Source of the DNA: Propionibacteriaceae bacterium | GTDB taxonomy: Bacteria > Actinomycetota > Actinomycetes > Propionibacteriales > Propionibacteriaceae | NCBI GenBank assembly: GCA_031266665.1 | Contig: JAISAO010000018.1 | Span: 1 to 33,053 of the forward strand | Length of the DNA stretch: 33,053 nucleotides | Direction of reading: 5' to 3' | In this document: positions 1 to 33,053 of the stretch, piece by piece | Layout of the letters: each line of letters opens with the position of its first letter | Position numbering within the stretch: the stretch's first letter is position 1 | Program-made: the position numbers and the translations under genes | The notes under the pieces: generated by a model | Seen by the model: only the letters and a program-made list of their open reading frames with translations | The model's database searches: none | Told to the model about the DNA's origin: nothing

Positions 1-1
1 C

Positions 2-655
2 CTCGAGGCGGGGGGGGGGGCCGTCACGGGCCGTGTCGGGCGGGTGGGGGGGGGCGGGGCCGCCCCGTCCCGCGACCATATCCGGGTGGACGGCCGCCGC
101 CTGCCACCGGCCCGCCACCACCTCTACTGGGTCTTGAACAAGCCGCGGGGCGTGGTCTCGACCCTGTCCGACCCCCAGGGGCGGCCCACACTGGCGGACT
201 TCGTGCCGCCTCGGGCGGGCCGACTGTTCCACGTCGGCCGGCTGGACGCCGACACCGAGGGGCTGATCATCTTGACCAACGACGGCGACCTGGCGCAACG
301 CCTCAGCCACCCCAGCTTCGAGGTCTCGAAAACCTATCTGGCCGAGGTCGCCGGCGTGGTCGAGAGCCCCACCCTGGCCCGCCTGCGGCGCGGCATCACC
401 TTGGAGGACGGCCCGGCCAAGGTCGACCAGATCAAACTCCAGGCGGTCCACCAGGCCAACTCCTTGGTCCGGCTCAGCCTCCACTCGGGCCGCCACCGGG
501 TGGTGCGCCGCCTATTCGAGGCCGTCGGCCACCCGGTCCGCCGCCTGGCCCGCGTCCGCGTCGGCCCGATCCGGTTGGGCGACCTCAAACCCGGCCAGAC
601 CCGCCCCCTGACCCGAGACGAGCTGGGCGACCTGTTCGACGCCGTCGGCCTGTGA
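2..655 (+). CDS. RluB/RsuA-type 23S/16S rRNA pseudouridine synthase, 5' end outside window
   Basis: Isomerises a specific uridine in rRNA to pseudouridine in the cytoplasm. The reading frame is open from base 2, so the true start lies upstream. Visible family signatures are the VLNKPRGVVST segment, the catalytic motif GRLDADTEGLI (the Asp of GRLD is the nucleophile) and the C-terminal SGRHRVVRRLFEAVGHPV block. The protein ends in DELGDLFDAVGL, as is usual for actinobacterial RluB. The first 15-20 codons should be the end of an S4 RNA-binding domain, but they read as a Gly-rich string made of G homopolymers and look degenerate or misassembled. I cannot tell RluB from RsuA without the N-terminus. 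The last 32 bases of the gene recur at 1729-1760. Confidence 0.88.
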   Translation, partial: LEAGGGAVTGRVGRVGGGGAAPSRDHIRVDGRRLPPARHHLYWVLNKPRGVVSTLSDPQGRPTLADFVPPRAGRLFHVGRLDADTEGLIILTNDGDLAQRLSHPSFEVSKTYLAEVAGVVESPTLARLRRGITLEDGPAKVDQIKLQAVHQANSLVRLSLHSGRHRVVRRLFEAVGHPVRRLARVRVGPIRLGDLKPGQTRPLTRDELGDLFDAVGL

Positions 656-674
656 CCCCGGGCGCCGCGCCAAA
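624..674. repeat. Direct repeat copy 1 (3' end of pseudouridine synthase gene)
   Basis: Covers the last codons, the stop and about 20 bases after the pseudouridine synthase gene. The first 35 bases (624-658) match 1729-1763 with a single mismatch, and the following GGCGCCGCGCCAAA matches exactly after a 5-base length difference. The pair brackets the nuclease/antitoxin segment, as attL/attR of an island integrated at a gene 3' end would, but no integrase is present. Confidence 0.8.
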
Positions 675-739
675 CGCTAAAAGGCGTGTTCACGACGTGA
701 CCCCTTGATTCTGAGCCGCGCCACGTCTTACACTGTTAT

Positions 740-803
740 GAGAGGGAGGCACCCCTGCGCCTTGCGATAAGAGGCCGTTGTCGCGGGGGACCGCCTCCCT
801 CTC
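740..803. terminator. Long hairpin at the 3' end of the nuclease gene
   Basis: GAGAGGGAGGC (740-750) and GCCTCCCTCTC (793-803) are perfect 11-base inverted arms around a 42-base loop that has further partial pairing. The right arm overlaps the stop codon of the leftward nuclease gene, so it is placed to end that transcript. There is no U-tract, so it could be a structural repeat rather than a terminator. Confidence 0.5.
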
Positions 804-1398
804 ACTCCAAGTCGATCTCCTGCGGCTTCCCTTTGACCATGACCCAAAGAAGCGACACTTTTGTGTCGCGCTGGACGACGTTATAGCGGGCTAGTTCGAC
901 TAATTCGCCAGGGTTGACATCTTGGTCTCCGAAGTCGACGATGAAATTATTCTTGACGACTCCTTGGCGTCTGGCCTTGGTTATCGCTTGTCGGATGAGT
1001 CTCGTGGCGGCGCTGGCCGTGGGGCTATTGGGCGACTTCAACTCGATCACGAGCCCGTGGTTGGCCAGCCAGACGAAATCGTTAGTCGGCTTCATCGTCT
1101 TGTCTTTGGGTATCCACTCCAGAACCGCGGACAGCGGAATGTCGGGGTAGACCCCGCCGAGGCGCTCGCAGAACTCGATCTCGGCTGGAGTCAGCCTCTC
1201 GCCGTGCGTCTTGATGTCGAGCGCGTCTTGTCGTGTCCGCCACAAGGTTTCGTCGTCGGGATGTTGAGGCGGCACAGCGGGAACCCTACCGCTGCCGCCT
1301 TCGCCGCCGCTCAGCGTCTTCGGCTGGTCGGCGGCGTGGACTATTCCAGGGCCGTTCTCCCGCGTGGCGGCGGCCGTCTGGGCGGCGATGGTCGTCAT
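802..1398 (-). CDS. CdiA-CT/PD-(D/E)XK-like nuclease domain protein
   Basis: A 198-residue protein. Its C-terminal half resembles the nuclease domains at the ends of CdiA-type polymorphic toxins and some phage head proteins: an EIEFCERLGGVYPDI segment, then NDFVWLANHGLVIELKSP, in which the Asp and ELK residues fit a PD-(D/E)XK metal site, then FIVDFGD and a closing LLWVMVKGKPQEIDLE strand. The N-terminal 60 residues are Ala/Gly/Pro-rich with no recognisable domain. ATG at 1398 is preferred; a TTG at 1413 is possible. It is divergent from the antitoxin gene, and its base composition is visibly less GC-rich than the neighbours, which suggests transfer. It could be a detached toxin domain or a housekeeping-type nuclease; the family call is by motif only. 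Confidence 0.6.
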   Translation of the reverse strand: MTTIAAQTAAATRENGPGIVHAADQPKTLSGGEGGSGRVPAVPPQHPDDETLWRTRQDALDIKTHGERLTPAEIEFCERLGGVYPDIPLSAVLEWIPKDKTMKPTNDFVWLANHGLVIELKSPNSPTASAATRLIRQAITKARRQGVVKNNFIVDFGDQDVNPGELVELARYNVVQRDTKVSLLWVMVKGKPQEIDLE

Positions 1399-1434
1399 GA
1401 CCGCCCAGGCCAACGCTGGCGCGCGTTGGAGTAC

Positions 1435-1472
1435 TATTAAGTAGGGAATCGAGTCTCGTGTAACTCGTGTAA
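1435..1472 (-). promoter_or_regulatory. Probable promoter of the nuclease gene, with tandem 9-bp repeat
   Basis: Between the divergent genes lie two perfect tandem copies of CTCGTGTAA (1455-1463 and 1464-1472). Read leftwards, TTACAC (1463-1458) and TTAATA (1440-1435) are 17 bases apart and make a plausible sigma-70-type promoter. GCGCGTTG (1421-1428) and CAACGCGC (1479-1486) form an inverted pair around the region. AbrB-type antitoxins commonly bind such repeats to autoregulate, so this is a likely operator, by inference. Confidence 0.4.
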
Positions 1473-1487
1473 GGAGTCAACGCGCCG

Positions 1488-1727
1488 ATGGCGACTATGA
1501 CGACGAAGGGGCAGGTCACCGTTCCGGCGTCGGTGCGGCGGGCGCTCGGACTGGGGCCAGGTAGCAAAGTCCAGTTCATTGAGCTGCCCGACGGGCGGTG
1601 CGAGTTCAAGCCCGCAACGGCGCCGGTGACGGATCTGAAAGGCTTCTTCGGGCCGTGGGCCGGACCCCCGGTCACGCTGGCGGAGATGGATCGGCGGATC
1701 ACCGACGCGGCGGCAGCCAACCTATGA
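1488..1727 (+). CDS. SpoVT/AbrB-fold antitoxin, VapB-like (orphan)
   Basis: A 79-residue protein opening with the swapped-hairpin AbrB signature TTKGQVTVPASVRRALGL and GSKVQF. This is a DNA-binding fold typical of VapB and MazE antitoxins. The C-terminal part (DLKGFFGPWAGPPVTLAEMD) would bind and neutralise a PIN-domain VapC. AAGGAG at 1471-1476 precedes the ATG by 11 bases. The stop overlaps an ATGATTGGG start, exactly where VapC normally begins with M-I-G. After those few bases the sequence switches into the duplicated 3' end of the pseudouridine synthase gene, so the toxin gene has been lost and the antitoxin appears to be a remnant. Confidence 0.85.
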   Translation: MATMTTKGQVTVPASVRRALGLGPGSKVQFIELPDGRCEFKPATAPVTDLKGFFGPWAGPPVTLAEMDRRITDAAAANL

Positions 1728-1728
1728 T

Positions 1729-1784
1729 TGGGCGACCTGTTAGACGCCGTCGGCCTGTGACCCGTCCCGGGGCGCCGCGCCAAA
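1729..1784. repeat. Direct repeat copy 2 (duplicated gene 3' end)
   Basis: A near-identical duplicate of 624-674. It starts two or three codons into the would-be vapC and does not continue any upstream pseudouridine synthase coding sequence. It marks the right boundary of the nuclease/antitoxin segment. Five extra bases separate its two conserved blocks. Confidence 0.8.
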
Positions 1785-1818
1785 ACCCCGCGCATCAGCC
1801 TCAAGACCGGGGTGGCAC

Positions 1819-2377
1819 TTGATAGCCACGATCCGCGCCTGCGTCCGCTGCCCGCTCCACCTGAGCCAACCCCCGAGCGCCGCCGAGGGCGATAAAGGGG
1901 TGCCAAGTCCTATTCGTGGGACTGTCGGCCAAATTGTCGAACGGCCGGCTGGACCGCCCACTGTCGCCGGCGACGCCCTCGGGGCGACTGGTTCAGCGAA
2001 TCATCGACCAGAGCCCCGGCCTGCCGGCGGGGCGGACCAATCTGGTTAAATGCCCGCCTCTCGGCCCGACCGGGAAGACCCGCCCGCCGACGGCCGAGGA
2101 GATTAATTCCTGCCTGCCCCAGCTGGCGCTCGAGGTCGAAGCGTTGGTGCCCCGGCTGGTGATCCTCCTAGGGGCGGCTGTGGCCGGCTCGATGGAGCGA
2201 CACCTCGGCGTCGGCCTGCCCCGCTGGGACGGGTTCCGCTACGGCTCCGTCCGCTCGGGCGGCGTCAGCTACGCCGCCGTCCAGCACCCTTCCTATATCC
2301 GGGTGTACAAACGAAAACTGGAGGATGAGTATGTCGCCGGCGTGACCGGTCTCATCCAAAATCTGGCCGCCGGTTGA
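1819..2377 (+). pseudogene. Uracil-DNA glycosylase family protein, frameshifted
   Basis: Two frames together give one uracil-DNA glycosylase-like protein. The first, from TTG 1819, gives an N-terminus with IRACVRCPLHL. After a shift between about 1878 and 1900, the second frame continues with QVLFVGLSAKLSNG, then NLVKCPPL, NSCLPQL, PRLVILLGAAV and the active-site-like HPSYIRVYKRK. The four cysteines (CVRC, KCPP, SCLP) fit the Fe-S cluster of family 4/5-type enzymes. Such enzymes excise uracil from DNA. A single indel explains the break; it may be a real mutation or a sequencing error near GATAAAGGGG (1891-1900). The usual motif A (GxxPG-type) is replaced by GLSAK, so the subfamily is uncertain. 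Confidence 0.7.
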
Positions 2378-2430
2378 CCGGCGGGGGCGAGGTTGAAGCT
2401 TATTCGGACTTCCGGCTAACCCTTAATCGT

Positions 2431-3675
2431 CTAAATCAGCCAGGCTGGGATCAGGCTGTTCTTGGCGTCGATGGGCAGCACGTCGTCCACCAGGCAGAGG
2501 ACGCCGCCGGCGCCGAGGTCGACTTTCAGGTCGGCCGGGCCGGGGGCGGCCAGGGGGTCGAGGGCGCGGAAGTTTTTCAGGGCCGAGGCCCCGGGGGCGG
2601 CGGATTTCTTGATCTCCAGGGGATGGATCGCACCGTCTTGGCAGATGAGCACGTCGATCTCGCGTTTGTCCTTGTCCCGGTAGTAGAACAGAGGCGGCTC
2701 CCGGCCGGCGGCGGCGAAGCTCTTGTACAACTCGGCGAAGACGTGGGACTCGAAGAACTGGCCCGACATGGCCCCGCGCTCTAGGGTCTCGGGGTCGCTC
2801 CAGCGCAACAGGTGGGCGGCCAGTCCGGTGTCGAGTAGGTGCAGCAACGGCTGCTTGGTCAATCGGGAGAGGATGTTGTTGCGGTAGGGCGGCACCAAGA
2901 CGATCAGCCCCGATGAGGCCAACAAAGACAGCCAGCGTTTGACCGTGGGCGCGGACACGCCCACGTCGCGGGACAACTCCTCCATCACCAGCGGCCGGGC
3001 GGTGCGCGCGGCCACGGCGGTCATGAAGGCCAAGAAGACCGTCTCGTCGCTCACCTGGGCCAGGTCGCGGATATCGCGCTGTAGGTAGGTGGCGACGTAG
3101 GAGCGGTAGTAAGTCTCCCGATCCACCGTCGGCTGGGCCCACAGCCGGGGCATGGAGCCGGTGATGATGCGCTGGTAGAGCTGGGCCAGCGACGGCTTGG
3201 CCGCCTGGCTCAGCCGGGCCACCAACTTCCCCGGGTCGGGGTCGAAGGGCTGCGACGGCCGGCGCTCGATCTCGGCCGACGACAGCCCCAGCAGGGGCAA
3301 GACCCCGGCCCGCCCGGCCAGCGACTCGGACAGGTGGCGCATCAGGTGGAAGGACTGGGAGCCGGTCAGCCAGAATTGGCCGTCGCGTCCGGAGCGGTCG
3401 ACGGCCAACTTGATCAGCGGCAGCAGTTGGGGGGCGTACTGGATCTCGTCGATCAGCAGCGGCGGCCGGTAGCGCTGCAGGAAGAGGCCGGGATCGGTTC
3501 GGGCCAGAGCGCGGGCGTTGGGGTCGTCCAGGGAGACGACGGTCCGGTCGGCCTCGGCCAGGTGTTGGAGCATGGTGGACTTGCCCACCTGCCGCGCCCC
3601 GGTGACCACCAGCACGGGGAAGCTGTCGCTGATACGGCGGGCGGCGGCCTCGGCCGCCCGGGGAATATAGGTCAT
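2431..3675 (-). CDS. AAA-type ATPase with C-terminal DUF4143 domain
   Basis: A 414-residue protein. The N-terminal nucleotide-binding domain has Walker A GARQVGKST near residue 30 and Walker B LLIDEIQYAP near residue 75, followed by the sensor segment FWLTGSQ. The middle has a winged-helix-like part (DVGVSAPTVKRWLSLLASSGLI). The C-terminal DUF4143 region has the nuclease-fold-like signature FYYRDKDKREIDVLI and HPLEIKKS. This is a widespread, mostly monocistronic family of unknown function that is frequent in mobile or variable regions. Length is typical and the frame is intact. A strong palindrome lies 53 bases upstream of the start. Confidence 0.9.
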   Translation of the reverse strand: MTYIPRAAEAAARRISDSFPVLVVTGARQVGKSTMLQHLAEADRTVVSLDDPNARALARTDPGLFLQRYRPPLLIDEIQYAPQLLPLIKLAVDRSGRDGQFWLTGSQSFHLMRHLSESLAGRAGVLPLLGLSSAEIERRPSQPFDPDPGKLVARLSQAAKPSLAQLYQRIITGSMPRLWAQPTVDRETYYRSYVATYLQRDIRDLAQVSDETVFLAFMTAVAARTARPLVMEELSRDVGVSAPTVKRWLSLLASSGLIVLVPPYRNNILSRLTKQPLLHLLDTGLAAHLLRWSDPETLERGAMSGQFFESHVFAELYKSFAAAGREPPLFYYRDKDKREIDVLICQDGAIHPLEIKKSAAPGASALKNFRALDPLAAPGPADLKVDLGAGGVLCLVDDVLPIDAKNSLIPAWLI

Positions 3676-3728
3676 GGCCGCCTCCGGGACAGTTGGGAGC
3701 GGGCCCCAGGCGCGGGGGCCGGCGGGCT

Positions 3729-3775
3729 CTAATCCCGACTATCCTAACATCGCATGTTGGAATAGTCGGGATTAG
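3729..3775. promoter_or_regulatory. Long palindrome upstream of the DUF4143 ATPase gene
   Basis: CTAATCCCGACTAT at the left and ATAGTCGGGATTAG at the right are perfect arms; inner CTAACAT and ATGTTGG extend the pairing to 22 bases with small mismatches around a CGC loop. It is markedly AT-richer than its surroundings and sits where the ATPase promoter should be. It reads as an operator or a transcript-ending hairpin; the sequence alone does not decide. Confidence 0.6.
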
Positions 3776-3811
3776 GAGGATCGGAGTGACCGTCGCGACG
3801 CCCTTCGCCAG

Positions 3812-3893
3812 GTCGTGCTCCCCTGTTGGACGGCCCCGACCGGGCTGGCCCCGTCGTGCTCCTCTATTGGACGGTCCCGACCGGGCTGGCCCC
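3812..3893. repeat. 41-bp tandem repeat, two copies
   Basis: Bases 3812-3852 and 3853-3893 are tandem copies with three mismatches, each ending in CGACCGGGCTGGCCCC. They lie in a gene-free stretch (3776-4254) between the ATPase palindrome and the FKBP gene. No coding potential is convincing here. Confidence 0.85.
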
Positions 3894-3916
3894 GACCACG
3901 GCTTAGGGTCATCTGG

Positions 3917-4247
3917 GGTAACCCCAGATCCACCGCTGATCGGCGTGGCGAGCGGCCCTAGTGGTCTGTCGCACCTAAAACGTCGGATTCGCGGCGCCGG
4001 GCGACGCCGCTGGCGGCGGTGTCGTCAGTCGGCGGGCGTCCAGCCTGCCTCCTTCCTCCGCCTTGCCATCGACATCGCCCGACACCGCTCATCACCCAAC
4101 TTTTAGATGCGACAGACCACTAGACGGGTGTGATGGCGGTGGGGCCATCGCGAAGGCGGACTGGACGTCCGTTAAGCGTCGGCACCGCCGTTAGCGCGCC
4201 CGGATGGGGATGCTCGGTAGTCGAGAAGCGGTGGATCTGGGGTAACC
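3917..4247. repeat. Palindromic-ended element A, interrupted by element E1
   Basis: The 21-base ends (left GGTAACCCCAGATCCACC followed by GCT, 3917-3937; its inverse at 4227-4247) match with one mismatch. Taking out the nested E1 insert and one CTAG copy leaves about 169 bp, close to the 166 and 164 bp of E1 and E2. Read on the minus strand, its interior aligns with the short relative at 23816-23897 over about 60 bases, including a shared ACGGCGGTGCCG (minus strand, 4180-4191). A smaller palindrome, ATCTGGGGTAACCCCAGAT, lies at 3911-3929. The right end stops 7 bases before the FKBP start codon, so the element forms that gene's leader. Confidence 0.7.
3958..4123. repeat. Palindromic-ended element E1, CTAG-bounded, nested in A
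   Basis: The ends are 23-base inverted repeats beginning CTAGTGGTCTGTCGCA and differing at one base (3958-3980 against 4101-4123). CTAG is present at both extremities and could be target or element sequence. There is no ORF, so it is MITE-sized and non-autonomous. The interior contains GGGCGACGCCGCTGGCGGCG and CGTCCAG (4037-4043). Both blocks are recognisable, in the same order, in the interior of A read on its minus strand, though the ends of A and E1 are unrelated. Confidence 0.75.
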
Positions 4248-4254
4248 TGCCCTG

Positions 4255-5337
4255 GTGAAGTTTCGCCCTCTGACCTCGGTCGGGGTCGCCCTCGGCTTGG
4301 CCCTGGCCCTCGCTCTGACCGCCTGCTCCGACGACGCGCCGGGGGGCGATGATTCCGCCAGCGCGCCGGTCGAAGCCAGCGCCTCGCCCGCCGCCACGCC
4401 GACCGCTGAAGACCAGCCGAGCGTCGAACCGTCCGCCGACGACGCCGGCGACGAGGCCAGCGTTGAGCCGACCGAGGAGTCCACGCCGCCGATCCCGGAG
4501 TCGACCGACCTCAGCGCCATCACGGTGACCGGCGAGCCGGGGACCAAGCCGGTTGTGACCGTGCCCGCCCCCTGGGCCATCAACCGCTCCCAGAACCGGG
4601 TGCTCAACCCGGGCGACGGCGCCTTGGTGCTGCCGGGCGACATCGTGCGGATCGACTACCTGGGCGTCAACGGCCGCACGGGCGAGGTCTTCGACAACTC
4701 CTACGACACGGGCGCGCCGGCCGTCTTCCCCCTCAGCGGTGTGGTGGCCGGCTTCGCCAAAGGTCTGACCGGCCAGCGGGTCGGCTCGCGCGTCCTGATG
4801 GCCATGCCCAGCGCCGACGGCTACGGCGACACCGGCTCGGGCGACGCCATCCAGGGCGGCGACTCGCTCATCTTTGTGGCCGAGATCAAGGCCGTCTCCC
4901 GTCAGTCGGTCTCCGGGACCGTGGCCGCCATCCCCGACGGCCTGCCTCTGGTGACCGGCGACCTCAAGCCCCAGGTGACCCTGCCGGCTGACGCCCGCCG
5001 GCAGGACACGCTGCAGGTCGTGACCCTGATCGAGGGCGACGGCCCGGAGGCCGGCTCCTACGCCCAACTCCAGGTCAACTACGTCGAGTACGCCTGGACG
5101 GCCGACAACCTGACCCAGGTCCGCCAGACCTACGGCACCGGCGCCGGCCCGGTCTACGCCACCTTGACCACGCCGACCGTCAACGCCTGGCTGGAGGGCC
5201 TGGCCCAGGTCAAGGAGGGCAGCCGGGTGCTGATCGTGGCCCCGCCAGACCAGGCCTACCCCAGCGGCAACTCCGCCCTCGGCGTGCCCAGGGGGGCTTA
5301 TTCGGTTTGGGTGGTCGACGTCTTGTTCGTCGCCTGA
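4255..5337 (+). CDS. Lipoprotein with two FKBP-type peptidyl-prolyl isomerase domains
   Basis: A 360-residue predicted lipoprotein: a hydrophobic signal segment ending in the lipobox LTAC, with lipidation at Cys24, then an acidic Ser/Pro/Glu-rich spacer to about residue 95. A first FKBP domain follows (about 125-217, GDIVRIDYLGVNGRTGEVFDNS, GVVAGFAKGLTGQRVGSRV). A second, more degenerate one (about 255-360) ends in YSVWVVDVLFVA. The second lacks several active-site aromatics and may be structural. The family catalyses proline cis-trans isomerisation, here outside the membrane. The GTG at 4255 starts the lipoprotein signal. In many actinobacteria FKBP genes neighbour pafBC, which here lies 19.6 kb downstream. 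Confidence 0.88.
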   Translation: MKFRPLTSVGVALGLALALALTACSDDAPGGDDSASAPVEASASPAATPTAEDQPSVEPSADDAGDEASVEPTEESTPPIPESTDLSAITVTGEPGTKPVVTVPAPWAINRSQNRVLNPGDGALVLPGDIVRIDYLGVNGRTGEVFDNSYDTGAPAVFPLSGVVAGFAKGLTGQRVGSRVLMAMPSADGYGDTGSGDAIQGGDSLIFVAEIKAVSRQSVSGTVAAIPDGLPLVTGDLKPQVTLPADARRQDTLQVVTLIEGDGPEAGSYAQLQVNYVEYAWTADNLTQVRQTYGTGAGPVYATLTTPTVNAWLEGLAQVKEGSRVLIVAPPDQAYPSGNSALGVPRGAYSVWVVDVLFVA

Positions 5338-5364
5338 GCCCGCGCCCCGGCCGCCCGGCCTGGG
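5338..5364. terminator. Possible bidirectional terminator between convergent genes
   Basis: The 27 bases between the FKBP stop and the stop of the leftward regulator contain the GC-rich hairpin GGCCGCCCGGCC with flanking complementarity. The position suits a shared terminator; there is no U-tract. Confidence 0.35.
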
Positions 5365-6042
5365 CTACTCGGGGCTGGCCCCGGTCTCCGGGGCGCCGGC
5401 CTCCAGTTGGTCGGTCTCCAACTGGTTGAGGTAGTTGTAGACCGTGAAACGGGTCACGCCCAGGGCTTGGGCGGCGGTCTCGACGCTCTCCCGCAAGGTG
5501 AAGAAACCACGTTCTTTGAGGTCGCGCACCACCGCCAGCTTGTGACGTTTGCGCATCAGCTCGACCGGCACCGCCGCCGCCTCCACGGCTTGGCGCAGGA
5601 CCTGGTGGGCCAAGGCGTCGACGTCCGGCAGCATGGTCTCGGCCGCCGGCTCGCCGGTCTCGGTCCAGGGCAGCATGGAGCGGGCCAACTCGGCCGCCAG
5701 CCGCCAGGAGCGGGTGTCGTTGTTGAGGCAGAGGGCGGCCACCGGGCGGTCGGCCGAGTCGCGCACGATGACGGTGGAGGAGCGCAACGCCTGGCCGTCG
5801 GGGCCGCGCCCGGCGTAGCCCAGCCGGGTCGAGTAGACGCCCTGGGCGTGGTCGCGCAGCAGGCGGTCGGTGGCCGGGCCGCCGACCTGGCGACCGGTCA
5901 GACCGCCGGCGATGGCGATGATGGAGTTGGGCAGCTGGTCCAAGTCGTGCAAGACGACCTCGCACTCGCCCGGCATGGTGGCGGCCAGCGGCTCGACCAG
6001 TCTGGCCAGGCAGCGCAGGATGGTTTGACGCTCGTCCATCAT
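5365..6042 (-). CDS. YheO/DauR-type transcriptional regulator (PAS-like + HTH)
   Basis: A 225-residue cytoplasmic regulator. The N-terminal PAS-like YheO domain (residues 1-115) includes EVVLHDLDQLPNSIIAIAGG and the RSSTVIVRDSADRPVAALCLN strand pair. The C-terminal HTH (about 160-215) reads KLAVVRDLKERGFFTLRESV and ALGVTRFTVYNYLNQLE. Members of this family control amino acid catabolism genes (DauR regulates D-arginine use). It is divergent from tryptophanase across a 282-base gap holding a palindrome over the tna promoter, so regulation of that operon in response to an amino acid is a reasonable inference. Start: two consecutive ATGs after a G-rich Shine-Dalgarno; the first is used. Confidence 0.88.
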   Translation of the reverse strand: MMDERQTILRCLARLVEPLAATMPGECEVVLHDLDQLPNSIIAIAGGLTGRQVGGPATDRLLRDHAQGVYSTRLGYAGRGPDGQALRSSTVIVRDSADRPVAALCLNNDTRSWRLAAELARSMLPWTETGEPAAETMLPDVDALAHQVLRQAVEAAAVPVELMRKRHKLAVVRDLKERGFFTLRESVETAAQALGVTRFTVYNYLNQLETDQLEAGAPETGASPE

Positions 6043-6205
6043 CCCCCGTTCCGAACCCGTCCGCCAGGCGTCGGCTCTGACAGCGGCCCGTCGGTCGCCG
6101 GGCCCGACCGACGGCCGACGCCGACTGCGGCAGTCGCCAACCGCGGTAGCCGACCGGCCCCAGTCTAACGCCGCTCGGAGAGCGGGGGCGGGAAGTGACG
6201 TGAGA

Positions 6206-6238
6206 ATCTGTTGATAGCTTCAACAGATCGTGTAATAT
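6206..6238 (+). promoter_or_regulatory. Promoter and overlapping operator of the tryptophanase operon
   Basis: TTGATA (6211-6216) and TAATAT (6233-6238) are separated by 16 bases, a strong sigma-70-type promoter in an AT-rich patch. ATCTGTTGA and TCAACAGAT (6206-6228, 9-base perfect arms, 5-base spacer) overlap the -35 box, so a bound dimer would block polymerase. The divergent YheO-type regulator is the natural candidate. The rest of 6043-6324 shows nothing coding and no tnaC-like leader peptide. Confidence 0.72.
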
Positions 6239-6324
6239 ACAGCTGAGCGGCGAGTCCGAGGGCGGGTGACGAGGCCCGGCCGGGGCGCCGCGCCGTGAAA
6301 CGATCTAGCTCAGCGAGGAGCGCC

Positions 6325-7701
6325 GTGAAATACATTGCCGAACCGTTCAAGATCAAGATGGTCGAGCCCCTGCGCCTGACCACGCCGGAGTACCGCCGCC
6401 AGGCCATCCAGCAGGCCCACTACAACGGTTTCGCCCTGCCGGCGGCCGACGTCTACATCGACCTCCAGACCGACTCCGGCACCGGGGCCATGAGCGACGC
6501 CCAGTGGGCCGGCCTGATGGTGGGCGACGAGTCCTACTCCGGGGGGCGCAGCTACTTCCGCCTGATGGCGGTGGCCCAAGACATCTTCGGCTACCAGTAC
6601 AACCAGCCGGTCCACCAGGGCCGCGCCGCCGAGAAGGTCGTCTTCCCGACCTTGACCCAACCTGGCCAATATTGGTTGTCGAACACCTTCTTCGACACCA
6701 CCCGGGGCCACGTCGGCCTGGCCGGCGGTCGCCCGGTCGACCTGGTCTGTCCCGAAGGCCTCGACACCGGGGCCTACGCCGATTTCAAAGGCAACATGGA
6801 TGTGGCGGCGCTGCGTGACTTCATCGTCCAACACGGCGTCGAGTCCATCGCCGGCATCGTCATGACGATCACCAACAACACCGTCGGCGGCCAGCCCGTC
6901 TCGGTGGCCAACATGCGCCAGGTGTCCCAGGTGGCGCGTGAGTTCGGCCTGCCGCTGCTGATCGACGCCGCCCGCTTCGCCGAGAACGCCCTGTTCGTCA
7001 AACAGCGCGAGCCCGAGTTCGCCCAGGCCTCGCTACGCCACATCACCAAAGAGATGTTCAGCTATGGCGACCTCTTCACGATGAGCGCCAAGAAAGACGC
7101 CATCGTCAGCATGGGTGGCCTGGTGGGGGTGCGCGACAACCCGGAACTGGTGGAGCGGATCAAGGCCAACGTCATCCCCTTCGAGGGTTACCTGACCTAC
7201 GGCGGCCTGGCCGGGCGCGACCTGGAGGCCATCGCCATCGGCCTGGAGGAGGGTCTGGACGAGGATTACCTGCGCTACCGCATCGGCCAGAGCCAATACC
7301 TGGCCGACCGCTTGGAGGCGGACGGCGTCCCCTTCCAGAGCCCGGTCGGCGGCCACGGCGTCTTCGTCGACGCCGGCCGGCTGCTGCCCCACATCCCCTG
7401 GCAGCAGTTCCCCGGCCACGCCCTGGCGATCGAGCTCTACCTGGAGGCCGGGGTCAGGGCCTGCGACATCGGCTCGCTGCTGATGGACCGCGACCCGGTG
7501 ACGGGCCAGCCCCAGCGGGCGCCGGCCGAGTTCACCCGGCTGGCCATCCCCCGCCGGGTCTACACCCAGGCCCACCTCGACGTAGTGGCCGACGCCCTGG
7601 CGGCCGTCAAGGACCGGGCGGATAGCGTTCCCGGCTACGAGATCGTCTGGGAGCCCAAGGTCCTGCGCCACTTCACCGCCCGGCTGAGGCCGGTGGGCTG
7701 A
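6325..7701 (+). CDS. tnaA: Tryptophanase (L-tryptophan indole-lyase)
   Basis: A 458-residue PLP enzyme that splits L-tryptophan into indole, pyruvate and ammonia. The PLP lysine is in MSAKKDA (Lys257). Substrate-specific residues favour tryptophanase over tyrosine phenol-lyase: FFDTTRGH (Asp124, the indole-contact Asp), GVRACDIGSLL where phenol-lyase has a RSMERG-like segment, and VLRHFTARL with His where phenol-lyase has Phe. GTG at 6325 is chosen because GAGGAG at 6315-6320 precedes it; an upstream GTG at 6295 would have no comparable site. The permease gene follows after 21 bases, forming an operon. By analogy with other bacteria, indole may act as a signal. Confidence 0.95.
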   Translation: MKYIAEPFKIKMVEPLRLTTPEYRRQAIQQAHYNGFALPAADVYIDLQTDSGTGAMSDAQWAGLMVGDESYSGGRSYFRLMAVAQDIFGYQYNQPVHQGRAAEKVVFPTLTQPGQYWLSNTFFDTTRGHVGLAGGRPVDLVCPEGLDTGAYADFKGNMDVAALRDFIVQHGVESIAGIVMTITNNTVGGQPVSVANMRQVSQVAREFGLPLLIDAARFAENALFVKQREPEFAQASLRHITKEMFSYGDLFTMSAKKDAIVSMGGLVGVRDNPELVERIKANVIPFEGYLTYGGLAGRDLEAIAIGLEEGLDEDYLRYRIGQSQYLADRLEADGVPFQSPVGGHGVFVDAGRLLPHIPWQQFPGHALAIELYLEAGVRACDIGSLLMDRDPVTGQPQRAPAEFTRLAIPRRVYTQAHLDVVADALAAVKDRADSVPGYEIVWEPKVLRHFTARLRPVG

Positions 7702-7722
7702 CCGATTCCCGGGAGAGCTACT

Positions 7723-9222
7723 GTGTCCAACGCTATGACTGAGACCGCTCAGCCCGGTCTACGCCGGGCCCTCAAAAACCGTCACATCCAGATGATCGCC
7801 CTGGGCGGGGCCATCGGCACGGGCCTGTTCTACGGCTCGTCCGAGTCCATCTCCATGGCCGGCCCGGCCATTCTGCTGGCCTACGTCATCGGCGGGGCGG
7901 TCATCTTCCTGGTCATCCGGGCGATGGGCGAGATGTCGGTCGACGACCCCCAGTCCGGGGCCTTCAGCCACTACGCCTACCGCAACTGGAGCCAACGGGC
8001 CGGCTTCGTCTCCGGCTGGAACTACTGGTTCAACTACATCCTGGTGTCCATGGTCGAACTGGCCGTGGTGGGACAATTCGTCAACTATTTCCTGCCCGGC
8101 GTGCCGGCCTGGGTGTCGGCGGCGGTCTTCCTGGTGGTGATCACGGCGGCCAACCTGATCGGGGTCAAAGCCTTCGGCGAGTTCGAGTTCTGGTTCGCCA
8201 TCATCAAGGTGGCGGCCGTCATCGGCATGATCGTCCTCGGCCTGGTGGTCGTCTTCGCCGGCATCCACGCCGCCTCGGCCGCCACCAGGCCCAGCTTCTC
8301 CCACCTATTCGACGTCGGCGGCGGCTTCCTGCCCTTCGGATTGATGTCGCAGGTCGACGGCGCCTGGGTGGGATTGTTGATGGCCCTGGTGGTGGTGATG
8401 TTCTCCTTCGGCGGGGTCGAATTGATCGGCATCACGGCGGGCGAGGCCGACAATCCCGGTAAGACCATCCCCAAAGCCATCAACCAGGTCATCTGGCGGA
8501 TCCTGGTCTTCTACGTCGGCGCCCTGGCCGTGATCATGGCGGTGGTGCCGTGGGACCAGGTCGGCGTGCCCAACGCCGACGGTGTGACGCTGAGCCCCTT
8601 CGTCCAAATCTTCGACTCGGTCGGCATCAAGGTGGCGGCCGCGATCTTGAACTTCGTCTGTCTGACGGCCGTGCTGAGCGTTTACAACTCGGGCTTGTAC
8701 TCCAACTCCCGCATGTTGTACTCCCTGGCCAACCAGGGCAACGCCCCGTCCTACCTGAAGCGATTGTCCAAATCCGGCACGCCTTACATGGGCGTGCTGA
8801 CCTCGGCCGGGATCACCGTCATCGCCGTGGTGGTGGTCTTCTTGTGGCCCGCCTTCGCCTTCAACTATCTGATGTCGATCGCCTTGATCTCCGGCATCAT
8901 CAACTGGACCATGGTCATGATCACGCAACGCAAATTCCGCCGCCGGATCGGCCCCGAGCAGGTGGGGCGGCTGAAGTTCAAACTGCCGGGGGCCGGCTGG
9001 GCCACCTGGGTGGTGCTGGCCTTCCTGGCGCTGGTGGTGGTCTTGATGCTGTTCTCGCCCGGCTACCGGGTGGCCGTCATCGTCGGCCCGCTGTGGCTGG
9101 GAGTCCTGCTGCTGGCCTTCCAGCTCAAACGCTCCCGCCAGCCCCAGCCGGAGCCGTCGGCCCCGGTGGCCGACGATCCCCAGCCATCGCCGGACCGCCC
9201 CGAGCCGCCTCTGACCTCCTGA
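7723..9222 (+). CDS. Amino acid permease, AAT family (probable tryptophan/aromatic transporter)
   Basis: A 499-residue inner-membrane protein with about 12 hydrophobic segments, of the amino acid/polyamine/organocation superfamily. The N-terminal LRRALKNRHIQMIALGGAIGTGLF is the classic AAT (AroP/GabP/CycA-like) signature, and SFGGVELIGITAGEADNPGKTIP is the conserved central loop. The C-terminal 30 residues are a Pro-rich cytoplasmic tail. GGGAGAG precedes the GTG at 7723; ATG at 7735 is an alternative. Its location directly after tryptophanase suggests it imports tryptophan, possibly as an indole-producing pair like tnaAB, though it belongs to a different family from E. coli TnaB. Substrate specificity is inferred from context only. 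Confidence 0.9.
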   Translation: MSNAMTETAQPGLRRALKNRHIQMIALGGAIGTGLFYGSSESISMAGPAILLAYVIGGAVIFLVIRAMGEMSVDDPQSGAFSHYAYRNWSQRAGFVSGWNYWFNYILVSMVELAVVGQFVNYFLPGVPAWVSAAVFLVVITAANLIGVKAFGEFEFWFAIIKVAAVIGMIVLGLVVVFAGIHAASAATRPSFSHLFDVGGGFLPFGLMSQVDGAWVGLLMALVVVMFSFGGVELIGITAGEADNPGKTIPKAINQVIWRILVFYVGALAVIMAVVPWDQVGVPNADGVTLSPFVQIFDSVGIKVAAAILNFVCLTAVLSVYNSGLYSNSRMLYSLANQGNAPSYLKRLSKSGTPYMGVLTSAGITVIAVVVVFLWPAFAFNYLMSIALISGIINWTMVMITQRKFRRRIGPEQVGRLKFKLPGAGWATWVVLAFLALVVVLMLFSPGYRVAVIVGPLWLGVLLLAFQLKRSRQPQPEPSAPVADDPQPSPDRPEPPLTS

Positions 9223-9256
9223 CCGGCCCGGCCGCTCGGCTGAGAGCCGACCAACT

Positions 9257-9298
9257 GCCCACCAGTCCGGTCTGCTGAAACAGGCCGGGCGGGTGGGC
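9257..9298 (+). terminator. Hairpin after the tna operon
   Basis: Outer arms GCCCACC (9257-9263) and GGTGGGC (9292-9298) enclose inner arms of CCGGTCTG and CAGGCCGG around a CTGAAA-containing loop. It sits 35 bases after the permease stop and is the likely end of the operon transcript. A second small hairpin, CCAGGCG/CGCCTGG, follows at 9301-9319. Confidence 0.6.
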
Positions 9299-9345
9299 GG
9301 CCAGGCGCCGTCCGCCTGGCCGACGCGGCGGGGTCCGGCCGGATC

Positions 9346-9392
9346 ATGCTCTCATGCTACGTGTAGCAAGATGGAGCATGACAAGAGAGCAT
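9346..9392. promoter_or_regulatory. Nested inverted repeats upstream of the quinone reductase gene
   Basis: TGCTACGTGTAGCA (9355-9368) is a perfect 6-base-arm palindrome. It lies inside wider arms ATGCTCTC (9346-9353) and GAGAGCAT (9385-9392), and TCATGCT/GAGCATGA units are repeated on both sides. This layout suits a dimeric or tetrameric repressor acting on the gene at 9494. No regulator gene lies adjacent. Confidence 0.5.
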
Positions 9393-9493
9393 GAGGCCGT
9401 GGCGCTGGCCGGCCGGAGCCGGTTTCGGCGGGTTGGGCGACGGATCGCTCCGCCTCTCGCGCGGTGGGACCGGCCTGATGGAAGACTGAATCC

Positions 9494-10084
9494 ATGCTGG
9501 TCCACATCGTCTACGCCCATCCGAGCGGCGACTCGTTCACCCACAGCCTGTTGGAGGCCTTCGTCGCCGGGCTGGACGAGGCCGGCCACCCTCACACGGT
9601 CTCCGACCTGTACGCGATGGACTTCAACCCGGTGCTGTCGTCGGACGAGTACGCGCGCGAGTCCAGTTACGCCGCCGACCGGCCGATCCCACAGGAGGTG
9701 GCCGCAGAGCAGGCCAAGCTTGACGCCGCCGATGGGTGGGCGTTCGTCTACCCGGTGTGGTGGAGCGACGTTCCGGCCATCTTGAAGGGCTGGTTCGACC
9801 GGGTGTGGACCGTCGGCTGGGCCTACCACCCGTCCAACCTGAGCCGGGCGCGGAAGGCGTTGGCGCTGTGCGCGGCGGGCCACACCGTCGAGCAGTTGCG
9901 CGAGACCGGCCTGTACCAGTCCATGCGGGCGGTCATGCTGGCCGACCGCGTCTTCGACCGCGCCGACGCCAAGCAGTTCCACCTGTTCGACGGCTCGGAG
10001 GCTATGACCGGCGACGAATGGCAGCGAGCCCGGCAGCGCCACCTGCAGCAGGCCCACAAGCTCGGACGAGAGATCGGAGCCTGA
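9494..10084 (+). CDS. NAD(P)H dehydrogenase (quinone), flavodoxin-like fold
   Basis: A 196-residue FMN/FAD-dependent reductase of the NQO1/MdaB/KefF type, which transfers two electrons from NAD(P)H to quinones or related electrophiles in the cytoplasm. The N-terminal VYAHPSGDSFTHSLLEAF is the flavin phosphate loop, followed by SDLYAMDFNPVL. FVYPVWWSDVPAILKGWFDRV is the family hallmark around the isoalloxazine site. Length is typical. It is monocistronic, with a palindrome-rich promoter, and may respond to a toxic quinone or electrophile. The link to neighbouring sugar or tryptophan genes is unclear. Confidence 0.9.
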   Translation: MLVHIVYAHPSGDSFTHSLLEAFVAGLDEAGHPHTVSDLYAMDFNPVLSSDEYARESSYAADRPIPQEVAAEQAKLDAADGWAFVYPVWWSDVPAILKGWFDRVWTVGWAYHPSNLSRARKALALCAAGHTVEQLRETGLYQSMRAVMLADRVFDRADAKQFHLFDGSEAMTGDEWQRARQRHLQQAHKLGREIGA

Positions 10085-10335
10085 TCGAGAGGCCGCATTA
10101 GGCGTTACGCCCCTTCGGCCCAGACGATTGGACCGACCGCCTTGCCGAGTGGGCCATCGCCCGTAACTGATGGAGAATCTATATTGTTATCGACAGCCAA
10201 CTCTTCCTCACGTCTATGCGTTGCGCCGACGGAGCCCAGGGAGAGCCACTCACATGACCACGCCGGCCGACCGGCCCCACCCGGCGTTGCTCGTCAGCGA
10301 CTAGTGGGCCACCGGGCCGTCGAGGAGGCCATCTG
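10085..10335 (+). other. Intergenic stretch with a possible gene remnant
   Basis: No convincing gene. A short open stretch from ATG 10254, after GGGAG, reads MTTPADRPHPALLVSD and stops at TAG after 16 codons. In another frame VGHRAVEEAI runs into a TGA that overlaps the mutarotase ATG, as an upstream operon partner would. Together they could be the two ends of a deleted gene, but neither end is recognisable. Confidence 0.3.
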
Positions 10336-10704
10336 ATGAAGGTTTGTTTCACGTCGCGGGTGGCGACGGCCAATCTCGCCGCCTATCGGGCGGCCCATGC
10401 CCAGGTCTGGCCCAAGATGCTGGAGGCCCTGCGGGACACGGGCTGGCGCGACTATCGGCTCTATCTCGGTGCTGACGGCTTGTTGGTCGGGGTGGTCGAG
10501 TTGGAGGACTCTTACCAGGCGGCCCAGGCGCGGATGGCCCTGACCGAGGTCAACGGCCGTTGGCAACGGGCTATGGCCGAATTGTTCGCGGCCGAGGGAG
10601 CGCCCGACGAGGGCATGGTCCAACTCGACCAGATCTTCCACCTGGAGGGTCAGTTAGCCGCTCTGGGCCTGCCCACGGCTCCGGCCGATCAGTCGGCCGG
10701 TTGA
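10336..10704 (+). CDS. L-rhamnose mutarotase family protein
   Basis: A 122-residue cytoplasmic protein of the RhaM/FucU-like dimeric alpha-beta barrel fold that interconverts alpha and beta anomers of 6-deoxy sugars. Motifs: AAYRAAHAQVWPKM carries the catalytic Tyr and His pair; GWRDYRLYL and DGLLVGVVELED form the barrel; VNGRWQRAMAELF holds the conserved Trp. GAGGAGG precedes the ATG. It is about 18 residues longer than E. coli RhaM because of an Ala/Pro tail. It lies convergent to the ABC operon and carries no LacI-type operator that I can see. Its presence hints that the neighbouring sugar is rhamnose- or fucose-like, but this is not proven. Confidence 0.88.
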   Translation: MKVCFTSRVATANLAAYRAAHAQVWPKMLEALRDTGWRDYRLYLGADGLLVGVVELEDSYQAAQARMALTEVNGRWQRAMAELFAAEGAPDEGMVQLDQIFHLEGQLAALGLPTAPADQSAG

Positions 10705-10794
10705 ACCGGATCGCAGCGACGCCCCGAGGCCGGCTGGCGGCCGGTGGGTCTGATCCGAGGTGGGTCGCCCCCGCGCTCCGAGGGGCCGGAGGCG

Positions 10795-11589
10795 TCACGG
10801 CCGGGCGGGGTGACCTTCCCTTTGTTCGGCGTGGGGTCTCTCGGTCACGGCCAGGGCGGCGAACAGAACCAGGCCCAGGGCCGGGACGGCCAGCAGGTAG
10901 AGCATCCAGGTCATCAGGCCGGCGGCGGCGACGGCCCCGGCGGTGTGGGCGACCGCCCTGGGGTCGGCCTCGAGACGGGGGCGGAGGCGCCTCAGGGCCA
11001 GGCCCCAGCCGCCGGCAGCGGCCCAGTCGGTCGCGGCCAGGATCGTGCCGGTGGCCAGGGCCAGCAGGACGACGCCGCCCACCAGGCGCATGGCCGGGCC
11101 GGCCGCCGGGTCCTGGGCGGCCAGCAGCAGCGTGAAGACGGTGGCGGCGCTAACCGCGACCAGGCCGAGACCGACCGCCAGGCCGCCGGGCAGGGCGGAC
11201 CGGAAGTCGGCCCAGAAACGGCGGAAGCTGTTGTCCTCGGCCCGGAGGTGTCGGCGGAGGTGGCCGGCGCCGGCCGCCAGGGCGGCGGGGGCCGTGACCA
11301 CGAGGACCGACCCGACTGTGACCAGGGCGCCGGTCAGGACGACCTCGGCCAAGAGGGCGAACTTGCCCGTGGCGCCGGGGAGGGCGCCCGGCGCCATGTC
11401 CTCGGGACAGGGTCCGGCGCCCGAGAGGGCGTCACGCCGGACGGCCCGGGCGGACCGGGCGTCTGGTTTGGTCCGGGCGTCTGGTTTGGTCCGGTCGGTT
11501 GGTTCGGCCCGGTCGGCCGGGTTGATCCGGTTTACCAGCTTGGTCTGGGCGGTCTTGTCTGTCGGCCGGGCCCGGCTGGCGGCCCTCAT
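10795..11589 (-). CDS. Multi-pass membrane protein, YesL/DUF624-like
   Basis: 264 residues if started at the ATG (11589) that overlaps the upstream permease stop as ATGA. The first 65 residues are an Arg/Thr/Asp/Lys-rich low-complexity region with an exact 18-bp tandem repeat (DARTKP twice). Then come about five hydrophobic segments, with the soluble loop HLRRHLRAEDNSFRRFWADF typical of YesL-type proteins that accompany sugar ABC importers. Function is unknown; it may assist the importer or glycan uptake. An internal start near 11391 (MAPGALPGATGKF) would remove the low-complexity part. Last gene of the leftward ABC operon. The family call rests on context and topology. Confidence 0.62.
   Translation of the reverse strand: MRAASRARPTDKTAQTKLVNRINPADRAEPTDRTKPDARTKPDARSARAVRRDALSGAGPCPEDMAPGALPGATGKFALLAEVVLTGALVTVGSVLVVTAPAALAAGAGHLRRHLRAEDNSFRRFWADFRSALPGGLAVGLGLVAVSAATVFTLLLAAQDPAAGPAMRLVGGVVLLALATGTILAATDWAAAGGWGLALRRLRPRLEADPRAVAHTAGAVAAAGLMTWMLYLLAVPALGLVLFAALAVTERPHAEQREGHPARP
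11459..11494. repeat. 18-bp tandem repeat, two exact copies
   Basis: GCGTCTGGTTTGGTCCGG occurs twice in tandem (11459-11476, 11477-11494) inside the low-complexity N-terminus of the membrane protein gene; the repeat keeps the frame. Further degenerate units follow to about 11530. Confidence 0.85.
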
Positions 11590-12629
11590 CCCTTCAGCCC
11601 CTGCGTGGCCACGCCCTCGATCAGGAAGCGCTGGAAGAACAAGAAGAAGAGCAGCACGGGGACGAGGGCGACGAAGCTGGCCGCCACCGTGGCCCCGTAG
11701 TCCGACGAGCTGGTGGCGTCGTTGAACAGCCGTAGCGCCACCGGCAGCGTGTAGTGCTCGGGCGAGGTCAGGTAGATGAGGGGGGAGAGGAAGTCGTTCC
11801 AGCTCCAGATGAAAGCGAAGATGGCGCTGGTGATCAAGGCCGGGCGGAGCAGCGGCAAGATGATGGAGAGGAAGATCCTCGGGTGGCCGGCGCCGTCGAT
11901 CCGGGCGGCCTCGTCCAGGTCGCGCGGGATGTTGCGGACGAACTGGACCATCAAGAAGACGAAGAAAGCCTCGCAGGCCAAGAATTTGCCCAGGACCAAC
12001 GGCACATAGGTGTCGATAAAACCCATCTTGTTGAACATGATGTATTGGGGGATGATGATGACGTGGAAGGGCAGCAGCAGCGTCCCGATCATGCCGGTGA
12101 AGAAGATCCCCGCGCCTGGGAACTTGATCCGGGCGAAGGCGTAGGCCGCCATCGAGGCCGAGGCCAAGGTGCCGACGACGGCCAGGCAGGCCACCAGCAG
12201 CGAGTTGAGGAAGAAGCGCGACAGCGGCACGCCGGCGATGCCCCGTAGCACCTTCTTGAAGTTGGCGATGGTGGCGTCCCAAGGGACCAGGGCGAAGTTG
12301 TGGCCGAACTCGCTCGACGGTTTGAAGGTGGCGAACCCCAGCCAGACCAGCGGGTAGAGGATGACGGCGGTCAGCGCCAGCAGGACGACGAACCAGACGA
12401 TGGTGGCGACCGGGTTGCGGCGGGGGCCGCCGATCCGGCGCAGGCGCTGGACCCAGGGGCGGACGGGCGCGGGCCTGGCGGCGGCGGGCGTGGCGGCGGC
12501 GGCAGGGGTGCCTGCGGCCGGGGTGCCTGCGGCCGGGGTGCCTGCGGTCGGAGTGGTGGCGGGCAGAGTGGCGGCGGGCGGAGTGGCGGCGGTCGGGGCG
12601 GCGGCGGGCGTGGCGGTCGGGTCTGTCAT
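11586..12629 (-). CDS. Carbohydrate ABC transporter permease, MalG type
   Basis: A 347-residue integral membrane subunit of a CUT1-type sugar importer. Six hydrophobic segments follow residue 70. The cytoplasmic EAA loop reads EAARIDGAGHPRIFLSIILPLLRPAL, the contact site for the ATPase subunit, and the C-terminus ATQGLKG is typical of MalG. The N-terminal 55 residues are an unusual Ala/Pro/Thr string with three tandem GTPAA units encoded by a 15-bp repeat (12507-12551). That region is unlikely to be membrane-embedded. The start overlaps the stop of the MalF-type gene (ATGA), so translation is coupled. Confidence 0.93.
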   Translation of the reverse strand: MTDPTATPAAAPTAATPPAATLPATTPTAGTPAAGTPAAGTPAAAATPAAARPAPVRPWVQRLRRIGGPRRNPVATIVWFVVLLALTAVILYPLVWLGFATFKPSSEFGHNFALVPWDATIANFKKVLRGIAGVPLSRFFLNSLLVACLAVVGTLASASMAAYAFARIKFPGAGIFFTGMIGTLLLPFHVIIIPQYIMFNKMGFIDTYVPLVLGKFLACEAFFVFLMVQFVRNIPRDLDEAARIDGAGHPRIFLSIILPLLRPALITSAIFAFIWSWNDFLSPLIYLTSPEHYTLPVALRLFNDATSSSDYGATVAASFVALVPVLLFFLFFQRFLIEGVATQGLKG

Positions 12630-13591
12630 CGCGACTCCCCGGCGTAATGGACCCAGGCTTTAGAGCTGCGGAACAGCAAGGCGGCGACGATGGCGACGAA
12701 GATTAGGACGACCCAGGCGATGGCGGCGGCGTAGCCCATCTGCGAGTCGGCGAAACCGCGTTTGTACATGTACAGGGTCATGAAATTGAGCATGCCGCCG
12801 GGGCTGCCCGAGCCGTTCGAGATGATGAAGGCGGAGCCGAAAACCTGGAAGGCGTGGATCGTCTCCAACAGCAGGTTGAAGAAGATGACCGACGACAGCA
12901 TCGGCAGCGTCACCTGGCGGAACTTGGCCCAGGCCCCGGCGCCGTCCACCTCGGCCGCCTCGTAGAGCTCTGCTGGGATGCCTTGGAGGCCGGCTAGGAA
13001 GATGACCATGGGGGCGCCGAACTGCCAGATGGTCAGACAGATCATCATCGGCACGGCCAGGTCGACGTTGCCGACCCAGCCGCCCAGGTCGAGGCCGAAA
13101 ACGGTCAAGGCCGAGTCGACCGGACCGTCCGTGCCGAACATGGCCCGCCAGACGATGGCGATGGAGACGCTGGCGCCGATCAAGCTGGGGGCGTAGAAGG
13201 CGGAGCGGAAGAAGCCGGAGCCCCGGGTGAAGTAATTCAACAGCAGGGCCACGCCGAGGGCGGCGGCCAGCTTCAGCGGTGTGCCGACAACGACGTAGCC
13301 CAGCGTCACCTTGACCGACTTGACGAAGACAGGATCGGCCGTGAACATGCGGATGTAATTGTCGAGGCCGACCCACCTGGGTGGGGTGAAGATGTTGTAC
13401 TTGGTGAAGGAGAGGTAGAGCGACATGACCATGGGGCCGAGCGTCAGCCCGAAGAAGCCGATCAGCCAGGGGACGAGGAAGCCGTAGCCGGCCCGCAACT
13501 CGCGGCGGGCCTGGGAGGCGCCGTGGCCCGGCGGTTGGGGCCGCGGGGCCACGGCGCTTTTAAGCGGCGTCTGGTTGCTGAGGGTGGTCAC
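12626..13591 (-). CDS. Carbohydrate ABC transporter permease, MalF type
   Basis: A 321-residue membrane subunit of the same importer. Six hydrophobic segments begin at GFLVPWLIGFFGLTLGPMV. The EAA loop is EAAEVDGAGAWAKFRQVTLPML. Length fits single-domain CUT1 permeases. It is preceded by the substrate-binding protein gene (33-base gap) and overlaps the MalG-type gene. No ATP-binding subunit is encoded in the window, so a shared MsmK-type ATPase elsewhere is expected, as is common for CUT1 systems in Gram-positives. Confidence 0.93.
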   Translation of the reverse strand: MTTLSNQTPLKSAVAPRPQPPGHGASQARRELRAGYGFLVPWLIGFFGLTLGPMVMSLYLSFTKYNIFTPPRWVGLDNYIRMFTADPVFVKSVKVTLGYVVVGTPLKLAAALGVALLLNYFTRGSGFFRSAFYAPSLIGASVSIAIVWRAMFGTDGPVDSALTVFGLDLGGWVGNVDLAVPMMICLTIWQFGAPMVIFLAGLQGIPAELYEAAEVDGAGAWAKFRQVTLPMLSSVIFFNLLLETIHAFQVFGSAFIISNGSGSPGGMLNFMTLYMYKRGFADSQMGYAAAIAWVVLIFVAIVAALLFRSSKAWVHYAGESR

Positions 13592-13624
13592 GTCGGGCGG
13601 GCCTGGGGACGGACGGGCGCCCGG

Positions 13625-14938
13625 TCAGGCGTTGAGGACGTTGTCGACTTCGCTCATGAACTGTTCGACCGCCTGGTCGACCGTCACCGTCCCCAGGCCG
13701 AGCTCCGTGCCCAGAACGCGGAACTTCTCCTCGATGGTGCCGTAGCCGACCACCGGCACCGGCGGGGCATCGCCCAAGCGATCGGTGATCGACTGCTCGT
13801 AGTCGTAGATCTTCTGCGACAGCGGGTCCAGGTCGACGCCGGCCAACTGGGTGGCGCTGGCCGGGATGCCACGGTTGGTGCCGAAGACGGCGCCGACCGC
13901 CTCCGAGTTGAGCAGGAAGTCGACCAGGGTGGCGGCGGCCTCGGGCTGATCGGTGGTGGCGGCGATGGCGTGCATCATCGAGGGCTTGAGGTAGAGATCT
14001 TTGGCCCCGGCCCGGTAGGTCGGCGGCGCGGCGATGGTCAGGCTGGTCTGCTCGACGCCGAGGTCGCCCATATACGAGGCGCCGAAGTTGTCCCAGGTCA
14101 GCTCGGAGGCGGTCTGGGCCGAGCCGAAGCCGGACTTGGGGTAGACCTCCTCCAGCTTCGACTGGGGCACGCAGACGCCGTCCCGACAGGGCTGGCCGGC
14201 CTGCCAGAAGGCTTTCAGCTCGTCGGCCGTGAAGTTGACCTCGGATTCGTCCGTGAACAGGTCCTTGCCCTGGGCCCGCATCCAAATCTCGAAGTTCTGG
14301 ATCCGGCCGGACCAGTCCTGGCCGCCGTAGACCGTGCCGCCGCCGGCCTGGGTCACCTGGTCCATCCAGGCGTCGTAGTCCGCGAAGGCGGTGCCGCCGG
14401 CGTAGGGGGACACGCCGGTCGCGCTCAGGACGTCGTTGTTGAGGTACATGGCCCAGGCGTTGGTGCCGATGGAGATAGCGGTGGTGTGGCCGTCGACCAC
14501 GCCGATGCCGAGGGCGGCCTCGGTGAAGCCGTCGGTCTTGATGGTGTTGCCGAGGTAGGGGGCGAGGTCGAGCAGCAGGCTGTTCTCGGAGTATTGGCGC
14601 AGGTAGGAGTAGTCGAACATCATGACGTCCGGCAGGCCGCCGCCGGCGGCCTCGATCTGACGCTTCTCCCAGAACTCGGGGAAGGCCAGGAAGGTCTGAT
14701 TGACCTTGATATTGGGGTACTGCTGGTTGAACAGGGCGACGGCTTGCTCGTACATCTCGGCCCGGACGTCGTTGCCCCAGAAGGCCAGGTCGAGGGTGAT
14801 CTGCTGGCTGGTGTCGACGCCGCCGGGCGACCCGTCGGAAGCGGCCGGGTCGGTGTTGTCGGAGTCGTCGCCGCAGCCGGCCAGGAGCGTGGCCGCGAGG
14901 GCCAGTCCTAAGACGGGGGCGAGTCGTTTGGCGAGCAT
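13625..14938 (-). CDS. Extracellular solute-binding lipoprotein (CUT1 sugar ABC importer)
   Basis: A 437-residue lipoprotein that captures the sugar outside the membrane. The signal peptide ends in the lipobox LLAGC, with Cys22 as the anchor. The mature part has family 1 binding-protein features: QITLDLAFWGNDVRAEMYEQ, LFNQQYPNIKVNQTF and the late MMHAIAATTDQPEAAATLVDFLLNSEAVG segment. The ATG at 14938 is chosen because AAGGAG precedes it at normal spacing and it begins the signal sequence. First gene of the leftward operon, behind a promoter flanked by two LacI-type operators. The ligand cannot be told from sequence. Confidence 0.93.
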   Translation of the reverse strand: MLAKRLAPVLGLALAATLLAGCGDDSDNTDPAASDGSPGGVDTSQQITLDLAFWGNDVRAEMYEQAVALFNQQYPNIKVNQTFLAFPEFWEKRQIEAAGGGLPDVMMFDYSYLRQYSENSLLLDLAPYLGNTIKTDGFTEAALGIGVVDGHTTAISIGTNAWAMYLNNDVLSATGVSPYAGGTAFADYDAWMDQVTQAGGGTVYGGQDWSGRIQNFEIWMRAQGKDLFTDESEVNFTADELKAFWQAGQPCRDGVCVPQSKLEEVYPKSGFGSAQTASELTWDNFGASYMGDLGVEQTSLTIAAPPTYRAGAKDLYLKPSMMHAIAATTDQPEAAATLVDFLLNSEAVGAVFGTNRGIPASATQLAGVDLDPLSQKIYDYEQSITDRLGDAPPVPVVGYGTIEEKFRVLGTELGLGTVTVDQAVEQFMSEVDNVLNA

Positions 14939-15042
14939 GGTGGTTCTCTCCTTCGAGGGTCGGGCCGATGGTTGGGATCGGCCGGTGCGATGGAACTGGA
15001 TCGGTGTCGGCTGTGGGGCCGTCCAAGGCTCCTCGATGAGCT

Positions 15043-15060
15043 TTGGAAAGCGGTTACCAA
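15043..15060. promoter_or_regulatory. LacI-type operator O1 of the ABC operon
   Basis: TTGGAAAGCGGTTACCAA, an imperfect 18-base palindrome (14 of 18 positions symmetric) with the central CG typical of LacI-family sites. It begins directly downstream of the predicted -10 box. Confidence 0.75.
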
Positions 15061-15061
15061 T

Positions 15062-15090
15062 AACGTAGCGGAGTTCTTCCCCGGGCGCAA
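15062..15090 (-). promoter_or_regulatory. Promoter of the sugar ABC operon
   Basis: Read leftwards, TTGCGC (15090-15085) and TACGTT (15067-15062) are 17 bases apart. Operator O1 lies immediately downstream and O2 lies 18 bases upstream of the -35 box. The two operator centres are 66 bases apart, which would allow looping by a tetramer or independent dimers. Confidence 0.6.
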
Positions 15091-15108
15091 GCCATGGCGC
15101 CGGAGTTT

Positions 15109-15126
15109 TTGGCAACCGCTTGCCCG
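15109..15126. promoter_or_regulatory. LacI-type operator O2 of the ABC operon
   Basis: TTGGCAACCGCTTGCCCG, with GGCAA and TTGCC as perfect arms around CCGC. Same consensus as the sites at 15043, 19465 and 20875. Confidence 0.72.
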
Positions 15127-15223
15127 GAGGGGCGCCGGGGGACCGCCCGGTCCCGGCCGCCGCTGGCCGGGGGACCGTCCGGGCGGGCGTTCGTCTGGCG
15201 GCGGGCCCGACCGGGTGGCTCAC

Positions 15224-15266
15224 CCTTGATTCACCGCTCGCCCCGGAGAGCAGCGGTGGATCAGGG
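15224..15266 (-). terminator. Hairpin ending the oxidoreductase operon
   Basis: CCTTGATTCACCGCT (15224-15238) pairs with AGCGGTGGATCAGG and beyond (15252-15266) with two G-U pairs around a 13-base loop. It lies just past the stop codon of the leftward oxidoreductase gene. The stem sequence (GATCCACCGCT) is the same core seen in the ends of elements A and B. Confidence 0.65.
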
Positions 15267-15267
15267 C

Positions 15268-16413
15268 TCAGCGCAGGTCGACGACCTGGGAGCGGAATGA
15301 TCGCCGGTGCGTCGGGTGGACGGCCAGGGCGGCCGGCGTGACGGGGGCGCCGCCGGCGTCGGCGCTGGCGTAGATGGCGGCCACGATCTCCAAGGCCCGG
15401 GCCCCGGCGGCGGCCGTGTCGGGCAGCGGGGCGCCTTGAAGCAGGGCGTCGAAGACGTCGCGCAGCAGCGGGGCATGGCCGGAGGCCTCCGCCGCCGGGG
15501 GGAAGGCCCAGCCGGCGGCCTCGGCCGGGGGCACGTCTGGCGCCGGCGTGATCGACCAGTTGTCAAGGCCGTGGCCGTAGAGGTGGTCGAGGCTGACGGT
15601 CGCCCTGGTCGTGTCGATCCGGATCGAACTGGTCTGGCGGGGCGAGATGGCGCTGGAGACGGCGTTGGCGATGACCCCGCTGGCGAAGCGGATGGTGGCG
15701 GTCGAGACGTCCTCGGTCTCGGTGGCGCGGGCCAGGCGCCAGAGCTGGGCCCGGACCTCGGCCCAATCGCCCAGCAGGAAGGCCAACAGGTCGAGTTGGT
15801 GGATGCCGTGGCCCAGCGTGGTGCCGCCGCCCTCGGTCTGCCAACGGCCGCGCCAGGGGACGGCGAAGTAGGCCGCGTCGCGGTGCCACAGGGTCAGGCA
15901 CTGGGCCAGCAGCGGGCGGCCCAGGGCGCCGGCTTGGAGCAGGCGGCGGACGTGGGCGGCGGCCGTGCCTGTGCGCTGCTGGAAGACGACGGCCAACTGG
16001 CGGTCGGCCGCCCGGGCGGCGGCCAGCATGTCGTCCAGTTGGTCGAGCGACGCCGCCGGGGGCTTCTCGACCACGACGTGGGCGCCGGCGGCGAAACTGT
16101 CCAGCGCCTGTTGGCGGTGGGCCTCGGGCGGCGTGCAGATGAGCACCACGTCCGGGCGCTCGGCCGCCAGCAGGTCTTGGTGGTTGTCGTAGACGGCGGG
16201 GCCGCCCCACTGGGCGGCGAAGGCCTCGGCCTTGGGCCGGTGGCGGTTGGTCACGGCCACCAGGGTGGCCCGGGGATGGGCGGCGACGGCGCGGGCGTGG
16301 AGGTGGGCCACGGCGCCGGTGCCGACGATGGCGCAGCGCAGACGGGTCGGGCGGGTCATAGGCTCCCGGGCGGTCCCGGCGGCCAGAGCGGTGGCCGGGG
16401 TCGGGCGGGTCAT
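15268..16413 (-). CDS. Gfo/Idh/MocA-family sugar oxidoreductase
   Basis: A 381-residue NAD(P)-dependent dehydrogenase family member acting on sugars or sugar derivatives in the cytoplasm. The Rossmann fold starts at LRCAIVGTGAVAHLHARAV. The catalytic-site EKP motif is in VVEKPPAASLDQLDDML, and HGIHQLDLLAFLLGDWAEV is the conserved C-domain segment. The ATG at 16413 overlaps the upstream stop (ATGA). A second ATG at 16359 gives MTRPTRLRCAIVG and is probably the ancestral start, because a tandem duplication has copied the start region and added 18 residues. Last gene of the four-gene leftward operon from 19421. Confidence 0.92.
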   Translation of the reverse strand: MTRPTPATALAAGTAREPMTRPTRLRCAIVGTGAVAHLHARAVAAHPRATLVAVTNRHRPKAEAFAAQWGGPAVYDNHQDLLAAERPDVVLICTPPEAHRQQALDSFAAGAHVVVEKPPAASLDQLDDMLAAARAADRQLAVVFQQRTGTAAAHVRRLLQAGALGRPLLAQCLTLWHRDAAYFAVPWRGRWQTEGGGTTLGHGIHQLDLLAFLLGDWAEVRAQLWRLARATETEDVSTATIRFASGVIANAVSSAISPRQTSSIRIDTTRATVSLDHLYGHGLDNWSITPAPDVPPAEAAGWAFPPAAEASGHAPLLRDVFDALLQGAPLPDTAAAGARALEIVAAIYASADAGGAPVTPAALAVHPTHRRSFRSQVVDLR

Positions 16414-16455
16414 AGCGGCTCCCGGGCGGTCTCGGCGGCCAGGTCGGTGGCCTGG
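16346..16455. repeat. 54/56-bp tandem duplication at a gene junction
   Basis: GTCGGGCGGGTCATA followed by GGCTCCCGGGCGGT and CGGCGGCCAG occurs at 16346 and again at 16400, the second copy two bases longer. It spans the end of the PmoA-like gene and the start of the oxidoreductase gene. As a result TAREPL at the end of one protein reappears as TAREPM in the N-terminus of the next. Confidence 0.85.
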
Positions 16456-17288
16456 GACAGGTGGGTCAGCGGTCTCGGCCGGCCGACCACCAGGACGGCC
16501 GCCAGCCGGAGGCTGGCGCCGGGGGCCAGCCCGGTCTCGGCTTGGAAGAAGGGGGCGGGGCCCAGTCCGGCGTACTCCTCCGAGCGGGCGAACCAGGGGT
16601 GGGGGCCGCTCGGCTGGGCGTCGACCAGGAGCACCGAGACGGGATCGCGGGGGGCCGTGAAGGCCAGCCAGGGACCGGACGCGCCCCGGGCGGCCTCGCC
16701 CGTCGGGCCGTTGGGGCCCGTGATCGCGCCGCCCCGGAAGGCCTCCGGGCCGCGCCAGAAGAGGCCGCCGTAGCCGGCGTCGTCCCGCCCCTGGGTGGCC
16801 GGGGAGCCGAGGCTGAGGGGGTCGCCGGTCAGGTTGGTCAAGTGGCTGGCCCAGGTCAGGGCCCAGGCGTTGGGGTCGAGGGGGCGGGCCGTCAGCCGGC
16901 GGCGCTCGGCCAAAATCCTCTGGCCTGGTTCGGTTATCCAGTCCAGGGTTTCGACCACGACGGCGACGGCCCCCGGCCGGACGGTCTCGAAGCTGCGGTG
17001 GACCTGGGCGCCGTTGTTCGGCAGTTGGACGTATCCCCGGTCCCGGAGATAGGTCGGGCCGCCCCAGAAATTGTCCGGGCCGACGTTGGGCAGGGCCAGG
17101 GAGAAGCCTTGGTGCCAGCGGTGGTCCCCCGGGCGGTGGGCGGTGGCGGGGTGGCCGTCGCGCGTTGTCAGCCGGGCGTAGGGGCGGGGGGACTCGAGCT
17201 GGGGCTGGCAGGGCCGGTAGACGTAGTCGGCCAGCGTCAGACCGTCCAGGCTGAGGACGAGGCGGTCGGGGGCGGTGGTGATGTCCAT
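16410..17288 (-). CDS. PmoA-like (DUF6807) family protein
   Basis: A 292-residue protein starting MDITTAPDRLVLSLDGLTLADYVYRP. It matches proteins annotated as PmoA family that occur in sugar-catabolism clusters next to Gfo/Idh/MocA oxidoreductases. The recognisable part is ATAHRPGDHRWHQGFSLALP with NFWGG shortly after, then the beta-rich core and DPVSVLLVDAQPSGPHPWFAR. The name is historical; there is no evidence of methane oxidation, and the fold resembles galactose-mutarotase-like carbohydrate-binding proteins. The ATG at 17288 begins 13 bases after the isomerase stop, with only a weak Shine-Dalgarno site. Reading further upstream would only add shadow sequence of the neighbouring gene. Function within the pathway is unknown. 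Confidence 0.75.
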   Translation of the reverse strand: MDITTAPDRLVLSLDGLTLADYVYRPCQPQLESPRPYARLTTRDGHPATAHRPGDHRWHQGFSLALPNVGPDNFWGGPTYLRDRGYVQLPNNGAQVHRSFETVRPGAVAVVVETLDWITEPGQRILAERRRLTARPLDPNAWALTWASHLTNLTGDPLSLGSPATQGRDDAGYGGLFWRGPEAFRGGAITGPNGPTGEAARGASGPWLAFTAPRDPVSVLLVDAQPSGPHPWFARSEEYAGLGPAPFFQAETGLAPGASLRLAAVLVVGRPRPLTHLSQATDLAAETAREPL

Positions 17289-17301
17289 GCGTTTTTGGAG
17301 T

Positions 17302-18261
17302 TTAGTCGAGGTAGGGGAGGACTTGGCGCCGGTAGCGGTCGGCCACGATGGCGGCCGTGACGGCGGCCTCCTCGGCCCAGACGGCCTGGTTGAAGATCTC
17401 GGTCTCGACGTCGCCGGCGTAGCCGGCGGCGGCCATCCAGCCGGTGATGGCGGGGAAGTCGATGTAGCCGTCGCCGACGTGGCCACGGGAGTGGAGCGGG
17501 TCGGCGGCCAGGGGGAGGATCCAGTCGCCGAGCTGGTAGGCGGCCAGCCGGCCCTCCCGGCCGGCCCGCCCGATCGACCGCTCCAACTCCGGGTCCCACC
17601 AGACGTGGTAGGTGTCGATGACGACGCCGACGGCCGTGGGCGGGAAGGGCGCCGCTAGGTCGAGGGCCTGGGCGGTCGTGGCGATGACGCCGCGGTCGGC
17701 CGTGAAGAGCGGGTGCATCGGCTCGAGCACGAGTCGGACGCCGTGGTCGAGGGCGGTGGGGACGAGGTCGGCGATCCGGTCGGCCAGGCGGCGGCGGGTG
17801 GCGGCCAAGTCACGGTCCGCCGCCGTCGCCTGCGGGCGCGGGCCTTGGCCCGGCCGGCTCAGGGCCGGGAGGCCGCCGACGACCAGGACCAGTTCGGCCG
17901 CGCCGACCGTGGCGGCCTCCTCGATGGCGCGGCGGTTGTCGTCCAGGGCGGCCCGGGCGGCAACCGGGTCCGAGGCGGTCAGGAAGCCGCCGCGACAGAG
18001 CGTCGAGACGCGCAGGCCGGCCGCGGCCACGATCCGGGCGGCCGCCCGGGCGCCGGTCTGCCGCACCCGGTCGCGCCACAGTCCGATGGCGGCGTAGCCG
18101 GCGGCGGCCGCGACGGCCACGGCTTGCTCCAGCCGGGCGTGCTTGACAGTGGCCTGGTTGAGGGAGCAGCGGGCCAGGTCGGCGGGGCGGGCCGGGGTGG
18201 CGTGGCCGCCCCGGTTGGCGGGACCGCCCACTCGGGCGGGACCGCCCCGGTTGGCGGTCAC
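17302..18261 (-). CDS. Sugar phosphate isomerase/epimerase-type TIM-barrel protein
   Basis: 319 residues from GTG 18261, which overlaps the upstream stop as GTGA. The xylose isomerase-like TIM barrel (AP-endonuclease 2 family) starts at LARCSLNQATV. Metal ligands are visible in RLVLEPMHP, GVVIDTYHVWWDP and GDVETEIFN (Glu, Asp/His, Glu), and CRGGFLTA is a conserved substrate loop. Members interconvert ketoses or epimerise or dehydrate keto-sugars. The N-terminal 28 residues are Gly/Ala/Pro-rich and carry a 16-bp direct repeat (18206-18221, 18242-18257), so the real start could be internal. It is coupled to the oxidoreductase upstream, consistent with a pathway in which the sugar is first oxidised to a keto form. 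Confidence 0.85.
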   Translation of the reverse strand: MTANRGGPARVGGPANRGGHATPARPADLARCSLNQATVKHARLEQAVAVAAAAGYAAIGLWRDRVRQTGARAAARIVAAAGLRVSTLCRGGFLTASDPVAARAALDDNRRAIEEAATVGAAELVLVVGGLPALSRPGQGPRPQATAADRDLAATRRRLADRIADLVPTALDHGVRLVLEPMHPLFTADRGVIATTAQALDLAAPFPPTAVGVVIDTYHVWWDPELERSIGRAGREGRLAAYQLGDWILPLAADPLHSRGHVGDGYIDFPAITGWMAAAGYAGDVETEIFNQAVWAEEAAVTAAIVADRYRRQVLPYLD

Positions 18262-19421
18262 AGCTCGATCTCCGGCACGTCGAGGCGCCGGCCCTCGGCC
18301 GAGCTCTGGAGCGCCAGGTCGGCCAATTGGGCGCCACGGGCGGCCGACAGCAGGTCGAAGCGGTGGGGTCGGCCGGCCGCCACATCGGCCAAGAACTCGG
18401 CCCACTGGGCTTTGAAGCCGTTGTCCAAGTCGGCGTTGGCGGGGACCTGGCTCCACTGGTCGCGGAACGGGATCGGGTTGCGGACATCCGGGTCCCAGGT
18501 CGCCCTAGGCGTGATCGAGCGCTGCTGGGCAACACAGTCGTGGAGGGTCGCCACGGCCGAGCCGTCGGTGCCGTGGAGCTGGAACTCGACCAGGTCGTCG
18601 CGGTGGACGCGGACGCACCAGGAGGAATTGATCTGGGCCACGACCCGGTCGCCGGCCGGCGTCTCGAGCCCGAAGATGCCGTAGGCGGCGTCGTCGGCCG
18701 TGGCCCGGTAGGCCTGGCCGCGCTCGTCCCAACGGCGGTCGAGCTGGGTGGCGGTCTGGGTGTAAAGGTCGCGCACGCGGCCGACGACGCCCTCCATGAC
18801 GTAGTTCCAATGGGAGTACATGTCGGTCACCAGGGAGCCGCCGGCCTCGCGCCGGTAGTTCCAACTGGGGCGCTGGGACGGCTGGGTCTGGCCCTCGAAG
18901 ACCCAGTAGCCGAAATCGATCGTGAACGACAGCGGGCGGCCGAAGAAGCCCTCTTCGACTAGGCGGCGGAGCTTGACCAGGCCGGGCAGGTAGAGCTTGT
19001 CGTGGACGACGCCGGCCGTCACGCCGGCGGCCCGTTGGAGGCGGGCCAAGGCGATGGCCTCGGACACCGTCTCGGCGGTCGGCTTCTCCGTGTACACGGC
19101 TTTGCCGGCCCGCATCGCCTTGGTCAAGGTGGCCGGGCGGAGGCCGGTGCGGGCGGCGTCGAAGACGACGTCGGTCGCGGGGTCGGCGATGATGGCGTCG
19201 AGGTCGGTCGTCCACTCGGCCACGTCGTGGCGGGCGGCCAGCTCCCGCAGCTTGGCCTCGTTCCGGCCGACCAAGATGGGCTCGACTTGGAGGCGGCCGC
19301 CGTCGTCGAGGCGGAGGCCGCCTTGGTCGCGCAGCGGCAGGACGGAGCGGACGAGGTGTTGGGTGCGGCCCATGCGGCCGGTGACGCCGTTCATGGCGAC
19401 GCGGAGCGTGCGGTCGGGCAT
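18258..19421 (-). CDS. Gfo/Idh/MocA-family oxidoreductase (operon leader)
   Basis: A 387-residue dehydrogenase. The N-terminal Rossmann segment LRVAMNGVTGRMGRTQHL has a GVTGRMG loop rather than the usual GxGxxG. AVYTEKPTAETVSEA is the EKP motif, and VVHDKLYLPGLVKLRRLVEEG and DFGYWVFEG belong to a subgroup that recurs beside isomerase/epimerase proteins. The ATG at 19421 follows GAGGAGG. First gene of the operon 19421-15268. The promoter and a LacI-type operator lie 45-90 bases upstream. Only 25% or so of features are shared by eye with the second oxidoreductase, so the two probably act on different intermediates. Confidence 0.92.
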   Translation of the reverse strand: MPDRTLRVAMNGVTGRMGRTQHLVRSVLPLRDQGGLRLDDGGRLQVEPILVGRNEAKLRELAARHDVAEWTTDLDAIIADPATDVVFDAARTGLRPATLTKAMRAGKAVYTEKPTAETVSEAIALARLQRAAGVTAGVVHDKLYLPGLVKLRRLVEEGFFGRPLSFTIDFGYWVFEGQTQPSQRPSWNYRREAGGSLVTDMYSHWNYVMEGVVGRVRDLYTQTATQLDRRWDERGQAYRATADDAAYGIFGLETPAGDRVVAQINSSWCVRVHRDDLVEFQLHGTDGSAVATLHDCVAQQRSITPRATWDPDVRNPIPFRDQWSQVPANADLDNGFKAQWAEFLADVAAGRPHRFDLLSAARGAQLADLALQSSAEGRRLDVPEIEL

Positions 19422-19464
19422 CGGTGCCTCCTCGACAGGTGGTGGGAGCCGTCCCGCAACGGTG

Positions 19465-19511
19465 CGGGAAAACGCTTTCCATAGACTAGACCATGTGGCC
19501 GCCGCCGGCAA
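19465..19511 (-). promoter_or_regulatory. Promoter and LacI-type operator of the oxidoreductase operon
   Basis: Leftwards, TTGCCG (19511-19506) and TAGTCT (19488-19483) are 17 bases apart. GGAAAACGCTTTCC (19467-19480) forms the operator directly downstream of the -10 box, the same arrangement as in the ABC operon. A further hairpin, TCCCGCA/TGCGGGA (19452-19469), overlaps it on the leader side. Confidence 0.7.
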
Positions 19512-19647
19512 CCGCCGATCCGCCCGGGAGGCTGGCGCCGAAACCCGCCCCGGCGCTCGAACGAGGCTGGCGTCGAAGTCCGTCCCGCCGCCCGGACGAC
19601 GCCCGACGCCGCCCTCCCAGGAGAGCGGTTGCCGTATATTGCGGCCT

Positions 19648-20700
19648 GTGGCTGTGACTCTGAGCGATGTGGCCGAGGCGGCCGGGGTGTCGCTGGCGAC
19701 GGCCTCGCGCGCCCTCCACGGCGCCTCCGGGCGGCGGCAGGTGCGCGGCGACCTCAAAGAGCGCGTCCAGGCCGCCGCCGCCCTGCTCAACTACACCACC
19801 GACGCCAACGCCCAGGCCACGGCGCGAGGCCGGACCAGCGTCCTCGGCGTCGTCGTCCACGACATCGCCGACCCCTACTTCGCCGCCCTGGTGGCCGGTG
19901 TGACACGGGCGGCCGACGCCGCCTCGCTCCAGGTCACGCTGGCCTCGACCCAGAACGAGCCGGCCCGGGAGGCCGAGTTGGTCCGCCTTTTGCAGCAGCA
20001 GCGGGCGCGCGCCATCGTGCTGTTGGGCGGCCGTCAGGCCGGCGCCCGGTCGGACGATCTGGACCAGGCCCTGCGTCATTACGCCGAGGCCGGCGGCGCG
20101 GTGGTCGTGGTGGGCCAGCCGCTGGCCGGCCTGGCCGCCGTCGCCATCGACAACCGGGGGGGCGCGGCGACGCTGGCCCGGGCGCTCCACGGCCTGGGCT
20201 ACCGCCGCCCGGCCGTCCTGGGCGGGCCGCCGGTCCACCTGACGGCCCGCGACCGGCGCGAGGGCTTCGCCCAGGCCTTCGCCGACCTGGGCGATCCGAT
20301 CCCCCCCGAGCGGATCGTGGCCGGTGCCTTCACCCATCGCGGCGGCGAGGAGGCCTTGCTCGAGCTCCTGGGCCGCTCGGGCCGGGATTTGGACGCCGAC
20401 GTCATCTTCGCCGTCAATGACGTCATGGCCCTGGGAGCGCTGGCGGTCGCCCGCGACCTGGGCATCGCCGTGCCGGAGCGGGTGGCGCTGGCCGGCTTTG
20501 ACGACATCACCAGCCTGCGGGATGTCGTGCCCGCTCTGACGACGGTGCGCGTGCCTCTGGGGCAGGTCGGCGCCTGGGCCACCGAGTTGGCCCTGGCCAA
20601 GGGCGAGGGATCGGCGCCGGTGGTGCGGGAGGTCCCCGTCGAGGTGGTCCTGCGGGCCTCGACACCACCGCTGGCCCACCGGACGCTTGAAAGTTCCTGA
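19648..20700 (+). CDS. LacI-family transcriptional regulator
   Basis: A 350-residue repressor. The N-terminal HTH TLSDVAEAAGVSLATASRAL is followed by the hinge helix region (NAQATARGRTSVLGVVVHDI) and a periplasmic-binding-protein-like effector domain ending in GFDDITSLRDVVPALTTVRVP. It is divergent from the oxidoreductase operon and upstream of the SDR operon. Four operators with the LacI central CG lie at 15043, 15109, 19465 and 20875, so it is the probable local controller. GTG 19648 is used although it has no good ribosome site; TTG 19639 lies 13 bases after AGGAGAG (19619-19625) and is a real alternative. The inducer is presumably the sugar or an intermediate. Confidence 0.92.
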   Translation: MAVTLSDVAEAAGVSLATASRALHGASGRRQVRGDLKERVQAAAALLNYTTDANAQATARGRTSVLGVVVHDIADPYFAALVAGVTRAADAASLQVTLASTQNEPAREAELVRLLQQQRARAIVLLGGRQAGARSDDLDQALRHYAEAGGAVVVVGQPLAGLAAVAIDNRGGAATLARALHGLGYRRPAVLGGPPVHLTARDRREGFAQAFADLGDPIPPERIVAGAFTHRGGEEALLELLGRSGRDLDADVIFAVNDVMALGALAVARDLGIAVPERVALAGFDDITSLRDVVPALTTVRVPLGQVGAWATELALAKGEGSAPVVREVPVEVVLRASTPPLAHRTLESS

Positions 20701-20874
20701 CCCGGAGGCGTCCAAGGAGGCGTCTGGCGCTGTCGTCGTGCGCCGGGTCCCAATCCGGCGCCCGTTTCCGCCTGGTCGCACACCCGGTCTGGCCGCCGCC
20801 ATGGTGTGGCCGGGGGAGACGTTGGCCAGTCCCGATGACGTCGCCCGCCTGGTCGCGCCGCCGGGCGACCGGCT

Positions 20875-20892
20875 TTGGAAAGCGCTTGCTAA
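20875..20892. promoter_or_regulatory. LacI-type operator of the SDR-flavoprotein operon
   Basis: TTGGAAAGCGCTTGCTAA, symmetric at most positions around a central CG, 70 bases before the SDR start. Its left half equals that of operator O1. Clear -35 and -10 boxes could not be assigned here. Confidence 0.68.
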
Positions 20893-20962
20893 GAGTCCTG
20901 GAGGCGTGCCATGATCGGCCTGGGCCGCGTTCCGCCGGCCCAATCCAGCGAAGGAGGCGACG

Positions 20963-21793
20963 ATGCCCCCCGTGGCCCTCGTCACCGGCGGCAGCCGCGG
21001 GATCGGCCTGGGCGTCTCCCGGCGCCTGCTCCAAGACGGCTTCGCCGTCGCCATTCTGGCCCGGCGGCCCTCCCCGGCGGCGGTCGCGGAGTTGCGGGCC
21101 GAGGCCGGGGAGGACCGCGTTCTCTACCTCCAGGGCTCGGTGGCCGACCTGGCCGACCAGCGGCGCTACCTCGACGCCGCCCTGGAGCGGTGGGGCCGCC
21201 TCGACCTCCTGGTCAACAATGCCGGTGTCGCCCCGGCGGTCCGGGCCGACCTGCTTGAGGCCACGCCCGAGTCCTTCGACCGGGTGCTCGGAGTCAACCT
21301 GCGCGGCCCCCACTTCCTCACCCAGGCCTTCGCCCGGGCCGTGCTCGGCCACCGCCTCGACCCGCCGCCCCCCGACTCTCGGGCGGCCTGGTCCGAGAGC
21401 GCTGGCGGTGCCGGAGCCGACCCGCCGGACCGGCCCCTGGCCACCATCGTCAACATCTCATCCATCTCGGCCACGGCCGTGTCCACAGACCGCGGCGACT
21501 ATTGCCTGTCCAAAGCCGGCCTGGCCATGGCGACCCAGCTGTGGGCCGTCCGCCTGGCGCCCGTGGGCATCGTCGTCTACGAGGTCCGGCCGGGGATCAT
21601 CGCCACCGATATGACGGCCGCCGCGCGCGCCAAGTACGACCAGTTCTTGGCCGACGGCCACCTCCCGATCGCCCGCTGGGGCCGGCCGGCCGACGTGGCG
21701 GCGGCGGTGTCGCTGCTGGCCGCGGGCGGGACACCGTACTCGACCGGGGAGGTCTTCCACGTCGACGGCGGCCTCCACACCCCCGTCCTCTGA
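20963..21793 (+). CDS. SDR-family oxidoreductase (3-oxoacyl-ACP reductase-like)
   Basis: A 276-residue short-chain dehydrogenase. The cofactor loop is TGGSRGIGLGV at residues 8-18; LLVNNAGVAP, NISSISAT (catalytic Ser) and YCLSK (catalytic Tyr/Lys near residue 180) complete the classical SDR set. VRPGIIATDMT and the C-terminal YSTGEVFHVDGG are typical. Between the NLRGPHFL helix and the Ser strand there is an extra Pro/Ala-rich insert of about 30 residues (DPPPPDSRAAW and after), unusual for the fold. AAGGAGG precedes the ATG. The flavoprotein gene follows after 16 bases. A sugar or sugar-acid dehydrogenase role is suggested by context. Confidence 0.9.
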   Translation: MPPVALVTGGSRGIGLGVSRRLLQDGFAVAILARRPSPAAVAELRAEAGEDRVLYLQGSVADLADQRRYLDAALERWGRLDLLVNNAGVAPAVRADLLEATPESFDRVLGVNLRGPHFLTQAFARAVLGHRLDPPPPDSRAAWSESAGGAGADPPDRPLATIVNISSISATAVSTDRGDYCLSKAGLAMATQLWAVRLAPVGIVVYEVRPGIIATDMTAAARAKYDQFLADGHLPIARWGRPADVAAAVSLLAAGGTPYSTGEVFHVDGGLHTPVL

Positions 21794-21809
21794 GTCGGTG
21801 GGGGCCACG

Positions 21810-23819
21810 ATGACGCGCCAGCCGGAAAGCCTCCGGATCGCCGGCCGGGATGTCCCCGTGCTGACGGCGACGACCGTCGTGGCGGGGGCGGGCGCGGCCG
21901 GGCTGCGGGCGGCCGAGGCGTTGGCCGAGCGCGGCCAAGACGTCATCGTCGTGACCGACCGGCTCAAAGCCGGCACCTCGCGCAACGCCGGCTCCGACAA
22001 ACAGACCTACTACAAGCTGACGCTGGCCGGGGCGGCCGGTGACTCCGTGCGCGAACTGGCCGCCACCCTCTTCGCCGGCGGGGCCATGGACGGCGACACC
22101 GCCGTGGCCGAGGCCGCCTGGTCGGCCCGGGCCTTCTCCCACCTGGTCGAGGCGGGCGTCCCCTTCCCGGCCAACGACCACGGCGAGTACATCGGCTACA
22201 AGACCGACCACGACCCCCGCCAGCGGGCCACCTCGGCCGGGCCGTGGACCAGTCGGTCCATGGTCGAGCGCCTGGAGGGGCGCGTCCGCCGGCTGGGCGT
22301 GGAGGTGGTCGACCACTGCCGGGTGGTCGACCTCATCGTCTCGGGGGTCGGCGACGGCGCCCGGGCGGTCGGGCTGTTGCTGCTGCGGACCGAGGCCCCG
22401 GTGGGCGACGCCTCCCCCTTCCTGCTCGTCCGGGCGGCCCAGGTCGTCCAGGCCACCGGCGGGCCGGCCGGGCTGCACGGCCGTAGCGCCTACCCCCGTG
22501 GCCAGTGGGGGGCGTCCGGGGCGGCGCTGAGGGCCGGAGTGGTGGCCCAGAACCTGACCGAGTGGCAGTTCGGGCTGGCCTCCGTGGCGCCGCGCTGGAA
22601 TGTCTCCGGCAGCTACCTCCAAGCCCTGCCCCGGATCGTCTCGACCGCTGCCGACGGCTCGGACGAGCGCGAGTTCGTGGCCGACGCCCTGGGCGACTAC
22701 GGCCGGCTCGTGACCTGGACCTTCCTCAAGGGCTACCAGTGGCCCTTCGACATCCGCAAGGCGTCCGACGGCTCGTCGGTGATCGACCTCATCGTCGGCC
22801 GCGAGCTGGCCCGGGGCCGGCGCGTCTGGCTCGACTTCCGGGCCGACCCGGGCGGCCGGCCGCTCGACCCGGCGGCCCTGGCGCCCGAGGCCCGGGCCTA
22901 CCTGACGGCCGCCGGGGCGCTGTCCGGCCGGCCGGTCGAGCGCCTCCGCCGCCTGAACCAGCCGGCCTACCGCCTCTACCTCGAGCGCGCGCCGAGGACC
23001 GACCTGGCGGCCGAGCCGCTGGAGGTGGCCGTCGGCGTCCAACACCACAATGGTGGTTTGGCAGTCGACGACTGGTGGCAGACCTCGCTGGCCGGGTTGT
23101 TCGCGGTCGGCGAGGCGGCCGGCTGCCACGGGGTCTACCGGCCCGGCGGGGCGGCCCTCAACAGCGGCCAGGTCGGCGCCCTGCGGGCGGCCACACGGAT
23201 CGTCGCCGACCACTGGGCCGTGGCCGACGAGGTCGACTTCAGGGCCGCCGCCGCCCCCGTGGTGACGGCCGCCTCGGATCTGGTGGCGGCCGCCGCCGCC
23301 CGTTTCGCGACCGGCCGGGCCGAGACCGGGGCCGCCACCCTGGCCGCCCTGCAACAACTCTTCGACGACCACGTCGGCCTGGTCCGCTCGGCCGCGTCGG
23401 TCGGCCGGGCGCTGGACCAGGTGACGGCCTGGGACCAGGCCCTGGCCGCCACGGCTGTGGCCGACGCCTCATCCCGGCGCTCCCTCGACCGGCTCTTCCT
23501 GGGCCGCGACCTGCTGCTGGTGGCTCGCGTCTGCTTGACGGCCCTGGCCGACTACGCCGCCTTGGGCCGCTCTCGCGGCTCGGCCCTGTGGACCGACCCG
23601 GCGGGCCGGCCGCCGCTGGCCGGGGCGGCCGGGGCGGCCTGGCCGGACGAGTTCCGCTTCCGCCTCGACGCCGGCGCCCTGGACGACCGCGTCCAGCAGG
23701 CGCGGCACGACGCCGCCAGCGGCGCGACCACGCTGACCTGGCGGCCCCGTCGGCCCCTGCCGCCGCCGGACGACCAGTTCGAGACCGTCTGGCGGTGCCA
23801 CCGCCAGGCCGTGGACTAG
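21810..23819 (+). CDS. FAD-binding oxidoreductase, SdhA/FrdA-like flavoprotein
   Basis: A 669-residue flavoprotein. The dinucleotide fold VVAGAGAAGLRAAEALAERG starts near residue 22, followed by the RLKAGTSRNAGSD flavin loop and QATGGPAGLHGR. The C-terminal FAD segment is LAGLFAVGEAAGCHGVYRPGG, then AALNSGQVGALRAA, the fumarate reductase/succinate dehydrogenase flavoprotein signature. HHNGGLAVDDWWQT corresponds to the substrate-capping part. A long C-terminal helical domain follows. No Fe-S or membrane anchor partner is present, so it is a soluble dehydrogenase or reductase of unknown substrate. ATG 21810 is used, with the GGTGGGGG tract as ribosome site. The TAG stop lies inside the CTAG that begins the following repeat. 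Confidence 0.87.
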   Translation: MTRQPESLRIAGRDVPVLTATTVVAGAGAAGLRAAEALAERGQDVIVVTDRLKAGTSRNAGSDKQTYYKLTLAGAAGDSVRELAATLFAGGAMDGDTAVAEAAWSARAFSHLVEAGVPFPANDHGEYIGYKTDHDPRQRATSAGPWTSRSMVERLEGRVRRLGVEVVDHCRVVDLIVSGVGDGARAVGLLLLRTEAPVGDASPFLLVRAAQVVQATGGPAGLHGRSAYPRGQWGASGAALRAGVVAQNLTEWQFGLASVAPRWNVSGSYLQALPRIVSTAADGSDEREFVADALGDYGRLVTWTFLKGYQWPFDIRKASDGSSVIDLIVGRELARGRRVWLDFRADPGGRPLDPAALAPEARAYLTAAGALSGRPVERLRRLNQPAYRLYLERAPRTDLAAEPLEVAVGVQHHNGGLAVDDWWQTSLAGLFAVGEAAGCHGVYRPGGAALNSGQVGALRAATRIVADHWAVADEVDFRAAAAPVVTAASDLVAAAAARFATGRAETGAATLAALQQLFDDHVGLVRSAASVGRALDQVTAWDQALAATAVADASSRRSLDRLFLGRDLLLVARVCLTALADYAALGRSRGSALWTDPAGRPPLAGAAGAAWPDEFRFRLDAGALDDRVQQARHDAASGATTLTWRPRRPLPPPDDQFETVWRCHRQAVD

Positions 23820-23897
23820 ATCCACCGCTGCTCGACTACCGGGCGACCTCATCCGGACGCGCTGACGGCGGTGCCGCCGCTCATAAGCGGTGGATCT
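23816..23897. repeat. Short palindromic element B between convergent genes
   Basis: AGATCCACCGCT (23818-23829) and AGCGGTGGATCT (23886-23897) are perfect 12-base inverted arms. The left end is CTAG (23816-23819), whose TAG is the flavoprotein stop. The right end lies 4 bases from the gluQRS stop. The interior aligns over about 60 bases with element A (minus strand), including CTCGACTACCG and ACGGCGGTGCCG (23865-23876). It is about half the length of the other elements. It may also serve as the bidirectional terminator for both genes. Confidence 0.72.
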
Positions 23898-23901
23898 GGG
23901 C

Positions 23902-24819
23902 TCAGACCTGGCCCAGGTCGAGGATCTGCCGGGGCACAATCCACTCTGTCGCCGGCAGCTTGGACCAGTCGAATCCCGTCACCATCTCGGCCGCTGTCGC
24001 CTGCTCCGGGCAGTCCAGGCCGAGGGAGCGGGCCAGCAGGGCCACCACCTGTCCGACGCTCCAGCCCCGCCGGCGTAGGCGGGCCAGGCCGATGGCACCG
24101 TCGCGTTTGGCCAGCCGGCCGCCGTCTGGGGCGACGGCCAGGGGCAGGTGGGCGTATTGGGGCACCGCCAGGCCCAACTGGCGGGCCAGCCAGGCCTGGC
24201 GCAGGGCCGAGCTGAGCAGGTCGGCCCCCCGCACCACCTGGTCCACCCCTTGGCAGGCGTCGTCCACCACGACGGCGAAGTTGTAGGCGAATAGGCCGTC
24301 GCCCCGGCGGATGACGAAATCGTCCACCGTCCCGGATGTCGGGCCGGCCAACTGGTCGGTCAGGGCGACCACGGCTCCCTCGGCCCGCACCCGGAGGGCG
24401 GGCGGGCGCGAACGCCGCCTCTCGGCCCGCTCGGCCGCGCTGAGGTCGCGGCAGGTCCCCGGGTAGGGCCGCAGGCCGTCGTCACCGTGGGGGGCGACAG
24501 TCGCCCGGGCGATCTCCTGGCGGGAGCAGAAGCACTCGTAGGTCAAGCCGTCGAGCCGCTCCAGGGCCTTCTCGTAGGCGGCGGTCCGCGCCGACTGCCA
24601 GACGACCGGGCCGTCGTGGGTCAGGCCCAAGGCCGCCAGGTCGTCCAATTGGCGGGCGGCGATGGGGCCGGCGGCGGCGATGCGGTCCCGGTCCAGGTCC
24701 TCGACCCGCAGGCGGAAGCGGCGGCCGGAGCTCCGGGCCGCCAGCCAGGCCGCCAGGGCGGTGCGCAGGTTGCCCAAGTGCAGGTCGGAGGTCGGCGTGG
24801 GCGCGAAACGTCCGGCCAT
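23902..24819 (-). CDS. gluQRS: Glutamyl-Q tRNA(Asp) synthetase
   Basis: A 305-residue paralogue of the glutamyl-tRNA synthetase catalytic domain that attaches glutamate to the queuosine base of tRNA(Asp). The HIGH-type motif is PTPTSDLHLGNLRTA at residues 8-22, the KMSKS-type motif is GRLAKRDGAI, and zinc ligands are the CFC pair (ECFCSRQEI) with YPGTC downstream. There is no anticodon-binding domain, and the length matches the family. GGAGGTGG precedes the ATG at 24819. It is divergent from pafBC across 156 bases. It implies that the cell makes or salvages queuosine. Confidence 0.94.
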   Translation of the reverse strand: MAGRFAPTPTSDLHLGNLRTALAAWLAARSSGRRFRLRVEDLDRDRIAAAGPIAARQLDDLAALGLTHDGPVVWQSARTAAYEKALERLDGLTYECFCSRQEIARATVAPHGDDGLRPYPGTCRDLSAAERAERRRSRPPALRVRAEGAVVALTDQLAGPTSGTVDDFVIRRGDGLFAYNFAVVVDDACQGVDQVVRGADLLSSALRQAWLARQLGLAVPQYAHLPLAVAPDGGRLAKRDGAIGLARLRRRGWSVGQVVALLARSLGLDCPEQATAAEMVTGFDWSKLPATEWIVPRQILDLGQV

Positions 24820-24975
24820 GGCCACCTCCGGCGGGGTTCGGCGTCGTGGGAACCTCCGCCGACCGACCATAGTGGACCAGCCCCAGCAGCGCCGGGCGGC
24901 GCGGTCCCGCCTGCCCGAGAATCGGCCCGCCAGATGACAGGATGGCACCGTACGCTTCCGACCCTGGGACAACCG
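24820..24975. promoter_or_regulatory. Divergent promoter region gluQRS/pafBC
   Basis: A 156-base gap between divergent starts. No strong -35/-10 pair stands out and no clear palindrome was found. The motif TTGTCRGTG associated with PafBC-dependent promoters is not present. Confidence 0.4.
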
Positions 24976-27225
24976 ATGGCATCACGTAAGCCCGAACGGC
25001 TGCTCAATCTCGTTATCTGCTTGTTGGTGACCCGACGCTTCCTAACCCGCGACCAGATCAGGGAATCGGTCGAGGGCTATGCCGAGCTGACAGCGGTGGC
25101 TTTCCGCCGGGCCTTCGAGCGGGACAAAGACGAGTTGCGCCGGCTGGGGGTGCCGCTGGAGGTCGGGTCGGCCGAGGATTGGGGTGGCGTGGTCGACGGC
25201 TACCGCATCCGCCGGGGCGATTTCGAGTTGCCGGTCATAGAGCTGACCGGGGTCGAGTCGACCCTGGTCGGTCTGGCCACCCGGGTGTGGCAGGAGGCCA
25301 CCCTCGACGCCGCCACCGGCCGGGCCATCGCCAAGTTGACAGCCGGCGGGGTCGGCATCAGCCCCGAACGCCTGGTGGCGGTGGCCCCCAGCCTGCCGAC
25401 GCGCGAGGCCGGTTTCGCCGTCTTCTGGCAGGGCTGGCTGACCCGATCCCCGATCCGCTTCGTCTACCACGGCCGCCGCCGCGACTTCGAGCCTTGGCAA
25501 CTAGTCTTGCGTCAGGCCAGTTGGTACGCCCTGGGCCGCGACCGGACGGCCGGCGTCAGAGCCTTCAAGCTGTCCCGGGTCGAGGGCCAGCCGGTCCTGT
25601 TGACCGGCCAGCCACCCTTCCCGCCGCCCGACCCGGCCGAGTTGGCCGCCCACCGCCGCCTGCTGGAGGCCCCCGAGCCGGTCCACCAGGCGCTGGTGGC
25701 GATCCGCCCCGACACCGCCCCCGCCCTGCGCCGTCGCGGCCGTCCTGCTGAGGGTCGGGCCCCGGAGGGCTACAACCTGGTGGCGGTGCCCTACGCCCGC
25801 CCGGACGAGATCGTGGGCGAGGCCGCCGCCGCCGGGGCCGACGCCTTGGTGCTAGAGCCGCTGGAGCTGCGCGCCCAGGTGTTGGAGCGACTGCGCCAGG
25901 TGGCCGCCGCTGGTCAACCGGACCAGCCGGCCACGTCTGAGGCGGCCACGTCTGGACCGGCCACGTCTGAGCCGGCCGGGTCTGAGTCGATCACGTCCCG
26001 GGCGGCCACAGCGGGGTCGGCCACAGCGGCCGCAGTCGGGGTGGAGGACGTGTCTGAGTCGGTCACGCCGGGGTCGCTCACGTCGGGGTCGGTCGGTTCG
26101 GCTGCGGTCGGTGCGGAGGCCACAGCGGGGTCGGCCACAGCGGCTGAGGCCGGGGCGGCGGAGGGGTCGGGAGCGGCTGGACCAGTTGTGGCCCAGGCAG
26201 TGCCAGCCACTAGTCGGGCGGCCCGACCGGGGTCTGGGGCCATGCCAGGCACGGCCGGCAAGGCCTCGGAGGCGGTCGACCAGGTGGCACGGCTGCTGCT
26301 GCTCATCCCCTACTTGCAGAGCCACCCCGGGATCAGCCTGAGCCAGGCCGCCGCCGCCCTCGGCCTGGCCCCCGAGCAGGTCCGGGGCGACCTGGCGGTG
26401 GCCTTCATGTGTGGCCTGCCGGGCGGGCTGCCGGGCGATCTGATCGAGATCGATCTTGATCTGGTGGACGACGAGGGCGTGGTCTATCTCAGCAACGCCG
26501 AGGTCCTGAGCCGCCCGCTACGGCTCAACCCGGACGAGGCCATGGGCCTGATCGTGGCCCTGCGGGCGGTGCGCCAGGTGGCGGCCGGCGACCTGCACCA
26601 GGTCATCGACACCCTCTTGGCCAAGCTGGCCGCCGTCGCCCCCGGCCCGCCGCCGACGCCGCCGGCCCTGGAGTTGGCGGCCGGCCTGGACACCACCCGG
26701 GAGCGCCTGTTCGGGGCCATCAGCCAGGCCCAGCGGGTCCGTCTGACCTATTACGGGGCCAGTCGGGGCCAGACCAGCCGGCCGCTGGTCGATCCGGCGC
26801 GACTATTCACCTCCGACGGCGTGGCCTACCTGTCGGCCTGGTCCGTCGGGCGCGATGCCTGGCGCACCTACCGTCTGGACCGGATCGCCGCTGTCGAGCC
26901 GACCGGCGACCTGGCCCAGGCCCACGGTCGCGAGCCGGCGGCCGACTCCTGGCTCCAAACCCTGGCCCAGGCCCGGCCGGTCCGGCTGCGGGTCCGGCCG
27001 GCGGCCCAGTGGATGGTCGAGTACTACCCCACCCAGGGGCTGACGCGCCTGCCGGACGGCGACCTCGAGGTCACCTTGCCGGTGGCCGATCCGGCCTGGT
27101 TGCGCTGGCTGCTGCTGCGCCTGGGGCCAGACGTGACACTGTTGGACGACCCGGCGGCGGCGGCCGACGCCGCCCAAGCCGCCACCGCCGCCCTGGCCGC
27201 CTACGCCGCCGCCGGCCTGGCCTAG
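24976..27225 (+). CDS. pafBC: Fused PafB-PafC WYL-domain transcriptional regulator
   Basis: A 749-residue fusion of the two paralogous subunits that together control the RecA-independent DNA damage response in mycobacteria. The PafB half (1-315) has an N-terminal HTH (RLLNLVICLLVTRRFLTRDQ) and a WYL domain with SWYALGRDR and FKLSRVEG. Residues about 316-432 are a Thr/Ser/Ala/Gly-rich linker with ATS repeats. The PafC half (about 433-749) has VARLLLLIPYLQSHPGISL, the CGLPG-PGDLIEI hallmark and a WYL domain (AYLSAWSVGRDAWRTYRLDR). ATG 24976 fits the domain start. The TAG stop lies in the CTAG that opens element E2. A pafA gene is not in the window. Confidence 0.93.
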   Translation: MASRKPERLLNLVICLLVTRRFLTRDQIRESVEGYAELTAVAFRRAFERDKDELRRLGVPLEVGSAEDWGGVVDGYRIRRGDFELPVIELTGVESTLVGLATRVWQEATLDAATGRAIAKLTAGGVGISPERLVAVAPSLPTREAGFAVFWQGWLTRSPIRFVYHGRRRDFEPWQLVLRQASWYALGRDRTAGVRAFKLSRVEGQPVLLTGQPPFPPPDPAELAAHRRLLEAPEPVHQALVAIRPDTAPALRRRGRPAEGRAPEGYNLVAVPYARPDEIVGEAAAAGADALVLEPLELRAQVLERLRQVAAAGQPDQPATSEAATSGPATSEPAGSESITSRAATAGSATAAAVGVEDVSESVTPGSLTSGSVGSAAVGAEATAGSATAAEAGAAEGSGAAGPVVAQAVPATSRAARPGSGAMPGTAGKASEAVDQVARLLLLIPYLQSHPGISLSQAAAALGLAPEQVRGDLAVAFMCGLPGGLPGDLIEIDLDLVDDEGVVYLSNAEVLSRPLRLNPDEAMGLIVALRAVRQVAAGDLHQVIDTLLAKLAAVAPGPPPTPPALELAAGLDTTRERLFGAISQAQRVRLTYYGASRGQTSRPLVDPARLFTSDGVAYLSAWSVGRDAWRTYRLDRIAAVEPTGDLAQAHGREPAADSWLQTLAQARPVRLRVRPAAQWMVEYYPTQGLTRLPDGDLEVTLPVADPAWLRWLLLRLGPDVTLLDDPAAAADAAQAATAALAAYAAAGLA

Positions 27226-27385
27226 ATGGTTAATTCCAAGCCATGGGCTCGTCCTCACTCCCAGGCGACGCGCCGGCGGCGTCCTCGTCGGTCGGCGATG
27301 CCACACATCGCCTCTCTCCTTATTCCTGGCCGGCCCGCCGTCTGAGCGCGAATCCATCGCCCAGCCCTTGGAATTAACCATCTAG
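27222..27385. repeat. Palindromic-ended element E2, CTAG-bounded, at the pafBC stop
   Basis: CTAGATGGTTAATTCCAAG (27222-27240) and its exact inverse (27367-27385) form perfect 19-base ends. CTAG at each extremity could be element or duplicated target. There is no ORF. The interior (GGCGACGCGCCGGCGGCG, TCGGTCGGCG, GCCTCTCTCC) follows the same order of blocks as E1, although the ends differ completely. Excision at CTAG would leave pafBC with the same TAG stop, which suggests harmless insertion at that stop codon. Confidence 0.78.
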
Positions 27386-27430
27386 CGGTCTGCGCCCCAG
27401 TGGCTGCGGTGGACCAAGATTCGAGCCGGT

Positions 27431-27667
27431 ATGATCGCGCGAGTGTGGTGGGTGCTCCTGATCGGCGGGGCCGTCGTCGTGGGCGGCGCGGTGGTCTTCG
27501 GCTGTTGGCGGCGGCTGCGGCGTAGTCTGCGGGCCTTGTCGGACGAGGCCGGACGCTGCCAGGAGGCCATCGTCCGCCGGGCGGCCCCCCTGGCCGAGTT
27601 GGGCCAGGCCACACCGTGGTCGCGTCCCGGACAGCTCCGCCTCGATTCGGCCGGCGGCCCGTCGTGA
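27431..27667 (+). CDS. Small single-pass membrane protein
   Basis: 78 residues: one hydrophobic helix (residues 5-24, VWWVLLIGGAVVVGGAVVFG), a basic CWRRLRRSLR stop-transfer segment, then a short soluble tail. I do not recognise the family. It is not TatA: it lacks the TatA FG-hinge and amphipathic helix, although TatA/TatC often occupy this position after pafBC in actinobacteria. The stop overlaps the GTG of the lipid kinase gene (GTGA), so it belongs to that operon. The TATGAT at 27430 could alternatively be a -10 box with a start at GTG 27443. Confidence 0.65.
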   Translation: MIARVWWVLLIGGAVVVGGAVVFGCWRRLRRSLRALSDEAGRCQEAIVRRAAPLAELGQATPWSRPGQLRLDSAGGPS

Positions 27668-28632
27668 CGCCCCCGGGTAACGCTCTAACAACTTTGGTGG
27701 TTAATCCGACCGCCGGGCGGGGCAAGGCCGGGCGGCAGTTGCCCAAGGTCTTGAACCAGTTGCTCAAGGGCCTGCCCGAGGGCGCCCTGCAGGTCAGCCA
27801 GGCCCAGAGCTACGACGAGGCCAAGGCGGCCTGCGCCGCCGCCGTGGCCGAGGCCAGCGCCCACAGCGATGAGCGGCGCGACGCCCTGGTGGTGATGGGG
27901 GGCGACGGCATGATGCACCTCGGCCTCAACGCCGCCGCCGGCTCCGGCGTGCCCCTGGGCCTGATCCCGGCCGGCACCGGCAACGACTTCTGCCGTGGCC
28001 TGGGCCTGCCGCTGGACGGCGAGGCCGCCGCCCGCATCGTCGCCCAGGGTCTGACCAAGAAGATCGACCTGATCTCGGTCACCGGCCGGCTGAGCCACGG
28101 CTCGGCCCAGCGCTGGGTCGGCTGCGTGGTGTCGACCGGCTACGACGCCCGGGTGTCGCGCCGGGGCAACTCCTTGCCGCCGGCCTGGGGGTCGTTGGCT
28201 TACGCCGCCGCCGCCTTGTTGGAGCTGCGCGGCTTCAAGCCCCTGCCCTACCGGCTGTGGCTGGACGGGGAGGCCAGGGAACAGACCGCCATGTTTGTGG
28301 CGGTGGCCAATGTGCCTTTCTTCGGCGGTGGTATGAACATCGCCCCCAAGGGCAAGCCGGACGACGGTCGGCTCGACGTCACCATCATCCACCCGGTCTC
28401 CCGGCTGACCCTGATCCGTTTGTTGCCCGCCATGTTCACGGGCAAGTTCGTCCAAGACCCGGCCGTCGAAATCCTCCAGGCCAAAGAGGTCTTAGTCGAC
28501 GGCGACGATCTGTACGGCATGGCCGACGGCGAGGACCTGGGGCCGGCGCCCCTCCACCTGCGGGTCGTCCCCGAGGCCCTGACGATCTACGCCCCGCCCC
28601 AGGGTCCGCTGTCGCGCTGGCGGCGGCGGTGA
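27664..28632 (+). CDS. Diacylglycerol kinase-like lipid kinase
   Basis: 322 residues from GTG 27664. The catalytic DAGK domain has VVNPTAGRGKAGRQ at the N-terminus, the nucleotide loop VMGGDGMMHLGLN (about residue 78) and IPAGTGNDFCRGLG (about residue 102). The C-terminal beta-sandwich contains FGGGMNIAPKGKPDDGRLDV and ends with the usual DGEDLG segment. Such DgkB/YegS-type enzymes phosphorylate diacylglycerol or related lipids with ATP at the membrane face, recycling lipid anchors into phosphatidic acid. Overlaps of 4 bases at both ends couple it to the small membrane protein and the helicase. Confidence 0.93.
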   Translation: MTPPGNALTTLVVNPTAGRGKAGRQLPKVLNQLLKGLPEGALQVSQAQSYDEAKAACAAAVAEASAHSDERRDALVVMGGDGMMHLGLNAAAGSGVPLGLIPAGTGNDFCRGLGLPLDGEAAARIVAQGLTKKIDLISVTGRLSHGSAQRWVGCVVSTGYDARVSRRGNSLPPAWGSLAYAAAALLELRGFKPLPYRLWLDGEAREQTAMFVAVANVPFFGGGMNIAPKGKPDDGRLDVTIIHPVSRLTLIRLLPAMFTGKFVQDPAVEILQAKEVLVDGDDLYGMADGEDLGPAPLHLRVVPEALTIYAPPQGPLSRWRRR

Positions 28633-31106
28633 CGGAGGCGGCGCCGACCGCCGCCGGGCTGACGGGGGAGGGGTTGTCGGCCGGCGGTTCGGCCGGTGAG
28701 TTGTCGGCGCTAGACCGGCTCGATCCGGCCGCGACAGAATTGTTGGCCCAGTTCCGGGCCCGCCAGGACTTCGCCCTGGACGACTACCAACTGGCCGCCG
28801 CCGCCCAGCTGGCCAGGGGCTCGGGGGTGTTGGTGGCGGCCCCGACGGGGGCGGGGAAAACCGTCCTGGGCCAGTTCGCCGTCTTCTTGGCCCGCGCCGC
28901 CGGGCGCAAATGTTTCTACACCACGCCGATCAAGGCCTTGTCCAATCAGAAGTTCCACGACCTGGCGGAGGAGTACGGCCCGGAGGCGGTCGGTTTGCTG
29001 ACCGGCGACCAGACGATCAACGGCGAGGCGCCAATAGTTGTTATGACAACGGAAGTCTTGCGCAATATGATCTACGCCCGGTCGGACACTTTGCGCGGGC
29101 TCAGCCACGTCGTCTTGGACGAGGTCCACTACCTGGCCGACCGTTTCCGCGGCCCGGTCTGGGAGGAGGTCATCTTGGGCCTCGATCCCGGCGTCAAGGT
29201 GGTGGCCCTGTCGGCCACCGTGTCCAATGTCGAGGAGTTCGGCGACTGGCTGGCCCAGGTCCGGGGCGACATCGCCACCGTGGTGTCGGAGCGGCGACCG
29301 GTGCCCCTGTTCCAGCACGTCTTCGCCGGCCACCGGCTGTACGACCTCTACCGGGAGGCCGCCCCCGCCCCGGGCCCGGCCGCGCCCGTGGTCAACCCCC
29401 AACTGATCCAACTGGCCAAGGAGGAGTCCCGCCACCTGCGCGACGACTCCCGCCGCCCCAGGGGACACAGCGGGCGGGGCCGCTCCAAGACGGCCTACGG
29501 CTCCGGGGCCTTCGGCGGGGCCGCCGCCGGCCGCTGGGCCGACCGCTCCCGCCTGACGCCCAAGCGACGTGACATCGTGGCCGCCCTAGACCAACAGGGT
29601 CTCTTGCCAGCGATCTGCTTCGTCTTCTCCCGGCTGGGCTGCGACCAGGCGGTGCGGCGGTTGACAGCCGACGACATCCGGCTGGTCTCGCCCGGCCAGC
29701 GCCGGGCGCTGGACCAGATCGCCCAACAGGTGGTCGAGGGGCTGTCGGACGACGACCGGGAGGCCCTGGGTTTCGAGGCCTGGCGCGATGCCTTCGGCCG
29801 TGGTCTGGCCGCCCACCACGCCGGGCTGTTGCCGATCTTCAAGGAGGCCGTCGAACTGGCCTTCAGCCAAGGCCTGGTCAGGGTCGTCTTCGCCACCGAG
29901 ACGCTGGCCCTGGGCATCAACATGCCGGCCAAAACCGTGGTCTTGGAACGTCTGGTGAAGTACAACGGCCAGTCCCACGTCGATGTCACGGCCGGCGAGT
30001 ACACCCAGTTGACCGGCCGGGCCGGCCGCCGTGGCATCGACGCCGAGGGCCACGCCGTCGTGGCCTGGGCCCCGGGGCTGGACCCCAGGGCGCTGGCCGG
30101 GCTGGCGGCGCGACGGACCTACCCGCTGCGCTCGGCCTTCAACCCGACCGCCAACATGGTGGTCAACCTGGTCGGCTCCCTCGGCTTAGACCGCGCCCGC
30201 CGGCTGCTGGGGCTCAGTTTCGCCCAGTTCCAGGCCGACCGCTCAGACGGCCGTCCGGGCCGCTCCCGGGCGCTGGTGGAACGCTTCGACCGGGTGTCGG
30301 CGGTGCTGCTGCGCCTGGGCTACCTGGAGACCGACACGGCCGTGGCGCCCGAGGTGATGACTGACACGGGAGACAGGCCTAACACGGCCTGGGCGCCCGC
30401 CGAGACCAGCCCGTTCGACCCGGCCGTGGCGCCAGAGGCGCCCGACGGGATGACAAATGGGTCCGACATGGCCGGGGCGCCTGCTCTAGGCGACTGGTCT
30501 GACCCGGCCTGGGCGCCGCCGACGCCCGCCGCCGCCGGGACGCCCGCCGCCGCCGGGACGCCAGGGGCGGGCGGCGCCACCGACCGGCCCGGCGCCTGGC
30601 GGGTGACCGCCGCCGGCCGGGGGCTGAGCCGGATCTACGGCGAGCAAGACCTGGTGGTGGCCGAAGCCCTGCGGCAGGGGGTGCTGGACGGTCTGACCGT
30701 CCCCCAATTGGCGGCCACTTTGTCCGTCTTGGTGTACGAGTCCCGCAGCGACCAGCGCGGGGAGGCCAAATTGCCGGACCGGGCCTGCGAGCGGGCAGTG
30801 GCGGAGCTGCGCCGGGTGGCCCGCGCGGTCGCCGGGTTGGAGCGACAGTGCCGCCTCGAACCCCGCCCGCCGCTGGAGGCCGGCTTCGCCAAGGCGGCCT
30901 ATTTATGGGCCGAGGGGGCCAGCCTGGGACTGGTGCTCGACGCCACCGCGACGATGGCCGGCGATTTCGTGCGCTGGATCCGCCAGACCATGGACCTGGC
31001 CGGCCAGATCGTTGAGGCCTGCCCGCCCGGCCCGTTGGCCAGAACCTGCCGCGACCTGGGGCGGGCGCTCAAACGGGGTGTGGTGGACAGCCCGACAAAC
31101 GACTGA
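28629..31106 (+). CDS. helY: Ski2/Mtr4-like DEAD/DEAH-box RNA helicase (HelY-like)
   Basis: 825 residues from GTG 28629, overlapping the kinase stop. Motif I is APTGAGKT (about residue 70), Ia is TPIKALSNQKF, II is DEVHY (about 163), III is SAT (about 194) and VI is TGRAGRRGID (about 460). These define a Ski2-type superfamily 2 helicase, probably acting on RNA, the actinobacterial counterpart of Mtr4/HelY. The C-terminal helical domain is interrupted around residues 570-657 by a Pro/Ala/Thr low-complexity insert with repeated D-P-A-W-A-P and AAGTP units. Length is shorter than the 900 or so residues common for HelY. Confidence 0.92.
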   Translation: MTEAAPTAAGLTGEGLSAGGSAGELSALDRLDPAATELLAQFRARQDFALDDYQLAAAAQLARGSGVLVAAPTGAGKTVLGQFAVFLARAAGRKCFYTTPIKALSNQKFHDLAEEYGPEAVGLLTGDQTINGEAPIVVMTTEVLRNMIYARSDTLRGLSHVVLDEVHYLADRFRGPVWEEVILGLDPGVKVVALSATVSNVEEFGDWLAQVRGDIATVVSERRPVPLFQHVFAGHRLYDLYREAAPAPGPAAPVVNPQLIQLAKEESRHLRDDSRRPRGHSGRGRSKTAYGSGAFGGAAAGRWADRSRLTPKRRDIVAALDQQGLLPAICFVFSRLGCDQAVRRLTADDIRLVSPGQRRALDQIAQQVVEGLSDDDREALGFEAWRDAFGRGLAAHHAGLLPIFKEAVELAFSQGLVRVVFATETLALGINMPAKTVVLERLVKYNGQSHVDVTAGEYTQLTGRAGRRGIDAEGHAVVAWAPGLDPRALAGLAARRTYPLRSAFNPTANMVVNLVGSLGLDRARRLLGLSFAQFQADRSDGRPGRSRALVERFDRVSAVLLRLGYLETDTAVAPEVMTDTGDRPNTAWAPAETSPFDPAVAPEAPDGMTNGSDMAGAPALGDWSDPAWAPPTPAAAGTPAAAGTPGAGGATDRPGAWRVTAAGRGLSRIYGEQDLVVAEALRQGVLDGLTVPQLAATLSVLVYESRSDQRGEAKLPDRACERAVAELRRVARAVAGLERQCRLEPRPPLEAGFAKAAYLWAEGASLGLVLDATATMAGDFVRWIRQTMDLAGQIVEACPPGPLARTCRDLGRALKRGVVDSPTND

Positions 31107-31121
31107 AGAATGGGGGACGAC

Positions 31122-31964
31122 ATGGGGACCGACCGGGTGTCCGCCCGAGTGGACCGGACCTTCGAGGCCTACCTCTTCGACCTCGACGGCACCGTCTACC
31201 TGGGGGACCGGTTGCTGCCCGGGGCGGGCGAACTGATGGCGGCCATCGCGGCGGCCGGGCGGCGGCGGGCCTTCGTCACCAACAACTCGACCAGAACCAG
31301 GCAGATGTACGCCGACAAACTGGGCCGCCTCGGCCTGGAGGCGACGGCGGACGACATCGTCACCAGCGGCAGCCTGACCGCCGCCTGGATCCGGCGCCAC
31401 CGCCCCGGCGCGGTCTGCTTCGTCCTGGGCGAGGAGCCGCTGCGGCGCGAGCTGGGGGCCGCCGGCCTCGAACTGTCGTCGGATCCGGCCCGGATCACGC
31501 TGGTGGTGTCGTCCTTCGACCGGGGCTTCGACTACGCCAAACTGCAGATCGCCTTCGACGCTCTGCGCGGGCGCCCCGAGGTCGGTTTCATCGCCACCCA
31601 CCCCGACCCCTACTGCCCCCTGCCCGACGGCCGGGGCCAGCCCGACGCCGCCGCCGTCACCGCCGCCGTGGCCGCTTGCAGCGGCCGGACCTGCCAGGCC
31701 GTCATCGGCAAACCCTCGGCCACCATGGTGACGACCGCCTGTCAACTGATGGGGGTGTCGTTGGAGCGGACCATCGTGGTGGGCGACCGTCTGGCCACCG
31801 ACATCGCCGGCGGTCTGGCCGCCGGGGCCCACACCGCCCTGGTCCTGACCGGCGACACCAGCCTGGCCGACCTGGCGGCGGCCGGGCCCCAGAGTTGGCC
31901 GGATCACGTCCTGGAGCGGATCGACGCCCTGGTCCCGCCCTTGTTGGCCTTGGCCGGCCGTTAA
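31122..31964 (+). CDS. HAD-superfamily phosphatase, NagD-like (IIA)
   Basis: A 280-residue cytoplasmic phosphatase. Motif I is LFDLDGTVYLG with the nucleophilic Asp near residue 17. FVTNNSTRTRQMYADKL is the motif II and IIA cap signature. VIGKPSATMV supplies the motif III Lys, and VVGDRLATDIAGGLAAG the motif IV Asp. The family dephosphorylates small sugar or nucleotide phosphates; the actual substrate is not predictable. ATG 31122 is chosen for the GGGGGACGAC tract before it; ATG 31110 is the in-frame alternative with no spacing for a ribosome site. Confidence 0.92.
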   Translation: MGTDRVSARVDRTFEAYLFDLDGTVYLGDRLLPGAGELMAAIAAAGRRRAFVTNNSTRTRQMYADKLGRLGLEATADDIVTSGSLTAAWIRRHRPGAVCFVLGEEPLRRELGAAGLELSSDPARITLVVSSFDRGFDYAKLQIAFDALRGRPEVGFIATHPDPYCPLPDGRGQPDAAAVTAAVAACSGRTCQAVIGKPSATMVTTACQLMGVSLERTIVVGDRLATDIAGGLAAGAHTALVLTGDTSLADLAAAGPQSWPDHVLERIDALVPPLLALAGR

Positions 31965-31973
31965 GCTGTCCGG

Positions 31974-32870
31974 GTGTCAGTCGCCATCCGGGTCATACCC
32001 TGCCTCGACGTGGCCGGCGGGCAGGTGGTCAAGGGGGTCAACTTCCTCGACCTGCGCCAGGCCGGCGACCCGGTGGAGTTGGCCGCCCGCTATGACGCCC
32101 AGGGGGCGGACGAGCTGACCTTCCTCGACATCTCGGCCTCCGCCGAGGGCCGGGCCACCACCTTGGAGATGGTGCGGCGTTGCGCCGAGACCGTCTTCAT
32201 CCCCCTGACCGTCGGCGGCGGGGTGTCGGCCGTGGACGACGTCGACCGACTGCTGCGCCACGGGGCCGACAAGGTCGGCCTGAACACGGCCGCCCTGGCC
32301 CGGCCACAGTTGATCGATCAGATCGTGCGCCGCTTCGGCAGCCAGGTGTTGGTCTTGTCGATCGACGCCCGCCGCCAGCCGGACCAGCCGTCCGGCTTCG
32401 GGGTCACCACCCACGGCGGTCGCCGCGCGGCCGGGGTCGACGCCCTGGCCTGGGCGCGGCAGGCCCAGGACCGAGGGGTGGGCGAGATCCTGCTCAACTC
32501 GATGGACGCCGACGGCACCACCGCCGGTTTCGACCTGGCCATGATCGCCGCCGTCCGCCAGGTCGCCAGCGTGCCCCTGATCGCCTCCGGCGGCGCCGGC
32601 CGGCCGGAGGACTTCGTGGCCGCCGTGGCCGCCGGGGCCGACGCCGTGTTGGCCGCCAGCGTCTTCCACTACGGCCGTCTGACGGTGAACGACGTCAAAC
32701 GCGCTCTGGCCGCCGCCGGCCACCCGGTCCGTCTGACCGCCGGGGCCGAGGCCGCCGCTGGGGACAGCGGTGGCGGGGAGAGCGGGAGCGGCGGGACCGC
32801 CACGGGGGTGGCCGCCGTGGCCGCCGGGGCCGCCAGCATTGCCGCCGAGACCGGCGGGAGGGCCGTCTGA
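31974..32870 (+). CDS. hisF: Imidazole glycerol phosphate synthase cyclase subunit
   Basis: A 298-residue TIM barrel that, with HisH, converts PRFAR and ammonia into imidazole glycerol phosphate and AICAR in histidine synthesis. [21 protein letters not shown] carries the first catalytic Asp (Asp12); VLSIDARR carries the second (Asp131). Phosphate-binding segments are [13 protein letters not shown] and [13 protein letters not shown]. The usual protein ends near residue 255; here a 40-residue Gly/Ser/Ala-rich tail is added. GTG 31974 begins 9 bases after the HAD stop. The stop overlaps the ATG of the next gene. No other his gene is in the window. Confidence 0.95.
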
Positions 32871-33053
32871 TGTTGGTCTGGCTGCCCTATCTGAGCCGCC
32901 AACAGGCTCTGGACCGGCTCGGCCCCATGCCCGAGGGGATCGAGTTCGACCTGGCCGTCCGCGACCACGGCCTGCCCCGGGAGGGGCGCCAGCGGGTGGA
33001 GTACTTCGCCGTGCGCAACTTCGAGATCGACGTCGCCCGCCAGGTCTTGGGCC
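32870..33053 (+). CDS. Partial gene, possibly a 2-hydroxyacid dehydrogenase N-terminus
   Basis: 61 codons run off the window end with no stop. The N-terminus [20 protein letters not shown] and the strand pattern GIEFDLAV followed later by VEYFAVRNFEI resemble the start of D-isomer-specific 2-hydroxyacid dehydrogenases, but no cofactor motif is reached. The start overlaps the hisF stop (TGATG), so it is translated with hisF. Identity is a weak guess. Confidence 0.4.
   Translation, partial: MLVWLPYLSRQQALDRLGPMPEGIEFDLAVRDHGLPREGRQRVEYFAVRNFEIDVARQVLG

Follow-up and report, generated by a model that had tools for sequence, protein, structure and literature searches.

Small palindromic elements of Actinomycetota and Bacillota that combine a conserved, folded core with variable but mutually complementary ends

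How can short DNA elements resemble each other in their interior and carry inverted ends that differ from one element to the next, each end remaining complementary to its own partner? This question is raised by a contig of a Propionibacteriaceae bacterium (GCA_031266665.1, JAISAO010000018.1, positions 1 to 33,053; this whole stretch of 33,053 nucleotides is called the window below). An original prediction, made from the letters alone, had singled out three segments (A without its insert, E1 and E2) and a fourth, B, that aligned with A over about 60 bases. The positions of the three segments were right within a few bases, and B shows an 88% match to the right part of A over 64 nt. The elements are listed below with their parts; R1 denotes a covariance model trained without E2 or A.

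3919-3921: TAA, left copy of the 3-bp duplication of A
3922-4242: A, whole, interrupted by E1 (A minus the insert is 3922-3957 plus 4124-4242)
3922-3957, plus strand: left part of A, with the arm CCCCAGATCCACCGCT
3958-4123, minus strand (sense, that is, better-folding strand): E1, 166 bp, CTAG...CTAG, inserted in A
3958-3961: left CTAG at E1; a single CTAG stands in paralogous empty sites
3982-4099, minus strand: structured core of E1, match to R1 with 101 bits (E1 is a member of the training set)
4120-4123: right CTAG at E1
4124-4242, plus strand: right part of A, with a diverged core, as seen in intact A copies, and the arm AGCGGTGGATCTGGG
4243-4245: TAA, right copy of the 3-bp duplication of A
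15226-15268: short hairpin made of A-family arms only (by eye)
23816-23905: B, a copy of the A family with the core deleted and both arms retained
27222-27385, minus strand: E2, 164 bp, CTAG...CTAG, starting at the TAG stop codon of a WYL-domain gene
27243-27364, minus strand: core of E2, match to R1 with 38.4 bits (E2 is outside the training set)

The window also contains a 47-base palindrome (CTAATCCCGACTAT...ATAGTCGGGATTAG) at 3730-3776, upstream of A, perhaps a further small hairpin element. A direct repeat of about 40 bases (GTCGTGCTCC...GGCCCCG) at 3811-3897 adjoins A, and 15-bp imperfect tandem repeats at 12454-12613 lie inside a minus-strand permease reading frame.

The elements are repeated in the genome to which the window belongs (G000; 3.28 Mb, 106 contigs). 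E1 has 16 copies covering at least 85% of the element, and E2 is found at at least 40 places with 89-100% identity, two of which end at contig ends. For A/B, at least 40 places were scored; most of these matches span no more than 31-73 bases, as the short copy B served as query. Several contigs of this genome end inside these elements (C16, C17, C31, C49, C79, C96 and C102), as do many of G547, so that copy numbers are probably lower bounds. A pattern built on the arms of E2 gave 53 + 53 matches in the own genome versus 1 + 1 for a control pattern. The termini are sharp, with CTAG at both ends in 27 of the 30 extracted E2 copies. Among the extracted copies of one family the arms are near-identical; the ends had been predicted to differ completely between elements, which is true between families and not among the copies of a single one. 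Moreover, core-less derivatives exist: one of E2 (64 bp) occupies four sites with one junction, and one of E1 (88 bp) was found by pattern at four sites, three of which were read. Unless identical deletions recurred, the arms may thus suffice for spread. The recurrence of these minis at several sites suggests that an element can jump without the core; if the arms alone suffice, the core may contribute to efficiency, to protection or to tolerance by the host.

For E1, empty sites were found. Five of 23 other A rows (L044, L046, L054, L060, L109) read GGCC-CTAG-RCG, a sixth has CTAG behind other letters, and the remaining rows are diverged at the E1 site. The single CTAG indicates that E1 inserted there, duplicating CTAG (or TA within CTAG). 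A second A, at C4:12147-12453, carries E1 at the same position; the nested unit may therefore be copied, or the site was hit twice. As for E2, the congener G012 has no element at the orthologous place just past the end of the WYL gene: the gene end, with a different stop codon, is followed by sequence that resembles, by eye, the start of the next gene. G006 and G009 match the end of the WYL gene and then differ, which is uninformative on the absence of E2.

Copies of A have identical 3-bp TNA flanks in 16 of 23 cases, which makes 32 of 46 rows when both strands are counted, against a shuffled mean of 13.9; the search pattern favoured TNA, not the identity of the two flanks. In two Bacillota genomes, 20 of 25 copies are flanked by identical TTA or TAA (15 TTA, 5 TAA; Fisher p 0.0013 on the 22 copies with TTA or TAA on both sides). 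The duplications are TA-centred, being CTAG for E1 and E2, TNA for A and TWA in the two Bacillota genomes; ANT was not seen. Small size, many dispersed copies, terminal inverted repeats, target duplication and an empty site are among the features by which MITEs are recognised, and these are present. From their size and fold, the elements would be non-coding.

With a codon-composition ORF heuristic, all 41 placed copies of E1 and E2 are intergenic. Their orientation to genes shows no bias (20 same, 19 opposite, 2 undetermined). In ten of the 41, including the copy at 27222 in the window, the element and the 3' end of a gene have exactly four bases in common, because the TAG stop codon is part of the CTAG target.

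The elements typically measure 155-170 bp, with inverted arms of about 16-28 bp. Between elements, arm identity is 0.42 versus 0.38 after shuffling, a value somewhat lowered by misplaced element starts, whereas the core boxes reach 0.90. The left and right arms of one element match at 16 or more of 20 positions in 68 of 86 elements, and swapped pairs do so in only 16 of 253 cases. The median match is 18 of 20 for own arms and 12 for swapped partners under the same optimisation, the boundaries having been optimised for swapped pairs too and six of 92 elements without full flanks having been excluded. Arms that are near-random between elements and nevertheless match within each of them, around a constant core, are what the original prediction had described. 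It had also proposed a mobile family with unusual end recognition. Mobility is supported by the copies and by the empty sites of E1; the recognition need not be unusual within a genome, since each arm type forms a multi-copy family of its own. What is unusual is one core common to many end types. Two loci of Streptomyces sp. NBC_00572 (L280, L285) are mosaic or nested elements with left and right arms of differing types.

The common core was recovered with R1 in elements on which this model was not trained. E2 scores 38.4 bits (E 8.7e-9). Among 25 A loci, R1 detects the core in 12 with E below 0.01 (best 3e-9), each time on the strand that the orientation of the A copy predicts. Matches in the remaining A loci are weaker or absent, and the A of the window itself, split by E1, gives only 10 bits (E 1.5). 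These matches to E2 and A, together with the covariation counts given below, rule out that the core is shared by chance; a core no more alike than shuffled sequence and a lack of further copies were the outcomes that would have spoken against the family, and neither occurred. In addition, one locus of a congener (L137) has E2-type arms around an E1-like core.

Further copies are also present in other genomes. BLAST of A plus E1 against 146 relatives gave matches in ten further members of the genus and in eight genomes from the order's other families; most relatives match the interior of E1 only, and G008, G009, G014 and G017 match the arms too. With E2 as query against the same 146 relatives, only G013 and G017 were found beyond the own genome, both weakly. 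One arm type is common to the congeners G002 and G015 and to a record of Propionibacteriaceae bacterium TD116_bin43 (L200). An exact, gapped pattern of the core retrieved at least 119 stretches; among the 80 listed, 69 are from Actinomycetota and 11 from Bacillota, as judged by title. With 28 fixed bases, we estimate that essentially no chance matches are expected, and the invariance of the core in the loci found in this way is partly due to ascertainment. In many of these loci 57-58 bases separate the core from either end of an element of 166 bp; other loci have a longer or shorter element, or lack clear arms. Across sampled Actinomycetota, with at most nine candidates scored per genome, R1 finds the core at E<=1e-4 in 39 of 396 genomes, and in 27 of 237 genera, which is a lower bound. 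Of 20 loci from this sample, 12 measure 159-168 bp, five 170-190 bp, and three have no resolved extent. Loci L219-L257 were used only in whole-set scans, such as the empty-site comparison and the locus scan for ends, and the one-ended copies L325-L339 were excluded from counts.

Spread by viruses was considered and rejected: the exact core pattern gave 0 stretches in viral contigs, and two elements had no match in a phage collection. When a Blautia element was compared with plasmids, 22 records matched. Seventeen are from Streptomyces and match only via query positions 47-113, that is, the core; the five others are weak matches inside genes. Against plasmids, the variant L133 gave weak matches only and L271 none. 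In Rfam, 12 loci gave 0 matches at gathering score. A literature search outside ISfinder and most subscription papers, which included PMC2267715 and PMC3733652, found no description of the core or of the family.

Folding z-scores are -8.7 for E1 and -8.2 for E2. The predicted core consists of a stem, a conserved internal helix and a covarying apical hairpin. In the internal helix, G-C pairs are predicted to alternate with GA-containing internal loops, two symmetric (GA/GA) and one asymmetric (GA/GACAA). The pair 51-85, a G-C pair of this conserved part, varies to G-U and A-U. A kink-turn reading of the GA helix was discarded: the standard kink-turn motif has its bulge on a defined side, and the bulge is here on the wrong one.

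Covariation was counted on 54 sequences with the structure taken from one Streptomyces element (alignment A2, 53 of 83 non-redundant cores plus the window, 30 being omitted; alignment A1 holds 41 sequences). Paired cells amount to 83.4% versus 64.4% after shuffling, double-changed cells to 457 versus 184 expected, and the covariation score is 0.498 versus 0.185; none of these values is reached by any of 500 shuffles. Further pair types number 117 versus 107, which 2 of 500 shuffles reach, and pairs changed on both sides 32 versus 30, which is not exceptional (85 of 500). When partners are slid by one column, pairing falls to about one third. The outermost helix is weak (57% paired), and RNAalifold on the whole-element alignment returns only 18 pairs. 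With three of five measures exceeding all 500 shuffles, the suggestion of a structured repeat under selection for pairing is supported.

The two strands are not equivalent. The sense strand, which carries GCAAGGCGGAGGAGGGAG, is the better folder by energy in all 67 elements and by z-score in 62 of 67, and G.U pairs number 401 on this strand versus 114 on the other (67 elements); these strand counts, like the count for the arms given below, omit 27 of 92 elements with an arm score under 12. G.U outnumbers A.C by 236:47, or by 174:58 with a structure taken from the antisense fold. In 16 BLAST-found sequences of the window's genus and order the ratio is 62:8, and in Bacillota the asymmetry is weak (30:21 and 34:19 in 8 sequences). 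For the arms only, the ratio is 64:21; in E1 and E2 much of the arm wobble falls on one position each, so that few positions are independent. Since orientation to genes is random, the strand asymmetry looks like a property of the element. The single-strand fold may be formed by RNA or by single-stranded DNA, and a strand-biased mutation process may be an alternative source of the asymmetry.

Which enzyme could move such elements? TNA and CTAG duplications occur in IS5 subgroups, and the duplications alone point to a putative mobiliser of the IS5/Harbinger kind. In PMC4482050, TWA, as in the Bacillota copies, is given for PIF/Harbinger, and ANT for bacterial IS5, to which the TNA of A does not correspond. 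The elements differ from PIF/Harbinger and IS5 as described there in that A has TNA and E1 and E2 have CTAG, and arm patterns revealed no autonomous-looking element with matching ends in the genomes covered below. In the own genome, no paired ends enclosing a gene were found with arm patterns, apart from an IS110 insertion in E2. The same holds for four Streptomyces genomes with complete lists of matches and for two Bacillota genomes, in which 27 and 65 ends match, where no end pair encloses a gene; the Streptomyces search covered 27 of 120 places in one further genome and 0 of 50 in another, and five other Bacillota genomes have only 0-2 arm matches each. In twenty Streptomyces stretches with single ends, most of the ten ends read are truncated or mosaic. 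A scan of the loci for ends of the single form [CT]TA[GA]NG found no partner. Two candidates were rejected. In L282 two perfect ends face inward at a distance of 3.2 kb, but the right one closes a 60-bp hairpin. A 1552-bp end pair on contig C8, considered as a parental IS, is an E2 copy holding an IS110-family gene. This copy (L095:1021-2572, G000:C8:2020-3571) contains the transposase gene (PF01548, PF02371) with a long 5' non-coding end. Its junction lies, by eye, in a conserved core box, and IS110 may thus use these elements as targets.

Taken together, it is fairly probable that A, E1 and E2 represent three branches of a single old superfamily of MITE-like, non-autonomous transposons whose fold is also under selection. 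A conserved, folded core inside varying, mutually pairing ends suggests that it is as a single strand, of RNA or DNA, that the core folds and functions. The arms would be bound by a transposase acting in trans, probably one of the IS5/PIF-Harbinger type, and would turn over when the element changes transposase. The whole element would in addition be under selection for folding of the strand that carries GCAAGGCGGAGGAGGGAG, in the form of either a transcript or a hairpin of single-stranded DNA, in which the core would act as a recognition module. A more far-reaching proposal, which we put forward tentatively and consider rather less than likely, is a class of elements in at least two phyla with a structured RNA or ssDNA-hairpin module of its own, a core selected on one strand and arms re-matched to successive transposases, in which folding would aid recognition, mobilisation or protection.

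If the elements were ordinary IS-derived MITEs, each family being an internally deleted IS and the core a remnant of a shared ancestral IS, the inverted ends, the target duplications, the young multi-copy families and the core-less minis at several sites would find a simple explanation. However, a remnant should show neither compensatory changes nor one-strand wobble, and between elements the core boxes agree at about 90% although the arms are near random. The partner search, in effect limited to the own genome, four Streptomyces and two Bacillota genomes, gave no parental IS. We regard this origin as unlikely. Mobile elements acting as single-stranded DNA, with hairpin recognition of the HUH or RAYT/REPIN style and pairing selected on the DNA strand, agree with the one-strand wobble, which fits an ssDNA hairpin as well as RNA, and with the lack of a flanking transposase in our searches. 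HUH chemistry, however, is not known to yield target duplication by staggered double-strand insertion, the mode indicated here by a target duplicated on both sides, and this makes such a mechanism quite improbable. Host-selected RNA hairpins, such as terminators or mRNA stability elements spread passively and kept paired by selection on neighbouring genes, are more improbable still: the very stable folds, the 41 of 41 intergenic copies and the ten overlapping a gene 3' end by CTAG would suit them, but one strand folds better in 67 of 67 elements with no orientation bias to genes, and the core is retained across two phyla that differ in GC content.

MITEs are usually viewed as leftovers of ISs in which the ends are conserved and the middle has no meaning. 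If A, E1 and E2 are lineages of one superfamily, they reverse this view, with a middle conserved in Actinomycetota and Bacillota and ends that are interchangeable. A conserved, compensating middle makes the idea of a functional folded module in bacterial MITEs directly testable, and the same elements allow a direct test of what moves orphan palindromic repeats. Moreover, intergenic DNA that lacks annotation can be screened for such elements with R1 and the core pattern. The IS110 bridge RNA and IS605 omega RNA systems likewise combine a conserved, structured non-coding part with variable parts; the elements were compared with them through Rfam only. Here, unlike in these RNAs, the variable parts are the closing arms and not guide loops, and no associated protein was found.

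The blocks AAGGCGG and CAACGC, which we take to be ERIC-like, had suggested kinship with ERIC; when two ERIC copies from E. coli (L258, L259) were scored with R1, neither matched at E<=10. According to PMC2229807 and PMC10969869, bacterial MITEs such as Correia/NEMIS, RUP and ERIC/IRU are alike in short length, inverted TA-type ends, target duplication, stable stem-loops and mostly intergenic placement. ERIC/IRU of enterobacteria is likewise described there (PMC2229807) as a long imperfect palindrome with TA ends; at 127 bp, ERIC is unlike the typical 155-170 bp of the present elements. What sets the latter apart from bacterial MITEs is one sequence-and-structure core in two phyla with unrelated arm types, and strand-specific signs of selection for pairing. 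Finally, a variant core in G010 (L133:1472-1592) retains the flanking boxes and scores 60 bits with R1; where part of the GA helix would be expected, it seems to have a Watson-Crick stem (CCGATG/ATCGG) instead.
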